Source: Sphingopyxis sp. OPL5
GTDB lineage: Bacteria; Pseudomonadota; Alphaproteobacteria; Sphingomonadales; Sphingomonadaceae
Assembly: GCF_003797775.2 (NCBI RefSeq)
Contig: NZ_CP060725.1
Location: forward strand, 3,652,001 to 3,716,000
Length of the DNA: 64,000 bases
Direction of reading: 5' to 3'
Numbering within the stretch: the stretch's first letter is position 1; every line of letters begins with the position of its first letter. Below, piece after piece: positions 1 to 64,000 of the stretch. A model generated the notes under the pieces. It worked only from the letters and a program-made list of their open reading frames with translations, searched no databases and was not told the DNA's origin. The position numbers and the translations under genes are program-made.

Positions 1-3924
<3,924 letters not shown>

Positions 3925-3958
3925 GCTCCTCGGCCACACGGCTTGCGACAAGAAACAA

Positions 3959-3989
3959 GGACTCGCCGGGAAACCGGCGGGTCCTTTTT
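3959..3989 (+). terminator. Intrinsic terminator of the rpoBC operon
   Basis: An 11-bp stem (3959-3969 with 3974-3984, one G-U pair) closes on a GAAA tetraloop and is followed by five T. It begins 34 nt after the rpoC stop. Confidence 0.87.
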
Positions 3990-4061
3990 CGTTCATGGCC
4001 GGGCAGGCCATTGCCTGATACGCCGTCCACGGAACGCACATCTGCGGCGAAGGAGGGTATC

Positions 4062-4775
4062 ATGAGCATCGGCAGGATCGGACTGGCGGCGGTTCTCGCG
4101 CTGGCGGCGGGCGGCGGTGGCGTCGCCGCGCAGGACAACAGCAATATCCAGGGCGAGGTGGTGGTCACCGCGCAGCGCGCCTCGGCGGGCTATCTTGCCG
4201 ATGTGCAGCCGGTGGTGGGCCTGCGCCGCACCGCCGACAGTGCGATCCAGCGGGTGCAATTCACCTCGGACTCGCGCGAGGAGGATGTCCGCAAGCGCGA
4301 GATCCACGCGATGCTGGAGGCCGCGATCCGCCGCGCCGAGAGTGCCGGCGTCGAACTGGTCACCGGCGATTTCGAACTGACCAAGGTGACACTGACAAAC
4401 TATAAAGGCCTGGCCTTCCAGCGCGGCGGACGGCCTGACACCAGCGAGATCGGACTGTTCGTCAAGGCGGGGCTCGCGGGTTCGGTCGGCAGCGCGCAGG
4501 AGCGGATCGATACGTTCGTCAAGGGCGTGCCCGCGAACGGTCGTGCGCTGATCGAGAAGCGCGGCGGCATCACGCTGACGATCAAGAATCCCGACCAGTA
4601 TCGGACCGAGATCGTCAGGCTGGTCGCGGCCGAGGGGCTGAAGACCGCGGCGGCCTTCGGTCCCGACTATGGCGTCGAGGTCACCGGGCTCAACGAGCAG
4701 CTTGCCTGGGCGCAGGCCAGCCCGACCGAGGTGTTCCTGTACCTGCCGTATAATTTCTCGATCCGACCCAAATGA
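4062..4775 (+). CDS. Secreted hypothetical protein (possible SIMPL-like fold)
   Basis: 237 residues. The ATG at 4062 is chosen because GAAGGAGG sits at 4049-4056 and the protein then opens with a clean signal peptide ending AAGGGGVAAQ. The mature part is periplasmic and has no membrane segment. It contains a helix-rich stretch (EEDVRKREIHAMLEAAIRRAE) followed by alternating strands. The arrangement recalls SIMPL/DUF541 periplasmic proteins, but I do not see a diagnostic motif and the assignment is tentative. A phrase GEVVVTAQRA near the N-terminus resembles the start of TonB-receptor plugs, though the protein is far too short to be a receptor. It is monocistronic, between the rpoC terminator and a shared bidirectional hairpin. 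Confidence 0.8.
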   Translation: MSIGRIGLAAVLALAAGGGGVAAQDNSNIQGEVVVTAQRASAGYLADVQPVVGLRRTADSAIQRVQFTSDSREEDVRKREIHAMLEAAIRRAESAGVELVTGDFELTKVTLTNYKGLAFQRGGRPDTSEIGLFVKAGLAGSVGSAQERIDTFVKGVPANGRALIEKRGGITLTIKNPDQYRTEIVRLVAAEGLKTAAAFGPDYGVEVTGLNEQLAWAQASPTEVFLYLPYNFSIRPK

Positions 4776-4809
4776 AAAGGCCCGCCGGGGGATAGACCGG
4801 CGAGCCTTT
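4776..4809. terminator. Bidirectional terminator between convergent genes
   Basis: A 13-bp stem (4776-4788 with 4797-4809, one mismatch) is flanked by A-run and T-run ends. It starts directly after the stop of the upstream gene and lies downstream of the reverse-strand pspC-like gene, so it can serve both. Confidence 0.75.
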
Positions 4810-4872
4810 GATCTGTGGGAATGTGCGGGCCGGTGCGACTGCGCCTGAAAGGCGGCCGGCCCGGTGCTGGCT

Positions 4873-5052
4873 CTACGGCGCGAGGATCGCGACGGTGACG
4901 TACAGCAGCAGCGGCAGGCCGAAGCCCAGCAAAGTCAGCGCGACAAAGGCGACGCGCGTCCACAAGACGTCGAAGCCGAAGCGGTCGGCCATGCCGGCGC
5001 AGACGCCGAAGACCATCCCATCGCGACGATTCTTGCGAAAACCCTGTGTCAT
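4873..5052 (-). CDS. PspC-domain membrane protein (short form)
   Basis: 59 residues. The N-terminal part (FRKNRRDGMVFGVCAGMADRFG) is the conserved PspC signature and is followed by one or two hydrophobic segments (VLWTRVAFVALTLLGFG, LPLLLYVTVAILAP). PspC proteins sit in the inner membrane and take part in the phage-shock envelope stress response. The start at 5052 is preferred over the in-frame ATG at 5076 because GGAAAGG lies just upstream. It follows the 43-aa peptide gene at 5113-5244 on the same strand, separated by a perfect 12-bp hairpin. A sigma-54-type promoter lies upstream of both, which fits the known PspF/sigma-54 control of psp genes in other bacteria. No pspA or pspF gene is in the window. 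Confidence 0.87.
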   Translation of the reverse strand: MTQGFRKNRRDGMVFGVCAGMADRFGFDVLWTRVAFVALTLLGFGLPLLLYVTVAILAP

Positions 5053-5102
5053 TTCTTTCCTTTCCATCCCGGCCATCGGGCCGGCGTTTTTCGGTGGCGG
5101 CG

Positions 5103-5130
5103 GGTCAGTTGGTCAAGCGACCAACTGACC
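5103..5130. other. Perfect 12-bp hairpin across the end of the 43-aa gene
   Basis: Stem 5103-5114 pairs perfectly with 5119-5130 around a 4-nt loop. It spans the stop codon of the small gene and lies about 50 nt before the pspC-like start. No T-run follows on either strand, so it is more likely an mRNA-stability or attenuation element than a standard terminator. Confidence 0.6.
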
Positions 5131-5244
5131 GACATGTGCACCCGTCTGACCGACGGCGACCATGAAGAGCATCGCGGAGCAATAGACCGAAGCGAAAGCG
5201 GCGACGGCGTAGCTGCGAAGCGAGTCTGCGTTGAAATGGGCCAT
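5113..5244 (-). CDS. 43-residue small membrane protein upstream of pspC-like gene
   Basis: This short frame begins MAHFNADSLRSYAVAAFASV and continues through a single hydrophobic segment (about residues 12-31, containing YCSAMLFMVAVG), ending in a short polar tail. A good Shine-Dalgarno (GGAAGGA) precedes the ATG at 5244 with 6-7 nt spacing. It is co-directional with the PspC gene, and a sigma-54-like promoter is placed about 60 nt upstream, so the two probably form one operon. I do not recognise a named family. By analogy with PspB and PspD it could be a small partner of PspC, but that is inference. Length and hydrophobicity alone do not prove translation. Confidence 0.6.
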   Translation of the reverse strand: MAHFNADSLRSYAVAAFASVYCSAMLFMVAVGQTGAHVGQLVA

Positions 5245-5300
5245 GATTTTGTCCTTCCTTTTTTCATCCCGCCGGACCTTCCGGCAGATGCCAAGGGTAA

Positions 5301-5316
5301 TGCAGGAGGCGTGCCA
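5301..5316 (-). promoter_or_regulatory. Sigma-54-like -24/-12 promoter
   Basis: Reading the reverse strand from 5316 gives TGGCACGCCTCCTGCA. The GG and GC dinucleotides are at the exact -24/-12 spacing, and there is one mismatch to TGGCACGN4TTGC. The predicted transcript starts near 5290, about 45 nt before the 43-aa gene. Confidence 0.5.
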
Positions 5317-5442
5317 ATTTCATTCATTGGCGGTTAACTGCGGTTTTTCGGATTTTGATCGATTGTTTCAACGGGAAAAATCCTCCCTAACGGGATTAAT
5401 TCCCAATGAACGGAAAATTCTAACATGGGCTAAGGGGGCTAG

Positions 5443-5543
5443 TTCCCCTCCCGCTTGCGGGAGGGGCTAGGGGAGGGCGTGTTTCTTACGCCGTGTTCAA
5501 AAGGCAGGCCCTCCCCCGACCCCTCCCGCAAGCGGGAGGGGAG
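5443..5543. repeat. Nested intergenic palindrome (family B)
   Basis: Two 22-bp near-identical palindromes (5445-5466 and 5520-5541, each CCCCTCCCGC + 2 nt + GCGGGAGGGG) flank a centre that itself pairs (GGGGAGGGC with GCCCTCCCC). The whole 100-bp unit can fold into one long arm. The rest of the 5245-5591 gap holds the sigma-54-like promoter and no recognisable gene. Confidence 0.7.
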
Positions 5544-5591
5544 AAACAGGGCGTTCCTTCGCCGCGCCAAATCCCCTAGGACGACGGCGCA

Positions 5592-6701
5592 ATGACGCTC
5601 GCCCGCCTCTCGCTCACCGATTTTCGCAATCATGCCGCGGCGGAAATGGCGGCCGGGCCCGGCCTCGTCGCGCTGCACGGCGACAATGGTGCGGGCAAGA
5701 CCAATATCCTGGAGGCCGTCTCGCTGCTCGCGCCGGGGCGCGGGCTGCGGCGCGCGGCGCTGTCCGACATGGTGCGCGACGGCGCCAGCGGAGGCTTCGC
5801 GGTCTTCGCCGAGGTGCAGGCGGGCGATGATCTGGCGCCGGTCGCGCTGGGCACCGGGATCGAGCCCGTGCATCCCGGTCGGCGGATCGTGCGGGTCAAC
5901 GGCGCGGCGGCGGCGGCGACGGCGCTCGGCGACTGGCTCGCGGTGCTGTGGCTGACCCCGGCGATGGACCGGCTGTTCGTCGAGACCGCGGGCAACCGGC
6001 GGCGCTTCCTCGACCGGCTCGTCCTCGCGCTCGACCCACGCCACGCCCAGCACGGCAATCGCTACGAGGCGGCGCTGCGGGCGCGAGGAAAATTGCTCGC
6101 CGACTTCGCGGGCGCCGACCTGCAATGGCTGACCAGCCTCGAGGCGCAACTCGCCGACCATGGCGCGGCGATGGACGCGGCGCGGCAGAGGACACTCGCG
6201 GGGTTGTCGGTCGAACTGGCGCAGCAGCCCGACGCGCCCTTCGCGCGCCCGCTGCTGACGCTGGTCGACAGCGAGGGCGCACAGCGCGGGGCGCCGTGGA
6301 CGGCGGAGGCGCTGAGGGCGTTGTTCGCCGGACGGCGGCGTATCGACGCGGCAGCGGGCCGCGCGACCGCCGGGCCGCATCGCGACGACCTGATGGCGGT
6401 CCACGCCGCGACGGGGCGCAGCGCGGCGCGCTGCTCGACCGGCGAGCAGAAGGCGATGCTACTCTCGCTCGTCCTCGCGCACAGCGATTGCGTCGCGCGC
6501 GCGCGCGGCCAGCGCCCGGTGCTGCTGCTCGACGAGGTCGCCGCGCATCTCGACCCGATGCGCCGTGCGGCGCTCTACGAGCGACTGGCGGGGCAGGGCG
6601 GGCAGGCGTGGCTGACCGGTACCGAGGCGGCGCTGTTCGCGGATATGCCGGGGCCGGTGACGCGCTTCCGCATCGCGGGCGGACGGATTGGGGCGGGATA
6701 A
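5592..6701 (+). CDS. recF: DNA replication/repair protein RecF
   Basis: 369 residues, the normal RecF length. RecF is an SMC-like ATPase that binds gapped DNA and, with RecO and RecR, loads RecA in daughter-strand-gap repair. The Walker A motif GDNGAGKT is at residues 30-37. The ABC signature region [17 protein letters not shown] and the Walker [12 protein letters not shown] sit in the C-terminal third in the expected order. There is no dnaA, dnaN or gyrB nearby, so it is outside the classic replication-origin cluster. It is preceded by the family B palindrome and followed at 49 nt by a membrane-protein gene. Confidence 0.97.
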
Positions 6702-6749
6702 GTAACGCGATATCAAGGCTTGCCGTATAGCTGTGCCGTCAGAGGGGGC

Positions 6750-7517
6750 ATGGCCATGGACAGTCGCGACAATCTGACGGGCGGGGGTTTCGGACGGCGG
6801 CGCAGCGCGTTGATGGGCGCGTCTGCCGGGGAGCCGGTGACCGAGCGGGCACCACCCTATGCCTTCGAGGCCGACGAACCGGCCAACCGCATTTCGGCGT
6901 TGCGCCTTGCTGCCATCATAATGGGCGGACTGCTGGCGCTGCTGTGCATCGAGGCGCTGTTTTCGGGGACTTCGTTGATCACGCCGATCAACGGGACCTT
7001 CCTCAACGCGATGCGGCTGATCGGTTTTGTCCTCGGCATACCCTTTGCGCTGTTCGTCATCACGCGGCCGCACGAGCCGATGGGGATCGCCAAGAAGATA
7101 TTGATCGTGCTGTTCCTCCCGTTCCTCACGGGCTTCACCGGCGGGGAAGCGGCCTGGCGGATCAGCGACTGGACCGAGTTCGGCTTTTCCTCCGCCGCCT
7201 GGGAGCCCGCCAGCTATCCGATCAAATATGCGAGCCATGGCCGCAAGGGACGGCGCGATTCGTTCGAGATCGACCCGTATCAGGCCGGCGAAAGCACCGA
7301 TATCGCGGTGCCGTCGGCGCAGTTCGACGCGATCTGGCCGAACCACAGCGATTATTGCATCACGGTGATGCAGCGCAAGTCGGCGTCGGGCGCGATCGAG
7401 ATCGTCAACGACGGCGTGTTCACGCTGCGCGAACCCGCGCCCGCGGTGCTGACGCCATGTGGCGGGGGCGGTGGGGCTGCGTCCGGCGACACGTCGTCGC
7501 CGTGGGACAAGAAATAG
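6750..7517 (+). CDS. Membrane protein of unknown function
   Basis: 255 residues. The ATG at 6750 is chosen for the AGAGGGGG ribosome site immediately upstream. The N-terminal 50 residues are cytoplasmic and polar. Three hydrophobic segments follow (LAAIIMGGLLALLCIEALF, LIGFVLGIPFALFVI, ILIVLFLPFLTGFTGG), then a soluble domain with a single repeated theme of short strands and a Gly-rich tail (CGGGGGAASG). I do not recognise a named family. It converges on the small reverse gene ending at 7524, only 6 nt away. Confidence 0.85.
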   Translation: MAMDSRDNLTGGGFGRRRSALMGASAGEPVTERAPPYAFEADEPANRISALRLAAIIMGGLLALLCIEALFSGTSLITPINGTFLNAMRLIGFVLGIPFALFVITRPHEPMGIAKKILIVLFLPFLTGFTGGEAAWRISDWTEFGFSSAAWEPASYPIKYASHGRKGRRDSFEIDPYQAGESTDIAVPSAQFDAIWPNHSDYCITVMQRKSASGAIEIVNDGVFTLREPAPAVLTPCGGGGGAASGDTSSPWDKK

Positions 7518-7523
7518 GCGCTA

Positions 7524-7730
7524 TCAGCCCTTCGGCTTGACCGTCACCCAGACGCTGACCGGGGCGACGAATTTGCCCGGCGCGGGCTTGCCGACGTCGA
7601 TGCGCTCGGCGGTGACCAGTTCGCCGGTTTCGAGCGTGAAGCTGGCCCATGGTTTCGGCATGCGGCCAAAGCTCATCTTCTGGATCGGCTGGCCGGTGGC
7701 GGTGTTCATGATTGTTGCGGTGATACCCAT
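7524..7730 (-). CDS. Small hypothetical protein
   Basis: 68 residues from the ATG at 7730 (MGITATIMNTATGQPIQK). The frame is open further upstream to 7799, but that extension reads as non-protein-like. The body alternates short beta strands (ASFTLETGELVTAERIDVG, FVAPVSVWVTVKPKG) and has no signal peptide or membrane segment. No clear Shine-Dalgarno is visible for this start, which lowers confidence. Function unknown. Confidence 0.58.
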   Translation of the reverse strand: MGITATIMNTATGQPIQKMSFGRMPKPWASFTLETGELVTAERIDVGKPAPGKFVAPVSVWVTVKPKG

Positions 7731-7886
7731 GGCGCGCGGGTAGCGGCAGGGTCGCGATTCTGTCCAGCGGGAAGCGTCCTTTGGTCGGCTTTCGACCAAT
7801 TTCAGCAGCTCAGCCGACCATTTTCCGTCCCCCGGTCCTGACCCTCCGCCATCGAACGCTAATCGCGACGGGTCTGATGGGGCAAA

Positions 7887-8147
7887 TTATGACGGATCGG
7901 TCGGTGGAAAGCGCAATGTGGCAGCGATCTGTTCTTCGGCCGTGGTTGCCTCCGCGATGAGCAGGCGTAGTGCCTTTGCGGTGTCCTCCAGAAGTCCGGC
8001 ACCAAGAGGCCGCTCGCCGTTGATAAAACGGCGGATGGCCCGCTCGTCGATGCCAAGACGCCGCGAGAAAGCCGTGGTGCCACCAAATAGTTGGACGCAA
8101 TAAGCGAAGTGCTCGCGTCGCTCGTCCATTGAAAATGGCGCGGCCAT
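7887..8147 (-). CDS. Small helix-turn-helix DNA-binding protein
   Basis: 86 residues. The start at 8147 is chosen because GAAGGAAAAGGG precedes it; a longer frame up to 8342 exists but crosses low-likelihood sequence. The segment YCVQLFGGTTAFSRRLGIDE then RAIRRFINGERPLG has the spacing of a Cro/C1-type helix-turn-helix, with the second helix carrying the R-R-F-I-N-G recognition pattern seen in YdaS/XRE-like proteins. The C-terminal part is a predicted helix. It may be a stand-alone repressor or a domesticated phage or addiction-module regulator; no partner gene adjoins it. The 8148-8546 gap otherwise holds only the family C palindrome. Confidence 0.6.
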   Translation of the reverse strand: MAAPFSMDERREHFAYCVQLFGGTTAFSRRLGIDERAIRRFINGERPLGAGLLEDTAKALRLLIAEATTAEEQIAATLRFPPTDPS

Positions 8148-8408
8148 TGTTTTCCCTTTTCCTTCGCTGTCGGCAGTCGCTTCCGGGGCCGACGCATGAA
8201 CGATAATGGGGTTCAGTGTCAAAGTCATTGACCCATCGTGGTCGCAAGGGTTGTCCGCCGCGAGCGATTTTCTTGCCTCGCTTTCCGGCCCGACATCTGC
8301 CGCCGCATCGTTTCGTCCAAAACCGGTTGGTTCGGATTCCACCGCTTGTCCGTCGTTCGACGCCGATTGGATCGGAACGGCATAAATCGAGCGGTTGCTG
8401 TCGCTCCA

Positions 8409-8506
8409 TTCCCGTCACCCCGGGCTTGACCCGGGGCCTGCCTTGTCTTTGAACCGGCAGCGAAAGAAGAAATGCGGGTCCCGGGTCAAGCCCGGGATGA
8501 CGGTGA
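8409..8506. repeat. Intergenic inverted repeat (family C)
   Basis: Left arm about 8411-8441 and right arm about 8474-8505 are imperfect reverse complements sharing the core CCCGGGCTTGACCCGGG. The loop between them is about 32 nt. It lies between the helix-turn-helix gene and the arsC-family gene. Confidence 0.62.
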
Positions 8507-8546
8507 CATAGGCGTCCGCTTCCCACCCCCAAGCGGTCGAAACCGA

Positions 8547-8891
8547 TCAGAGAATCTCGTGCACCTTGTCCATCGGTCGGCACAGCCGAACCCCCTTATC
8601 GGTCTCGACGAAGGGCCGTTCGACATAGGCCGGGTTCGCCGCCATCGCGGCGATGATCGCGTCTTCGCTCCAGTCGGCGACCCCGCGCTCCTGCGCGTCG
8701 GTGCCGCGCAGGCGCAGCGCGTCGCGGGCGCTGATGTTGGCGGCTTCGAACAGCTGGCGCAGCTTGTCGGCCTCATAGGGCGTCTTGAGATATTCGACGA
8801 CGGTGAGGTCGACGCCGGGCGTCTCTTGCAGGATCGCGAGCGTCTTGCGCGAGGTGCCGCAGGCGGGGTTGTGCCAGATGGTTGCTTTCAT
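8547..8891 (-). CDS. ArsC/Spx-family arsenate reductase-like protein
   Basis: 114 residues, matching ArsC-family length. The N-terminal thioredoxin-like strand leads into NPACGTSRKTL, which holds the single active-site cysteine of glutaredoxin-coupled arsenate reductases (C-x-x-S/T-R). A later ERPFVETDKGVRLCRP carries the conserved Arg-Pro pair of the family. It probably acts in the cytosol as a glutaredoxin-dependent reductase. There are no arsR, arsB or acr3 genes around it, so a housekeeping ArsC/YfgD-like role is as likely as dedicated arsenic resistance. Confidence 0.9.
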   Translation of the reverse strand: MKATIWHNPACGTSRKTLAILQETPGVDLTVVEYLKTPYEADKLRQLFEAANISARDALRLRGTDAQERGVADWSEDAIIAAMAANPAYVERPFVETDKGVRLCRPMDKVHEIL

Positions 8892-9068
8892 GGCCTAGGC
8901 TCTATCGCGGCAGGGGTTGCGGTGTAAACCCGCCGTTCATGGCGATTATGCCACAACTGGCGGCATGACGAACGCAATGCCGCTTGCCTTTGCAAGCCAA
9001 GCTGCGGCTAATACCCGGACGAGGGATCGCCAGAGGCGGCAGACGGGGTTGGGTTGCACGTGACAAAA

Positions 9069-9803
9069 ATGATCGATCGCCGATCGATGCTGGCCGCGGT
9101 GGCGGGCGCAGGCGCTTTCGCCGCGACGGCGCTGCGCGCGCAGACGATGCCGAGCTGGATTCAGCAACCGGTGGCGGCGCAGCCACCGGTCGACTATCTC
9201 GCTGTGGCGAAACGCCAGTTGGCGACGCAGGGCCGAAATATTTCGCAAACCGACCGTGTCGGAATCGTCGATTTCGGCCTGCCGTCGTCGCGCGCGCGCT
9301 TCGCGCTGGTCGATATGGTCGCGGGCAAGGTCGACATGTTTCCGGTCACCCATGGCCGCGGCTCCGACCCGCAACACGACGGCTGGCTCAAGAGCTTTTC
9401 GAACCGCGTCGGGTCGCTGGCGACCTCGCGCGGGGCATACCGGACCAGCGATTATTATTGGGGCAGCAACGGGTCGTCGATGCGCCTCGCGGGACTTGAG
9501 CCCGACAACAACAATGCCGATCAGCGCGCGATCGTCGTCCATGGCGCCTGGTATGCCGAACCGTCGCTGATCGCGACGCAGGGCAAGCTGGGACGGAGCG
9601 AGGGCTGTTTCGTGTTCGGCGAGGAATTGTTGCCGATGATCCTCTACAAGCTGGGGCCGGGGCGGTTGCTGTTCGCCGACAAGCTGAGCCTGCCGCCGCC
9701 GGCGCCGGTGCCGTTCGAACTGCCCGGACCGCCGGCGCCTGGCACCGAAAATATGGTGCGCGCGAGCGCCCAGCAGGGCGTTTTTCCCACCAAGGCGGAT
9801 TGA
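9069..9803 (+). CDS. Murein L,D-transpeptidase catalytic domain protein (YkuD_2 type)
   Basis: 244 residues. The ATG at 9069 is preferred over upstream TTG/GTG codons because the product then begins MIDRRSMLAAVAGAGAFA, a twin-arginine-like signal peptide. The domain carries the L,D-transpeptidase signature, with His in AIVVHGAWY and the nucleophile in GRSEGCFVF (S-x-G-C). Proteins of this family cross-link or trim peptidoglycan stem peptides in the periplasm. A proline-rich tail follows the domain. It stands alone, and the family A repeat follows the stop by 8 nt. Confidence 0.87.
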   Translation: MIDRRSMLAAVAGAGAFAATALRAQTMPSWIQQPVAAQPPVDYLAVAKRQLATQGRNISQTDRVGIVDFGLPSSRARFALVDMVAGKVDMFPVTHGRGSDPQHDGWLKSFSNRVGSLATSRGAYRTSDYYWGSNGSSMRLAGLEPDNNNADQRAIVVHGAWYAEPSLIATQGKLGRSEGCFVFGEELLPMILYKLGPGRLLFADKLSLPPPAPVPFELPGPPAPGTENMVRASAQQGVFPTKAD

Positions 9804-9811
9804 CGCCGATA

Positions 9812-9960
9812 ATCCTCCCTGTGGCGAAGCCATGGGGAGGGGGACCGTTCGCGAAGCGAATGGTGGAGGGGCCGCGGCGCCGCACCGACGCCTGACGGCG
9901 TCGGCCCCTCCGTCAGCGCTTCGCGCTGCCACCTCCCCACGCCTTCGGCGCAGGGAGGAT
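9812..9960. repeat. MITE-like dispersed repeat, family A, copy 1
   Basis: 149 bp with terminal inverted repeats (ATCCTCCCTG at the left end, CAGGGAGGAT at the right, about 29 bp imperfectly paired). It shares a 54-bp identical core with copy 2 at 27056-27201. No coding capacity is seen. It lies in the gap between convergent genes. Confidence 0.8.
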
Positions 9961-9966
9961 CAGTCT

Positions 9967-10383
9967 TCACCCCATCTTCGTCCAGGTCACCGTCCTGCAA
10001 AAGACGCTGACGCAGCCCTTCATCGTCATCTTGCCGCCCTTCGCGGTGAGATGTGCCTTATAATAGCGGCCGTCCTCGGGGCTGTAGCCTTGGCCCTTCC
10101 ACGCATTGCCGTCGGCGGCGAGGTCCCAGTAGATTTGCAGACCCGATACCTGGCGCGCGCGCTTCGCCTTGTCGGGATTGCGTTCGTCGCGCTGGCCGCC
10201 GGCGGGCTGGGCGATCAGCAATTTGTGGACCTTGCCGCACAGCTTGGCGCCGCAGGCATAGATGTCGACGATCGCCTTGCCGTCGTCGGTGGCCCAGCGG
10301 CCGGTAATCGATTGCGGCGCAACCGCCGACGCCGGCGATGCGGCGACGAACACGGCGGTCGCCGCGATGATAAGATGCTTCAA
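9967..10383 (-). CDS. DUF2147 secreted protein
   Basis: 138 residues. The start codon at 10383 is TTG, supported by GGGGAGAAG a few bases upstream and by a signal peptide that begins there (KHLIIAATAVFVAASPASA). The mature part shows DUF2147 features: SITGRWATDDGKAIVDIYACG near the N-terminus, an Asn-Pro-Asp loop (DERNPDKAKRAR), and the final WKGQGYSPEDGRYYKAHLT plus a Cys pair (GCVSVFC). The family is periplasmic or envelope-associated and of unknown function. It converges on the L,D-transpeptidase gene, with the family A repeat between them. Confidence 0.9.
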   Translation of the reverse strand: MKHLIIAATAVFVAASPASAVAPQSITGRWATDDGKAIVDIYACGAKLCGKVHKLLIAQPAGGQRDERNPDKAKRARQVSGLQIYWDLAADGNAWKGQGYSPEDGRYYKAHLTAKGGKMTMKGCVSVFCRTVTWTKMG

Positions 10384-10502
10384 TTTCTTCTCCCCGGTGC
10401 GGGCGGGGTTGCGACCCTGACCCTAGCTACATCCATGTCAGCAACATGGCTTGGCATACGCGCAGTCTTGCACCATGCTGGCAAAAAACAAGGGAGAGTC
10501 TG

Positions 10503-11711
10503 ATGCGATTCCATTATTTGGCCTTGCCGCTGGTTGCCGCGCTGATGGTCGCGGTGCCGACACAGGCCAGGACGATCAAGATCGAAGCGGGCGCCGCCGA
10601 CGCGAACGAGAAACTCCAGGAAGCGCTGATCGTTGCGCAGCCCGGCGATGTCGTCGAACTCGGCGCGGGAACTTGGCATCTGACCGATGGCCTGTCGCTC
10701 GACGTGGCGAACGTCACGATCCGCGGCGCGGGGACGGGCGAGGGCGGATCGATCCTCGACTTCACGGGCCAGCAGGGCGCGGGCGAGGGGCTGCTGGTCA
10801 CCAGCGACGATGTTTTTCTTACCAATTTTGCTGTACTCAACAGCAAGGGCGACGGGATCAAGTCGAAGGGCGCCGACCGCATCGTCTATCACAAGCTGCG
10901 CGTCGAATGGACCGCGGGACCAAAGGAAACCAACGGCGCCTATGGCATCTATCCGGTCGAAAGCAGCGATGTACTGATCGACAGCGTCTACGTCCGCGGC
11001 GCGTCTGACGCGGGCATCTATGTCGGCCAGTCGAAGAATATCGTCGTCCGCGATTCGATCGCGACCGAGAATGTCGCGGGGATCGAGATCGAAAACAGCT
11101 ACGACGCCGACGTCCACGACAATATCGCAACGAAGAACACCGGCGGTATATTGGTGTTCGACCTGCCCAGCCTGCCGATGCAGGGCGGGCACAATGTCCG
11201 CGTGTTCGACAATGACGTGAACGACAACAGCACGCCCAATTTCGCGCCGAAGGGTAATATCGTCGCGAGCGTTCCGACCGGAACCGGGGTGCTGATCATG
11301 GCGAACCGCCATGTCGAGATTTTCGACAACGACTTCGATCAGAACGGCACCGCGAACGTCATGATCGTCGGTTATCGCTACGAGCATAAGGACCCGAAAT
11401 ACCAGCCGCTGCCGCGTCAGATCGTCGTGCGCGACAATGTGCATGGCAAGGCGGGCTATGCCCCGGCGTTCGACGGCGGGACGCAGATCGCGGCGGCCTT
11501 CGGCGGCGCAATCCCGCCCGTCCTGTGGGACGGCGCGGGCGAGGATGTGATCGTGCTCGACAAGGTCGGGGTGCTGTCGCTGAACCTGCCCGACGTCGCA
11601 ACGCCGCGCGACCAGGCGAAGCCCGCGCCCGCCGACCTGTCGAAGGGCACGCCGCCCGCGGCACTGCCGGGGATCACGCTGCCCGAAGCGATGGAGGCGA
11701 AGGTCAAGTGA
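10503..11711 (+). CDS. Parallel beta-helix repeat protein (TIGR03805-type)
   Basis: 402 residues with a signal peptide (ending VPTQARTIK). The ATG at 10503 follows AAGGGAGAG. From about residue 60 the sequence is a run of right-handed beta-helix coils with turn residues such as DVANVTIRGAG, DSVYVRGASDAGIYVG and NSYDADVHDNIATKNTGG, as in pectate-lyase-like and NosD-like proteins. It overlaps the next gene by 4 nt (GTGA). This gene and the following cytochrome match a conserved two-gene arrangement catalogued as TIGR03805/TIGR03806, for which I know of no established function. The protein is likely periplasmic or surface exposed. No catalytic residues can be assigned with confidence. Confidence 0.9.
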   Translation: MRFHYLALPLVAALMVAVPTQARTIKIEAGAADANEKLQEALIVAQPGDVVELGAGTWHLTDGLSLDVANVTIRGAGTGEGGSILDFTGQQGAGEGLLVTSDDVFLTNFAVLNSKGDGIKSKGADRIVYHKLRVEWTAGPKETNGAYGIYPVESSDVLIDSVYVRGASDAGIYVGQSKNIVVRDSIATENVAGIEIENSYDADVHDNIATKNTGGILVFDLPSLPMQGGHNVRVFDNDVNDNSTPNFAPKGNIVASVPTGTGVLIMANRHVEIFDNDFDQNGTANVMIVGYRYEHKDPKYQPLPRQIVVRDNVHGKAGYAPAFDGGTQIAAAFGGAIPPVLWDGAGEDVIVLDKVGVLSLNLPDVATPRDQAKPAPADLSKGTPPAALPGITLPEAMEAKVK

Positions 11712-12742
11712 AGCGCGTTTTCGCCGCGCTGGCGGCGGCATTGCTGTGCGCGAGTGGCAGTTCGGCGGTCGTCGTCCCGGTGCCCGAACCCGATCAGTCG
11801 GTGATCGAGGGCAGCGTCCTGCCGCCCAAATTGTCGGCGTTCCGGCTGTTCTGGCCGGACTCGTCGCAGCCGCTCGAATCGTTGACGCCCTATACGCTGC
11901 GCACCGCGCTGTTCTCGGACTATACCGAGAAGCACCGGATGTTCTGGATTCCGAAAGGCCGGAAAGCCTCTGTCGCCGCCGATGGCGGCATCGCTTTTCC
12001 GGTCGGCAGCATCATCGTCAAAAGCTTTGGCTGGCCCGACGTCAATGGCGGACGCCCGGTCGAGACGCGGCTGCTGATCCATCGCGCCGAAGGCTGGGTC
12101 GCGCTCCCCTATATCTGGGATGCCGACGGCAAGGATGCGACGCTGGCGCTGGGCGGGCGCCGCGTGGCGGTAAGCTTCAAGAGTCCCGACGGCGAAACAC
12201 ATGACATCCGCTACGCGGTGCCGAACAAGAACCAGTGCAAGGAATGCCACAGCCTGTCGGGCGAGATCGTGCCGATCGGACCCAAGGCGCGGAATTTTGT
12301 GCTGCCAGCGGGCGCGACCGACTATTGGCGTGGTATCACCTTCGACAAGCCTGCGGCGCTGAAACCGGTGATGCCGCAATGGGACGACCCCAAATCGGGC
12401 AGCGTCGCGGACCGCGCGCGCGCCTATCTCGACGTCAATTGCGCGCATTGCCACAATCCGGCTGGCAGCGCGTCGAACAGCGGGCTGTTCCTGCGCTGGA
12501 CCGACGATCCGACGACGGTCAATTACGGCATCGGCAAACGCCCGACCGCGGCGGGACGCGGCAGCGGCGGCATGGATTTCGCGATCGCGCCGGGCGATCC
12601 CGACCACAGCTATATGATCTATCGCCTCGAAAGCACCGACGCCGGCATCGCGATGCCCGAGGTCGGGCGCTCGACGGTGCACAAGGAGGGCGCGGCCCTG
12701 CTGCGGCAGTGGATTGCGGAGATGCCGAAAGCATCGCATTAG
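11708..12742 (+). CDS. Diheme cytochrome c of the SO2930/TIGR03806 family
   Basis: 344 residues from a GTG that overlaps the stop of the beta-helix gene. A short signal peptide (KRVFAALAAALLCASGSSA) directs export. Two heme-binding CxxCH sites are visible: CKECH in the middle of the protein and CAHCH about 75 residues later, in DVNCAHCHNPAG. Late Met residues (MPEVGRS, MPKASH) could act as axial ligands. Family members are periplasmic electron-transfer proteins of unknown partner. Strict coupling with the beta-helix protein suggests a joint periplasmic redox or polysaccharide-related task, but that is inference. Confidence 0.9.
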   Translation: MKRVFAALAAALLCASGSSAVVVPVPEPDQSVIEGSVLPPKLSAFRLFWPDSSQPLESLTPYTLRTALFSDYTEKHRMFWIPKGRKASVAADGGIAFPVGSIIVKSFGWPDVNGGRPVETRLLIHRAEGWVALPYIWDADGKDATLALGGRRVAVSFKSPDGETHDIRYAVPNKNQCKECHSLSGEIVPIGPKARNFVLPAGATDYWRGITFDKPAALKPVMPQWDDPKSGSVADRARAYLDVNCAHCHNPAGSASNSGLFLRWTDDPTTVNYGIGKRPTAAGRGSGGMDFAIAPGDPDHSYMIYRLESTDAGIAMPEVGRSTVHKEGAALLRQWIAEMPKASH

Positions 12743-12749
12743 ACGCGCC

Positions 12750-13382
12750 ATGACAAAGCTCGTCCTCCACGATTATTTCCGCTCCTCGGCGAGCTATCGC
12801 GTCCGCATCGCGCTCAAACTGAAAGGGCTCGCTTACGAGCGCGTCGAGGTCAGCCTGATCGCGGGCGAGCAGCGCAGCGACGCCTATCTTGAACTCAACG
12901 CGCAGGGTTTTGTACCGCTGCTGATCGCCGATGGCGAGACGATCATCCAGAGCCTGGCGATCATCGACTGGCTCGACCGCGCCTTCCCCGAGCCGCGGCT
13001 GATCCCCGAAGAGGCGATGCCGCGCGCGGTCGCGCTGGCGCAGGCGCAGGTGGTGGCGAGCGACATCCACCCGCTCAACAACCTGCGCGTGCTCAAATAT
13101 CTGACCCGCGACCTCGGCCTCAACGAGACGACCAAGGACCGCTGGATCGCCACCTGGATCGCGCAGGGGTTTGAAGCTTTGGAAGCCATGGCGGGCGAGG
13201 GGACGTACCTTGGCGGCGCCACGCCGAGCATCGCCGACTGCTGTTTGGTGCCGCAGATGTACAACGCGCGGCGCTTCGAGGTGCCGCTCGACGCATTCCC
13301 GCGGCTGACCGAGATCGACGCTGCCTGCATGGAACTCGAAGCGTTTCAGAAGGCCCATCCCGACGCGGTCAAGCCCGTATGA
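12750..13382 (+). CDS. maiA: Maleylacetoacetate isomerase (zeta-class GST)
   Basis: 210 residues, typical length. It converts maleylacetoacetate to fumarylacetoacetate with glutathione in tyrosine/homogentisate breakdown. The zeta-class signature SSASYRVRIALKLKGL is at residues 10-25, with the double serine that activates glutathione. The later QSLAIIDWLD glutathione-binding segment and the C-terminal helical domain are intact. It starts 7 nt after the cytochrome gene and its ATGA overlaps the next TonB receptor start. No hmgA or fahA gene is nearby, so the pathway role rests on family assignment only. Confidence 0.92.
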   Translation: MTKLVLHDYFRSSASYRVRIALKLKGLAYERVEVSLIAGEQRSDAYLELNAQGFVPLLIADGETIIQSLAIIDWLDRAFPEPRLIPEEAMPRAVALAQAQVVASDIHPLNNLRVLKYLTRDLGLNETTKDRWIATWIAQGFEALEAMAGEGTYLGGATPSIADCCLVPQMYNARRFEVPLDAFPRLTEIDAACMELEAFQKAHPDAVKPV

Positions 13383-15430
13383 TCCGGCTGCTGACGGGGG
13401 TGGCGCTGCTGGCGATGCCGGCGGCGGCGATGGGGCAGGAAGCGGTCGATGACAGCGATACGGCAGTCGTCCTTCAAATGACGGCTCCGATTCCGGCGGA
13501 GGAGATCGTCGTCACCGGCGCTGGATCGCTGCGGCCATCGGGCGGTGACTCGGTGCAGACGACCGCTGTCCTCCGCGACCTCCAACCCGGCTTCGGCACG
13601 CGCATCGAGAACCGCCTCCGCGACGAAGCCGGCATCGTCCAGTTCCGCCGCAGCGACGGCCGCAGCGCCCATCCGACCAGCCAGGGCGTGACGCTGCGCG
13701 GGCTCGGCGGCAACGCGTCGTCGCGCGCGCTGGTGACGCTCGACGGGGTGCCGCAGGCTGATCCCTTCGGTGGCTGGGTGCCGTGGAGCGCTTATGACGC
13801 GATCAACCTCGGCGGCATCGTCATCGCGCGCGGTGGCGGCAGCGGCGCCGACGGCCCGGGCGCGCTCGCGGGGACGATCGGCCTCTATTCGACGATGACC
13901 GACGGCGTCACCGCGAGCGCGGCCTATGGCAGCCGCGACAGCTGGGACGCATCAGCGAGCGTCGGGGGCAATCTGGGCAACGGTCAGGTCGCGGTCGATG
14001 GCCGCTACAGCCGCGGCGACGGGTTCGTGCCGGTAGCCAGCGGCCAGCGCGGCGCGGTCGATCGTGCAGCGCCATACGAACAGGGCGGGCTCGGCCTGCG
14101 CCTGCGCTTCGACGCGGGCGACGACAGCCGGATCGAGGCGAGCCTGCGCGGCTTTTCGGACCGGCGCGACCGCGGCACCGATTTCACGACGAGCAAGACC
14201 GACGGCGTCGATGCCAGCCTGCGCGTCGTCCACGATCCCGCGGGCGCGGCGCAATGGCTCGCACTCGCCTATGTCGAGGTCCGCGATTTCGACAGCGGCT
14301 TTGCCAGCGTCGCGGCGGGTCGCAACAGCGTCGCCCCTGCGCTCTTCCAGCGCGTGCCCGCGACCGGCCTCGGCGCGCGCTTCGAGCTGCGGCCGGCGAT
14401 CAGCGGCGACAACCCGCTGCGCATCGGCACCGACTGGCGCCGCACCACCGGGCGGACCGAAGAGGATTTCTTCTTCAGCGGCGTCACGCCGGGCCGCCAC
14501 CGGATCGCCGGCGGCAGCAGCGATACCGTCGGCGCCTTCGCCGAATGGAGCGCGGGCGATGCCGGCGACGGGCTGCTCTGGACGCTCAGCGGCCGTGTCG
14601 ATCACTGGTGGCTCGGCGAGGGCTATCGGCTCGAACGCAATATCGGCGGTTCGACGATCACCAACCTGCGCTTCGCGGCGCGGCAGGGCTGGGAAGGCAG
14701 CGGCCGCGCCGGGGTGCGCTGGACCTCCGACGCGCTGTCGCTGCGCGCCGCGGCCTATCGCGGCTGGCGGCTGCCGACGCTCAACGAACTCTACCGTCCG
14801 TTCCGCGTCGGTGCCGAGGTGACGACCGCGAACGAGATGCTCGAACCCGAACGTCTGTGGGGCGGTGAGGTCGGGGTCGACTGGGCGAGCGACGGCACGA
14901 AGCTGTCGGCGACCCTCTTCGCCAACCATCTGTCGAACGCCATCGCCAATGTCACCCTCGCCCCGAACCTCAACCAGCGCCAGAATCTCGACGCCATCGA
15001 CAGCAAGGGCATCGAGGTCAGCGCCGAACAGCGGATCGGCCCCGCGACCTTGCGCGCGACCTATGCCTTTACCGATGCCAAGGTCGACGCCTCGGGCATG
15101 GCGTCGACGCTCGACGGTCGCCGCCCGGCGCAGATCGCGAAACATGGCGGCAGCGTGTCGTTGCGCAGCAACGACGACGGGCCGTTCGGCGGCTTCGCGA
15201 CGCTGCGCTATATCGGCAAGCAGAATGAGGATGACCGTGGGCTGTTGGTGCTGGGCGACGCGCTGACGCTCGACGCCGGATTGTCCTGGCGCCTGAACAA
15301 GGCGGTCAGCATCGAGGCACGCGGCGAGAATCTGTTCGACGAACTGGTGCCCGCCGCGATCTCCGCGTCGGGCGTCGTCGAACGCGCGACGCCGCGCACG
15401 CTCTGGGTCGGTGCGCGCGCGTCTTTCTAG
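13379..15430 (+). CDS. TonB-dependent outer-membrane receptor
   Basis: 683 residues with a signal peptide (MIRLLTGVALLAMPAAAMGQ). A short linker is followed by the plug domain (EEIVVTGAGSL, then GVTLRGLGGNASSRALVTLDGVPQADPFGG, a typical plug loop). The remainder is alternating beta strands of a 22-strand barrel ending with the aromatic C-terminal signature (WVGARASF). Such receptors import siderophores, cobalamin, sugars or peptides; the substrate is not evident. It overlaps maiA by 4 nt. It precedes a MarR regulator and the PqqD/HprK/nucleotidyltransferase cassette by only 56 nt, so it may belong to that unit functionally. Confidence 0.95.
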   Translation: MIRLLTGVALLAMPAAAMGQEAVDDSDTAVVLQMTAPIPAEEIVVTGAGSLRPSGGDSVQTTAVLRDLQPGFGTRIENRLRDEAGIVQFRRSDGRSAHPTSQGVTLRGLGGNASSRALVTLDGVPQADPFGGWVPWSAYDAINLGGIVIARGGGSGADGPGALAGTIGLYSTMTDGVTASAAYGSRDSWDASASVGGNLGNGQVAVDGRYSRGDGFVPVASGQRGAVDRAAPYEQGGLGLRLRFDAGDDSRIEASLRGFSDRRDRGTDFTTSKTDGVDASLRVVHDPAGAAQWLALAYVEVRDFDSGFASVAAGRNSVAPALFQRVPATGLGARFELRPAISGDNPLRIGTDWRRTTGRTEEDFFFSGVTPGRHRIAGGSSDTVGAFAEWSAGDAGDGLLWTLSGRVDHWWLGEGYRLERNIGGSTITNLRFAARQGWEGSGRAGVRWTSDALSLRAAAYRGWRLPTLNELYRPFRVGAEVTTANEMLEPERLWGGEVGVDWASDGTKLSATLFANHLSNAIANVTLAPNLNQRQNLDAIDSKGIEVSAEQRIGPATLRATYAFTDAKVDASGMASTLDGRRPAQIAKHGGSVSLRSNDDGPFGGFATLRYIGKQNEDDRGLLVLGDALTLDAGLSWRLNKAVSIEARGENLFDELVPAAISASGVVERATPRTLWVGARASF

Positions 15431-15486
15431 GAATTTGGCGCAATTGCGGCCTTCACAGCGCCGGGATTGTCGATAAGAACGGGGAC

Positions 15487-15933
15487 ATGGCCGCAAAGAA
15501 CCTCAACCTCGACAATTTCCTGCCCTATCGCCTTTCGATCGCGTCGAACGCGCTGTCGGAACGGATCGCCGCCGAATATCAGAACCGCTTCGGGCTCAAG
15601 ATCCCCGAATGGCGACTGATGGCGGTACTCGGCGAGGGGGCGCCCAAGACCCAGCGCGAGCTGGTGCAGGCGACGCGCATGGACAAGGTCACCGTCAACC
15701 GTGCCGCCAAGGCGCTTGCCGACCGCCAGTTGATCGGCCGCCAGGCGCATGAGGCCGATGGACGATCGCATCACCTCGACCTCACCGCGACCGGGCGCGA
15801 GCTTTACAACGCGATCGTTCCCGCCGCGCTGGCGAGCGAGGCGCGGCTCGAATCGAACATCAGCGCCGCCGAGCGCGCGACCCTGCTTGCGATCCTCGCC
15901 AAGCTGACCGCCGCCGCCGAAGATTATGGCTGA
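15487..15933 (+). CDS. MarR-family transcriptional regulator
   Basis: 148 residues. The winged helix-turn-helix is recognisable: PEWRLMAVLGEG, then TQRELVQATRMDKVTVNRAAKALADRQLI and the wing HEADGRSHHLDLTATG. Terminal helices would form the dimer interface. It overlaps the following PqqD-like gene by 8 nt, so it is likely translated with the cassette and may regulate it or the upstream TonB receptor. The ligand is unknown. Confidence 0.9.
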   Translation: MAAKNLNLDNFLPYRLSIASNALSERIAAEYQNRFGLKIPEWRLMAVLGEGAPKTQRELVQATRMDKVTVNRAAKALADRQLIGRQAHEADGRSHHLDLTATGRELYNAIVPAALASEARLESNISAAERATLLAILAKLTAAAEDYG

Positions 15934-16207
15934 TCGCCGGTATCGCGCAGCGGAGGCGGGGGTGCTGCGGGTCGAACCATTGGGCGAACTGACCGCGATC
16001 TTCGACCGGCGGTCGATGCAGACGCACCTCGTCGTGGCGCCGATGCCCGAGATATTGACCGCATTGGCCAGCAGCCCGTGCAACGCCGCGACGCTCGCCG
16101 CGCGGCTCGCCGACCGCTTCGACCTCGACGGCGAAGGCGATGCCACCGCGATCCTCGCCGCACGGCTGGCTGAACTGGCGGCGATGGGGCTGGTCGAACC
16201 GGCGTGA
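15926..16207 (+). CDS. PqqD-family (RRE-like) protein of the HPr-rel-A cassette
   Basis: 93 residues. The sequence has the PqqD/RiPP-recognition-element layout: a first hairpin (VLRVEPLGELTAIFDRRS), a connecting strand (QTHLVVAPMPEILTAL) and two C-terminal helices ending in LAELAAMGLVEPA. PqqD-like domains bind leader peptides and hand them to modifying enzymes. This one overlaps the kinase gene by 4 nt (GTGA). Together with the kinase and nucleotidyltransferase it forms a conserved three-gene cassette known from family models as HPr-rel-A, with no assigned function. No obvious precursor-peptide gene is visible next to it. Confidence 0.86.
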   Translation: MADRRYRAAEAGVLRVEPLGELTAIFDRRSMQTHLVVAPMPEILTALASSPCNAATLAARLADRFDLDGEGDATAILAARLAELAAMGLVEPA

Positions 16208-17082
16208 GGCACTGCACGCGCATCGCCGTCGGCCCGGTCCAGTTCCGTATCGGCAGCGACTGGGCCGCACCGATCGCCGCGTTGAAGACCCTCTATGCCG
16301 GCTATCCCCGCGACGATGCCCGCCCCGCCGACGCGACGGTGCGGTTGTTCGCGGCGCGGCCCTGGCGGCGCTGGCTGCGCCCGTCGGTGCATATCGGCGG
16401 CGATTATATCGTCCCCGACGCGCTGCCGCTGCCGCTGTCGATGGGCTTGCTCGCCGCCGAAATGGGGATGAACCTGCAGGTCGCGCTTGGCTGGCGGCGG
16501 CACATGTTGCTCCATGCCAGCGCGGTCGCGAAGGACGGCCGCGCGGTGATCCTGTCGGGCGAGTCGGGGTCGGGCAAATCGACCCTCGCGGCGCTGCTCG
16601 GTGAGAAGGAGGGTGGGGGCGACTGGCGGCTGATGGGCGACGAGTTCATACTGATCGATCCGCAGAGCGGTGACGCGCTCGCCTTTCCGCGTGCGGTCAG
16701 CCTGAAGAACGAGGCGATCGCCGAGGTCGAAGCGCGGGTCGATGCGGCGCGGCTCGGCCCGCTGCTCGCGGGCACGCCAAAGGGCGATATCCGCCACCTG
16801 ATCCCGCGCGCCGACGCGATCGCCGCGATGCACGAACCGGTGCGCCCGGCGCTGCTTCTCTTCCCCCGCTTCGGCGGTGCGCCTTCGATCGAGCGCATCG
16901 GCGAGGGCGAGGCCTTTGTCCGGCTGACCGAGGCCTCGACCAACTATGTCGCGCTGGGCGAGGCGGGGTTCGCCGCGATGACCCGGCTGGTGCGCGAGAC
17001 GCCGGCCTTCACCATCGGCTATCCCGACAGCGCGAGCGGCATGGCGATCGTCGAGCAATTATGGACGGAGGCGGTGCGATGA
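16204..17082 (+). CDS. HPr-kinase-related kinase (HprK-rel-A)
   Basis: 292 residues from a GTG overlapping the PqqD-like stop. The P-loop SGESGSGKST is at about residues 115-124 and is preceded by the HprK-like H-x-S (LLHASAVAKDGRAVILSG). An Asp in LMGDEFILID corresponds to the metal-binding Walker B position. True HprK phosphorylates Ser46 of HPr, but this subfamily lacks the N-terminal HprK domain, and related kinases in lasso-peptide clusters phosphorylate a peptide serine. The substrate here is unknown. It overlaps the nucleotidyltransferase gene by 4 nt. Confidence 0.9.
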   Translation: MRHCTRIAVGPVQFRIGSDWAAPIAALKTLYAGYPRDDARPADATVRLFAARPWRRWLRPSVHIGGDYIVPDALPLPLSMGLLAAEMGMNLQVALGWRRHMLLHASAVAKDGRAVILSGESGSGKSTLAALLGEKEGGGDWRLMGDEFILIDPQSGDALAFPRAVSLKNEAIAEVEARVDAARLGPLLAGTPKGDIRHLIPRADAIAAMHEPVRPALLLFPRFGGAPSIERIGEGEAFVRLTEASTNYVALGEAGFAAMTRLVRETPAFTIGYPDSASGMAIVEQLWTEAVR

Positions 17083-18104
17083 GCGCGGTGGAAGCGCTCG
17101 TCGACCTGCTCGCGGGGCGGCGCGACGCCGCCTCGCTGGCCCCGCGCGACTGGGACGGGGTGGTCAGCGTCGCGCGCGCCGAGGCGCTGCTGGCGACGCT
17201 CGCCTGCCGGCTCGAGGAGGCGGCGCTGCCGCCCTCGGTCGCCGCGCTGTTCGCCGACCAGCGCGCCGCCGCTGCCGTCGCGCAGGCGCAGGCGCTGTGG
17301 GAGGCCGAAATGGCGCGCCGTTCGCTCGACCCGGCAGGGGTCGAGTTCGTGCTGCTCAAGGGCACCGCCTATGCGGCGGCGGACCTTGCCTGTGCAGCGG
17401 GGCGCCAGATCGGCGACCTCGACATCCTCGTGCCCTGGCACGACCTTGGCCGCGCCGAGAATCTGGCGCTGATCGACGGATGGGAATGGCTGAAACAGGA
17501 CGACTATGACGACGCCTATTACCGCGACCATATGCACGAGTTGCCGCCGCTGATCCACAAGGACCGCGACCGGATGATCGACGTCCACCACACGATCCTG
17601 CCGCGCACGCACCGGATTACGCCCGATGCGCTGGCATTGGTCGGCGATGCGATACGGACGCCGGGCGGATTTCGCGTGCTCAACCCCGCCGACATGGCCT
17701 GCCACTGCGCCGCGCATATGCTCGCCGACGGCGACCTGCAGGGCGGACTGCGCAACCTGTGGGATTTCCATAGGCTGACCGCCGAATTCGCCGCCGCCGA
17801 TCGCGGTTTCTGGGGCAAGCTCGACGCGCGGGCGGAGGTGCACGGGCTGGAAAAGCCGGTCCACCGCGCCGCGCGGCTGGCGCGCGACCTTTACGGCGCG
17901 CAGCTGCCGTCGGGCTGGAACCGGATCAAGCCTGGCGACGAGCGATACCAGCGCCGCCTGCTTGCACGCGACGATTGGGGCCGCGCGACCGATCCGCTGC
18001 TGCAACAGATCTTCTACATCCGCTCGCACTGGCTGCGCATGCCGCCGCTGATGCTGGCGCGGCATTTGTGGACGAAATGGCGCAAGGGCCGCGCGGCTAT
18101 TTGA
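17079..18104 (+). CDS. Nucleotidyltransferase-fold protein (PF14907-type)
   Basis: 341 residues. The start at 17079 is preferred over an in-frame ATG at 17061 because it gives an ATGA overlap with the kinase stop. The nucleotidyltransferase core shows VLLKGTAYAAADL followed by RQIGDLDILV, a G-x-x-D-x-D pattern typical of the fold, and later DVHHTILPRTHRI. Family members occur beside HPr-kinase-like and PqqD-like genes and in some RiPP clusters. Probably cytosolic, target unknown. The last 8 nt overlap the convergent reverse-strand gene. Confidence 0.88.
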   Translation: MSAVEALVDLLAGRRDAASLAPRDWDGVVSVARAEALLATLACRLEEAALPPSVAALFADQRAAAAVAQAQALWEAEMARRSLDPAGVEFVLLKGTAYAAADLACAAGRQIGDLDILVPWHDLGRAENLALIDGWEWLKQDDYDDAYYRDHMHELPPLIHKDRDRMIDVHHTILPRTHRITPDALALVGDAIRTPGGFRVLNPADMACHCAAHMLADGDLQGGLRNLWDFHRLTAEFAAADRGFWGKLDARAEVHGLEKPVHRAARLARDLYGAQLPSGWNRIKPGDERYQRRLLARDDWGRATDPLLQQIFYIRSHWLRMPPLMLARHLWTKWRKGRAAI

Positions 18105-19041
18105 GACCGCGCGCCATCTCCTTTTGCGCGGCCCGCATCCGTTGTCGTCCGGCGTCCGCGATCGTCTCGAGCTGCTCGGAAAGGGCGTTGAGCCGGTCGC
18201 TGTGGCGGTCGAATGCGGCCATGTCGCTTCGCGAGGTGAAGGCGAAGACCGTGCCCTGGGCATGCCAGTTGCCGCGCGCCAGCACCTCGCATGCGGCATG
18301 GGCGGCTTCGATCTGCTGGCTGTTGAGGTCCCAGCTTCGCTCGATGTCCGATCGCGCCTGCGGCATTCGGCTATCCATGCCGCGCAGAACCGCCTCCACC
18401 ATCTCCGATTCCGCATCGACGTCTTCGAAATCGCGCCGCCCCTTTTCGATCAGGGCAAGGTGCCGCGCCTTATATTTCGGGATGTCCGACTTGACCGCGA
18501 TGATCGCGCCGCAATTCTTGACCATGTCGGGATTGACGCGAATCCGGTTGGCATCGAACAGCGCCAGCATGCCGGACTGGTCCAGCTGAAGCATATATTC
18601 GTCGTTGAGCTTTTCGGTTTCCTTCGCGAGCTTGATCGTCGCTCGCGAAAAGGGACCGTGGCTCGACGGGTCGGGGGGCGCCACCAGCCTGCCGCCGGCG
18701 TCGAAATACAGCTTGCCGAAGGTCGCCATATCGGCCTTGACGGCCACGGCATGCCGGTCGGCCTTGTCCAGATTGACCAGCATGATGACGACGAACAGGC
18801 CGGCCGCGGTCGCGATCGGACGCCAGGTCGGGCCATCGCGCATCCAGGTGAAATAGAGGGTCGCCGAAAGCAGCACCGTCTGCATCAGGCTGTACCCGAG
18901 CACGCCGGTCGGTGAGACCTGCGACGGCCGCATCCCCACGATGGCCGCGATCAGCGCCGCGGCCGCGAGCACTCCGCCCAGCCGCACCCACTGATTGGGC
19001 GCCGGCGGCTCAATCTCTTCGTCCCATATCTGATTGGACAT
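18097..19041 (-). CDS. Hypothetical membrane-anchored protein
   Basis: 314 residues from MSNQIWDEEIEPPAPNQ. The start at 19041 has GGGGGATT upstream and lies inside the 3' end of gph (32-nt overlap), suggesting coupled expression. Three hydrophobic stretches sit near the N-terminus (VLAAAALIAAIVGM, LGYSLMQTVLLSATLYF, LFVVIMLVNL). The rest is a long, charged, mostly helical soluble region with repeated Lys/Glu helices (TIKLAKETEKLNDEYML). I do not recognise a family. It converges with the nucleotidyltransferase cassette, overlapping by 8 nt. Confidence 0.77.
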   Translation of the reverse strand: MSNQIWDEEIEPPAPNQWVRLGGVLAAAALIAAIVGMRPSQVSPTGVLGYSLMQTVLLSATLYFTWMRDGPTWRPIATAAGLFVVIMLVNLDKADRHAVAVKADMATFGKLYFDAGGRLVAPPDPSSHGPFSRATIKLAKETEKLNDEYMLQLDQSGMLALFDANRIRVNPDMVKNCGAIIAVKSDIPKYKARHLALIEKGRRDFEDVDAESEMVEAVLRGMDSRMPQARSDIERSWDLNSQQIEAAHAACEVLARGNWHAQGTVFAFTSRSDMAAFDRHSDRLNALSEQLETIADAGRQRMRAAQKEMARGLK

Positions 19042-19714
19042 GCGAATCCCCCAACTCGCGCAACAAAGGCAGTAATGCGTTGTAATGATCGATAATATGG
19101 TCGGCGCCAAGCGTTTCGACCGGCTGGTTCGGAAAGCCGAACCGCACCGCGATGCTCGTCACCCCGGCGGCGTTGGCGGCCTCCATGTCATAGATGCTGT
19201 CGCCGACGAAGGCGGTGCGACCGCCGCCGCAGCGCGCGATCATTTCGTGGATCGGGGCGGGGGAGGGCTTGGCATTCTCGCGCCCCAGCGTGTCGCCGCC
19301 GATGATCGTCGCGAAACGATCGGCGAGCCCGAGGTCGCCGAGCAGCAAGCGTGCGAGGCGTTCGGTCTTGTTGGTCACCACCGCGGTCTTCACGCCCAGC
19401 GCGTCGAGTGCGTCGAGCGCCTCGATCAGACCGGGGAAGGGGTGGCTGTGCACCGCGATATTCGCCTCATAATGGCGCAGAAATTCGCGGAACAGCCGCT
19501 CGAAATCGCCGCCCGGAACCCCGCCGGTCGCGCGCAGCCCCTGTTCGAGCATATGCCGCCCGCCCAGCCCGATCATCGGCCGCACCTGCTCGACGGTCAG
19601 CGGCGCGCGCGCGGCAAGGCTGAGCGCATGATTGACCCCGGCGGTGAGGTCGCCCGCAGTATCGACCAATGTGCCGTCGAGATCGAAGCCGATGATGGCG
19701 AAGGGAAATGACAT
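19010..19714 (-). CDS. gph: Phosphoglycolate phosphatase (HAD-IA)
   Basis: 234 residues. All HAD motifs are present: DLDGTLVDT (motif I nucleophile Asp), VVTNKT (motif II Thr), Lys in NAKPSPAP (motif III) and FVGDSIYDMEAA (motif IV). The cap domain between motifs I and II has the Gph pattern IGLGGRHMLEQGL. It would dephosphorylate 2-phosphoglycolate arising from DNA repair or photorespiratory-type chemistry. Other small-phosphate substrates cannot be excluded. The downstream membrane-protein gene overlaps its 3' end. Confidence 0.92.
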   Translation of the reverse strand: MSFPFAIIGFDLDGTLVDTAGDLTAGVNHALSLAARAPLTVEQVRPMIGLGGRHMLEQGLRATGGVPGGDFERLFREFLRHYEANIAVHSHPFPGLIEALDALDALGVKTAVVTNKTERLARLLLGDLGLADRFATIIGGDTLGRENAKPSPAPIHEMIARCGGGRTAFVGDSIYDMEAANAAGVTSIAVRFGFPNQPVETLGADHIIDHYNALLPLLRELGDSHVQSDMGRRD

Positions 19715-19730
19715 GACGCGAACCCCGATT

Positions 19731-19810
19731 CCCGTTCGTGTCGAGCGAAGTCGAGATGCCCCACGGACGCTTACGACCGATGGGTGTCTCGACTTCGCTC
19801 GGGCGAACGG
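19731..19810. repeat. Intergenic inverted repeat, family D, copy 1
   Basis: Left arm 19731-19762 and right arm 19781-19810 are imperfect reverse complements built on GTCGAGCGAAGTCGAGA and TCTCGACTTCGCTCG. The same unit recurs at 28374-28459. It lies between the divergent gph and glmU genes. Confidence 0.75.
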
Positions 19811-19875
19811 AGTTTGAAGGAGCGCATGGCGCGATGTTCTGGAAACCGCAATGATTTGCTGGCATGGCGGCGGCC

Positions 19876-21228
19876 ATGAGCAATCCGATCGCTGCCGTCA
19901 TTCTCGCCGCGGGCAAGGGCACCCGCATGAAGTCCGACCTGCACAAGGTGCTGCACCCGATCGCCGGGCGTCCGATGCTGCTCCACCTGATGGCCAGCGT
20001 CGATGCGCTGAGACCCGCGAAGAAGGTCGTTGTCGTCGGCGACAAGGCCGATCAGCTCGAAGCCGCGCTCGCCGGCAGCGCCGACCTCGCGGTGCAGGAC
20101 CCGCAGCTTGGTACCGGCCATGCCGTGCAGCAGGCCGAGGGCGCCTTGACCGGCTTCGATGGCGATGTGCTGATCCTCTATGGCGACGTGCCCTTCGTCC
20201 CCGCCGCGACGATGCAGGCGATGATCGACCGGCTCGCCGCAGCCGACGCGCCCGCCGTGGTCGTGCTGGCGTTCGAGCCGGCCGATCCGCTGCAATATGG
20301 GCGCGTGATTGTGGAGGGCGACCGCGTCACCAAGATGGTCGAGCACAAGGACGCCACCGAGCCCGAGCGCGCGGTGACTTTGTGCAATTCGGGGCTGATG
20401 GCGGCCAGGTCGGCCGATCTGTTCGCGCTGCTCGCGCGCGTCACCGACGACAATGCGGCGAAGGAATTTTACCTCGTCGATATCGTCAACATCGCCAACG
20501 CCGACGGGCGGCACTGCGCCGTCGTCAAGACCGACCCCGCCGACGTCGCCGGGATCAACAGCCGCGCCGAACTCGCCGCCGCCGAGGCGCAGTGGCAGGA
20601 CTTCAAGCGCGAGGAGGCGATGGCGGGCGGCGCGTCGCTGCGCGCGCCGGACACGGTCTGGTTCTCCTGGGATACAGAACTTGGCCGCGACGTGACGATC
20701 GAGCCCCATGTTTTCTTTGGTCCCGGCGTCACGATCGCCGACAATGTGACGATCCGCGGCTTCAGCCATATCGAGGGTGCGAGCATCGCGAGCGGCTGCG
20801 AGGTCGGCCCCTTCGCGCGGCTGCGCACCGGCACCGTGCTGGAGGAGAAGGCGAAGGTCGGCAATTTCGTCGAAGTGAAGAAAACGACGCTGGGCAAAGG
20901 CGCCAAGGCCAACCATCTCACCTATCTGGGTGATGCGACGGTCGGCGCAGGCGCGAATATCGGCGCGGGGACGATCACCTGCAATTACGACGGCTATTTC
21001 AAATATCGGACCGAGATCGGCGAGAACGCCTTCATCGGATCGAACAGCGCGCTCGTCGCGCCGGTGAAGATCGGCCGCGACGCGATCGTCGCCGCCGGCA
21101 GCGCGGTGACCCGCGACGTCGCCGACGGCGAGCTGCGGCTGGTCCGCGGTGAGCAACTGGTCAAACCCAATTGGGCCGACCGCTTCCACGATGCGATGCG
21201 GAAGAAGAAAGCGGCGGAGAAGAAATAA
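19876..21228 (+). CDS. glmU: Bifunctional UDP-GlcNAc pyrophosphorylase / GlcN-1-P acetyltransferase
   Basis: 450 residues from MSNPIAAVILAAGKGTRMKS; an in-frame ATG 12 nt upstream is equally possible. GlmU makes UDP-N-acetylglucosamine for peptidoglycan and lipid A. The uridylyltransferase domain carries LAAGKGTRMKS at its start and the YGDVPF Asp motif. The C-terminal half is a left-handed beta helix of hexapeptide repeats (VTIADNVTIRGFSHIEGASI). Acetyltransferase residues such as NYDG in TITCNYDGYFKYRT are present. glmS lies 2.4 kb downstream on the same strand, so two steps of the same pathway are close but separated by unrelated genes. Confidence 0.97.
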   Translation: MSNPIAAVILAAGKGTRMKSDLHKVLHPIAGRPMLLHLMASVDALRPAKKVVVVGDKADQLEAALAGSADLAVQDPQLGTGHAVQQAEGALTGFDGDVLILYGDVPFVPAATMQAMIDRLAAADAPAVVVLAFEPADPLQYGRVIVEGDRVTKMVEHKDATEPERAVTLCNSGLMAARSADLFALLARVTDDNAAKEFYLVDIVNIANADGRHCAVVKTDPADVAGINSRAELAAAEAQWQDFKREEAMAGGASLRAPDTVWFSWDTELGRDVTIEPHVFFGPGVTIADNVTIRGFSHIEGASIASGCEVGPFARLRTGTVLEEKAKVGNFVEVKKTTLGKGAKANHLTYLGDATVGAGANIGAGTITCNYDGYFKYRTEIGENAFIGSNSALVAPVKIGRDAIVAAGSAVTRDVADGELRLVRGEQLVKPNWADRFHDAMRKKKAAEKK

Positions 21229-21232
21229 CGCC

Positions 21233-21772
21233 ATGCCCGCGCCGACCCTCACGACCGTGCGCCTCGTGCTGCGCCAGCTGCGCGAGGACGACGCCGCTGC
21301 GCTATTTCCGGTGCTGTCCGACCCCGAGGTGATGACCTGGTGGTCGAGCGGGCCGCACGCGTCGCCCGCCGAGACCGAGGCCTATGTCAAAGGCAATGCG
21401 ACCGAGGGGCAGGGCTTTCTGTGCTGGGCGATCACCGCGGGCGACGATGTTGCGCTCGGCTGGGTGATCCTGATCGACGGCAAGCCCGATGTGAAAGAAA
21501 TCGGCTATATCCTGCGCCGCGACCGGTGGGGCAGCGGTATCGCGCGCGAGGCGGTGGCGCGGGTGATCGATCATGGTTTTGAGGATATGAAACTGCGCCG
21601 TATTTTCGCCGACACCGATCCCGAAAACCCCGGCTCGATCGGGTTGCTCGAACGCCTGGGATTCCAGCGCGAAGGCCGGCTGCGCGGCGAGTGGGAAACG
21701 CATATCGGCGTGCGCGATTCGCTGATCTACGGCTTGTTGCGGGACGAATGGATGATGGAGAAAACGATTTGA
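21233..21772 (+). CDS. GNAT-family acetyltransferase (RimJ/RimL-like)
   Basis: 179 residues, starting 4 nt after glmU. The GNAT fold is clear: TVRLVLRQLREDDAAALF at the N-terminus, EIGYILRRDRWGSGIAREAV, which holds the acetyl-CoA pyrophosphate loop (R-x-x-G-x-G/A pattern), and NPGSIGLLERLGFQREG, the C-terminal signature. Likely substrates are protein N-termini or small amines; none can be assigned. Its stop overlaps the next gene's TTG start, so glmU, this gene and the next form one compact transcription unit. Confidence 0.93.
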   Translation: MPAPTLTTVRLVLRQLREDDAAALFPVLSDPEVMTWWSSGPHASPAETEAYVKGNATEGQGFLCWAITAGDDVALGWVILIDGKPDVKEIGYILRRDRWGSGIAREAVARVIDHGFEDMKLRRIFADTDPENPGSIGLLERLGFQREGRLRGEWETHIGVRDSLIYGLLRDEWMMEKTI

Positions 21773-22083
21773 GTGACCGCTACACCGACAAGCCCTTCCT
21801 GCGTTATGTCGATGCCTGGGTGCTCCAGGCGATCGGCCATCTCGACGACGCGACCGCGGCCTATTGCAAGGCGATGGAGCCGCAATTGCACAAGAGCTTC
21901 GGCACGACCGGAAGCTGGCCGCAGATTGTCGCGCGGCAGATGAAGTTCGGCCCCGACCTGCCCGCGCAGATCCGCAAGATCTGGGAAGATGGCAAGGCGC
22001 GCTTCGAACAGGCGAACAGCGCGCCGGCCGATCCGGTGCAGTTCGCGATGATCTATGTCGACCGGAATTTCGGGCAACGGTAA
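21769..22083 (+). CDS. Conserved hypothetical protein, about 104 aa
   Basis: 104 residues from a TTG at 21769 that overlaps the GNAT stop and has GATGGAG about 10 nt upstream. An upstream in-frame ATG at 21691 would extend deep into the GNAT gene and is unlikely. The product is soluble and helical: FLRYVDAWVLQAIGHLDDATAAYCKAM, then PQIVARQMKFGPDLPAQIRKIW and a final DPVQFAMIYVDRNFG. No motif or known domain is recognised. Translational coupling with the acetyltransferase suggests a related task. Confidence 0.72.
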   Translation: MSDRYTDKPFLRYVDAWVLQAIGHLDDATAAYCKAMEPQLHKSFGTTGSWPQIVARQMKFGPDLPAQIRKIWEDGKARFEQANSAPADPVQFAMIYVDRNFGQR

Positions 22084-22099
22084 CGGGAGGGCGAGGGGG

Positions 22100-23005
22100 A
22101 TGTTTATGGGTCGGGTCGCACTGCTGGCGTCGGCGCTTTTGATCGCGGGCACCGCTGCGTGCAGCGAGCCTGCGGTCGACCTCGCGAGCGCGCGCGCCGG
22201 GCATAGGCCGACGGTCGTGGCCGAGGTGCGCCAGAGCGACCAGGCGCCCAAGCCGCCGGCGAAGATCATGTCGGTCGTCCATTACCCCAGCGCGGTCGGG
22301 TCGATATCGGGCTATCTGACCTCGGTGCCCGATGATGGCCAGCGGCACCCGGCGATCGTCTGGGTCAGCGGCGGCGATCTCGCGATCGGCGATTTCTGGA
22401 GCCCGAAGCCGCGTGAAAACGACCAGTCCGCAGCGGCTTTTCGCGAGCGCGGCGTCGTGACTTTCTATCCCTCGCTGCGCGGACTCAACGGCAATCCGGG
22501 GCATAGCGAGGGCTTTTACGGCGAGGTCGACGACTTGGTCGCGGCGACGCGGTGGCTGAAACAGCAGCCGGGAATCGACCCCGCGCGCGTCTATCTGGGC
22601 GGCCACAGCACCGGCGGGACGCTGGTGCTGCTGGCGTCCGAATATGCCGACGAATGGGCGGCCGTCTTTTCCTTCGGCCCGGTCATTGATCCGCGGCTCT
22701 ATGGCGACATGTTTCCGATCGACGTCAAGGACAAGCCGGGTGTGAAGCTGCGCGCGCCGGTCCACTGGCTCGCGTCGGTTCGCAAACCGACCCTTGTGAT
22801 CGAAGGCAGCGAACGGGGAAATATTGTCGATCTCAACGAGATGAAGGAAGTCAGCGGTAATCCGCAGCTTCATTTCGTCGCGGGCGCAGGATGCGATCAT
22901 TTTACCATATTGCGCCCTACCAGCGAGATCATCGCCGATGCGATCCGTGCGGACGCCGTCGATATGCTTTGGACCGGTGGAAAGCTTGCCAATATCTGCG
23001 GTTGA
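22100..23005 (+). CDS. Exported alpha/beta hydrolase (prolyl-oligopeptidase-like)
   Basis: 301 residues. The ATG at 22100 has GAGGGGG upstream. The N-terminus is a signal peptide with a possible lipobox (LIAGTAAC), so it may be a lipoprotein. The hydrolase core shows the nucleophile elbow GHSTGG and a catalytic-acid region near PTLVIEGSERGN. The final HFVAGAGCDHFTIL supplies the catalytic His. The substrate is unknown; peptidases, esterases and lactonases share this fold. It follows the glmU-GNAT unit by 16 nt and precedes the VapBC module. Confidence 0.86.
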   Translation: MFMGRVALLASALLIAGTAACSEPAVDLASARAGHRPTVVAEVRQSDQAPKPPAKIMSVVHYPSAVGSISGYLTSVPDDGQRHPAIVWVSGGDLAIGDFWSPKPRENDQSAAAFRERGVVTFYPSLRGLNGNPGHSEGFYGEVDDLVAATRWLKQQPGIDPARVYLGGHSTGGTLVLLASEYADEWAAVFSFGPVIDPRLYGDMFPIDVKDKPGVKLRAPVHWLASVRKPTLVIEGSERGNIVDLNEMKEVSGNPQLHFVAGAGCDHFTILRPTSEIIADAIRADAVDMLWTGGKLANICG

Positions 23006-23006
23006 T

Positions 23007-23029
23007 TTGATATCATGATATGATATCAA
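23007..23029. promoter_or_regulatory. Palindromic operator upstream of vapBC
   Basis: Perfect inverted repeat TTGATATCAT / ATGATATCAA with a 3-nt spacer, ending 6 nt before the antitoxin start. AT-rich palindromes at this position are the usual site for VapB or VapBC autorepression. Confidence 0.6.
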
Positions 23030-23035
23030 TCTTCC

Positions 23036-23260
23036 ATGCGCTTCCTCGCCGACATTCCCGACTCCGACGTCGAATGGCTCGATAGCCTCGCCGCCGGGCA
23101 AGGCGTCTCGCGCGCCGAGCTGGTCCGCCGCGCGGTTGCGGCCTATCGCGCCGACGCCTCGGGCGACGCCATCGACAATGCGTTCGGCATCTGGCGTGAG
23201 CGCGCCGATATCGGCGACGGGCTCAAATATCAGCGGCGCCTGCGGGGCAAGCGCGAATGA
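23036..23260 (+). CDS. VapB-like ribbon-helix-helix antitoxin
   Basis: 74 residues. The N-terminal 35 residues fit a ribbon-helix-helix domain: RFLADIPDSDVEWLDSLAAG then VSRAELVRRAVAAYRAD. The tail (AFGIWRERADIGDGLKYQRRLRGKRE) is the region that would wrap around the toxin. The gene overlaps the PIN toxin gene by 4 nt and has a palindromic operator immediately upstream. It is expected to neutralise the toxin and repress the operon. The small autonomous unit sits between an exported hydrolase and glmS, so it may be a later insertion. Confidence 0.85.
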   Translation: MRFLADIPDSDVEWLDSLAAGQGVSRAELVRRAVAAYRADASGDAIDNAFGIWRERADIGDGLKYQRRLRGKRE

Positions 23261-23625
23261 TCGACGCGCAGTTCGACAGCGACATTTTGATCGACGCCCT
23301 CAACGGCGTCGAGGCCGCGCGCAGCGAGATCCGCCGCGCCGGGCGCAAGAGCGTCAGCCGGATCAGCTGGACCGAGGTGATGACCGCCGCCGACCCCGTA
23401 TCGGTGAAGGCGGTCGAGGCGTTCCTCGGCTGTTTCGCGGTCGAGGAGGTCGGCGATGCGGTCGCGCGCCGCGCCGCCGCGCTCCGCGCCGAGCGCAAGG
23501 GGCTGACGCTCTGCGACGCGCTCGTGCTCGCGACCGCACAAATTAGCGGCCGCATTCTTGTTACACGCAATATCAAGGTGTTTCCGGCAGCGATGCCGGG
23601 TATTCGCGTTCCCTACACGCTCTAA
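23257..23625 (+). CDS. VapC-like PIN-domain toxin
   Basis: 122 residues. The PIN nuclease acidic residues are in place: Asp in QFDSDILIDAL near residue 8, Glu in SRISWTEVMTA, Asp in GLTLCDALVLATAQ, and the ILVTRNIKVFPA end motif. VapC toxins are Mg-dependent RNases that cleave tRNA or rRNA and arrest translation until antitoxin is restored. The start overlaps vapB. glmS begins 17 nt after its stop. Confidence 0.9.
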   Translation: MIDAQFDSDILIDALNGVEAARSEIRRAGRKSVSRISWTEVMTAADPVSVKAVEAFLGCFAVEEVGDAVARRAAALRAERKGLTLCDALVLATAQISGRILVTRNIKVFPAAMPGIRVPYTL

Positions 23626-23642
23626 ACGAAAGCCAGACCCAC

Positions 23643-25466
<1,824 letters not shown>

Positions 25467-25498
25467 TAAATGCGCTGTCCGTCAGAGGGATCGGAGCC

Positions 25499-25786
25499 AT
25501 GACGAAGAAATTTCTCGGGCGGAGGGCGATCGCCGATTTGGTGCGAAGCGCTGATCGAACGAATTCGCTTCAAAAGCGGGAAGGGCTAAGCCGGCACCCG
25601 GTTAGGGCCGTCACGTGCGGGTGCCCGGATGAAAATTGCGGCGGTTGGCATGTCATCGATACGCACCGCACCGAACCTGACGGCGAAGAGGCGGCCTTGA
25701 CCCTCAAGGCACACGGCGAAGAGAGGAAGGCCGCAAAGAGATATGGGCGTATAGTTCGCGCCAAGGCTTCGAACAGATCATCTTAG
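25499..25786 (+). CDS. Small Cys-rich hypothetical protein
   Basis: 95 residues with CGGAG before the ATG. A Cys-rich core (CGCPDENCGGWHVIDTH) resembles the Cys/Trp-His knuckle often seen in small phage- or plasmid-borne proteins. The flanks are basic and Arg/Lys rich. Base composition is visibly less GC-rich than the neighbouring glmS, hinting at acquired DNA. No function can be assigned. The stop is 6 nt from the convergent 62-aa gene. Confidence 0.55.
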   Translation: MTKKFLGRRAIADLVRSADRTNSLQKREGLSRHPVRAVTCGCPDENCGGWHVIDTHRTEPDGEEAALTLKAHGEERKAAKRYGRIVRAKASNRSS

Positions 25787-25792
25787 TAGAAG

Positions 25793-25981
25793 TCACTCCG
25801 CCTTATTAGCCTGCTCCAGAATCGACGCCGCGATATCCTCCATCTTGCCGACGATCAGCAGCGGCGCGCCGCCGACCATGCCGACCTGCGTCTGGCCGTT
25901 CTCATAGTCGCGCAGCCAGGCGACATTTTCCGCGACGAGCAGATAATTACCGCCGCGCGATTTGAGCTCGATGAACTTCAT
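25793..25981 (-). CDS. Small conserved hypothetical protein, 62 aa
   Basis: Starts MKFIELKSRGGNYLLVAENV; CAGGAG lies 9-10 nt upstream of the ATG at 25981, whereas the longer upstream frame is on the wrong side of this ribosome site. The protein alternates beta strands with Gly-rich turns (WLRDYENGQTQVGMVGGAPLLIVGK) and ends in a helix (DIAASILEQANKAE). It resembles small FlbD-like or LytTR-like single-domain proteins only in outline. No function assigned. It is divergent from the HAD gene at 26051. Confidence 0.66.
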   Translation of the reverse strand: MKFIELKSRGGNYLLVAENVAWLRDYENGQTQVGMVGGAPLLIVGKMEDIAASILEQANKAE

Positions 25982-26050
25982 GATTGCGTCTCCTGTTGCC
26001 ATGGCCTCTAGGCCCGACAAGTTGCATTCGCATAAACAGGACGCGCGCTT

Positions 26051-26710
26051 ATGACCCCCGCCGCCATCATCTTCGACTTCGACGGCGTCATCGCCGACAG
26101 CGAAGTGCGCGCGAATATGTCGCTGTCCGAGAGCCTGACCGCGGTCGGCATGCCGACGACCTATGACGAGAGTTTGCGCGATTATTACGGCCATAATTGG
26201 CAGGAGACGCAGCGGCGGATCGAGGCCCGCTTTGGGCGGCCGCTGCCCGCCGATTTCCGCGAGCGGCACCGTGAGCGGGCGCGGGCGCGCTTCATGGAGG
26301 GCTTCGACGCCGTCCCCGGCGCCGCTGCGTTCCTCGACACGCTGGGCACGACGCCACGCGCGATCGCCTCGTCGAGCCGCGCCGAATATATCGGCTGGGC
26401 GCTCGAGCTGTTCGGGCTCGGCCATCATTTCGGGGAGCATGTCTACAGCGCCGACGGATGGGACCGTGGTAAGCCCCACCCTGACATCTATCTCGCCGCC
26501 GCCAAGGGGCTCGGTGTCGATCCGGCGAAGTGCCTGGCGGTCGAGGATTCGCCGACCGGCGCGCGGTCGGCGCTGGCCGCGGGGATGACCGTCGTCGGTT
26601 TCTGCGGCGCGGGTCATATCGTCGATCGCGCCGCGCATGGCGCGATGCTGCGCGAGGTCGGCGTGCACCGGCTTGCCTTTACCTTTGAAGAGATTAGCAT
26701 CGCTGGCTGA
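26051..26710 (+). CDS. HAD-superfamily hydrolase (beta-phosphoglucomutase-like)
   Basis: 219 residues. Motif I is FDFDGVIADSE, motif II AIASSSRAEYI, motif III Lys in RGKPHPDIYL, and motif IV LAVEDSPTGARSALAAGM. The cap insert between motifs I and II is helical, giving a subclass-I HAD as in phosphatases and beta-phosphoglucomutases. The substrate is probably a small sugar or metabolite phosphate; Thr/Ser choices do not settle it. It is a stand-alone gene followed by a small membrane protein gene at 24 nt. Confidence 0.92.
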   Translation: MTPAAIIFDFDGVIADSEVRANMSLSESLTAVGMPTTYDESLRDYYGHNWQETQRRIEARFGRPLPADFRERHRERARARFMEGFDAVPGAAAFLDTLGTTPRAIASSSRAEYIGWALELFGLGHHFGEHVYSADGWDRGKPHPDIYLAAAKGLGVDPAKCLAVEDSPTGARSALAAGMTVVGFCGAGHIVDRAAHGAMLREVGVHRLAFTFEEISIAG

Positions 26711-26733
26711 CGATTTGCCGAGGGGGAAGGCCT

Positions 26734-27003
26734 ATGTGGAATATCCTGTGGCCGTTGATGCTGTTCGGCGCGCTCGTCGTCTGGCCGGCCTGGCTGTGGC
26801 GGCGGATGAAGAAGGTGCAGCAGATGGCGCGCGACGCGCTCGACGATGCGCCGGTGCGCGGCGGTGCCCGCTGGGAGGAAACCGAGGCGGCGGCGGACGG
26901 GCGCCAATATGGCCGTGCCGACAACTTCGACCCGGTTCTGGACAAGGTGTCGCGAGACCTTGCGGCCCCGGACATCATCAAGGATCTGGAGGGGCGGCGC
27001 TGA
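26734..27003 (+). CDS. Small single-span membrane protein
   Basis: 89 residues with GAGGGGGAAGG before the ATG. One N-terminal hydrophobic span (ILWPLMLFGALVVWPAWLW) is followed by a basic stop-transfer RRMKK and a polar, acidic cytoplasmic tail (ALDDAPVRGGARWEE). No family recognised. The gap from its stop to 27493 is about 490 nt and contains only the family A and family F repeats. Confidence 0.75.
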   Translation: MWNILWPLMLFGALVVWPAWLWRRMKKVQQMARDALDDAPVRGGARWEETEAAADGRQYGRADNFDPVLDKVSRDLAAPDIIKDLEGRR

Positions 27004-27055
27004 GACCCTGAAAAGGAGCTCAGCGGTCCATAATGTTGACGACACATTCGGGTTG

Positions 27056-27201
27056 ATCCTCCCTGTCGCGTAGCGATGGGGAGGGGGACCGCCGCGAAGC
27101 GGTGGTGGAGGGGCCGAAACCTTACACGACGCCTGACGGCGTCGGCCCCTCCGTCAGCGCTTCGCGCTGCCACCTCCCCATGGCTGCGCCACAGGGAGGA
27201 T
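27056..27201. repeat. MITE-like dispersed repeat, family A, copy 2
   Basis: 146 bp with the same terminal inverted repeats (ATCCTCCCTG and CAGGGAGGAT) as copy 1 at 9812-9960, and a 54-bp segment identical between the two. No open frame of note. Confidence 0.8.
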
Positions 27202-27339
27202 TGGATGCAAAAAGCGCTGTCCTAAAAAACATCGCCAGATTAGCCTGCGATCATGCAGTGCCCCGATCGCCCGTCGAAACGTCAATCGCGAATGAAGTTG
27301 CGCAGTTTTGCGCCGTTTTTCGAAGGCGAGTCGTTCGCT

Positions 27340-27417
27340 GTTTCCCGGAGCAGGCCGGGGTCCATGTCGTGGAGCGCGCGCCGATCTGTCTGGACCCCGG
27401 CCTGCGCCGGGGAACGA
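27340..27417. repeat. Intergenic inverted repeat (family F)
   Basis: Arms 27341-27364 and 27391-27417 pair around the cores CAGGCCGGGGTCCA and TGGACCCCGGCCTG. It lies in the same long gap as family A copy 2. Confidence 0.65.
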
Positions 27418-27493
27418 TGGCCGGCGACGTGAATCCACTATAAAGTTCGGCAGTTTTCCGCCGCTTTCGAAAATCCCCCCAAGGAGAGACGCC

Positions 27494-28372
27494 ATGTGCA
27501 CCCAAGAAACCGAAGCCGACCTCGACCGCGCCGGGCTGCCCGTCGGGCGGCGCAGCTTTACCGCGCTCGCGGGCGCCGGGGCGCTGATGGCGGCGCTGCC
27601 CGCGCGCGCGCTGGCGGGCCAGCCGGTCAAGGGCCGCGATGTCGAGATCAAGACCGCCGACGGCACCTGCGACGCCTATTTCGTCGCGCCCGCCGAGGGC
27701 AAGCATCCCGCCGTGCTGGTGTGGCCCGACATCCGCGGCTTGCGCCCCGCCTTTCGCCAGATGGCCGACCGGCTGGCGGGCGAGGGCTATGCGGTGCTGA
27801 CGATCAACCCCTTCTACCGCTGGCAGAAATCGCCGGTCGTCGATGCTGCCAACGACTTCAACGTCCCCGAGGTGCGCGAGAAATTGTTCGGCTATCTGAA
27901 GCAGCTTAACAAGACGCTCGTTACCACCGACGCGACCGCGCATCTCGCCTTCCTCGATGCGCAGAAGGAAGTCGACACCAAGCGGCGGATCGGCACCACC
28001 GGCTATTGCATGGGCGGCGCGATGACGATCTATACCGCCGCGCTCAGCCCCAATCGCGTCGGCGCGGCGGCGAGCTTCCACGGCGGCGGGGTCGCCACCG
28101 ACAAGCCCGACAGCCCGCATCTGCTGATCGACGGCACCAATGCCGGTTATCTCTTCGCGATCGCCGACAATGACGACAAAGAAAGCCCGAACGAGAAGGT
28201 CTTGCTGGCCGAGGTGCTCAAGCCGCGCCCGCAGTGGCACGAGGTCGAGGTCTATGCCGGTGCGATGCACGGCTGGTGCCCGCCCGACGGCCGCGCCTAT
28301 AACGAGGCGGCGGCGGAAAAGGCGTGGGGGCGGATGCTGCAGCTGTTCAAGGCCGAGTTAAAGCCCGCCTGA
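27494..28372 (+). CDS. Dienelactone-hydrolase-family protein, probably exported
   Basis: 292 residues; GGAGAG precedes the ATG. A twin-arginine-like signal VGRRSFTALAGAGALMAALPARALA follows a 17-residue polar N-terminus, which suggests Tat export. The hydrolase fold carries the nucleophile motif GYCMGGAM, with Cys in the elbow as in classical dienelactone hydrolases, and a late His in GAMHGWCPPDG. True dienelactone hydrolases are cytosolic, so this exported relative more likely acts on an envelope or extracellular ester. There is no aromatic-ring pathway nearby. Confidence 0.92.
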   Translation: MCTQETEADLDRAGLPVGRRSFTALAGAGALMAALPARALAGQPVKGRDVEIKTADGTCDAYFVAPAEGKHPAVLVWPDIRGLRPAFRQMADRLAGEGYAVLTINPFYRWQKSPVVDAANDFNVPEVREKLFGYLKQLNKTLVTTDATAHLAFLDAQKEVDTKRRIGTTGYCMGGAMTIYTAALSPNRVGAAASFHGGGVATDKPDSPHLLIDGTNAGYLFAIADNDDKESPNEKVLLAEVLKPRPQWHEVEVYAGAMHGWCPPDGRAYNEAAAEKAWGRMLQLFKAELKPA

Positions 28373-28373
28373 T

Positions 28374-28459
28374 TTCCCGTTCGTGTCGAGCGAAGTCGAG
28401 ACACCCCGAGGGCGTGAATCAACGATGGGCATCTCGACTTCGCTCGATGCGAATGGGAT
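28374..28459. repeat. Intergenic inverted repeat, family D, copy 2
   Basis: Arms about 28376-28407 and 28426-28458 repeat the GTCGAGCGAAGTCGAGA / TCTCGACTTCGCTCG cores of copy 1. It starts right after the stop of the hydrolase gene, between convergent genes, where it could act as a shared terminator-like hairpin. Confidence 0.75.
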
Positions 28460-28477
28460 TAGGGCAGGCGGGTGAAC

Positions 28478-28933
28478 TCAGCCGCCGCTCGCCGCATAGC
28501 TCGCATAGACGCGCTGGCCGCCGGGGCCGAAGGTCATCACCTTATAGGCTTCGCGGATATTGCGATATTCCATGCCGGGCGATCCGGTCGGCATACCCGC
28601 GACCGCCAGGCCCTTGACGCCCTTGGGCTTTTCCTTGAGCAGCCGGGCGATTTCCTTCGCGGGCACATGGCCCTCGATGACATAGCCGCCAACGAGAACA
28701 GTGTGGCAACTGCGCAGCGCCGCGGGCACGCCCTGCTTGTCTTTGACCGCATCCATGTCGGCCGCATTGACCACGGTCACCTTCGCCCCGAACGAGGTCT
28801 TCACCAGTTCGAGCCATTTGAGACAGCAGCCGCAGCCGGCGTCGCGGAACATCGTCGGATTGGCGGCGTGTGCGGTTCCGATGATGCCGGCAAAGGCGGC
28901 GAAGGCGAACAGGGTGCGGCGGGCGGGGGACAT
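28478..28933 (-). CDS. DUF411 metal-binding secreted protein
   Basis: 151 residues with AAGGAAA before the start. It has a signal peptide (TLFAFAAFAGIIGTAHA). The DUF411 signature DAGCGCCLKWLE is present, with three cysteines in CGCC context. A further Cys-His pair is in LRSCHTVLVGGYVIEGHVP, typical of the family. DUF411 proteins (CopG-like) are periplasmic and linked to copper or other metal handling, and this one likely coordinates a metal. There is no copper operon next to it, so the ion is uncertain. Confidence 0.9.
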   Translation of the reverse strand: MSPARRTLFAFAAFAGIIGTAHAANPTMFRDAGCGCCLKWLELVKTSFGAKVTVVNAADMDAVKDKQGVPAALRSCHTVLVGGYVIEGHVPAKEIARLLKEKPKGVKGLAVAGMPTGSPGMEYRNIREAYKVMTFGPGGQRVYASYAASGG

Positions 28934-28993
28934 GCGGTTTCCTTTCGGGGTGACCCGGTCAGGATAGCAAAGGTCCTCCGCGACGCAAGGCGC

Positions 28994-30010
28994 TCACCCC
29001 ATCGGGTAAAGGATGTCGCGGCTGACCTGGTGCAGCGCCGCCATCACATCGTCGCTCAGCACCAGATCCTTCGCGGCGAGGATCGGGTCGACCTGGTCAT
29101 AGGCGCTGACCCCGACGATCGTCGAGGCGACGAAGTCATGCTGCTTCGACCAGGCGGTCGCCATGGTCACAGGGTGCAGCCCGGCCTCCTCGGCGATCTT
29201 CAGATAGCGCTCGGTCGCGGCGAGGCTCTTGTCGTTGACGAAGCGGCGGCCCATCACCGCCTGCCGCCCTTCCATCTTCAGGTAGCGCGAGAAGCGCGCG
29301 CCCTCAGGGGTCGCGCCGCCCTGATATTTGCCCGACAACACCCCACCGGCGAGCGGCGAGTATGGGATCAGGCTGACGCCTTCCTGCCGGCATACCTGCT
29401 TGAGTTCGTCCTCGAAGCGGCGGTTGTTGAGGCTGAAATTATTCTGGATCGTGTGGTAGCGATGGACGCCGAGCCGTTCGGACGCCGCGAGCGACTTCAT
29501 CAGCCCCCAGCTTGTCTCGTTCGAGCAGCCGAGGATGCGAACCTTGCCGACGCGGACCAACTCGTCGAGCGCGTCCATCATCTCGTCATAGGGCGCGTCG
29601 TGGTCGGGCCAGTGCGTTTGGTAGAGGTCGACATAGTCGGTCTGCAGCCGCGTCAGGCTGTCGTCGATCGCCTGCATGATATTCTTGCGGTCGAGCGCGG
29701 TCATGCCGTTGCGGCAGGGCGACTTGAACCAGACATGGCTCGGCCCGGAGACTTTCGTGGCGAGGATGATCGCGTCGCGCGGCTTGGTCTTCAGCCAGCG
29801 CCCGACGATTTCTTCCGTGCGGCCGACCCATTTGGTATCGGGCGGCACCGGATAGCCCTCGGCGGTGTCGTAGAAGTTGATGCCCTCGTCGAAGCAGCGG
29901 TCGAGGATGCGGAACGCTTCGCCCTCGTCGGTCTGGCTGCCGAAGGTCATTGTCCCCATGCAGATGTCGGACACATGGATGGCGCTTTTGCCAAGGCGGC
30001 GGCTTTGCAT
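28994..30010 (-). CDS. Aldo/keto reductase (Tas-like)
   Basis: 338 residues. The N-terminus RRLGKSAIHVSDICMGTMTFG is the family start. The catalytic tetrad is visible: Asp in NFYDTAEGY, Tyr of the same motif, Lys in ILATKVSG and His in YQTHWPDHD. NADPH-binding residues sit in the late segment HDFVASTIVGV. Such enzymes reduce aldehydes or ketones in the cytosol; the physiological substrate is unknown. It is separated by 48 nt from the LysE gene on the same strand. Confidence 0.93.
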   Translation of the reverse strand: MQSRRLGKSAIHVSDICMGTMTFGSQTDEGEAFRILDRCFDEGINFYDTAEGYPVPPDTKWVGRTEEIVGRWLKTKPRDAIILATKVSGPSHVWFKSPCRNGMTALDRKNIMQAIDDSLTRLQTDYVDLYQTHWPDHDAPYDEMMDALDELVRVGKVRILGCSNETSWGLMKSLAASERLGVHRYHTIQNNFSLNNRRFEDELKQVCRQEGVSLIPYSPLAGGVLSGKYQGGATPEGARFSRYLKMEGRQAVMGRRFVNDKSLAATERYLKIAEEAGLHPVTMATAWSKQHDFVASTIVGVSAYDQVDPILAAKDLVLSDDVMAALHQVSRDILYPMG

Positions 30011-30058
30011 GCTTCTCTTCTCCGGTCGCGAGGGGAGGTCGCGCCGTGCATTAAGCCG

Positions 30059-30649
30059 TCAAATCAGAAGCGCAAGCGATCCGACGAGCAGCGCCGCCAT
30101 CGTCCAGTTGAAGGCGCGAAGTCGCGCCGGACTCGACAGCCAGCCGCGCAGCGCCTGTCCCATCACCGCCCAGATGCTCGTCGAGGGCAGGTTGACGATG
30201 CCGAAGACGATCGCGACGAGCAGCACCGCGACGACATTGCGGTCGGGGGCATAGAGTGCGATCGCCGACAGCGCCATCGTCCACGCCTTGGGATTGACCC
30301 ACTGGAACAGCATCGCCTGGACGAAGGTCATCGGCTTGCCGCGCGCATTGCCGTCGGTGGTCGGTGCGGCGGCATTGGCGATCTTCCACGCGAGCCAGAG
30401 CAAATAGGCGATGCTGACGATCTTGAGGACGGTATTGAGAATGGGGAAGAGGTCGAACAGGCCCATCAGCCCGACGCCGACGAGGACGATCATCAGCGTG
30501 AAGCCGAAGCCGACGCCGAGCGCGTGCGGCACGGTGCGGCGCAGACCGAAATTGGCGCCCGACGCCATCAGCATCATGTTGTTAGGACCCGGCGTGATCG
30601 ACGAGACGAGCGCGAAGGCGGAGAGGGCGGCGAGGGTGGTCTGATCCAT
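30059..30649 (-). CDS. LysE-family amino-acid exporter
   Basis: 196 residues from the ATG at 30649, which gives the canonical N-terminus for the family; the ATG at 30751 would add an unlikely 34-residue leader. Six membrane spans are predicted. The LysE signature ITPGPNNMMLMASGANFG is in the first span region, and WVNPKAWTMALSA is the second conserved block. It exports amino acids or related compounds such as homoserine lactones. It is divergent from an Lrp/AsnC regulator 64 nt away, the usual arrangement for lysE-type exporters. Confidence 0.93.
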   Translation of the reverse strand: MDQTTLAALSAFALVSSITPGPNNMMLMASGANFGLRRTVPHALGVGFGFTLMIVLVGVGLMGLFDLFPILNTVLKIVSIAYLLWLAWKIANAAAPTTDGNARGKPMTFVQAMLFQWVNPKAWTMALSAIALYAPDRNVVAVLLVAIVFGIVNLPSTSIWAVMGQALRGWLSSPARLRAFNWTMAALLVGSLALLI

Positions 30650-30706
30650 ATGCGCAATATAATGCGGCTTGCGTCGCTGGTGGTTGCAAAGATGGGCGGT
30701 TTTGGG

Positions 30707-30724
30707 ATAGATTATGCAATCTAT
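30707..30724. promoter_or_regulatory. Candidate Lrp operator over the regulator start codon
   Basis: Inverted repeat ATAGATT / AATCTAT with a 4-nt centre overlaps the Lrp start codons at 30714 and 30723. A second, imperfect one (CGCA-N6-TGCG, 30653-30666) lies next to the lysE start. Their placement suggests autoregulation and control of the exporter. Confidence 0.4.
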
Positions 30725-31175
30725 GAGTAATATAGACGCCATTGGCCGCAATATATTGCGCGAACTGTCGCGCGACGGGCGAATCTCGAACCTCGAACTT
30801 GCCGAGCGGGTTGGGCTGTCGCCGTCGGCCTGCTTGCGCCGGGTGCAGGAACTCGAACGCAGCGGCGTGATCAGGGGCTATCGGGCGCGCATCGACCCGG
30901 CGAAGGTCGGTTACAGCTTCATGGCCTATGTTACCGTCGGGCTGTCGACGCACACCAAACAGGCGCAGGAAGATTTTGAAGCCGCGATGGCCGAAGCGCC
31001 CGAGGTCCGCGAGTGCCACAACATCACCGGCGCGATCGAATATATCCTGCGCGTTGAGGCGGCCGACCTCGCTGCGTACAAGCATTTCCACACGGAGGTG
31101 CTGGGCATACTGCCGCAGGTGAATGCGATCACCACCTATGTGCTGATGGGTTCGCCGAAGGATGAGCGGGCCTAA
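30714..31175 (+). CDS. Lrp/AsnC-family transcriptional regulator
   Basis: 153 residues from the ATG at 30714; a second in-frame ATG at 30723 is possible. The helix-turn-helix is classic Lrp: ILRELSRDGRISNLELAERV then LSPSACLRRVQELERSGVIRGY. The C-terminal RAM domain (PEVRECHNITGAIEYILRVE) would bind an effector amino acid. It is divergent from the LysE exporter, which it likely activates in response to amino-acid excess. Confidence 0.93.
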   Translation: MQSMSNIDAIGRNILRELSRDGRISNLELAERVGLSPSACLRRVQELERSGVIRGYRARIDPAKVGYSFMAYVTVGLSTHTKQAQEDFEAAMAEAPEVRECHNITGAIEYILRVEAADLAAYKHFHTEVLGILPQVNAITTYVLMGSPKDERA

Positions 31176-31187
31176 GTTCCAAAACAT

Positions 31188-31272
31188 CGTCATTGCGAGG
31201 AGCCGAAGGCGACGCGGCAATCCAGAGCCTGCGTAAACCGCCCTGGATTGCTTCGCTTCGCTCGCAATGACG
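31188..31272. repeat. Intergenic inverted repeat, family E, copy 1
   Basis: Arms CGTCATTGCGAGG... (31188-31226) and ...CTCGCAATGACG (31249-31272) pair over most of their length and share GGCAATCCAG / CTGGATTGC. Copy 2 is 1 kb away at 32307-32401; the two flank the flavin monooxygenase gene. Confidence 0.78.
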
Positions 31273-31316
31273 AAGAGAGGTTGAACGGCGGTCGTGCCAT
31301 CCGCATATCCAGTTTC

Positions 31317-32303
31317 ATGCTGAAACTCTCCCTGCTCGATCTTGTGCCCGTCACCGACACCGGGACGATCGCTCAATCGCTGGCCAACGCGGCCGATCTC
31401 GCCCGACATGCCGAAACGCTCGGCTATGGCCGTTATTGGGTTGCCGAACATCACGGCATGCAGGGGATCGCGAGCGCCGCGACCGCGGTGGTGCTCGCGC
31501 ATATCGGGCAGGCAACGTCGAGCATCCGGATCGGGTCGGCGGGGATCATGCTGCCGAACCATGCACCGATGGTGATCGCCGAGCAATTCGGCACGCTGGA
31601 GGCGCTGTTTCCCGGTCGTATCGACCTTGGCCTCGGCCGCGCGCCGGGGTCGGACGGAGTCGTCGCGCGGGCGCTGCGCCGCAACCTCGCGAGCGACGAG
31701 CGGCAGTTTCCGCAGGACGTCGTCGAACTACAGGCCTTCCTTGCCGGCGACGAGCGGCTCGGCATCCGCGCGGTGCCGGGCGAGGGGACCCACATCCCGA
31801 TCTGGGTCCTGGGGTCGAGCCTGTTCGGCGCGCAGCTCGCGGCGATGCTCGGGCTGCCTTATGCCTTCGCCAGCCATTTCGCCCCCGATGCGCTCGACGA
31901 GGCGCTCGATATCTATCGGCGGCAGTTCAAGCCGTCGGCGCAATTGTCCGAACCCTATGCCGCCGCGGCGTTCAACGTCTTCGCCGCCGACACGCGCGAA
32001 GAGGCCGAACTGCTCGCCTCGTCGCAGCAACAGGCCTTTGTCGCGCTGCGCACCGGCAATCCCGGCAAGATGAAACCGCCGCTCGCGGGGTACAAGGACA
32101 GCCTGCCGCCCAATGCGCGCGCGATCCTCGACCATGTGCTGCAATGCTCTGCGGTCGGCACGGTCGACGATGTCCGCGACGGGCTGAAGGCCTTTGTCGG
32201 GCGCACCGGGGTCGACGAGGTGGTCGTGGCTTCATCGATGTACGACCATGACGCGCGGAAGCATTCGGTGGCGCTCGCGATGGAAGCGGCGAAGAGCCTT
32301 TAG
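31317..32303 (+). CDS. LLM-class flavin-dependent oxidoreductase (luciferase-like)
   Basis: 328 residues from [16 protein letters not shown]. The upstream frame to 31248 is repeat sequence and is rejected as coding. The luciferase-like core is recognisable: [15 protein letters not shown] near residue 45, [21 protein letters not shown], and [13 protein letters not shown]. These define the MsnO8-type group of LLM oxidoreductases. FMN or F420 use is not decided by sequence; FMN is likely in this lineage. It is bracketed by family E repeats, with no partner reductase adjacent. Confidence 0.92.
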
Positions 32304-32306
32304 CCA

Positions 32307-32401
32307 AACGTCGTCATTGCGAGGAGCCGAAGGCGACGCGGCAATCCAGAGTAGCGTCAACTCGCTCTGGATTGCTTCGCTTCGCTCGCAATGACGACGT
32401 T
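32307..32401. repeat. Intergenic inverted repeat, family E, copy 2
   Basis: Perfect 17-bp terminal inverted repeat (AACGTCGTCATTGCGAG and its reverse complement) with an internal second stem. The right end overlaps the stop codon of the convergent CDF gene. Confidence 0.8.
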
Positions 32402-33302
32402 ATTGAGGCCGAAAGCTTAGGCTTGCCAGCCGCCAAGCGTTGTCGCCCATCAACTCGGTGGCAGAGGGAATGACAGCCGGCGGCGCGCAATCGACCTCAG
32501 CGGCGATATAGCGGCCGGTTTCGCGCAGCCGCACCCCGACGTCGCCGAAGCGCGCCTTGAGCGCTGCGATCAGCCGTTCGGCATCCTCGGCAATCGCGTT
32601 CGAATCGAGCGCGCGCGGGGTGCCGTCGAGCAGTTCGGCGACCGCTTGCCGCAGCGCGCCCACGGCATCCTTGATGATCGACAGCGCGATGAACAGCGCC
32701 GCGCTGGCATCGGCCCACCACCAGCCGAACCCGATGCCAGTGATGCCGGCGATCGCGGCGAGCCCGGTCTGCCAGTCGGCCTTCTGCATCAGCGCGTCGG
32801 TGTGGAGCACCTTGTCGTTGATCCGCTTTGCCACCGGCTGTTTGATCCGACCGAGGATGAGCGGCGGGATGATCGAATAGACGAGCGCCGCGATCATCAG
32901 CCAGCCCAACCAGAGCGTATGGCCGAACAGGGTGATGCCGCCGACGGTCGGATGCTCCTGCCGCACCAGCGTCGTGACGCTTTCATAGATGAGGAAGCCG
33001 CCGACCGACAGCAGCGCCGTCGCGGCGACGAGGAAGGCGAGGCTGTTGGCGCGGCGATAGCCGAAAGGGAAGCGATTGTTGGCGCGCTTGCGCTCCCAAT
33101 GCGCCGACAGCAGGAACACGATCGCAGGGATGAGGCTCAGCACATCCTCGATCACTGCCGACTTCATCGCCTGGCTTGCGCCCATCACCAGCGCCATCAC
33201 CACGACGACGCTGCCGATCCATAGCAAGGTCCACCATTCGAGCCGTTCGCCATGCCGCACGTCGGCGGCGATGGCGTCGGGGATGCCGCTGTGCAGGCTC
33301 AT
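32400..33302 (-). CDS. Cation diffusion facilitator (CDF) transporter
   Basis: 300 residues from MSLHSGIPDAIAADVRHG. Six membrane spans are seen. The CDF motifs are present: HWERKRANNRFPFGYRRANS in loop 2-3, and an acidic/His pair in LHTDALMQKADWQ and WADASAALFIALSI. The C-terminal cytosolic domain is short (TGRYIAAEVDCAPPAVIP). It likely exports zinc, iron or cobalt in exchange for protons. The ATGA overlap at its start couples it to the upstream lipoprotein gene, suggesting a functional pair. Confidence 0.93.
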   Translation of the reverse strand: MSLHSGIPDAIAADVRHGERLEWWTLLWIGSVVVVMALVMGASQAMKSAVIEDVLSLIPAIVFLLSAHWERKRANNRFPFGYRRANSLAFLVAATALLSVGGFLIYESVTTLVRQEHPTVGGITLFGHTLWLGWLMIAALVYSIIPPLILGRIKQPVAKRINDKVLHTDALMQKADWQTGLAAIAGITGIGFGWWWADASAALFIALSIIKDAVGALRQAVAELLDGTPRALDSNAIAEDAERLIAALKARFGDVGVRLRETGRYIAAEVDCAPPAVIPSATELMGDNAWRLASLSFRPQ

Positions 33303-33736
33303 CGCGGACCCTCGGAGACCAGCCGGTCGGTGGCGAGGATCAGGGCATTTTCGCCGTTGCGCCGCGCGATGCGCAGCACGGGATGTTCCTTGTCGTCGGG
33401 TTCGCCGCGCGCGACGGGCTTCGACAGCGCGATATCGGCCTGCCAAGGCGAGGCCTTTGCGAAATGACCGACCAGCACGTCGATCTCGCCATCCTCAAGC
33501 GCCTTATGCGCATGCTCGCCGTGCAAGGGCACGAGTTTCAGTCGCGCATGGTGGTCGCGGGCGTAAGCGCCGAGCAGGGCGAGTGCGGGGTGGGCATCGG
33601 GGGTGTCGGGGAGGATGGTCACGCGCATCGCCTGCATACGCTCGATCCGTTCGGTCGTACCCGCCGCATCGCGCGGAAGGCTGTCGCAGCCGGCTAGCAG
33701 CAGCGCAGCGAAGGAAAGGGCGAAGCTGTGTCGCAT
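33299..33736 (-). CDS. Small solute-binding-like lipoprotein coupled to the CDF gene
   Basis: 145 residues from MRHSFALSFAALLLAGC; an ATG 9 nt upstream is also possible. The lipobox LLAGC places it on a membrane facing the periplasm. The mature part reads like one lobe of a type-2 periplasmic binding protein: MRVTILPDTPDAHPALALLGAY, KALEDGEIDVLVGHFA, DIALSKPVARGEPD. It is only half the size of a full binding protein. It overlaps the CDF start by 4 nt, so both are probably made together. A metal- or ligand-sensing accessory role is plausible but unproven. Confidence 0.7.
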   Translation of the reverse strand: MRHSFALSFAALLLAGCDSLPRDAAGTTERIERMQAMRVTILPDTPDAHPALALLGAYARDHHARLKLVPLHGEHAHKALEDGEIDVLVGHFAKASPWQADIALSKPVARGEPDDKEHPVLRIARRNGENALILATDRLVSEGPR

Positions 33737-33785
33737 CCCGCTCATACGCCGCGCCGCCGCCTTGGTTGCTGCGCGCGGCGCTGTG

Positions 33786-33815
33786 TTGACGCGGCCAAGC
33801 AGGGGGCAGTATAGG
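33786..33815 (+). promoter_or_regulatory. Sigma-70-type promoter of argD operon
   Basis: TTGACG (33786-33791) and TATAGG (33810-33815) with an 18-nt spacer. The predicted start is near 33821, giving a leader of about 77 nt before argD. Confidence 0.55.
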
Positions 33816-33817
33816 GA

Positions 33818-33857
33818 CCGCCCGACCCAAGGGCGGCCCATCTGGGGTCGCCTTTTT
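33818..33857 (+). promoter_or_regulatory. Possible attenuator-like leader of argD
   Basis: Two mutually exclusive foldings are visible: CCGCCC (33818-33823) with GGGCGG (33831-33836), or CGACCC (33823-33828) with GGGTCG (33845-33850), the latter followed by a run of five T (33853-33857). No leader peptide is obvious. Confidence 0.35.
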
Positions 33858-33897
33858 GCTTTGGTCGTATCTTTTGTGTTTTGGAAAGGTGCCTGAC

Positions 33898-35085
33898 ATG
33901 TCGATCACGCCGCTGATGCCCGTTTACCCCCGGTGCGGTGTGCGTCCGGTGCGAGGCGAGGGCGCCTATCTGATCGGCGAGCGCGGCGAGCGTTATCTCG
34001 ACTTCGCGAGCGGCATCGCGGTCAATTTGCTCGGCCATGGCCACCCGCACCTGACCAAGGCGATCCAGGACCAGGCCGCGACGCTGATGCATGTCTCGAA
34101 CCTGTACGGCAGCCCGCAGGGCGAAGCCTATGCGGCGCGGCTGGTTGAGAACACCTTTGCCGACACCGTCTTCTTCACCAACTCGGGCGCCGAGGCGGTC
34201 GAATGTTCGATCAAGACCGCGCGCGCTTACCACTCGAGCGCGGGCAACGCGCACAAGCACACGCTGATCACCTTCAACAACGCCTTTCACGGCCGCACGC
34301 TCGGTACGATCTCGGCGACCAACCAGGAGAAGCTGCGCAAGGGTTTCGACCCGCTGCTGCCTGGTTTCGCCTATGCACCGTTCGACGATGTCAATGCTGC
34401 GCTGGATCTCGTGGACGACAATACCGCGGGCTTCCTGCTCGAACCGGTACAGGGCGAGGGCGGTATCCGTCCGGCGTCGCAGCCCTTTCTGCAGGCGCTG
34501 CGCGACATTTGCGACCAGCGCGACCTGATGCTGGTGTTCGACGAGGTCCAGTGCGGCGTCGCGCGCACCGGCTCGCTCTATGCTTATGAACAGTTCGGTG
34601 TGACCCCCGACATCCTCGCCAGCGCCAAGGGCATCGGCGGCGGTTTCCCGATGGGCGCGTGCCTCGCGACCGAAAAGGCGGCGCGCGGCATGGTGATCGG
34701 CACGCACGGCTCGACCTATGGCGGCAACCCGCTCGCAATGGCGGCGGGGCAGGCGGTGCTCGACGTCGTGCTCGAGGAGGGCTTCCTTGAGGGCGTCAAG
34801 GCGACGGGCGAGCGGCTGCGCGGTGCGCTCGAACAGCTGATCCCGAACCACGACAATCTGTTCGAGAGCGTGCGCGGCATGGGGCTGATGCTCGGCGTCA
34901 AGATGAAGAGCGACAGCCGCGCCTTCGTCGCGCATCTGCGCGACAACCATGGGCTGCTGACGGTGGCGGCGGGCGACAATGTCATCCGCATCCTGCCCCC
35001 GCTCAACATTGAAGAGTCGCACATCAACGAGTGCATCGAGAAATTGTCGGCGGGCGCGGCGAGCTATACGCCGCCCGAAAGCTGA
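33898..35085 (+). CDS. argD: Acetylornithine aminotransferase (PLP)
   Basis: 395 residues; GGAAAGGTG precedes the ATG. ArgD transfers the amino group from glutamate to N-acetylglutamate-semialdehyde in arginine synthesis, and may also serve lysine synthesis. The class-III aminotransferase pattern is complete: [28 protein letters not shown], the [13 protein letters not shown] aspartate, and the PLP lysine in [14 protein letters not shown]. It overlaps argF by 1 nt, forming an argD-argF-hslO operon behind the promoter and leader described here. Confidence 0.95.
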
Positions 35086-36008
35086 TGCCGAATTTTCTAA
35101 ACCTGTCCGATGCGGGCGGGGATGCGATCGCAGCGATGCTGTCGGACGCGATCGACCGCAAGGCGGCGCGCGCCGGCTGGCCGAAGGCGAAACCCGACGC
35201 CGACAAGCCGCTCGCCGACCATGTGCTGGCGATGGTGTTCGAGAAGAATTCGACGCGCACGCGCTGCTCGTTCGACATCGCGATCCGCCAATTGGGCGGG
35301 GTGCCGATGATCCTCGACGCGGGCACGAGCCAGCTCGGCCGCGGCGAGACGATCGCCGACACTGCGCGCGTGCTGTCGCGCTATGCCGATGCGATCATGA
35401 TCCGCACCGATCATCACGACAAGATCGAGGAACTGGCGCATTTCGCCAGCGTCCCCGTGATCAACGGTCTGACCGACCTGTCGCACCCGTGCCAGATCGT
35501 CGCCGACCTGCTGACGATCGTCGAGAGCGGCAAGGCGCTGCCCGGTCTCGAACTCGCCTGGCTCGGCGACGGCAATAATGTGCTGGCGTCGCTGATCGAG
35601 GCGGCGGGGCTGTTCGGTTTCAACGTCCGCGTGGGCGTGCCGCAGGGCTATGAGCCCGATGCGGGCTTCGTCGAGGCGGCACGTGCGAAGGGCGCGAAGA
35701 TCGATATCGTCCGCGACGCGCGCGAAGCTGTCGCCGGCGCCGACCTGGTCGTCACCGACACCTGGGTGTCGATGGGGCAGGACCATGCGCATAACAAGCT
35801 CGCTGCCATGGCGGCCTATCAGGTCGACGACCGATTGATGGGCGCGGCGAAGGGTGACGCGCTGTTCCTCCACTGCCTGCCCGCGCATCGCGGCGAGGAA
35901 GTCACCGATGCGGTGATCGACGGATCGCAATCGCGGGTGTGGGAAGAGGCCGAGAACCGCGTCCATGCCCAGAAATCCGTCCTGTTGTGGGCGCTAGGGA
36001 AGTTATGA
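35085..36008 (+). CDS. argF: Ornithine carbamoyltransferase
   Basis: 307 residues; the ATG at 35085 shares one base with the argD stop. It condenses ornithine and carbamoyl phosphate to citrulline. The carbamoyl-phosphate site STRTRCSF, the HPCQ motif, the ornithine-loop SMG in TWVSMGQ and HCLPAHRG are all present. The overlap on both sides (with argD and hslO) indicates strict translational coupling. Confidence 0.95.
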
Positions 36009-36919
36009 GCGACACCGTCGAAACCTGGTTCGACCAGCCTTTGGTCTTTACCATTGCCGAGCGCCATGTGCGCGGGCGCTTCGTCCGGCTCGGGCCGGTG
36101 CTCAACACGATATTGAGCGCCCACAGCTATCCGCCGGTGGCGGAGAAATTGCTCGCTGAGGCACTGGTGCTGACCGTGCTGCTCGGTTCGACGCTCAAGA
36201 CCGATGGCGGGCAATTGACGCTGCAGGCGCAGACCGGCGGCGGGCCGATCGAACTGCTCGTCTGCGACTATCGCGGCGGCGAGCTGCGCGGTTACCTCAA
36301 ATTCGACGCCGAACGGCTGGCCGAGGTCGGACCGGACCCGACGCTGTTCGCGCTGTTCGGCGAGGGCTTTCTCGCGATCACCTTCGACCAGCCGGCGACC
36401 GACGAGCGTTATCAGGGGATCGTGCCGCTCGAAGGCGTGTCGATCGGCGATGCGGCCGAACATTATTTCGAACAGTCCGAGCAGATCCCGAGCCTGATCA
36501 GGCTCGCCGCGCGCCATGACCATGAAGCCGGCTGCGTCGCGGGCGGGTTGCTGCTCCAGCACCTGCCCGAGGGCGAGGTCGGTCGCGACCGGTTGCACAC
36601 GCGCCACGATCACCCCGAATGGGAGCATGCGCGCACGATCGCGATGACGCTGAAACCCGAGGAACTGACCGACCCCGCGCATTCGCTCGAAACGCTGGCG
36701 TGGCGGCTGTTCCATGAGGATGAGGTACGCGTCGAATCGGGCATCACCGTGTCGCGCGGCTGCCGGTGCAGCCTCGATTATTTCGCCGGGGTGCTGCGCC
36801 AGTTTCCCGAGACCGAGCGCGTCGACATGGCCGACGAGGCCGGCAATATCGTCGTCGATTGCGCCTTTTGTTCGCGGATTTTCCCGATCCCGCTCGGCGA
36901 AATCGCCACCCCCAACTGA
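36005..36919 (+). CDS. hslO: Redox-regulated chaperone Hsp33
   Basis: 304 residues. Hsp33 is a cytosolic holdase activated by oxidation. The C-terminal zinc switch is intact: CRCS and CAFC (C-x-C and C-x-x-C) about 30 residues apart near the end. The N-terminal substrate-binding domain begins with [20 protein letters not shown]. The ATG lies inside the argF stop (ATGA), so it is the third gene of the arg operon. A stress chaperone following argF recurs in alphaproteobacteria. Confidence 0.95.
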
Positions 36920-37044
36920 GCCGGCTGACGACGAACGGACGTTTTTCAGCGCCAAGCGGTTGAAATCGCGGCGCCGAAACGCTATTTTGTCTTCACAGGG
37001 TCGCATGTTTGCCCGCGACGGGGGCAATCGTTGGATAGGTGTAC

Positions 37045-37455
37045 ATGGCGATCTTCTCTCCCCCGATGAAATGGGTCCTTGCGGCCACGATGCTGGCCGG
37101 CGCGACGGCGGTGCCTGCGCAGGCGCCGTCGCTGGCGATGCTCGATGGCCTCGAAAAAGGCAGCTGGCAGCTGCGCGAACGCGGCAACAACGCCGTCGCC
37201 CAGACGATGTGTTTCGGCGACGCGCGGCGGATGATCCAGATCTACCACCCGCGCGCGAACTGCTCGCGCTATGTCATCGAGGACACGCCTAAGTCGGTAA
37301 CGGTGCATTACACCTGTCCGGGCGCGGGCCACGGCCGCACCACGATCCGGTCCGAGACGAACCGCCTGGTCCAGATCGACACGCAAGGAATCGCCGACGG
37401 GAAGCCTTTCTCGCAGGCCTATGAGGCACGACGCAGCGGCGCCTGCACGAACTGA
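37045..37455 (+). CDS. Secreted hypothetical protein (DUF3617-like)
   Basis: 136 residues from MAIFSPPMKWVLAATMLAG; a GTG 6 nt upstream is possible. The signal peptide ends AVPAQA. The mature protein has three to four cysteines (TMCFGD, NCSRYV, YTCPG, GACTN) that could form two disulfides, and a central WQLRERGN...QTMCFGDARRMIQ block. It resembles small DUF3617-type periplasmic proteins. It stands alone downstream of hslO. The gap to queC (185 nt) holds a hairpin terminator and a candidate promoter. Confidence 0.76.
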   Translation: MAIFSPPMKWVLAATMLAGATAVPAQAPSLAMLDGLEKGSWQLRERGNNAVAQTMCFGDARRMIQIYHPRANCSRYVIEDTPKSVTVHYTCPGAGHGRTTIRSETNRLVQIDTQGIADGKPFSQAYEARRSGACTN

Positions 37456-37556
37456 GCCGCACCCTGCGGTAACAATCCGTTAACCAAAAGCCGCTAAGCC
37501 GGGTGTCACGACGCACCGATGTGTGTCCTTCTCCCTAACGGCTTTCATGCCGAACT

Positions 37557-37582
37557 GGGCCGTGTGACCTGTCATGCGGCCC
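37557..37582 (+). terminator. Hairpin upstream of queC
   Basis: An 11-bp stem (37557-37567 with 37572-37582, two G-U wobbles) around a CCTG loop is followed by GTTTCTTT. It likely ends the preceding transcript. Confidence 0.5.
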
Positions 37583-37605
37583 GTTTCTTTGGTGCAGCGC
37601 AGCAC

Positions 37606-37634
37606 TTGCACGCCCGACGACGCGGGCCTATCTG
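37606..37634 (+). promoter_or_regulatory. Candidate queC promoter, possibly leaderless
   Basis: TTGCAC (37606-37611), 17-nt spacer, TATCTG (37629-37634). The spacer carries the palindrome GCCCG-N6-CGGGC. A start 7 nt after the -10 would fall on the queC ATG itself. Confidence 0.4.
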
Positions 37635-37640
37635 GCGCCG

Positions 37641-38324
37641 ATGCAAGACGTAGCCGGAAAAACGCTGATCGTCCTCCTCTCGGGCGGGCTCGACTCGATG
37701 GTTTGCGCGGGCCTCGCGAAAGAGGCCGGCGCGCGCATCGTCGCGCTGACGATCGATTATAACCAGCGTCACCGCGTCGAACTGGAATCGGCGGCGCGCA
37801 TCGCCGAATATATCGGTGCGACCGAGCATATCGTCCTGCCCCTCGACCTCCGCCGCTTCGGCGGCTCGGCGCTGACCGACAATATCGCGGTGCCCAAGGA
37901 CGGTGTGGGAAGCGACGTGCCGATCACCTATGTGCCCGCGCGCAACCTGATCTTCCTGTCGCTGACGCTCGGCCTCGCCGAGGCACGCGCCGCGCAGGAC
38001 ATCGTCATCGGGGTCAATGCGCTCGACTATTCGGGCTATCCCGACTGCCGCCCCGAATTCATTTCGGGCTTCGAAAAACTGGCGCGGCTCGCGACGCGCG
38101 ACGGCGACAAGGGCGTCGATTTCCGCATCCACGCACCGCTCCAGCATATGACCAAGGCCGACATCGCCGCCGAGGCGGCGCGGCTCGGTATGGACGCGGG
38201 CATGAGCTGGTCGTGCTACGACCCGACCCCCGAGGGGCTGCACTGCGGCGCGTGCGACAGCTGCCGGTTGCGCAGCAAGGGTTTTGCCGATGCGGGGCTC
38301 GCCGACCCGACGCGCTACGCCTGA
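37641..38324 (+). CDS. queC: 7-cyano-7-deazaguanine synthase
   Basis: 227 residues. QueC makes preQ0 from 7-carboxy-7-deazaguanine with ATP and ammonia for queuosine. The PP-loop LLSGGLDSMVCAGLA is at the N-terminus. The zinc-binding cysteines are at the C-terminal end (SWSCYDPTPEGLHCGACDSCRLR: C, C-x-x-C, C). The start is fixed by the short stretch before the PP-loop. queE follows after 2 nt. Confidence 0.95.
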   Translation: MQDVAGKTLIVLLSGGLDSMVCAGLAKEAGARIVALTIDYNQRHRVELESAARIAEYIGATEHIVLPLDLRRFGGSALTDNIAVPKDGVGSDVPITYVPARNLIFLSLTLGLAEARAAQDIVIGVNALDYSGYPDCRPEFISGFEKLARLATRDGDKGVDFRIHAPLQHMTKADIAAEAARLGMDAGMSWSCYDPTPEGLHCGACDSCRLRSKGFADAGLADPTRYA

Positions 38325-38326
38325 CC

Positions 38327-38959
38327 ATGAGCTACGCGGTCAAAGAGATTTTCCTGACGCTGCAGGGCGAGGGCGCACAGGCAGGCCGCCGCGCGGTTTT
38401 CTGCCGCTTCGCCGGCTGCAATCTGTGGACGGGTCGCGAGAAGGACCGGTCCAAGGCGATATGCCAATTCTGCGACACTGACTTCGTCGGCACTGACGGC
38501 ACATTGGGGGGCAAGTATAAGGACGCGACGGCGCTCGCCGCGACGATCGTCGCGAGCTGGGGCGAGGGTGAGGCCGACCGCTATGTCGTGCTAACCGGCG
38601 GCGAGCCGATGCTGCAGGTCGACGATGCGCTGATCGACGCGCTACACGCGCAGGGGTTCATCATCGCGATCGAGAGCAACGGGACTTTTGCCGTGCCGCG
38701 CAGCATCGACTGGATCTGTATCAGCCCGAAGGCGGGCAGCGAACTGGTGCAGACGAGCGGCGACGAACTGAAGCTGGTGTGGCCGCAGCCGGGCAGCGAC
38801 GTCGCGCGGTTCGCGACGCTCGATTTCGGGCATCTGCTGGTGCAGCCGCTCGACGATCCGAATGCCGCTGCCAATGTCCAGGCGTGCATCGACCTGGTGA
38901 TGGAAGACCCGCGCTGGCGTCTGTCGCTCCAGGCACACAAGAGCCTGGGGCTGCGCTAA
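38327..38959 (+). CDS. queE: 7-carboxy-7-deazaguanine synthase (radical SAM)
   Basis: 210 residues. It makes the deazaguanine ring from carboxy-tetrahydropterin. Its Fe-S cluster motif is the long form C-x14-C-x2-C (Cys in AGCNLW, then CQFC), rather than the common C-x3-C-x2-C; this CX14CX2C spacing is known from one QueE subgroup. TGGEPMLQVD is the SAM-contacting GGEP motif. The N-terminus FLTLQGEGAQAGRRAVFCR is conserved. It is co-transcribed with queC. queD and queF are not in the window. Confidence 0.94.
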   Translation: MSYAVKEIFLTLQGEGAQAGRRAVFCRFAGCNLWTGREKDRSKAICQFCDTDFVGTDGTLGGKYKDATALAATIVASWGEGEADRYVVLTGGEPMLQVDDALIDALHAQGFIIAIESNGTFAVPRSIDWICISPKAGSELVQTSGDELKLVWPQPGSDVARFATLDFGHLLVQPLDDPNAAANVQACIDLVMEDPRWRLSLQAHKSLGLR

Positions 38960-38966
38960 CCCTTCA

Positions 38967-39299
38967 TTATTCGCCGGCTTTTTTGGCAGGCGCCGGGGTG
39001 TCGGGCTTCTTGCCGACGGGGACAGTGATCGCTTCGCCTTCGCCACTCGTCTCTTCGGCGTCGGCCTCGTCGGTCGCTTGCTCGTCCTTCTGTGCGGGCT
39101 TCGCCGTCCCATCGTCGGGAACGCTGTTGTCGACCGCGGTGCCGTCGCCGCTCGCATCGTCGAGGATGATCATCGAATCGCTGATCGTGCCCGGCTCGAC
39201 CTCGACCGTTTCGAGCTTGGTCGTCGTCTTGCCCGACGGTTCGCTGCCGCAGGCGGCGAGGGCGAGGATCAGGAGCGAGGGGAGGATGATACGGGTCAT
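38967..39299 (-). CDS. Small acidic lipoprotein
   Basis: 110 residues with AGGACAAG upstream. The signal LPSLLILALAAC ends in a lipobox (LAAC). The mature chain is low-complexity, Asp/Glu/Thr/Ala rich (DEQATDEADAEETSGEGEA), and probably unstructured. Function unknown; possibly an envelope stress or stalk protein. It ends 7 nt from the convergent queE stop and starts downstream of lipB on the same strand. Confidence 0.77.
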   Translation of the reverse strand: MTRIILPSLLILALAACGSEPSGKTTTKLETVEVEPGTISDSMIILDDASGDGTAVDNSVPDDGTAKPAQKDEQATDEADAEETSGEGEAITVPVGKKPDTPAPAKKAGE

Positions 39300-39308
39300 G
39301 ATCTTGTC

Positions 39309-39962
39309 CTAGTCGCTGGCCGAAATTTTGTCGAGAAAGGCGGGAAGCGCGCGTTCGAGCGCGGCGTCGACCTCGGCGAAACCCACCATCTTGCCGAGCG
39401 CGGCGAGGCTGGTCACCGGAAATTCGGCGATCCCGCACGGCACGATGCCGCCGAAATGAGCGAGGTCGGGCGCGACGTTGATCGAGACGCCGTGCATCGT
39501 CACCCAGCGTTTCACGCGCACCCCGATCGCGCCGATCTTGGCCTCGCGGCCATTTTCGTCGTCGGTCCAGATGCCGATGCGGCCTTGGGCGCGGCGTGCC
39601 GTGACGCCGAATTCGGCAAGCGCATCGATCACCCAGCCTTCGAGCGCCGACACATAGGCGCGCACGTCGCGGCCCCGTTTGGAAAGGTCGAGCTGGACAT
39701 AACCGACGCGCTGGCCGGGGCCGTGATAGGTGTAGCGCCCGCCGCGCCCGGCGTCATAGACCGGGAAACGGGGGTCGAGCAGCTCGGCGGGATCCGAACT
39801 GGTCCCGGCGGTGTAGAGCGGCGGATGTTCGAGCAGCCAGATGCGTTCGCTGGCCTCGCCCGCGAAGATCGCGGCGGCGCGCGCCTCCATGTCGGCGAGC
39901 GCGGCGGGATAATCGCTCAGGCCCGGCGAAACGGTCCATAGGGGCGGTGGCAGATGGCTCAT
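39309..39962 (-). CDS. lipB: Octanoyl-ACP:protein octanoyltransferase (lipoate)
   Basis: 217 residues from [18 protein letters not shown]; the upstream frame is not protein-like. LipB starts lipoylation of E2 subunits. The acyl-transfer cysteine is in [14 protein letters not shown] and the catalytic lysine in [36 protein letters not shown] is the third signature. The lipoprotein gene follows on the same strand. No lipA is in the window. Confidence 0.95.
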
Positions 39963-40091
39963 CGTGCCGCCTCCTGCTCCCACGCGCGAGCGAGTGCAAG
40001 GGGCGCGCGCTAAATCGTTAACATGGCTGGACATCGGGGAGCAAGACCGCCAGTCTCCCGCGTCAGCGGGTCAACCATAGACGGGATTTAG

Positions 40092-40910
40092 ATGCCAAAA
40101 TTCGACATGGGCGCGGCGTGGGAAGACAGCTTGGTCCTGCTGCGGTCGCACAGCGTATTGACGGGCACCATCGCCGCCGTCTTCCTCTTTCTGCCGACGC
40201 TCGCGGTCGCCTGGTTCGGGCCGGTCCCGATCGAGCCCGCCGCTGGCGCGACATTCGACCAGATGATGATGACGTTTCGCGAAAGCGCGCGGCAGGCCGT
40301 GCCGTATCAGTTGCTCGTCAGCGTGATTTCGGCGATCGGCGGGGTCGGTATCCTGCGCCTCTGGTTGTCGCGGACCAGCACCAGCGTCGGCGACGCGCTC
40401 GTCTTCGCGCTCAAGATGATCCCGACGATGATCGCGATCCAACTGATCCTCGGCGTCGGGCTGGGCCTGATCGCGGTTCTGGCGATCATGCCGGGAATCG
40501 CGGCGGGGGGCGGCGCCGTCGGCGCGCTGCTGTTGTTCGTCGGCGCGCTGTTGATCCTCGGCATCTGCGCTTATTTGTGGGGGCGGCTCGCAGTGACCTC
40601 GCCGGTCGTTGCCGATCGCACCCAGTATAATCCGGTCGTCGCGATCCAGGAAAGCTGGCGTTTGACCAAGGGCAATGGTTGGCGGATTGCGCTCTTTCTG
40701 TTTCTCGTCACACTCGTGATCATCATCGTCGCACTGCTCCTCGGCGGGGTGATTGGCGCGGTCGTGGGGACCGGTGACGGTATCGGACGGATGCTGACCG
40801 GATTCGTCGAAGGCGGCGTCGCGGCGGTCGGCGGCATCGTCTCGGCCGCGATCAGCGCCGCGACCTACCGTCAGTTGGCGCTCACCGGCGGCAACGCCAT
40901 ATTTTCCTGA
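40092..40910 (+). CDS. Polytopic membrane protein, paralog 1 of a tandem pair
   Basis: 272 residues with about five or six hydrophobic spans (VLTGTIAAVFLFLPTLAVAWF, LILGVGLGLIAVLAIM, ALFLFLVTLVIIIVALLLGG). A short conserved cytosolic block AIQESWRLTKGNGWRI also appears in the next gene, indicating the two are paralogs. The fold may be related to the membrane domain of glycerophosphodiester phosphodiesterases, but no catalytic residues are present. Function unknown, perhaps membrane-lipid or stress related. Start as ATG with an A-rich spacer; no strong ribosome site. Confidence 0.8.
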   Translation: MPKFDMGAAWEDSLVLLRSHSVLTGTIAAVFLFLPTLAVAWFGPVPIEPAAGATFDQMMMTFRESARQAVPYQLLVSVISAIGGVGILRLWLSRTSTSVGDALVFALKMIPTMIAIQLILGVGLGLIAVLAIMPGIAAGGGAVGALLLFVGALLILGICAYLWGRLAVTSPVVADRTQYNPVVAIQESWRLTKGNGWRIALFLFLVTLVIIIVALLLGGVIGAVVGTGDGIGRMLTGFVEGGVAAVGGIVSAAISAATYRQLALTGGNAIFS

Positions 40911-41035
40911 GGGAAACGCAAGAGGCCTTTGTCCGTGACGTCATGAAGTGATCGCAAACCGGACGACGGCCCGCTAATGAGGGACATTGGGCGCACAAAA
41001 AGGAACAAGGGCAAGTTCAACAAAGGGGGAAAATC

Positions 41036-41911
41036 ATGGTCAAGATGAGTATCGGTGCCGCTTTTTCGGAGACCTTCGGGTTTCTGAAGACCAATTGGAT
41101 GCAGATGCTGTTGTGGCTTGGCGGCGCGGTGGTGATCGCCTGCCTGCTCGGCTGGTTGCTGTTGCGCAATGCGATGATGACCATGATGATGGCGCAGGGC
41201 GATCCGTCGGCCGCATTCGGAGCCTTCGGGTCGATCATTCTGTTCGGTTTCATCGCCGGGACGATCGTCTATGCGGCGAGCCTTTTGATCTGGCGGACCG
41301 GACTGGTCGGCGGCGAGCCTGCCAGCGATATCGGCTGGGGCCTGGGCGCGGGCGCCGCGCTGATGCTCGCCAACTTCGTCGTGCAGATCGCGTTGATGAT
41401 CGTCTTCTACATCGTGTTGTTCATCGTCGGCCTGCTGGCGTTCGGCATTTTCGGTGCCAGCGGCATGTCGCTGGAGAGTTTCGCGACCGGCGGTGCATCG
41501 GCGGGACTTATCCTGTTCGGCGTGATCTTCTATGTCGCGTTGATCGTCTTCTTCCTGTGGTTCTTTGGTCGCCTGACCGCCGCCGGCCCGGTGATGGCGG
41601 TGAACCGTTCGTCGAATCCCTTTTCGGCCTTCGCCGAATCGTGGAGGCTGACGAGCGCATCGCAATGGACGATCGTCGGCTTCAATTTCCTGATGATCCT
41701 CCTCTTTCTCGTCTTCTTTTTCATCGTCTCGATGGTCTTCGGCGGGGTTGCGAGCGCGATGATGACGCCCGACGCGGGCATGGGCGCGATGATCGGCGCG
41801 CTCATCATGGCGCTGGTCATCTATGTGCCGGTGGTTCTGGTGTCGGTGTCGATGCCGGCGGGCATCTATCGCTGCATCGGGGTGCAGGGTTCGCCGGACG
41901 TTTTCGCCTGA
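41036..41911 (+). CDS. Polytopic membrane protein, paralog 2 of a tandem pair
   Basis: 291 residues; AAAGGGGGA lies 7 nt upstream of the ATG. Six or so spans (LWLGGAVVIACLLGWLLL, FIAGTIVYAASLLIW, LIVFFLWFFG, IGALIMALVIYVPVVLV). It carries AFAESWRLTSASQWTIVG, the same ESWRLT-x-x-x-x-W block as its upstream neighbour. The two genes are separated by 125 nt and share topology, so they derive from a duplication. No function assigned. A strong terminator follows 25 nt after the stop. Confidence 0.8.
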   Translation: MVKMSIGAAFSETFGFLKTNWMQMLLWLGGAVVIACLLGWLLLRNAMMTMMMAQGDPSAAFGAFGSIILFGFIAGTIVYAASLLIWRTGLVGGEPASDIGWGLGAGAALMLANFVVQIALMIVFYIVLFIVGLLAFGIFGASGMSLESFATGGASAGLILFGVIFYVALIVFFLWFFGRLTAAGPVMAVNRSSNPFSAFAESWRLTSASQWTIVGFNFLMILLFLVFFFIVSMVFGGVASAMMTPDAGMGAMIGALIMALVIYVPVVLVSVSMPAGIYRCIGVQGSPDVFA

Positions 41912-41936
41912 GGTGAGCCGATCAAAGCAAAAGAAG

Positions 41937-41964
41937 GGGCGCTCCGGAAACGGGGCGCCCTTTT
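41937..41964. terminator. Terminator between convergent genes
   Basis: A 10-bp stem (41937-41946 with 41951-41960, one G-U) closes on a GAAA loop and ends in TTTT. It sits 26 nt after the forward gene and 5 nt beyond the reverse-strand hemF stop, so it ends the forward transcript and may affect the reverse one. Confidence 0.8.
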
Positions 41965-41968
41965 CGCA

Positions 41969-42829
41969 TCAGCTCCACTTGGCGAGTGGCGGCAGGCTCA
42001 TCAGGATCGCGTCGATATTGCCCCCGGTCTTGAGCCCGAACAGGGTGCCGCGATCGTAGACGAGATTGAATTCGGCATAGCGGCCGCGCCAGATGAGCTG
42101 CGCCTCGCGGTCGGCGTCGGTGAAGGGCAGGCCCATGCGTCGCCGCACGATCTGCGGAAAGATATCGAGGAAGGCCTCGCCGACCGCGCGGGTCAGCTGG
42201 AAATTGCGGTCGAACTCGGCATCGTCGCCGGTTTCGAGATGGTCATAGAATATGCCGCCGACGCCGCGATGGACGCCGCGGTGCGGAATATAGAAATAAT
42301 CCTCGGCCCATTTGGCATAGCGTTCATAGACCTCGGGGCCGAAAGGCGCGCAGGCGGCGCGCAGCCGGGCATGAAAGGCGTCGGTGTCCTCGGCATAGGG
42401 AATCGGCGGATTGAGGTCGGCGCCGCCGCCGAACCAGCGTCGCGTCGTGACGAGGAAGCGCGTGTTCATATGCACAGCGGGAACATGCGGGTTCGCCATA
42501 TGCGCGACGAGGCTGATCCCGGTCGCGAAAAAACTGGGGTCCTCGGCCGCGCCGTGGATCGACGCGGCGAAATCGGGGGCGAATTGGCCGCCGACGGTCG
42601 AGACATTGACCCCGACCTTTTCGAATACCTGGCCGGTCATTACCCCGCGCACTCCGCCGCCGCCTGCACCGGAGTCGAGTCCTTCGGCCTCGCGGTCCCA
42701 CGGCGTATAGGCGAAGCGCGCGTCGCTGCCGGCTTCGGTCTCGATCGCCTCGAATTCGGCGCAGATCCGGTCGCGCAGCGATTCGAACCAGTCGCGCGCG
42801 GCCTGTTGCTGGGGATCGAGCGAAATCAT
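41969..42829 (-). CDS. hemF: Oxygen-dependent coproporphyrinogen III oxidase
   Basis: 286 residues from MISLDPQQQAARDW; longer upstream frames run into trmL. HemF catalyses the oxidative decarboxylation of coproporphyrinogen III in heme synthesis. Family signatures are clear: GGGGVRGVMTGQVFEKVGVN, VPAVHMNTRF, WFGGGADLNPPIPY and HRGVHRGVGGIFYDH. The start forms an ATGA overlap with trmL, so both are co-expressed. Confidence 0.96.
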   Translation of the reverse strand: MISLDPQQQAARDWFESLRDRICAEFEAIETEAGSDARFAYTPWDREAEGLDSGAGGGGVRGVMTGQVFEKVGVNVSTVGGQFAPDFAASIHGAAEDPSFFATGISLVAHMANPHVPAVHMNTRFLVTTRRWFGGGADLNPPIPYAEDTDAFHARLRAACAPFGPEVYERYAKWAEDYFYIPHRGVHRGVGGIFYDHLETGDDAEFDRNFQLTRAVGEAFLDIFPQIVRRRMGLPFTDADREAQLIWRGRYAEFNLVYDRGTLFGLKTGGNIDAILMSLPPLAKWS

Positions 42830-43284
42830 GCGGGAAAACCTTTCGTCTGCCGAAGCGCTTCGGCGAGCGCGATGCCAGCCGCGACCGCGACATTCAAGGA
42901 GCGAAAGCCCTGGCTCATCGGAATCGCGACCCGCGCGGTCACCGCCGCATGGACATGATGCGGGACGCCCGCGCTTTCCGATCCGAACAGCAGGATGTCG
43001 CTTGCGGTGAAATCGAACCGGGGCAGGGGCGTCGCCCCCGTCGTCGTCAGGAGCACGAGCCGCTGGCCGCCGATTTGCGACCATATCCGGAACGCGTCCC
43101 AGTCTGGGTGGCGCCGCACATTGGCGCGCACCGCATAATCCATGCCTGCACGCTTCAGCGCGCCGTCGGAGAAGGGAAAGCCGCACGGCTCGATAATATG
43201 CGCGGGCACGCCGAAACAGGCGGCGGTGCGCAGCGTGGTACCGACATTGCCCGCGATGTCGGGCTGAAACAGGGCGATTTCCAT
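42826..43284 (-). CDS. trmL: tRNA (cytidine/uridine-34-2'-O)-methyltransferase
   Basis: 152 residues. A short SPOUT methyltransferase made of the knotted domain alone, as expected for TrmL. PDIAGNVGTTLRTAACFG is the N-terminal signature, LLFGSESAGVPH the SAM/knot loop, and IPMSQGFRSLNVAVAAGIAL the C-terminal knot motif. It methylates the wobble base of certain tRNA-Leu. It is divergent from petA, with a 220-nt gap that holds no other gene. Confidence 0.93.
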   Translation of the reverse strand: MEIALFQPDIAGNVGTTLRTAACFGVPAHIIEPCGFPFSDGALKRAGMDYAVRANVRRHPDWDAFRIWSQIGGQRLVLLTTTGATPLPRFDFTASDILLFGSESAGVPHHVHAAVTARVAIPMSQGFRSLNVAVAAGIALAEALRQTKGFPA

Positions 43285-43505
43285 GCGCTTTCCTTAGGGC
43301 GCGCGGCGTCGCAAATCGAGCGTTTCGGCGCCGCGACATGATCCGGTCAAAGAAGCGGAAATTGCCTGTTGGCAAGCTCCGACTGTGCGGCTATCAGGCC
43401 CGCAATTCCCGGAGGGGCCGCCGGGGCGCGCCATTTCGTGCGCGCGCAATCAGGGTGGCCCTCAGCCCGGGGAAATTGTCAGTTCAGCCATACAAGGGCA
43501 ATCGA

Positions 43506-44063
43506 ATGGCCAGTGAAACCGAACACACCGCCGGAATCGAAGACGGGGTGCGCCGCCGTGATTTCATCAACATTGCAGCGGTCAGCTTTGCGGGGGTCGG
43601 TGCGGCCGCGGTCGTGCTGCCGCTGGTCAACCAGATGAACCCGTCGGCGGACGTGCTCGCGCTGTCGACGACCCAGATCGATATTTCGGCAATCCAGCCG
43701 GGCCAGGCGATCAAGACGAGCTGGCGCAAGCAGCCGGTGTTCGTTCGCAACCTGGTCGCCAAGGAAATCGCCGAGGCGAAAGCGGTGCCGCTGGGTGACC
43801 TGCGCGACCCCGAAACGATCGACCAGCGGACCAAGCCGGGCAAGGAAAACTGGCTGATCACGCTCGGCGTCTGCACCCATTTGGGCTGCGTGCCGCTCGG
43901 CGCTGCTGAGGGCGAGAATCGTGGCGATTTCGGCGGCTATTTCTGCCCGTGCCACGGGTCGCACTACGACACCGCGGCGCGCATTCGTAAAGGTCCGGCA
44001 CCCAAGAATCTGGTTGTGCCGCCTTATAATTTTGACAGCGACACCGTCGTGACGATCGGCTGA
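43506..44063 (+). CDS. petA: Ubiquinol-cytochrome c reductase, Rieske iron-sulfur subunit
   Basis: 185 residues from [14 protein letters not shown]. It has a Tat-type signal anchor ([25 protein letters not shown]), the usual export route for Rieske proteins. The 2Fe-2S ligands are in CTHLGCVPL and CPCHGSHYD. It is part of complex III, moving electrons from ubiquinol to cytochrome c1. petB follows after 13 nt and petC after that, the standard operon. Confidence 0.96.
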
Positions 44064-44076
44064 GGAGCGAGATAAG

Positions 44077-45357
44077 ATGAGCTTTCCCTGGGCCAAGCAA
44101 TATCAGCCGCAGCATCCGTTGATGCAGTGGCTGGACGAGAAGCTGCCAATGCCGCGCCTCGTCTACAACGCGATCGGTGCCGGCTATCCGGTGCCGCGCA
44201 ACCTCAACTATTTCTGGAATTTCGGCGTCCTCGCCGGCGCCGCGCTGGCGATTCAGATCATCACCGGCATCGTGCTGGCGATGCATTATGCCGCCAATGC
44301 GGGCGTCGCCTTCAATTCGGTCGAGCATATCATGCGCGACGTGAACGCCGGCTGGTTCATCCGCTATGCGCATATGAACGGCGCGAGCATGTTCTTCATC
44401 GTCGTCTATCTCCACATCTTCCGCGGCCTTTTCTACGGATCGTACAAGGCGCCGCGCGAAATGGTGTGGTTGCTGGGCGTCGTGATCTTCCTGCTGATGA
44501 TGGCGACCGCCTTCATGGGCTATGTGCTGCCGTGGGGCCAGATGAGCTTCTGGGGCGCGCAGGTGATCACCGGCTTCTTCTCGGCGATACCGCTCGTCGG
44601 CGAACCGGTCCGCGAATGGCTGCTCGGCGGCTTCGTCCCCGACAATGCCACGCTCAACCGTTTCTTCTCGCTGCACTATCTGCTGCCGTTCGTGATCGCG
44701 GGTGTCATCATCCTGCACATCTGGGCGCTGCACATCCCGGGTTCGTCGAACCCGACCGGCATCGAAGTGAAGGACGAACAGGACACCGTCCCGTTCCACC
44801 CCTATTACACCGCGAAGGACGGCTTCGGACTCGGTATCTTCCTGCTCATCTTCGCCGCGCTGACCTTCTTCAGCCCGAACATGCTGGGCCATGCCGACAA
44901 CTATATCCCGGCGAACTCGCTTTCGACCCCGGCGCACATCGTTCCCGAATGGTATTTCCTGCCCTTCTACGCGATCCTGAAGGCCTTCACCTTCAACTTC
45001 CTGTGGATCGACGCGAAGCTGTGGGGCGTGATCGCGATGTTCGCTTCGATCGCGGTGCTGTTCTTCCTGCCCTGGCTCGACAGCTCGCCGGTCAAGTCGT
45101 CGACCTATCGCCCGATCTATCGCTGGTTCTTCTGGGTCCTGGTGATCGACGTGTTCATCCTGGGTTTCTGCGGCATGCAGCCGGCCGAACAGCCCTATGT
45201 GATCATGAGCCAGATCGGTGCGATCTATTATTTCGCCCACTTCCTGGTGATCCTGCCGATCGTGTCGCGCATCGAACGTCCGTTGCCGATGCCGAATTCG
45301 ATCACCGAGGCGGTTCTCGCCAAGCATGCCGACACGCCGTCGGCGGCCACGGCCTGA
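44077..45357 (+). CDS. petB: Cytochrome b of the bc1 complex
   Basis: 426 residues with eight to nine membrane spans. The Q-o site PEWYFLPFY (PEWY motif) is present, as are the paired histidine ligands in helices B and D ([42 protein letters not shown]). [17 protein letters not shown] is conserved. AGGAGCGAG precedes the ATG. It lies between the Rieske and cytochrome c1 genes. Confidence 0.97.
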
Positions 45358-45388
45358 GCGCCGGACTTTAATAGGAGCTGATACAGCC

Positions 45389-46198
45389 ATGGTTCGTCCG
45401 CTCGGATTCCTCGTCGGCCTCGGTTTCATTGCCGCGCTGGTGCTCGCGATTCTCACGACGCCGCTCAGCAATGAAGAGAATGTCGCCCACAAGTTTCACG
45501 AACATCCCAAGCATCTGAAGCTCGCCAGCGACGGCCTGCTGCCCCATTGGGACAAGCAGCAGCTGCAGCGCGGCATGCAGGTGTACAAGGAGGTCTGCTC
45601 GGCCTGCCACAGCCTGCACCTCGTCGCCTTCCGCGACATCGAGGCGCTGGGTTACAGCGAAGGCCAGGTGAAGACCTTCGCCAAGGGTTTCCAGGTTCCG
45701 TCGATCAACCCCGACACCGGCGAACCGGCAACCCGCGATGGGCTGTCGTCGGATTATTTCCCGTCGCCCTATGCCAATGAAACCGCGGCGCGTGCGGCGA
45801 ACAACAATGCGTTGCCGCCCGACCTGTCGCTGATCACCAAGGCGCGCGAAGGCGGCAAGGACTATGTCTATTCGCTGCTGACCGGGTTCAAGAACCCGCC
45901 GGCTAACCTGCCCGCCGAACTCAAGCCGGGCACCGGGCTGCACTACAACCCCTATTTCGCGAACCTCAATCTCGCGATGGCGCCGCCGCTGGCTCCGAAC
46001 CAGGTCACCTATGCCGACGGCACCAAGGCGACGGTCGACCAGATGGCCAAGGACGTCACCGCGTTCCTCGTCTGGACCGCCGAGCCGAAGCTGGTGAAGC
46101 GCGTGCAGGTCGGTTGGGCCGTCGTGATCTTCCTGGCGATGTTCAGCGTGCTCGCCTATCTGTCGTACCGGAACATCTGGGCCGACAAGAAGCATTGA
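45389..46198 (+). CDS. petC: Cytochrome c1
   Basis: 269 residues from MVRPLGFLVGLGFIAALVLA; TAGGAGCTG lies upstream. Heme is bound at CSACHS, and the axial Met lies in NLAMAPPL. A C-terminal anchor helix (VGWAVVIFLAMFSVLAYLSY) ends the chain. The family's DLSLITKAREGGKDYVYSLL segment is present. It completes petABC, passing electrons to soluble or membrane cytochrome c in the periplasm. Confidence 0.95.
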   Translation: MVRPLGFLVGLGFIAALVLAILTTPLSNEENVAHKFHEHPKHLKLASDGLLPHWDKQQLQRGMQVYKEVCSACHSLHLVAFRDIEALGYSEGQVKTFAKGFQVPSINPDTGEPATRDGLSSDYFPSPYANETAARAANNNALPPDLSLITKAREGGKDYVYSLLTGFKNPPANLPAELKPGTGLHYNPYFANLNLAMAPPLAPNQVTYADGTKATVDQMAKDVTAFLVWTAEPKLVKRVQVGWAVVIFLAMFSVLAYLSYRNIWADKKH

Positions 46199-46221
46199 GC
46201 GGACTAGGGAGGGCGCGTCCC

Positions 46222-46776
46222 ATGATCGCCCTCCCGCCGCAGCCGGACCTCGACCTCGCGTCGCTGGTCCGCACCATTCCCGACTTTCCCAAGCCGGGCA
46301 TCCAGTTTCGCGACATCACGACACTGATCGGCGACGCCGCCGGCTTTTCCGAAGCCGTGCGGCGTCTTTCCGTTCGCGCGGCAAGCCATGCGCCTGACCT
46401 GATCGTTGCGGTCGAGGCGCGCGGCTTCCTGTTCGGCGCCGCGATGGCGACCGCGATGGGGCTGGGCCTCGTGCCCGTGCGCAAGGCGGGCAAGCTGCCC
46501 GGCGTCACCATCGGGGTCGATTATGAACTCGAATATGGCGTCGACCGGCTCGAACTGCACGAAGGCGCGGTGCTGCCCGGCCACCGCGTGGTGTTGGTCG
46601 ATGATCTGCTCGCTACCGGCGGCACGATCCTCGCCACTGCCGAACTGATGCGCAATGCCGGGGCGGAGGTTGCTGCCGCGATGTTCGTGATCGACCTGCC
46701 CGATCTCGGTGGGTCGCAGCGGCTGACGGCGGCCGGACTGGCGTGCGAGACGCTGATCGCCTTCGACGGAGATTAG
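46222..46776 (+). CDS. apt: Adenine phosphoribosyltransferase
   Basis: 184 residues; AGGGAGGG precedes the ATG. It salvages adenine to AMP using PRPP. The PRPP-binding loop VVLVDDLLATGGTILA and the N-terminal IPDFPKPGIQFRDITTL signature are typical, and AVEARGFLFGAAMA is the third conserved block. It follows petC by 23 nt and may be read from the petABC transcript. Confidence 0.95.
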   Translation: MIALPPQPDLDLASLVRTIPDFPKPGIQFRDITTLIGDAAGFSEAVRRLSVRAASHAPDLIVAVEARGFLFGAAMATAMGLGLVPVRKAGKLPGVTIGVDYELEYGVDRLELHEGAVLPGHRVVLVDDLLATGGTILATAELMRNAGAEVAAAMFVIDLPDLGGSQRLTAAGLACETLIAFDGD

Positions 46777-46804
46777 GCGGTTGGTCTCGGACCTTCGAGG
46801 CCGT

Positions 46805-47035
46805 TTAGCCGCCCTCGGCCCAGCGCACAATGCGCGCCCACAGTGGCAAGATGGCCGAGAGCGCAAGCAATATGGCGGCAGGAACCCAGATCAGCACCGA
46901 ATATTTATAGAATTGTAGCGCCAAACCCGGATCGTTGCGATTGGCCGGCTCGATTACCGGAAATGCCACGACCCGGATGATCGCAATCAGGACGAGGAAA
47001 ATTCCCCATTTGAAAAGCCGTGAAGGTGGGAGCAT
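46805..47035 (-). CDS. Small two-span membrane protein
   Basis: 76 residues. Two hydrophobic helices (WGIFLVLIAIIRVVAFPVI and YSVLIWVPAAILLALSAILPLW) are separated by a polar loop. No ribosome site of note and no known family. It converges with apt and is followed upstream by the DUF1134 gene on the same strand. The call rests on hydrophobic pattern only. Confidence 0.6.
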   Translation of the reverse strand: MLPPSRLFKWGIFLVLIAIIRVVAFPVIEPANRNDPGLALQFYKYSVLIWVPAAILLALSAILPLWARIVRWAEGG

Positions 47036-47067
47036 CGGACTTGGCTATCACGACTCTTGTCCTACGC

Positions 47068-47097
47068 AAAACGCCCGCACCTTTCAGCGCGGGCGTT
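47068..47097 (-). terminator. Terminator of the DUF1134 gene
   Basis: A perfect 9-bp stem AACGCCCGC (47070-47078) with 47089-47097 is followed on the reverse strand by TTTT. It lies 29 nt past the DUF1134 stop. Confidence 0.62.
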
Positions 47098-47125
47098 CGA
47101 AGCGTCCAAGGGGGAAGGGCGCTTT

Positions 47126-47890
47126 TTAGAAGGGGACCCAGTTCTGCTTCTTGCGGAACTTCATATAGCCGACATTGGCGCCTAACCGTGCGCCGACGCC
47201 GACGCGGATCGGGATCAGCACCACGTCACCACGGCGCAGGTACGACGCGTTGAAGCCGCCGATCAGATAGGCAGCGCCTTCACCCGCCGGATAGCGCTTG
47301 TAGAGATCCTGGGTGTCGAACAGATTGTAGACGAGGACGAAGGTGTTGCCCGCGTTGGCGCCCGCGTCGAAGCCGATCGACGGGCCGGTCCAGTAAGCGG
47401 GCATCTCGCCCTCGATCTTGTGGAACAAAGTGCCCGAGCCGTAGCGCACGCCAAGCACCAGCGCGCCGCCGGCTTCGCGGCCGACGATATAGGCATTGGG
47501 TTCGCCTTGTTTCTTGAGGATGTCCTCGATCAGCCCGGCAAGGCCCTGTGCGCCCTTACCGAACACGCCCTCAGCGGCGCCGATCAGATCGTCCTTCTTG
47601 TAGGTCGAGCCCGGGGGTGCGTTCGTCGCCGCAGCTTCGGGACCGGTGGTCGGGGTCGCCGCCGTGTCGGGTGAGGTTACCTGATCGCCGGTCGCGAGAT
47701 CACTGTCATAGGACGTATCGCCGCTCGTCGTGCTGGTGGCTGGCGGCGGCGGGGCCGGGTTGTCGAGATCGGCATCGATCGCGCTGTTGGGATCGATCTG
47801 CGTCATTTGCGCCGCCGCAGGTAGCGGCGACACGGCGAGGCCGATCGAAGCGATGGCCATCAAGGCGAGACTGGAAAGCGACTGACGCAT
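47126..47890 (-). CDS. DUF1134 exported protein
   Basis: 254 residues. A signal peptide (ALMAIASIGLAVSPLPAAA) is followed by a Pro/Thr-rich linker (about residues 40-95). The DUF1134 domain covers the C-terminal half: AEGVFGKGAQGLAGLIEDIL, PNAYIVGREAGGALVLGVRYGSG, and LIPIRVGVGARLGANVGYMKF at the end. The family is alphaproteobacterial and has a SYLF-like (lipid-binding) fold. It is divergent from the tRNA-Ser gene, with no gene in the gap. Confidence 0.92.
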   Translation of the reverse strand: MRQSLSSLALMAIASIGLAVSPLPAAAQMTQIDPNSAIDADLDNPAPPPPATSTTSGDTSYDSDLATGDQVTSPDTAATPTTGPEAAATNAPPGSTYKKDDLIGAAEGVFGKGAQGLAGLIEDILKKQGEPNAYIVGREAGGALVLGVRYGSGTLFHKIEGEMPAYWTGPSIGFDAGANAGNTFVLVYNLFDTQDLYKRYPAGEGAAYLIGGFNASYLRRGDVVLIPIRVGVGARLGANVGYMKFRKKQNWVPF

Positions 47891-48069
47891 GATATTCCCC
47901 CAAATTCCGGGCCGGCGACGCGCGATCGCGCCGCAGGGCAGTATTTACCATGACTCCAATTGGCCGGCGGGCAATGAACCGGCGATGACCTGAGTCGATT
48001 TTGCGCCAGGCCGAATCGATTTCGGCGCCGATCCGATGCTCGGGTGCAAAAAAATGGCAATGTTTGCCG

Positions 48070-48098
48070 TTGCGGGGTGCGAGGCGGCTGGCTATAGC
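48070..48098 (+). promoter_or_regulatory. Promoter of the tRNA-Ser gene
   Basis: TTGCGG (48070-48075), 17-nt spacer, TATAGC (48093-48098). The predicted start is about 36 nt before the mature tRNA. Confidence 0.5.
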
Positions 48099-48140
48099 GA
48101 CCCGCCTAAGCCAGCCTGTCGTTAGCGCGACAGACCATGC

Positions 48141-48233
48141 GGAGACGTGGGTGAGTGGCTGAAACCAACGGTTTGCTAAACCGTCGTACTGGTAAATCCG
48201 GTACCGAGGGTTCGAATCCCTCCGTCTCCGCCA
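48141..48233 (+). tRNA. tRNA-Ser(GCU)
   Basis: 90-nt mature tRNA with encoded CCA at 48231-48233. Acceptor GGAGACG pairs with CGTCTCC (48223-48229), and the discriminator is G. The anticodon GCT is at 48175-48177 in a 7-nt loop on a 5-bp stem. A long variable arm and the TTCGAAT T-loop complete a serine tRNA. Confidence 0.97.
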
Positions 48234-48743
48234 CCTACCCTTCCGCAGGGGTCCGTCTCAGTCCACAGAGATTGAGCTTTTCCCAGAAAACCAGAGCTTT
48301 TCGGATTCGCTCGTCCGCGACGTCTTTACGCGGCTCGGCGAGGCGACGGCGTGCGGCCTGAAGAGCCGCTTGGTGCGCGGTTTGCAGGAGGATTCTCGCG
48401 CCGCCAGCGTTTCGCCGCGATCGACTTGCCGAACAGCGCGCGGGCCATGCCCTGCCGGGTCGTCTCCTGCATGGGGCCTCGCGGAGATTGAGTCCGGTTA
48501 TGCGGTGCTCGACGAGGATTGGCAGGGTGCCTTGAAAGCGGACATTCGTATTTCACCGTCATCGACTATATCCGCCAAGCCGGATTTAACCCGGCGACAT
48601 GTCCTTGCTGGTACTCGCCCGGCGGGCTAGTGGAGCTGAGCGTAAGTGCTCGCGTTCATTTTGAATGCGCAATCAATTTTGCCGTTCGCACGTCAGGCAA
48701 CCATCGCGACACGATATTCGTCCGAGCGACAACAGGATGCGTA
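48234..48743. other. Gene-free stretch between tRNA-Ser and the lysR gene
   Basis: No intact gene is visible in these 510 nt. On the reverse strand, short protein-like pieces occur in different frames: RQGMARALFGKSIAAKRWRR (about 48401-48460) and, one base shifted, AALQAARRRLAEPRKDVADE (48290-48350). They read like a decayed gene with a frameshift, but no family is recognised. The stretch abuts a tRNA 3' end, a common integration target. Confidence 0.35.
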
Positions 48744-49640
48744 GTGAAACTTCGCCAGATTGAAATCTTCCACGCCGTTTATGTGACTGGCTCGGTCAGC
48801 GCCGCGGCGCGGGTGCTGAATATTTCGCAACCGTCGGTCACGAAAATCTTGCGTTATGCGGAGACCAGCCTCGGGCTGTCGTTATTCGAACGGACGAAGG
48901 GGCGCCTGGTCCCCACCGAGGATGCGCACGAGCTTTTCCTGGAGGTGGCGGAGGTCCAGAAGCGTGTCGACCAGCTCCGGCGGGCGAGCCGCAACCTGCG
49001 GTTCGGGCAAGGGCGGACACTGCGCGTTTCGGTGCTGCCGTCCCTCGGGCTCGGGGCGATACCGGACGCGGTGACAGCGTTTCTGGCCAAGCATGAAGGC
49101 GTGTCGCTGGAACTGCACACGGCGCATCACGACGACATGGTGCGCAAGCTTTACGAGCGGGAAACGGACCTGGTCATCAGCTATGACGTGCCGTCGACCG
49201 CCCCCGTCGGCTTCGACGTGCTGGGCACGGGAGAATTGGTCGCGGTCTATAAACCGGGCGCGATTCAATGCGACGCGCCGCGCATGCCGCTGAACGCTCT
49301 GGAGGGGCATCGGTTCATCACCACCGTCAAGAGCGGTCCGATGGGCAATCTGCTGTCCGAGGAACTCGCCCAGACGGGGGTGATGCTGAACGACGTCGTC
49401 TCGTCCCAGACCTTCTTTGTCGCGGCGGCGCTTGTCCGGTCCGGGGCGGGCGTATCGATCGTCGACAGTTTCACGGCGCAGGCGACCGCTACGCCCGACA
49501 TCGCCTTCAAGCCGCTCCAGCCGCCCATCCCGTTCAACGTTTATGCCATCTATCTGCAGAACCGGCCCCCGTCGAAATTGGCGACCGTTTTGCTGAAGCA
49601 TCTGAAAAGCGCCTTTCAAGCCTATAGAAAATTTCTATAG
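48744..49640 (+). CDS. LysR-family transcriptional regulator
   Basis: 298 residues from a GTG at 48744; the frame is open further upstream to 48519, but that part is not LysR-like and GTG begins the canonical KLRQIEIFHAVYVTGSV. The helix-turn-helix is SVSAAARVLNISQPSVTKIL. The C-terminal effector domain is complete (ETDLVISYDVPST, HRFITTVKSGPMG, LVRSGAGVSIVDSF). It heads an eleven-gene peptide-catabolic locus on the same strand. Its stop overlaps a palindrome with a LysR-type core that recurs before the TonB receptor unit, suggesting it controls both. Confidence 0.93.
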   Translation: MKLRQIEIFHAVYVTGSVSAAARVLNISQPSVTKILRYAETSLGLSLFERTKGRLVPTEDAHELFLEVAEVQKRVDQLRRASRNLRFGQGRTLRVSVLPSLGLGAIPDAVTAFLAKHEGVSLELHTAHHDDMVRKLYERETDLVISYDVPSTAPVGFDVLGTGELVAVYKPGAIQCDAPRMPLNALEGHRFITTVKSGPMGNLLSEELAQTGVMLNDVVSSQTFFVAAALVRSGAGVSIVDSFTAQATATPDIAFKPLQPPIPFNVYAIYLQNRPPSKLATVLLKHLKSAFQAYRKFL

Positions 49641-49641
49641 G
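49621..49641. promoter_or_regulatory. Palindromic operator, site 1 (end of lysR)
   Basis: Perfect 10-bp arms with a single central base; the right 18 bases are ATAGAAAATTTCTATAGG. It includes the LysR-type T-N11-A pattern, covers the last codons of lysR and lies 80 nt before the P1 peptidase start. Site 2 is at 53458-53478. Confidence 0.62.
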
Positions 49642-49719
49642 CCGCTGCCGCATAGATATTGTTCGGATCGTCCGTCGCGGATTAGGCAAGCAACATCTGT
49701 CAGTCAGCAAAGCGGATCA

Positions 49720-51033
49720 TTGCGCTTGTCCTTCGATATTTGTGGTATTTCCGGGGTCGTATCCAGCCAATGGTCCGGCCTGGGCAGGCTTGGCCATCGC
49801 TTGAGGCGAGGGCGGCGTGGGACGCTGGCCGCATTGCTGGCCGGTGCCGGGATTGCGATAGGCATGGGAGGAATCGGATCGTCCTCGGCGCAGGTCGTCG
49901 ACCAGCCGCGCGTCCACGCTCGCGACATTGGTATCGCGCCGGGAATATTTGCGCCCGGCCCTCTCAATTCCATCACCGACGTCGATGGCGTGCGAGTTGG
50001 CCAGGTGACACGTATCGAGGGCGCCGACGTCAGGACCGGCGTCACGGCGATCTTGCCGCACGGCGGCAATATTTTCCAGGACAAGGTGCCCGCGGGTATC
50101 GTCGTCGCCAATGGATTCGGCAAATTTGCGGGCGCGACGCAGATCGCCGAGCTGGGCGAGATCGAGACGCCGATCGTCCTGACCAACACCTTGAGCGTCG
50201 CGCCGGCGATCGATGGCATTCTCGACTGGACCCTGACGCGGCCCGGCAATGAACATGTCCGGTCGGTCAATGCGGTGGTGGGCGAAACCAACGACAGTGT
50301 GCTCAACAACATCCGCAAGCGGGTGATCGGCCGGTCTGACGTGATCGCGGCCATCGAGGCCGCGACCGGCGGCCCGGTTGCGGAAGGCAGCGTGGGCGCC
50401 GGCACGGGCACCATGGCCTTTGGCTGGAAAGGCGGTATCGGCACGAGTTCGCGCATGCTCCCACCGGCGCTGGGCGGCTATCGTGTCGGCGTGCTGGTGC
50501 AAACCAATTATGGCGGGACGCTGACGATGGATGGCGTCCCCGTCGGCAAAGCCTTGGGGCGCTATTATCTGCGCGAGCATAGCGAGCGGGCGTCGGCCGA
50601 CGGGTCGATCATTCTGGTCGTGGCGACCGATGCGCCGCTCAGCGACCGGAATCTGACCCGGCTCGCCCATCGTGCAATCGCAGGTCTGGCGCGGACCGGG
50701 GCAGCCTTTTCAAACGGGTCCGGCGACTATGCCATCGCTTTCTCGACCGCCGACGGAGTTCGCCGGACGGCAGCACGGCGAGCCGGCGTCGCGGCCTATC
50801 CCGAACTGGCCAATGACGAGATGTCGCCGCTGTTCGTGGCGGTGTCGGAAGCGGCCGAGGAAGCAATCTATAATTCGCTGCTGATGGCGACGACCATCGA
50901 CCGGCAGGCGACGGCCGAAGCCGGAGCGGCGAGGGGAGAGGCGCTCGACATCGCGGCGGTCAGGCAGGCGATCGCACGCTATCGACCGGCGGCGACACGG
51001 CGCCCGGCGCCGGCGAAGGGGAATGTCCGTTGA
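49720..51033 (+). CDS. P1-family aminopeptidase (DmpA/BapA-type)
   Basis: 437 residues if read from the TTG at 49720; no better start gives a leader, so the exact start is uncertain. An Arg-rich stretch and hydrophobic segment (LRRGRRGTLAALLAGAGIAI) look like a twin-arginine-type signal, ending near SSSAQ. The P1 fold is clear: GPLNSITDVDGVRVGQVT, GETNDSVLNNIRKR, and KGGIGTSSR, in which a serine would become the N-terminal nucleophile after self-cleavage. DmpA releases D- or L-residues and BapA cleaves beta-peptides. Likely periplasmic; the specificity here is unknown. Confidence 0.92.
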   Translation: MRLSFDICGISGVVSSQWSGLGRLGHRLRRGRRGTLAALLAGAGIAIGMGGIGSSSAQVVDQPRVHARDIGIAPGIFAPGPLNSITDVDGVRVGQVTRIEGADVRTGVTAILPHGGNIFQDKVPAGIVVANGFGKFAGATQIAELGEIETPIVLTNTLSVAPAIDGILDWTLTRPGNEHVRSVNAVVGETNDSVLNNIRKRVIGRSDVIAAIEAATGGPVAEGSVGAGTGTMAFGWKGGIGTSSRMLPPALGGYRVGVLVQTNYGGTLTMDGVPVGKALGRYYLREHSERASADGSIILVVATDAPLSDRNLTRLAHRAIAGLARTGAAFSNGSGDYAIAFSTADGVRRTAARRAGVAAYPELANDEMSPLFVAVSEAAEEAIYNSLLMATTIDRQATAEAGAARGEALDIAAVRQAIARYRPAATRRPAPAKGNVR

Positions 51034-52166
51034 GGCGGGTCGACATATTGGTGATCGGCGGCGGGATTGCCGGCGTGTCGGCGGCGGCGCGGTTCGCGCA
51101 GCGGTCGGAAACCATCTTGCTCGAACGCGAAAGCGCGCTTGGCTATCATTCGTCGGGGCGCAGCGCGACCTTCTATCATTTCGGCATCGGCGATGATGCG
51201 GTGCGCGGGCTGACGGCGGCCAGCCGCCACTTCTTCGCCAATCCGCCGGGTGGAGAGGAACTGCCGCCGCTGTGGCAGACGAAATCGGCCATGTTCTTCG
51301 CAACGGCCGAAACGATGGACCAACTGACGGCGCTCGAAACCGAAATGCGGCGCTTTTCTGACAATATCTCGCAAGTGGGACCGGCTGAGATGCAGGCGAT
51401 TGTCCCCGTGCTGAAGGTCGGGACGGGCGGCGCGGTTGCCGGACTGGTCGATACGGGTGGTCGCAAGCTGGACGCCGATCTGCTCCTCCAAGCCAATGCG
51501 CGCGCGCTGCGGGCGGCAGGCGGCGAGATACATTTCCACGCCGGGGTTACGGGTATCGCGCACGACGGGGCCGATTGGATCGTCGATACGGTGGAGGAGA
51601 GTTACGCAGCCCGGATCGTCGTCAACGCAGCGGGCGCCTGGGCGGATGAATTCGCGGCGATGGCAGGCGTCCGCCCGCTCGGATTGATCCCGCTCCGGCG
51701 GACTATCATCGGCTTTGATCCGCCACAGGGTCTCGATGTGTCGGACTGGCCGTTTCTCAAGACGGTCTTCGACGATGGCTTCTACATGTTGCCCGATGCC
51801 GGCCGGCTCCTGGCTTCTCCCATGGATGTCACGCCATCGCCGGCGTGCGATGCCCAGCCGGAAGATTATGAAACGGCGCTTGCCGCGTGGCGCGTCGAAG
51901 AGGCGACGACATTGTCGGTGGACCGGATCGCGCTGAAATGGGCCGGTCTGCGAAGCTTCGTGGCGGACAAGGTGCCCACCGCCGGGTTCGCGCCCGACGC
52001 GCCAGGGTTCTTCTGGCTCGCCGGGCAGGGCGGTTACGGGCTGCAGACGTCGCCCGCGATGGCGCTGGCCGCCGAAGCCCTGTTGTTCGAGCTTCCCTGG
52101 CCCGAACTGCTTCGCGAACATGGCGTCGAGCCGCGCCAGATCCGGCCCGAACGCTTGCGCATCTGA
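51030..52166 (+). CDS. FAD-dependent D-amino-acid dehydrogenase (DauA-like)
   Basis: 378 residues from a TTG that overlaps the peptidase stop (TTGA). The N-terminal dinucleotide fold is DILVIGGGIAGVSAAARFA. GYHSSGRSATFYHFG matches the active-site loop of D-arginine dehydrogenases (YHSTGRSA in that family). The C-terminal FWLAGQGGYGLQTSPAMA is the second FAD motif. It has no signal peptide, so it is cytosolic or membrane-associated. It would oxidise D-amino acids released from imported peptides to keto acids, passing electrons to a quinone or oxygen. Confidence 0.9.
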   Translation: MRRVDILVIGGGIAGVSAAARFAQRSETILLERESALGYHSSGRSATFYHFGIGDDAVRGLTAASRHFFANPPGGEELPPLWQTKSAMFFATAETMDQLTALETEMRRFSDNISQVGPAEMQAIVPVLKVGTGGAVAGLVDTGGRKLDADLLLQANARALRAAGGEIHFHAGVTGIAHDGADWIVDTVEESYAARIVVNAAGAWADEFAAMAGVRPLGLIPLRRTIIGFDPPQGLDVSDWPFLKTVFDDGFYMLPDAGRLLASPMDVTPSPACDAQPEDYETALAAWRVEEATTLSVDRIALKWAGLRSFVADKVPTAGFAPDAPGFFWLAGQGGYGLQTSPAMALAAEALLFELPWPELLREHGVEPRQIRPERLRI

Positions 52167-52219
52167 TGCCCATGGCCGGGAGATGGTTTTTGGGACGATC
52201 CTATCGGGAGTAATCTTGC

Positions 52220-53203
52220 ATGCGTTTCCTGACCCTGCTCGGCGCGCTCTGCGTCGCGACAACACCCTCCGCCTATGCGCAGGACAAATGGACGATCGTC
52301 ATTCATGGCGGGGCCGGGGAGATGGCCCGGGGCAAGACGTCGCCGGAGCAGGATCAAGCGCTTCGTGCCGGTCTGAATGCGGCGCTCGATGCGGGGGCCG
52401 GCGTGTTGGCCGCCGACGGCAGCGCGCTGGACGCCGTCGAAGCGGCGATCAAGGTGCTGGAGGATGATCCGCGCTTCAATGCGGGGCGCGGCGCCGTCTT
52501 TACCTGGGACGGGCGCAACGAACTCGACGCCGCGATCATGGACGGGCGCACCCGCGCGGCGGGTGCGGTGGCGGGTATCACGCGCACGCGCAATCCCATC
52601 AGCCTCGCGCGGGCGGTCATGGAAAAAAGCCCGCACGTCTTCCTTGGCGGTGAAGGAGCCGACCGTTTCTCGATCGAGCAGGGATTGCCGCAAGTCGATC
52701 CTTCCTGGTTCGCGACCCCCGAACGTCGCAAGCAGCTCGAACGGATGAAGGCCGACAAATTGAGCTGGTACGACGTCGACCTGAAATTCGGAACCGTCGG
52801 CGCCGTCGCGATCGATGCCGATGGCAATGTCGCGGCGGCGACGTCGACGGGCGGACGAACCGGAAAGCGCTGGGGACGCATCGGCGACGCTCCGGTGATC
52901 GGCGCGGGGACCTATGCCGACAACCGCGCTTGCGCGGTCTCCGCAACGGGGGCGGGCGAATATTTCATCCGCGTCGGCGCGGCGCACGAGATTTGCGCGC
53001 GTATCCGCATGAAGGGTGAGACGCCAAAGGCGGCGGCGGATGCCGTCATGGCCGAGATCGGGCAATTGGGCGGCACCGGCGGGGTGATCGTCACCGGACC
53101 CGGCGGAACGGCGGACTGGTCGTTCAACACGCCCGGCATGTCGCGCGGTAGCGCCAGCAGCACCGGCGAACGCAAGGTGGCCCTCTACGGCGACGAGGAC
53201 TGA
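52220..53203 (+). CDS. Isoaspartyl peptidase / type-III L-asparaginase, exported
   Basis: 327 residues with a signal peptide (LLGALCVATTPSAYAQ). It is an Ntn hydrolase: the nucleophile Thr begins the beta chain in KFGTVGAVAIDADGN, so it should self-cleave there. Substrate residues in IHGGAGEMARG, NAGRGAVFTWDG and GGTGGVIV are conserved. Plant-type asparaginases cleave beta-aspartyl dipeptides, which arise from damaged proteins and cyanophycin. Its periplasmic location differs from the usual cytosolic form. A hairpin terminator 3 nt after the stop ends the first transcription unit. Confidence 0.93.
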   Translation: MRFLTLLGALCVATTPSAYAQDKWTIVIHGGAGEMARGKTSPEQDQALRAGLNAALDAGAGVLAADGSALDAVEAAIKVLEDDPRFNAGRGAVFTWDGRNELDAAIMDGRTRAAGAVAGITRTRNPISLARAVMEKSPHVFLGGEGADRFSIEQGLPQVDPSWFATPERRKQLERMKADKLSWYDVDLKFGTVGAVAIDADGNVAAATSTGGRTGKRWGRIGDAPVIGAGTYADNRACAVSATGAGEYFIRVGAAHEICARIRMKGETPKAAADAVMAEIGQLGGTGGVIVTGPGGTADWSFNTPGMSRGSASSTGERKVALYGDED

Positions 53204-53205
53204 AC

Positions 53206-53235
53206 GCTTCCAGGCGCGGACAGCCGCCTGGAAGC
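53206..53235 (+). terminator. Hairpin closing the first peptide-catabolic unit
   Basis: A perfect 11-bp stem (53206-53216 with 53225-53235) with an 8-nt loop starts 3 nt after the isoaspartyl peptidase stop. No long T-run follows, so efficiency is uncertain. Confidence 0.55.
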
Positions 53236-53457
53236 CTGTGTCATCGCACGAAATAGCCGGCATTGCGCCAGGATATTTGTTGGCGGCGGAGCGTGGATAT
53301 GCTCCTGCCGACGGACGGCGTCGGCGACCTATTCCCCTCAGGCATATGCCGACGTGGTCAAGCGGCTGCCGATCATCTGTGCATGGCACCGGGCATTGCC
53401 GTCATTCCGCCAAATCGGGAGAGAAATCCTGGGTCGCTGCCGGCGTCTGGCTCAAAA

Positions 53458-53478
53458 TCCATAGAAAATTTCTATAGG
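53458..53478. promoter_or_regulatory. Palindromic operator, site 2 (before TonB receptor)
   Basis: Shares the 18-base ATAGAAAATTTCTATAGG with site 1 at 49621-49641. It lies 250 nt upstream of the receptor start. The rest of the 53236-53727 gap shows no gene. Confidence 0.62.
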
Positions 53479-53727
53479 TAGGGGAAGCCTTGATATTGGC
53501 CTTGTTTCCCTTCGCCGGTTCAACTGTCCTCCTCGGTCGGGCTGGTCTGCCTGATCGACCGAGGCTGCTTTATGCTGCGACGGCTGTCGGTCGGCGAATG
53601 CCCGCCGGACCCGCTGATACGCACCAAAAGCCGGAAGGAGAAGCGACGAGCGGCTTTGCGCCCCGGTCTTCTTCTTCCTGTTCAAGGAGGAACGCCACTT
53701 GTTGGTCGTGAAAAAAAGGGGGTCGAG

Positions 53728-56619
53728 ATGGTGAGTTTCAGGAAATCTTTTGCGGTCGCGTTGCTGACGATGGTGTCGAGTACCGCGATGGCGCAGGATC
53801 TGACGTCGGGCACAGAGGCCGAAGGTGAGGCCGTGGCCGACGGTGAAAGCATCGTCGTCACCGGCACGCGCATCAAGCAGGATGGTTTTTCGGCGACGGT
53901 GCCAATCAACATTTTGGGTGCGGAAGAACTGGAAGCATCGGGCAAGACCGATCTTGGCCAAATCCTTGCCGAAATGCCGGGCGTTAACCTCGTCGACACC
54001 ACCGTCGGGCAGCCGAACGGGACCATTCAGAACGCCGGCACCAGCACGGTCGCGTTGCGCGGCCTGTCGAGTTCGCGCACGCTGACGCTGATCAACGGAC
54101 GGCGCACGGTTGCCAATGCCGCGAACCGCAGCGTGGTCAGCCTGAACACCATTCCCGTCGATTTCGTCGAGCGCGTCGATGTCATCACCGGCGCCGCATC
54201 GGCGGTCTATGGATCGGACGCGATCGCGGGCGTCGTCAACGTCATCACTGAATCCAAGCTCGAAGGCCTGCGTCTGCGCGGTCGCATCGGGTCTGCACTG
54301 ACCGGCGGCGGCGGGGCTGAGGAGGCGATGGTTGCTGCCACTTTCGGCGCCAAATTCGCAGACGGCCGTGGCTATTTCGCGATCAGCGGCAGCTGGGACG
54401 ACGATGGCGGCCTGCTCGCGCGCGACCGCCTTGCCCGCGCGACCAAGAACTGGACTTTCGCTTCGGGCACCAACACGATCAGCGACCCCGCGCTGAGCAC
54501 CGATACGCCGGGCGGACGCTTTCGCGGCGGCGCCTTTTTCTATGACGACGCCGGCACGTTGCGCACGGGATTTGTGACCAATCGCGACGGCTATAACGAT
54601 CGCTTCGATGACACGCTGCGCCTGCCGCGCACCGTGATGGCGCTGGCCGGCAAAGCGAGTTTCGAAGTGTCGGAGGCGTTCGTCCCCTATGTCGAGGTGC
54701 AATTCTCCGACCTCGACACCTTCTACACCCGCGCGCCCTATGGCTATCGCGATTCGAGCACGGTGTTCCTTCGCGACGAGATCGGCGTTCCGCTTCCGGG
54801 CCTGCCGACCTTCGCGATCGGGCGCATCTCGCGCGACAATCCCTTTGTTCCGACCGAAATCCGCGCCGGCGCTCCGGCCAGCGGCATCGATTGGCGGCGG
54901 CGCTTCGACGAACTGGGCAATCGCGACACGATCAGCGATCGCGACACGCTGCGCGTCTGGGGCGGCGTCCGCGGCAAGCTGGGCGGCGACTGGACCTATG
55001 ACGCGACCTATTCCTATGGCACCTTCGACCAGGTCCAGACGCGACTGAACAATATCAACCTGCAGAATCTGAAATATGCACTCGATGCCGAGCGTCTGGC
55101 GAGCGGCGTGATCCAGTGTCGCGATGCCACCGCGCGCGCTGCCGGCTGCGTTCCGATCAACATCTTCGGCGTCGGGACGATCACGCCGGAGGCGGCGAAT
55201 TACATCCGCCATGATTCGACATTCTACACCAAGCTGCGTCAGGACGTGTTCCAGGCCTTTGCCACCGGTTCGATCTTCGAGCTTCCGGCGGGCAAGGTGC
55301 AGCTTGCGCTCGGCGGTGAATATCGCCGTGAAAAGGGCACGTCGGGCAGCGATGCGCAGACGCTTGCGGTCATCTCGAACGTTGCGGCGGTTCCGAGCTT
55401 CAGCGGCAGCTTCAACGTCAAGGAAGCCTTTGCCGAACTTTCGGTCCCGCTGCTCAGCGGCAAGCCGTTCTTCGAGGAACTGAAGGTCGATTTCGCGGGC
55501 CGCGTGTCCGACTATAGCCAGAAGAACGTCGGCACGGTGTACAGCTATCATGCAGGCGCCGACTGGATGCCCGTGGAAGGGCTGCGTTTCCGTACCCAAT
55601 ATGGCACGGCGCAGCGCGCGCCCAGCCTTCCCGAACTTTATTCGCCGCCGCGCGACGACACCGACACGGTGGTCGACATCTGTTCGGGCATCACGGCAAC
55701 GACCGCCGGCACGGTTGCCGGCAATTGCCGCCTGAACCCGGGCATCGCGGCGACGATCGCCTCGAACGGCGTGTTCACCCAGTCCTCCACCTCGATCCAG
55801 TCGCCCAATATGGGCAGCCTGGCTCTGCGTGAGGAAAAAGGCACGACCTTCACGCTGGGCACGGTGATCTCGCCGCGCGCGCTGCCGGGGCTCAACCTGT
55901 CGGTCGATTATTACAACATCAAGGTGACCAATGCGATCTCGGCGCTGGATAACGAGATTTTGCTGCGTCAGTGCTATTCGGACGCGACGAATTTCGCCGG
56001 CAACGAGTTCTGCCAGTCGGTGATCCGCGGGGCCGACGGCCAGATCCTGCAGATCAACCAGGTGCCGCAGAACCTCGATCGCATCTCGACGTCGGGCATC
56101 GATACGTCGTTCGCCTATCGGCTGCCGCTGGAAGGGGTCGGTGTCGCCGGCGACCTGCGTTTCGATTTCAACTGGACGCATGTGATCAAGAAGGAAACCC
56201 AGTATCAGGGGATCAACGGCACCGAAATTTCCAATACCAGGGGGCAGATTTCCTCGCCGACCGACGTTGTCCGCGCCCGGATCGGGTACACGAACAAGCT
56301 GTGGAACATCGACTGGCGCGTGCGTTACATCGGCCCGATGGTGTCGTCGAACGATCGTGTGGCGGCGGCCGAAGCGGCCGGGTTCGCCAATCCGCTATAC
56401 CTCTATTATGGCGCCTATTGGCGGCACGACATCGGGGCGAGCATCCGGCCCGAATTCGGTGGCGGCAAGTGGCGCCTGTCGGTTGGCATCACCAACCTGT
56501 TCGACAAGACCGGGCCGAATGTGCCCGAAGGTGCGACGCCCTTTGACGACAATGGCTATATCCTCGACTATGGTGTTGTCGGACGCTCGGGCTTCGCGTC
56601 GATCGAGGTGAAGTTCTGA
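53728..56619 (+). CDS. TonB-dependent receptor of the peptide-catabolic locus
   Basis: 963 residues from MVSFRKSFAVALLTMV; the upstream frame to 53572 lacks a signal and is rejected. The signal peptide ends STAMAQ. The plug begins ESIVVTGTRI and contains VDVITGAASAVYGSDAIAG. The long barrel ends in SGFASIEVKF. Large receptors of this type carry oligopeptides, glycans or metal chelates across the outer membrane. Its position before secreted peptidases suggests a peptide substrate. It overlaps the next gene by one base (TGATG). Confidence 0.96.
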   Translation: MVSFRKSFAVALLTMVSSTAMAQDLTSGTEAEGEAVADGESIVVTGTRIKQDGFSATVPINILGAEELEASGKTDLGQILAEMPGVNLVDTTVGQPNGTIQNAGTSTVALRGLSSSRTLTLINGRRTVANAANRSVVSLNTIPVDFVERVDVITGAASAVYGSDAIAGVVNVITESKLEGLRLRGRIGSALTGGGGAEEAMVAATFGAKFADGRGYFAISGSWDDDGGLLARDRLARATKNWTFASGTNTISDPALSTDTPGGRFRGGAFFYDDAGTLRTGFVTNRDGYNDRFDDTLRLPRTVMALAGKASFEVSEAFVPYVEVQFSDLDTFYTRAPYGYRDSSTVFLRDEIGVPLPGLPTFAIGRISRDNPFVPTEIRAGAPASGIDWRRRFDELGNRDTISDRDTLRVWGGVRGKLGGDWTYDATYSYGTFDQVQTRLNNINLQNLKYALDAERLASGVIQCRDATARAAGCVPINIFGVGTITPEAANYIRHDSTFYTKLRQDVFQAFATGSIFELPAGKVQLALGGEYRREKGTSGSDAQTLAVISNVAAVPSFSGSFNVKEAFAELSVPLLSGKPFFEELKVDFAGRVSDYSQKNVGTVYSYHAGADWMPVEGLRFRTQYGTAQRAPSLPELYSPPRDDTDTVVDICSGITATTAGTVAGNCRLNPGIAATIASNGVFTQSSTSIQSPNMGSLALREEKGTTFTLGTVISPRALPGLNLSVDYYNIKVTNAISALDNEILLRQCYSDATNFAGNEFCQSVIRGADGQILQINQVPQNLDRISTSGIDTSFAYRLPLEGVGVAGDLRFDFNWTHVIKKETQYQGINGTEISNTRGQISSPTDVVRARIGYTNKLWNIDWRVRYIGPMVSSNDRVAAAEAAGFANPLYLYYGAYWRHDIGASIRPEFGGGKWRLSVGITNLFDKTGPNVPEGATPFDDNGYILDYGVVGRSGFASIEVKF

Positions 56620-57560
56620 TGCGCCGGCGGAAGGCGTCGGCGCGAGCCATCGGTCTGGCGATGCTGGTCCTGGCCGTGGCGGGAGGGACCATCGGCTCCA
56701 CCGCCCTGGCCCGGGCGGCGGCCCCCGCCAAGGCGGCGAAGGACAAGGCGCCGGCCTTGCCGGACCTCAAACCCGGTGCGGGGAGCTTCCTTTTTTCCGG
56801 CTGGGCCGGAAAGCCGCTCCGCGTCCATTATTACCTGCCCGACAAGGTGACCGAGACCACGCGCATCCTGTTCGTCATCCATGGTGCCGGGCGCAATGCC
56901 GACGGTTACCGCGACGCGTGGATCCCCTACGCCAACGAGGGGCAGTATATCGTCCTGACTCCCGAATATTCGAAGGAGGATTTCCCGACCTCGCTAACCT
57001 ATAATGTCGGGCATATCGTCGACGAAGCCGGCAATCCGCGGCCGCGCGAACAATGGTCGTTCGCGTCGATCGAACCGATGTTCGATGCTGTTCGCCAGGC
57101 GACGGGCACCAAGGTGCCCCGATATGCGATCTATGGCCACTCGGCAGGGGGGCAGTTCGTGCATCGTTTCGTCGAACTGTGGCCCGACGCCCGCTACAGC
57201 CGGGCGGTCGCCGCCAACGCCGGCTGGTACACGATGCCCGATCTGGCGATCCAATATCCCTATGGTCTGAAGGGTGCACCGACCGACGCCGCCGGATTGA
57301 AAGCGACACTGGAAAAACCGTTGACGATCCTGCTCGGCACAGCGGACACCGATCCCAATCATCACCAGCTTTCGCGGACGCCTGAAGCGATGACGCAGGG
57401 CGTCCACCGGCTGGCGCGCGGCGAATTCTTCCATGCCTATGGCCGCAAGGTGGCGCATGAACTGGGCGCCAAATTCGCATGGAAGCTCGATTACGCGCCG
57501 AACATTGCACATAGCAATACGGGCATTAGCCAATACGCGCAGAAGCTGGTCTGGGAATAA
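56619..57560 (+). CDS. Exported alpha/beta hydrolase
   Basis: 313 residues, starting on the last base of the receptor stop. A signal peptide (LAMLVLAVAGGTIGSTALARA) is followed by an Ala/Lys-rich linker. The nucleophile elbow is YGHSAGGQFVHRF, and the catalytic His probably lies in IAHSNTGISQYA. Other blocks are FVIHGAGRNADGYRD and TILLGTADTDPNHH. It looks like a polyester or peptide-ester hydrolase related to PHB-depolymerase-like proteins. It belongs to the second unit of the locus. Confidence 0.86.
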   Translation: MRRRKASARAIGLAMLVLAVAGGTIGSTALARAAAPAKAAKDKAPALPDLKPGAGSFLFSGWAGKPLRVHYYLPDKVTETTRILFVIHGAGRNADGYRDAWIPYANEGQYIVLTPEYSKEDFPTSLTYNVGHIVDEAGNPRPREQWSFASIEPMFDAVRQATGTKVPRYAIYGHSAGGQFVHRFVELWPDARYSRAVAANAGWYTMPDLAIQYPYGLKGAPTDAAGLKATLEKPLTILLGTADTDPNHHQLSRTPEAMTQGVHRLARGEFFHAYGRKVAHELGAKFAWKLDYAPNIAHSNTGISQYAQKLVWE

Positions 57561-57722
57561 CCCTACCCAACAGGGTGGTCGAGTACAGGTGGTCGTGGCG
57601 TCCCTATTGCGGGCCGGTCGCGTCCGGCCGCCTGCTGCCCGCACAATGCGGTTGCGTCCGAACCTTGCGCCGACCCGCATCCGGTAAAGCGGTAAACTTC
57701 ACTCCCGTCATGGAGAATCGAC

Positions 57723-59027
57723 GTGGCAAAGCGCCTGACGCTTTACATCTTTATCGGCCTCGCGCTCGGGTTGCTGGTCGGCTGGGCGATCAACGCCGCA
57801 ATGACGGACGGCACCGCGGCGACGCAGGAGCGGCTTGTGACGATCGCCGGCCATTTCTCTGTCGTCAGCACGTTGTTCCTGCGGTTGATCAAGATGATCA
57901 TCGCACCGCTGGTGTTCGCCACTCTGGTGTCGGGGATCATCCATATGGCCGATACCTCGGCGCTCGGGCGGATCGGGGGGCGGGCGCTGGCTTGGTTCAT
58001 CGGCGCGAGTTTCATTTCGCTCCTGCTCGGCCTGCTGCTTGTCAACATCTTCAAGCCGGGCGTCGGCCTCGAACTCGATTTGCCTACCGCGACCGGATCG
58101 ACCAGCCTCGCCACCGCTGATTTCAGCATCGCCAAATTCGTCACCCATCTGGTGCCGACATCGATGTTCGACGCGATGGCGAACAACGAGATATTGCAGA
58201 TCGTCGTCCTGTCGCTGTTCGTCGGCGTCGGTATTACCAGCCTTGGCAGTGGCGGCCAACGGCTTGCGGGGCTGGTCGAGGAAATGGTCGCGGTGATGCT
58301 CAAGATCACCGAATATGTCATGCGCGTCGCTCCGATCGCCGTCTTCGCGGCGGTTGCCGCCGCGGTGATCGAGCGCGGCGTCGGCATCGTCGTGACCTTC
58401 GGTTACTTCATTGGTGTCTTCTATCTGGGGCTGGCCCTCCTGTGGGTTGTCCTTCTTTCCGCCGCATGGATATTGCTGCGCGCAAACCCGATCGTGCTGC
58501 TGCGCAACATTCGTGAGCCAATTCTGCTCGCCTTTTCGACCGCTTCGTCGGAAGCCGCCTTTCCGCGCACGCTCGAGGCCCTCGACAGGGGCGGCGTGCC
58601 GCGGCGGATTTCCAGCTTCGTGTTGCCGCTCGGCTATTCGTTCAATCTCGACGGGTCGATGATGTACATGGCCTTTGCAATCATGTTCATCGCCCAGGCC
58701 TATGGCGTCGAGATGGATTTGTGGCAGCAGTTCACGGTGCTGCTGATCCTGATGGTGACATCAAAGGGTGTGGCGGGTGTGCCGCGCGCCAGTCTGGTCG
58801 TCGTGGCGGCGACATTGTCGTTCGTGAACCTGCCCGAAGCCGGATTGTTGCTCATCCTCGCGATCGATCATTTTCTCGACATGGGCCGCACCGCGACCAA
58901 TGTCGTCGGCAACGCGGTGGCCTGCACCGCGGTCGCGCGCTGGGAGGGCGTCCTCGGCGTTGAAGAGGAACCCGAACCGGCCGCATTGGCGCTTGAAATC
59001 GAGACCACCCCGGTCTCCAAAGTCTGA
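57723..59027 (+). CDS. Dicarboxylate/amino-acid:cation symporter (DAACS)
   Basis: 434 residues from a GTG at 57723, with GGAGAATC before it. Eight-span transporters of the GltP/DctA type: conserved LRLIKMIIAPLVFATLVSGI, the serine-rich AFSTASSEAAFPRTLEAL hairpin, FVLPLGYSFNLDGSMMYM, and the substrate-binding IDHFLDMGRTATNVVGNA. The final segment normally coordinates the substrate carboxylate through an Arg; here the RTATNVVGN pattern fits acidic or neutral amino acids. It probably imports amino acids released in the periplasm by this locus. Confidence 0.94.
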   Translation: MAKRLTLYIFIGLALGLLVGWAINAAMTDGTAATQERLVTIAGHFSVVSTLFLRLIKMIIAPLVFATLVSGIIHMADTSALGRIGGRALAWFIGASFISLLLGLLLVNIFKPGVGLELDLPTATGSTSLATADFSIAKFVTHLVPTSMFDAMANNEILQIVVLSLFVGVGITSLGSGGQRLAGLVEEMVAVMLKITEYVMRVAPIAVFAAVAAAVIERGVGIVVTFGYFIGVFYLGLALLWVVLLSAAWILLRANPIVLLRNIREPILLAFSTASSEAAFPRTLEALDRGGVPRRISSFVLPLGYSFNLDGSMMYMAFAIMFIAQAYGVEMDLWQQFTVLLILMVTSKGVAGVPRASLVVVAATLSFVNLPEAGLLLILAIDHFLDMGRTATNVVGNAVACTAVARWEGVLGVEEEPEPAALALEIETTPVSKV

Positions 59028-59060
59028 ATGGCTTTTCTCCAATTCGCGAAAGGAATTTTT

Positions 59061-60338
59061 ATGCGTAACATGGTGTTGCTGACCCTGGGCGCGGCCCTGA
59101 TGGCAGCCTCCCCCGCGCAGGCCGCCCCCAAGGCGAAGCCCGAGGCCGTGCTGAAGACCAAGGGGTATGAATCAGCGATCAAGATCCTCGACCGCGACCA
59201 TGACCGGATGATCGAAGAGATCATCAAGCTTACGGAAATTCCGGCGCCGCCGTTCAAGGAGGCCGCGCGCGCCGCCGCCTATGCCGAAATGCTGAAGGAC
59301 GCGGGACTCCAGGACGTCGAGATCGACGAAGAGGGCAATGCGATGGGCGTCTATCGCGGCACCGGTCCCGCCGGCGGCCCGGCGGTGATGATCGCCGCGC
59401 ATCTCGACACCGTCTTTCCCGAGGGCACGCCGATCAAGGTTCGCCGCGACGGGACGCGCCTCTATGCCCCCGGCATCGGCGACGACACGCGCAGCCTGGC
59501 CGTGCTGCTCGCCTATGCGCGCGCGATGAAGGAAAGCGGGATCAAGGTGAAGCAGGACATCGTCTTCGTCGGCAATGTCGGCGAGGAAGGGCCGGGCGAC
59601 CTGCGCGGCGTCCGCTACCTGCTGACCAAGGGCAAGTATAAGGACCGGGTGAAGGCCTTCTTCTCGATGGACGGGACCGATGCATCGCGGGTCGTCAACG
59701 GCGGGGTCGGATCGCGGCGCTATCGTATCACCTACAAGGGGCCGGGCGGGCACAGCTATGGCGCGTTCGGACTGGTCAACCCGATGGCGGCGATGAGCCA
59801 GACCGTGGTCGACTTCTACAAGATCCCCGTTCCGGCCAAGCCCAAGACCACCTATGCCGCCAGCGTCACCGGCGGCGGCACCTCGGTCAATTCGATCCCG
59901 AACGAAGTGTTCATGGAATTCGATATGCGGTCGGAAAACCCCGCCGAACTCGCCAAGCTCGAACAGGCGTTCCTTGCCGTCGTCAAGAACAGCGTCGACG
60001 GCGAGAATGCAGCTCGGTCGGTCAAGGAAGGACCGGTTACCGCCGACGTCAAGCTGATCGGCGACCGTCCGGCGGGCGAGACCGCCGCGACGCAGCAGAT
60101 CGTCCGCAATGCGGATGCGATCATCCGCGCCAAGGGGCTGGAACCGCGACCCTCCTTCTCCTCGACCGACTCGAACATTCCGATGAGCCTCGGCATCCCG
60201 GCGGTGACGATCGGGTCGGGCGGACAGGGCGGCCGTGCGCACTCGCTCGATGAATGGATCGACGTCGAAAAGACCAAGAGCCTGCACGGCGCCACCGTCG
60301 GTCTCGGCATCCTGCTCGCCACCGCAGGCGTCCAATAA
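59061..60338 (+). CDS. Exported M20-family metallopeptidase
   Basis: 425 residues from MRNMVLLTLGAALMAASPAQA; GAAAGGA lies upstream. M20 zinc ligands and catalytic residues are visible: MIAAHLDTVFPEG (His, Asp), GIGDDTRSLAVLLAYA (bridging Asp), GNVGEEGPGD (Glu pair) and the late SGGQGGRAHSLDEWID (His). The dimerisation insert contains GGHSYGAFGL. Such enzymes cleave di/tripeptides or N-acyl amino acids. The signal peptide places it in the periplasm, downstream of receptor-mediated uptake. The stop overlaps the CapA gene start. Confidence 0.92.
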   Translation: MRNMVLLTLGAALMAASPAQAAPKAKPEAVLKTKGYESAIKILDRDHDRMIEEIIKLTEIPAPPFKEAARAAAYAEMLKDAGLQDVEIDEEGNAMGVYRGTGPAGGPAVMIAAHLDTVFPEGTPIKVRRDGTRLYAPGIGDDTRSLAVLLAYARAMKESGIKVKQDIVFVGNVGEEGPGDLRGVRYLLTKGKYKDRVKAFFSMDGTDASRVVNGGVGSRRYRITYKGPGGHSYGAFGLVNPMAAMSQTVVDFYKIPVPAKPKTTYAASVTGGGTSVNSIPNEVFMEFDMRSENPAELAKLEQAFLAVVKNSVDGENAARSVKEGPVTADVKLIGDRPAGETAATQQIVRNADAIIRAKGLEPRPSFSSTDSNIPMSLGIPAVTIGSGGQGGRAHSLDEWIDVEKTKSLHGATVGLGILLATAGVQ

Positions 60339-61768
60339 TGGGCACCCGGCCGCGCTACCTCCGCGCCTCGCGGATCGCCGGGACGGTCGCGGCCGGGTTC
60401 GCTCTCGCGCTCGCGCTGACGCTGTCGGCGCAGGAAAAGCTCGAAACGGCGCCGGTGCCGACAGTGCCGATCGCCGACGGCTTCACCATCGCGGGTGCGG
60501 GAGACCTCATCTACCTGCGCCCGATGCTGCCGACGATCGAAGCGCGGAGCCCCGATCTGCTGCGCCTGCTGCGCGGTGCCGACGTCACCTTCGGTAATTT
60601 CGAGACGAGCGTCATCGACCTGACCGATACCAAGGCGGTGCCGCAGGCGGAATCGGGCGGCACCTGGATGCACGCCGATCCCGGCGTTCCCGCCGATGTG
60701 CGCGCCATGGGCTTCACCATCGTCAGCCATGCCAACAATCACGCCACCGACTGGGGCGTCGAGGGGATGGACGAGACTGGGCGCCATCTGACCGCGGCGA
60801 AGCTGGTCTGGGGCGGAACTGGCAAGACGATGGCGGCAGCGCGCGCACCGCGCTACCTCGACACTGCCAAGGGCCGTGTCGCCATCGTCTCGGCCACTTC
60901 GACCTTCACGCCGATGTCGGTCGCCGCCAATCCGGTCGGCAGCGTTCCCGGCAGACCCGGGGTCAACAGCCTGCGCACGCGCCGCTCGACGGTCGTGTCG
61001 GCCGGCGAACTGGAGATGCTGGCGGGCCTCGCCGCGCGCTCCGAACTGCGCAGTGACGGGCGCAAGGACGACGGCGTCATGTTGATGGGCAGCCACTACA
61101 AGGCCGGGCCGGTGCGTGAAGGAAAGCTGGCCTTCAGCTATCGCGTCAACCAGCGCGACGTCGACGAGAATTTTCTGTCGGTCCGGCAGGCGAAGCAGAA
61201 CGGCAATTTCGTCATCTTCTCGGTCCACAATCACGAACCTTCGAACGCTTCGCAGGAACCGGCGGATTTCGCGATCCAGCTTGCGCATGATGTGATCGAC
61301 GCGGGCGCCGACGTCTATATGGGCCACGGCCCGCATCAGCTTCGCGGCATCGAAATCTACAAGGGGCGGCCCATCTTCTATTCGCTCGGCAATTTTGCGA
61401 TGATGAACAATTCGCTCGACGAAATTCCCGACGACATGTTCCAGCAATATGGCGTCGCGCCCGGCGCGGCGACGGTTCCCGAATTGTTGCAAGCCCGCAA
61501 CACGCGATCTTTCTCGGACCCTAATCTGTATGAATCGGTGATCGCGACCAGCCGCTACGTCGGCGGGCAGGTCGTCGAAATCAGGCTTTACCCGATCGAT
61601 CTGGGCGTCGACGTGCGCGGCGCGGGCAAGGGCGTTCCTGCAATGGCATCGCCCGCGCGGGCACAGGCGATCCTCGAGCGGCTGCAGCGGCTGTCGGCGC
61701 CGTTCGGAACGACGATCAGCATCGAAAAAAATGTCGGAATCATCCGGCCGGGCGAGGGGCGCCGATAG
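60338..61768 (+). CDS. CapA-family protein (poly-gamma-glutamate-type metallophosphoesterase fold)
   Basis: 476 residues, ATG on the last base of the M20 stop. An N-terminal hydrophobic segment (IAGTVAAGFALALALTLSA) serves as signal or anchor. The CapA/PGA_cap fold is recognisable from GAGDLIYLRP, the NFETSVID metal-binding block, VSHANNHATDWG and VYMGHGPHQLRGIEIYKG. CapA is named for poly-gamma-glutamate capsule export or synthesis, but no capBC genes are present. In a degradative locus it may hydrolyse or recognise a gamma-linked or other polymer. Confidence 0.9.
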   Translation: MGTRPRYLRASRIAGTVAAGFALALALTLSAQEKLETAPVPTVPIADGFTIAGAGDLIYLRPMLPTIEARSPDLLRLLRGADVTFGNFETSVIDLTDTKAVPQAESGGTWMHADPGVPADVRAMGFTIVSHANNHATDWGVEGMDETGRHLTAAKLVWGGTGKTMAAARAPRYLDTAKGRVAIVSATSTFTPMSVAANPVGSVPGRPGVNSLRTRRSTVVSAGELEMLAGLAARSELRSDGRKDDGVMLMGSHYKAGPVREGKLAFSYRVNQRDVDENFLSVRQAKQNGNFVIFSVHNHEPSNASQEPADFAIQLAHDVIDAGADVYMGHGPHQLRGIEIYKGRPIFYSLGNFAMMNNSLDEIPDDMFQQYGVAPGAATVPELLQARNTRSFSDPNLYESVIATSRYVGGQVVEIRLYPIDLGVDVRGAGKGVPAMASPARAQAILERLQRLSAPFGTTISIEKNVGIIRPGEGRR

Positions 61769-61802
61769 CCATCGACGGCGACACATTCAGGTGCAGGATA
61801 TC

Positions 61803-62933
61803 ATGACACTTCAGGACTTGCAGACACCCTGCCTCCTTCTCGACGAAGCGAAGCTGCGGCGCAATGTTGCCGGGATGCAGGACCATCTCGCGCGGCTGGG
61901 GGTGGCCTTCCGTCCGCATCTGAAGACCGCCAAATCGCGCGACGTCGCGCGGGTCGCGATGACGTCATCGACGGGACCCGCGATGGTCTCGACGCTGCGT
62001 GAGGCCGAATATTTCGCCGAAGGCGGCGTGACGGACATGATCTATGGCGTCGGGATCGTGCCGGCCAAGCTTGGGCGTGTCGCGGCGATCCGCGGCAGGG
62101 GAGTGGATCTGGCGGTCATTCTGGACAGCATCGACCAGGCGGAGGCTGTCGTCCGCCATGCGCGCGCCAGCGGAGACCGGATTCCCGCGCTGATCGAGAT
62201 CGACGGCGACGGCCACCGATCGGGCGTTGCGCCCGGCGACGCCGCGACGCTCGTCGAAATCGCGCGCGCGCTGGCGGATGGCGCCGAATTGCGCGGCGTC
62301 CTCATCCATGCGGGCGGCAGCTATGCCCTCGATGACCCCGATACGCTCGCGGCCGCGGCGGAAGCCGAGCGCTTCGCGGCGGTTTCCGCCGCCGATATCT
62401 TGCGCGCTGTCGGCCTGCCTTGCCCGGTGGTCAGTGTCGGCTCGACGCCGACCGCGCGTTTCGCCCGCGATCTCGCTGGCGTGACCGAAGTGCGGGCCGG
62501 CGTGTTCATGTTCGGCGATCTTTATCAGGCCGGCGTCGGCTCGGTCGGCATCGACGACATCGCTTTGTCGGTGCTCTGCAGCGTGATCGGACATCAACCT
62601 GCGAAGGGCCGGATTCTTGTCGATGCTGGTTGGATGGCGATGTCGCGCGACCGCGGGACGTCAGGCCAGGCTATCGACCAGGGCTATGGTCTGGTGTGCG
62701 ACTTCGCCGGGCGCGTCTTTGACGACCTGATCATGGTCGAGGCCAATCAGGAGCATGGCGTCATCGCCCTGCGTCCGGGATCGACGGCCGTATTACCCGA
62801 CCTTCCGGTCGGTGCGCAGCTCCGAATCCTGCCGAACCATGCATGCGCGACCGGGGCGCAATATGATCGCTATCATGTGCTGGACGGCGACGGTCAGTTG
62901 ACCGCGATCTGGCCCCGGATCAACGGCTGGTAG
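61803..62933 (+). CDS. DSD1-family D-hydroxyamino-acid dehydratase/aldolase
   Basis: 376 residues. An alanine-racemase-like N-domain holds the PLP lysine in FRPHLKTAKS. The C-terminal NHACATG has the His-x-Cys zinc pair seen in eukaryotic-type D-serine dehydratases, rather than the His-x-Asp of D-threonine aldolases, so dehydratase activity on D-Ser or D-threo-hydroxyaspartate is favoured. The family also includes beta-hydroxyaspartate aldolase. It is cytosolic. The dehydratase of the threonine type follows after 9 nt. Confidence 0.9.
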   Translation: MTLQDLQTPCLLLDEAKLRRNVAGMQDHLARLGVAFRPHLKTAKSRDVARVAMTSSTGPAMVSTLREAEYFAEGGVTDMIYGVGIVPAKLGRVAAIRGRGVDLAVILDSIDQAEAVVRHARASGDRIPALIEIDGDGHRSGVAPGDAATLVEIARALADGAELRGVLIHAGGSYALDDPDTLAAAAEAERFAAVSAADILRAVGLPCPVVSVGSTPTARFARDLAGVTEVRAGVFMFGDLYQAGVGSVGIDDIALSVLCSVIGHQPAKGRILVDAGWMAMSRDRGTSGQAIDQGYGLVCDFAGRVFDDLIMVEANQEHGVIALRPGSTAVLPDLPVGAQLRILPNHACATGAQYDRYHVLDGDGQLTAIWPRINGW

Positions 62934-62942
62934 AGACAGGAT

Positions 62943-63941
62943 ATGACCGATCGCCAGCTTGCCATTTCCGCCGCAGATGTCCGCGCGGCGGCTCTGCTGA
63001 TCGCGGGCAAGGTGGTGCGCACGCCCTTGCTGGAATTTCCGTCGCTGAACGAGCGCGCCGGACGCCGTGTCCTCGTGAAGTTCGAGGGCGCGCAATATAC
63101 CGGCTCATTCAAGTTTCGCGGGGCCTATAATCGTTTGGCGCGTTTGACCGGCGAAGAACGAGCGGCCGGCGTTGTCGCCTGGTCTTCGGGCAACCATGCC
63201 CAGGGCGTGGCTGCGGCCGCCCGGCTTCTGGGAATCGGGGCCTCGATCGTGATGCCGTCGGATGCTCCGGCCATCAAGGTCAGGAACACCAGGGCGTTCG
63301 GGGCCGAGATCATCTTCTATGATCGTACCACCGAATCCCGGGAGGACATCGCCACCGCGCTCTCGATCGAACGCGGAGCCGTTCTGGTGCCGTCTTACGA
63401 CGATCCGTTCGTCATGGCGGGGCAGGGCACGATCGGCCTCGAACTGGTCGAGCAGTCGCGGCAGGCCGGAGCGGAACTGTCACAGGTGCTCGTCGCCTGT
63501 GGTGGCGGCGGGCTGGTGGCGGGAATCGCCACGGCCATGAAGGACGCGCTGCCCGATCTCCAGATGTTCAGTGTCGAGCCTTGCGCCTTCGACGACACGG
63601 CACGATCGCTCGACAGCGGGCGCCGCGAAACGGTGGCGACGGGAGCTGCATCGATCTGCGACGCATTGCTCGCTCCGACGCCGGGCTGCCTGACATTCCC
63701 GGTCAATCGCCGCCTGCTTTCTGGCGGGCTCAGCGTGAGCGATGACGAGGTGAAGGCGACGATGCGCTACGGCTTCGAGGAATTGAAGCTCGTCATGGAA
63801 CCAGGCGGGGCGGTTGCGCTTGCGGCACTGCTGCACGGCCGCGCGCCGATGTCCGACTTGCCGGTTGCGGTCGTTGTGTCGGGATCCAATGTCGATCCCG
63901 CGCTTTATGCCCATATCCTGGATGAGGGGGCCGGGGCATGA
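62943..63941 (+). CDS. Threonine/serine-dehydratase-family PLP enzyme
   Basis: 332 residues. Fold-type-II PLP enzyme: Lys in GSFKFRGAYN, SSGNHAQGVA, and the phosphate loop CGGGGLVAG. It lacks the C-terminal ACT regulatory domain of biosynthetic threonine deaminase, so it is catabolic. Members act on L-Thr/Ser or on L-threo-3-hydroxyaspartate. Paired with the DSD1-type gene, it could clear both enantiomers of a beta-hydroxy amino acid. Its stop overlaps a further ATG (ATGA), so the operon may continue beyond the window. Confidence 0.92.
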   Translation: MTDRQLAISAADVRAAALLIAGKVVRTPLLEFPSLNERAGRRVLVKFEGAQYTGSFKFRGAYNRLARLTGEERAAGVVAWSSGNHAQGVAAAARLLGIGASIVMPSDAPAIKVRNTRAFGAEIIFYDRTTESREDIATALSIERGAVLVPSYDDPFVMAGQGTIGLELVEQSRQAGAELSQVLVACGGGGLVAGIATAMKDALPDLQMFSVEPCAFDDTARSLDSGRRETVATGAASICDALLAPTPGCLTFPVNRRLLSGGLSVSDDEVKATMRYGFEELKLVMEPGGAVALAALLHGRAPMSDLPVAVVVSGSNVDPALYAHILDEGAGA

Positions 63942-64000
63942 ACTCCATGGCGCCCCCCCGTGGATGCAGCTTGTCTTGGTAAGCAGCGGCGGGAGATCTG
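63942..64000 (+). other. Start of the next reading frame, cut by the window
   Basis: An ATG at 63938 overlapping the dehydratase stop opens only 14 codons. A second ATG at 63964 (MQLVLVSSGGRS) is open to the edge. A run of seven C lies between them. Too short to call. Confidence 0.2.

Follow-up and report, generated by a model that had tools for sequence, protein, structure and literature searches.

An eleven-gene cluster in Sphingopyxis sp. OPL5 probably serves the utilisation of beta-aspartyl polymers or oligomers (probability about 0.78), and it is laid out like a polysaccharide utilisation locus for poly(aspartate). The cluster lies in the window, meaning the whole 64,000-nucleotide stretch of DNA analysed. 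This reading draws on the observed gene content, gene order, sequence identities and conservation, together with the PahZ1 chemistry published for a relative. Work on poly(aspartic acid) hydrolases has used a synthetic polymer, and the conserved genomic setting described below supplies them with partners for import, uptake and catabolism. No description of a gene cluster around PahZ1/PahZ2 was found among the open papers searched.

Organisation of the locus

All eleven consecutive forward ORFs proposed in the earlier note are present at 48744-63941, and its family assignments (LysR, S58/P1, DauA, Asparaginase_2, TonB, SDF, M20, PGA_cap, DSD1-type and PALP) agree with the profile searches.

48744..49640, + strand: LysR-type regulator, 298 aa from GTG (PF00126/PF03466); kept in two close relatives
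49720..51033 (start uncertain), + strand: P1/S58 (BapA/DmpA-type) aminopeptidase (PF03576, 369.5 bits)
51030..52166, + strand: DauA-like FAD D-amino-acid dehydrogenase (PF01266; DauA 3nyc, 281 bits)
52220..53203, + strand: isoaspartyl peptidase, Asparaginase_2 (PF01112, 356 bits; 2zak, 249 bits)
53204..53727, no strand: 524-nt gap separating the 5' from the 3' gene group; possible second promoter
53728..56619, + strand: TonB-dependent receptor (PF00593, PF07715)
56619..57560, + strand: PahZ1, poly(aspartic acid) hydrolase-1 (252/275 identical to PDB 6ve6)
57723..59027, + strand: DAACS (SDF) dicarboxylate/amino acid symporter (PF00375, 389 bits)
59061..60338 (or from 59028), + strand: PahZ2, M20 poly(aspartic acid) hydrolase (371/407 identical to PDB 7ljh)
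60338..61768, + strand: CapA/PGA_cap calcineurin-like protein (PF09587; 8gq9, 205 bits)
61803..62933, + strand: DSD1-type PLP enzyme (PF14031; 3wqc, 373 bits)
62943..63941, + strand: PALP enzyme (PF00291; best model NF005454)

The description of these genes as mostly overlapping or less than 200 nt apart is accurate for nine of the ten junctions and fails for one. Four junctions overlap or leave a gap below 10 nt: P1/DauA (4 nt overlap), TonB receptor/PahZ1 and PahZ2/CapA (1 nt overlap each) and DSD1/PALP (9 nt gap). Five have gaps of 33-162 nt, and the DAACS/PahZ2 gap falls to 0 if PahZ2 starts at 59028. The sole exception to tight spacing is the 524-nt junction between the isoaspartyl peptidase and the TonB receptor. 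A consensus promoter scan, that gap included, returned no sigma-70-like site, and 10 terminator-like sites were observed against 11.6 expected, so these scans are uninformative. Homology to relatives starts at 48722/48732 and stops at 61770 or 62933. The cluster seems to stop at 63941, because the next genes read 3' of it (L153) are encoded in the reverse direction and seem to have no connection with it. An Rfam search of 48000-64000 at the gathering threshold gave nothing beyond a tRNA at 48141.

The two depolymerases

The genes previously labelled only as an alpha/beta hydrolase and an M20 peptidase both match poly(aspartic acid) hydrolases of solved structure at about 91% identity; the PahZ2 count of 371/407 includes tag residues of the solved chain. 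These enzymes had been overlooked when it was stated that no named system matches. The wider proposal, that D-, beta- or iso-linked peptides are imported and digested, is supported in its direction, and the close relationship of two genes to PahZ1 and PahZ2 narrows it to beta-aspartyl chains. The solved chains 6ve6 and 7ljh are, we presume, proteins of Sphingomonas sp. KT-1, and 9o7u is taken to be that of Pedobacter sp. KP-2. In comparison with poly(aspartic acid) degradation as described for KT-1 and KP-2, nine further genes stand at this locus. The N-terminus of PahZ2 appears signal-like by eye, the only means by which signal peptides were called in this work. In PahZ1, Ser175 and His298 are invariant among 14 aligned sequences, and the nucleophilic Ser sits in a GHSAG motif.

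By analogy with its relative, PahZ1 is predicted to cleave beta-Asp bonds internally. In the report on the Pedobacter sp. KP-2 enzyme (PMC4456602), which used thermal poly(aspartate), beta-tri(Asp) is cleaved and alpha-tri(Asp) is not. According to the same report, the subsites must hold three Asp units, subsite 1 requires L-Asp with D-Asp tolerated elsewhere, and the L-D junction is preferred. Beta-dimers stay uncut and release of D-Asp is possible (PMC4456602), which creates a need for dipeptidases and for D-Asp catabolism that other genes of the cluster could supply.

The remaining genes and the proposed pathway

The P1 aminopeptidase passes the Peptidase_S58 cut-off (23.9 bits), and its N-terminus is signal-like by eye. 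It shares the P1/S58 family with the BapA/DmpA beta-peptidyl and D-aminopeptidases. However, it scores higher against the hypothetical D-aminopeptidase 2drh (279 bits) than against 5tzb (202), 1b65 (178) or the beta-peptidyl aminopeptidase 3n2w (175). A tRNA-Ser called by ARAGORN inside the P1 region of locus L315 was taken as a false positive. The isoaspartyl peptidase, likewise signal-like at its N-terminus, passes the Asparaginase_2 cut-off of 27 bits and misses equivalog NF007589 (274 against 567 bits). Its residue 192 falls where solved beta chains begin, and the N-terminal Thr of the beta chain is present. No signal peptide was seen by eye in the DauA-like enzyme, for which D-Asp is the predicted substrate; the solved DauA that it matches (3nyc) is a D-arginine dehydrogenase. 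The best models for the DAACS symporter are DctA and GltP, both scoring under their own cut-offs.

The nearest solved homologue of the DSD1-type enzyme is D-threo-3-hydroxyaspartate dehydratase (3wqc), the activity predicted for it from this similarity. Further matches are 3llx, of unnamed function (340 bits), D-serine dehydratase 3anu (198) and D-3-hydroxyaspartate aldolase 6qkb (102). For the PALP enzyme, NF005454 (threo-3-hydroxy-L-aspartate ammonia-lyase) is the best of 38 models at 315 bits, below its cut-off of 452. Neither protein resembles the beta-hydroxyaspartate cycle enzymes closely (DSD1 131 against a BhcC cut-off of 690; PALP 214 against a BhcB cut-off of 550).

The CapA protein, with a signal-like N-terminus by eye, is a calcineurin-like homologue of the lasso peptide epimerase MslH over 414 residues. 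By similarity it is only a distant relative, scoring 249 against the cut-off of 700 for the MslH equivalog NF038314. All eight MslH active-site residues named in PMC10406935 have CapA counterparts in an offset reading, and most of them have phosphodiesterase counterparts too (PMC10406935). As an accessory enzyme it is a candidate epimerase for polymers whose stereochemistry is mixed.

From this gene set we infer the following route and substrates in the Sphingopyxis host. The TonB receptor would carry oligomers across the outer membrane, and periplasmic PahZ1 would cut their internal beta-Asp bonds. Fragments would be trimmed by PahZ2, the isoaspartyl peptidase and P1, the last perhaps acting on those with beta- or D- N-termini. 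Inversion of D/L centres that stop PahZ1 may fall to the CapA/MslH-like protein. Asp-like monomers would enter through the DAACS symporter. In the cytosol, the DauA-like enzyme would oxidise D-Asp and the DSD1-type and PALP-type enzymes would deaminate D- and L-3-hydroxyaspartate, with the products of all three predicted to converge on oxaloacetate. The LysR protein is the putative regulator. Polysaccharide utilisation loci share with this locus import by a TonB receptor, depolymerisation in the periplasm, uptake across the inner membrane, catabolic genes in a cluster and a regulator. In contrast to those loci, the predicted substrate here is a beta-polyamide, and profile searches of the eleven genes turned up no SusD partner. 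The conserved setting predicts the products D-Asp and 3-hydroxyaspartate and renders the question of a natural substrate testable.

Succinimide chemistry in ageing proteins yields a mixture of Asp residues, both D- and L- and both alpha- and beta-linked. The cluster might instead recycle such damaged peptides, poly(aspartate) being only a laboratory substrate. Mixed D/beta peptides would suit the isoaspartyl peptidase, P1 (a relative of D-/beta-aminopeptidases) and DauA, and the L-D preference of Pedobacter PahZ1 fits as well. However, isolated isoAsp sites would not fill the three Asp subsites described in PMC4456602, and the two enzymes most similar to 3-hydroxyaspartate dehydratases are left without a role. 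We regard this explanation as unlikely.

Genomic neighbourhoods of PahZ1

PahZ1 loci were collected from diverse genomes (115), and removal of six duplicates and of the close relatives L067 and L073 left 107 for enrichment counts; some span less than 20 kb, which can hide neighbours. The controls were 51 Sphingomonadaceae loci anchored on DSD1 (31 of 38 rows fetched), DauA (10 of 27) and P1 (10 of 19), with an anchor's own loci excluded when that gene was counted. They come from one family, whereas the PahZ1 loci are spread over phyla, and one control, L234 (same contig as L136, judged by length), itself contains PahZ1. TonB receptors and DAACS symporters are the commonest neighbours among the 107 loci. 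The receptor occurs near PahZ1 in 54/107 loci as compared to 2/51 controls (one-sided Fisher p 6e-10), the symporter in 32/107 as compared to 2/51 (p 6e-5) and PahZ2 in 10/107 as compared to 0/51 (p 0.018). PahZ1 is conserved jointly with import and uptake genes, the pattern that defines a poly(aspartate) utilisation cluster here.

By simple frequency, neither the isoaspartyl peptidase (8/107 against 1/51, p 0.15) nor DSD1 (6/107 against 0/20, p 0.35) is significantly enriched near PahZ1. Within 2.5 kb and on the same strand, the peptidase is found in 7/107 loci from two phyla and DSD1 in 4/107, all Pseudomonadota. A TonB-PahZ1-isoaspartyl peptidase-DSD1 run occurs in two gammaproteobacterial MAGs: as four successive + strand ORFs (6641-13076) in a Woeseiaceae MAG (L127), and in an order read by tblastn in an Exilibacterium MAG (L132). 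Outside Sphingopyxis, the other genes are not associated with PahZ1 (P1 1/107, DauA 0/107, CapA 1/107, LysR 3/107, PALP 0/107).

The combination of P1, DauA, isoaspartyl peptidase and DSD1, which the earlier note had suggested seeking across Sphingomonadales, does not occur together in the 51 family neighbourhoods. Only partial sets were seen there: P1-DauA (L282), P1 with isoaspartyl peptidase (L287) and DauA-CapA (L275). The wider recurring set is PahZ1 with the TonB receptor, DAACS and PahZ2, joined in some lineages by the isoaspartyl peptidase and DSD1. DSD1 was dropped as a specific marker, since 30 of 31 fetched family neighbourhoods lack PahZ1 (the exception being L234). Among nine of ten CapA neighbourhoods fetched from Sphingomonadaceae (own genome excluded), a TonB receptor lies within about 10 kb in 6/9 and a PahZ2 relative in 2/9.

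The prominence of TonB receptors and DAACS symporters, and the two 3-hydroxyaspartate-type enzymes, would also suit a scavenging role, in which PahZ1-type enzymes of broader specificity serve the use of peptides that contain hydroxyaspartate (siderophores, for instance), of dicarboxylates or of ordinary L-peptides. The roughly 91% identity to poly(aspartic acid) hydrolases and the isoaspartyl peptidase adjoining PahZ1 in two phyla argue against this, as does the absence of any siderophore biosynthesis gene from the eleven by profile search, and we consider it quite improbable. Nothing found supports the cyanophycin or siderophore substrates suggested earlier.

The wider conservation of PahZ1 hints at a natural substrate for the beta-aspartyl pathway. 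PahZ1-type loci might serve a natural beta-linked aspartate polymer or oligomer containing, at least in Pseudomonadota, D-Asp and 3-hydroxyaspartate. The four-gene run would then be a minimal degradation pathway, and the Sphingopyxis CapA/MslH-like enzyme would epimerise blocking D/L residues in the periplasm. This extension is tentative and on balance doubtful; the odds for a hydroxyaspartate-containing natural substrate are lowered because the DSD1 neighbours all come from one phylum.

Distribution of the fuller cluster

The fuller gene set was found in Sphingopyxis only, where a form with 9-11 genes occurs in 3/80 genomes at a different site in each; within the stretches fetched, G338 carries 9 genes and G342 carries 10. 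This patchiness, and the use of thermal poly(aspartate) to study PahZ1 (PMC4456602), would fit recent assembly against that industrial xenobiotic. This is very unlikely given an old family: PahZ1 relatives (40-57% identity) are present in genomes bearing the titles Verrucomicrobia/Opitutae, Planctomycetota, Gemmatimonadetes, Acidobacteria, Gammaproteobacteria (e.g. Woeseiaceae) and others, those of Opitutae and Gammaproteobacteria adjoining TonB receptor or peptidase genes. The full eleven-gene form may still be recent despite the age of the family. The P1-DauA-isoaspartyl peptidase group may serve another purpose, since G302 carries all three genes and G167 carries P1-DauA, each with no PahZ1 match.

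Hydrolase core and gene layout

The best explanation for the cluster is that it serves utilisation of a beta-aspartyl polymer or oligomer. For its hydrolase core, the biochemistry is already known. The alpha/beta hydrolase (PahZ1) gave 591 bits to PDB 6ve6, which is named poly(aspartic acid) hydrolase-1, and shared 252 of the 275 residues aligned. The M20 protein (PahZ2) matched the poly(aspartic acid) hydrolase 7ljh at 827 bits (371/407 identical, tag residues counted). A further PahZ1 match was 9o7u (200 bits). We take 6ve6 and 7ljh to be proteins from Sphingomonas sp. KT-1 and 9o7u to be that of Pedobacter sp. KP-2. No Pfam family was matched by PahZ1 at E 0.001 in a Pfam profile search. 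According to PMC4456602, whose reference list includes both KT-1 enzymes, Pedobacter PahZ1 was assayed on stereoisomers of beta-tri(Asp); beta bonds were cut and alpha bonds were not, subsite 1 must hold L-Asp, an L-D junction is preferred, and the end products are dimers and free D-Asp. The window lies in a 4.68 Mb genome of one contig, with these features:

47126-47890, minus strand: EipA (envelope integrity) family gene, upstream of the cluster
48141-48233: tRNA-Ser (GCT), some 500 nt ahead of the cluster
48744-63941, plus strand: eleven-gene cluster, in the order LysR, P1 peptidase, DauA-like flavoenzyme, isoaspartyl peptidase, a 524-nt gap, TonB receptor, PahZ1, DAACS symporter, PahZ2, CapA-like protein, DSD1-type enzyme, PALP enzyme
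beyond 63941, opposite strand: aldehyde and alcohol dehydrogenase, AraC, P450 and TonB receptor genes (our own ORF reading of the fetched stretch L153)

Accessory peptidases and predicted cytosolic enzymes

The isoaspartyl peptidase is a complete Asparaginase_2 protein whose N-terminus resembles a signal peptide. The P1 protein scored 279 bits to the hypothetical D-aminopeptidase 2drh and 175-178 bits to the beta-peptidyl aminopeptidase 3n2w and the aminopeptidase 1b65. The flavoenzyme matched DauA at 281 bits. For the DSD1-type protein, the scores were 373 bits to D-threo-3-hydroxyaspartate dehydratase, 340 to 3llx (no named function), 198 to D-serine dehydratase and 102 to D-3-hydroxyaspartate aldolase. 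The top NCBIfam model for the PALP protein was threo-3-hydroxy-L-aspartate ammonia-lyase, at 315 bits, below the cut-off of 452. Oxaloacetate is the product of D-Asp oxidation and of both 3-hydroxyaspartate eliminations; the predicted cytosolic enzymes (DauA-like, DSD1-type and PALP) would therefore meet at one metabolite, all feeding oxaloacetate. The hydroxyaspartate-type enzymes are the most interesting clue to the natural substrate, and one of them, DSD1, is again found next to PahZ1 in further Alpha- and Gammaproteobacteria.

The CapA-like protein matched 8gq9 at 205 bits (query 50-463 over 4-427) and an MslH-type NCBIfam model at 249 bits, against a family cut-off of 700. 8gq9 is labelled a poly-gamma-glutamate synthesis protein in the PDB match listing; from the NCBIfam match and PMC10406935 we infer that it is MslH. 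Judged by these alignments, the CapA-like protein is homologous to this peptide epimerase. Numbered from the ATG at 60338, its D56, E89, N134, H135, D138, H297, H299 and H333 lie at offsets consistent, by our own reading rather than a printed alignment, with the MslH residues Asp11, Glu44, Asn87, His88, Asp91, His259, His261 and His295 named in PMC10406935. That paper matches most of these residues in the phosphodiesterase YmdB as well, so the pattern is no proof of epimerase activity. For CapA relatives of the family, nine neighbourhoods gave raw counts of nearby genes of 6/9 for a TonB receptor, 2/9 each for a PahZ2 relative and DAACS, and 1/9 for DauA. Two CapA-anchored loci (L198, L200) combine CapA relatives with nearby PahZ2 relatives (53-62%) and gave no PahZ1 match; they may represent a second type of oligo-aspartate locus.

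Neighbourhoods of PahZ1 in other genomes

Within the order, 29 of 296 genomes, our own counted, have a PahZ1 relative (E 1e-30). A named-genome scan gave at least 532 stretches encoding a relative, and the 80 best were retained. Taking out six duplicates and two close relatives left 107 PahZ1 loci, which were set against 51 control loci anchored on DSD1, DauA or P1, each anchor's own loci being left out for that gene.

Genes within 10 kb of PahZ1 and in control loci

TonB receptor: 54/107; controls 2/51
DAACS: 32/107; controls 2/51
PahZ2: 10/107; controls 0/51
Isoaspartyl peptidase: 8/107; controls 1/51 (p 0.15)
DSD1: 6/107; controls 0/20 (p 0.35)
LysR: 3/107; controls 1/51
P1: 1/107; controls 1/41
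CapA: 1/107; controls 1/51
DauA: 0/107; controls 0/41
PALP enzyme: 0/107; controls 1/51

For isoaspartyl peptidase and DSD1, position is better evidence of a link to PahZ1 than frequency. They lay on the same strand within 2.5 kb of PahZ1 in 7/107 and 4/107 loci, respectively; as background, isoaspartyl peptidase matched in 35/80 genus genomes (E 1e-40, a rate for the genus) and DSD1 in 35/298 family genomes (E 1e-60, a rate for the family). By genome titles, the adjacent isoaspartyl peptidases come from two phyla and the adjacent DSD1 genes from one phylum and two classes.

Loci with the gene beside PahZ1

Isoaspartyl peptidase, Opitutae / Opitutaceae / Opitutales (Verrucomicrobiota): L108, L113, L137, L140
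Isoaspartyl peptidase, Emcibacter (Alphaproteobacteria): L121
Isoaspartyl peptidase, Gammaproteobacteria: Woeseiaceae L127, Exilibacterium L132
DSD1: Woeseiaceae MAGs L120 and L127, Exilibacterium L132, Parasphingopyxis L136

In L127, four successive plus-strand ORFs encode TonB receptor, PahZ1, isoaspartyl peptidase (4-nt overlap) and DSD1. By tblastn the order is the same in L132, where an overlapping ORF supplanted PahZ1 in the ORF call. In the open literature searched, no description of the larger locus, with its conserved partners, as a system was found.

Other genes also recurred around PahZ1 in 109 loci: an M14 peptidase in 17 (for example L089 8445-9710) and, in 16 each, a sigma-54 response regulator and a sensor kinase. 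Each of these names comes from a single representative. The M14-type carboxypeptidase may be an extra trimming enzyme. L099, L114, L140 and L143 each hold at least two PahZ1-like genes less than about 7 kb apart. In G180 (C1 547273-574819), a DSD1 relative lies about 26 kb from a PahZ1 relative, beyond the counting radius. In L287 (genome G547), P1 (68%) and isoaspartyl (66%) peptidases lie about 3 kb apart on opposite strands without a PahZ1 match.

Trees of DSD1 and isoaspartyl peptidase

In a DSD1 tree of 39 rows, one partial (L120), PahZ1-adjacent members fell in at least three separate places. L127, L132 and L136 formed a clade with L234, an identical copy of L136; the window grouped with the close relative L067, L120 joining with weaker support; L047 was placed among relatives without PahZ1 nearby; and L121 sat on a long branch, its placement unsure. 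This topology would suit repeated recruitment of DSD1 to PahZ1 loci, the comparison rows without PahZ1 all coming from one family. In the isoaspartyl peptidase tree, whose rows from Opitutae and Gammaproteobacteria all have PahZ1 nearby, one group held the Opitutae, a second Emcibacter, Woeseiaceae and Exilibacterium, and a third Sphingopyxis.

Distribution and genomic location in the genus

PahZ1 at 87-100% occurred in 3/80 genus genomes (our own, G338 and G342), and a match of any kind at E 1e-60 in 11/80. Within the fetched stretches, G338 has nine cluster genes, LysR to CapA, and G342 ten, with DSD1 added; of these three, the window alone carries the PALP enzyme. DauA relatives of at least 82% were found in 5/80: the same three, G302 with P1-DauA-isoaspartyl peptidase, and G167 with only P1-DauA of that group. 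The 524-nt gap therefore coincides with the border of two differently distributed gene groups. G167 had no PahZ1 match in the genus genome search. Its P1-DauA pair (L311 10736-18051) adjoins, by reading, DctBD-like two-component regulators, a DAACS transporter and a TonB receptor, neighbours of the kind found around PahZ1 in other genomes. A large protein collection held six more DauA relatives at 91-98% besides our own, so extra cluster copies may exist in metagenomes; of the six, the neighbourhood is known for G338 only.

Homology to G338 and G342 begins just ahead of LysR, at 48732 and 48722, and stops at 61770 and 62933, respectively. The upstream flank, from a cytochrome c1 gene to the tRNA-Ser, is kept in all four relatives tested, but at another place in the genome, and its long match breaks off at 48234-48247, right behind the tRNA. 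This synteny break resembles an island border. The downstream flank is also kept elsewhere, at 88%, in G167, G338 and G342; in G167 some 14 kb separate it from P1-DauA, which is on the same contig. Since both flanks are conserved elsewhere in relatives, the cluster is an accessory block whose site differs between genomes. G338 also carries a second PahZ2-like M20 gene (48%; L154 5802-7046), about 7 kb past the cluster end.
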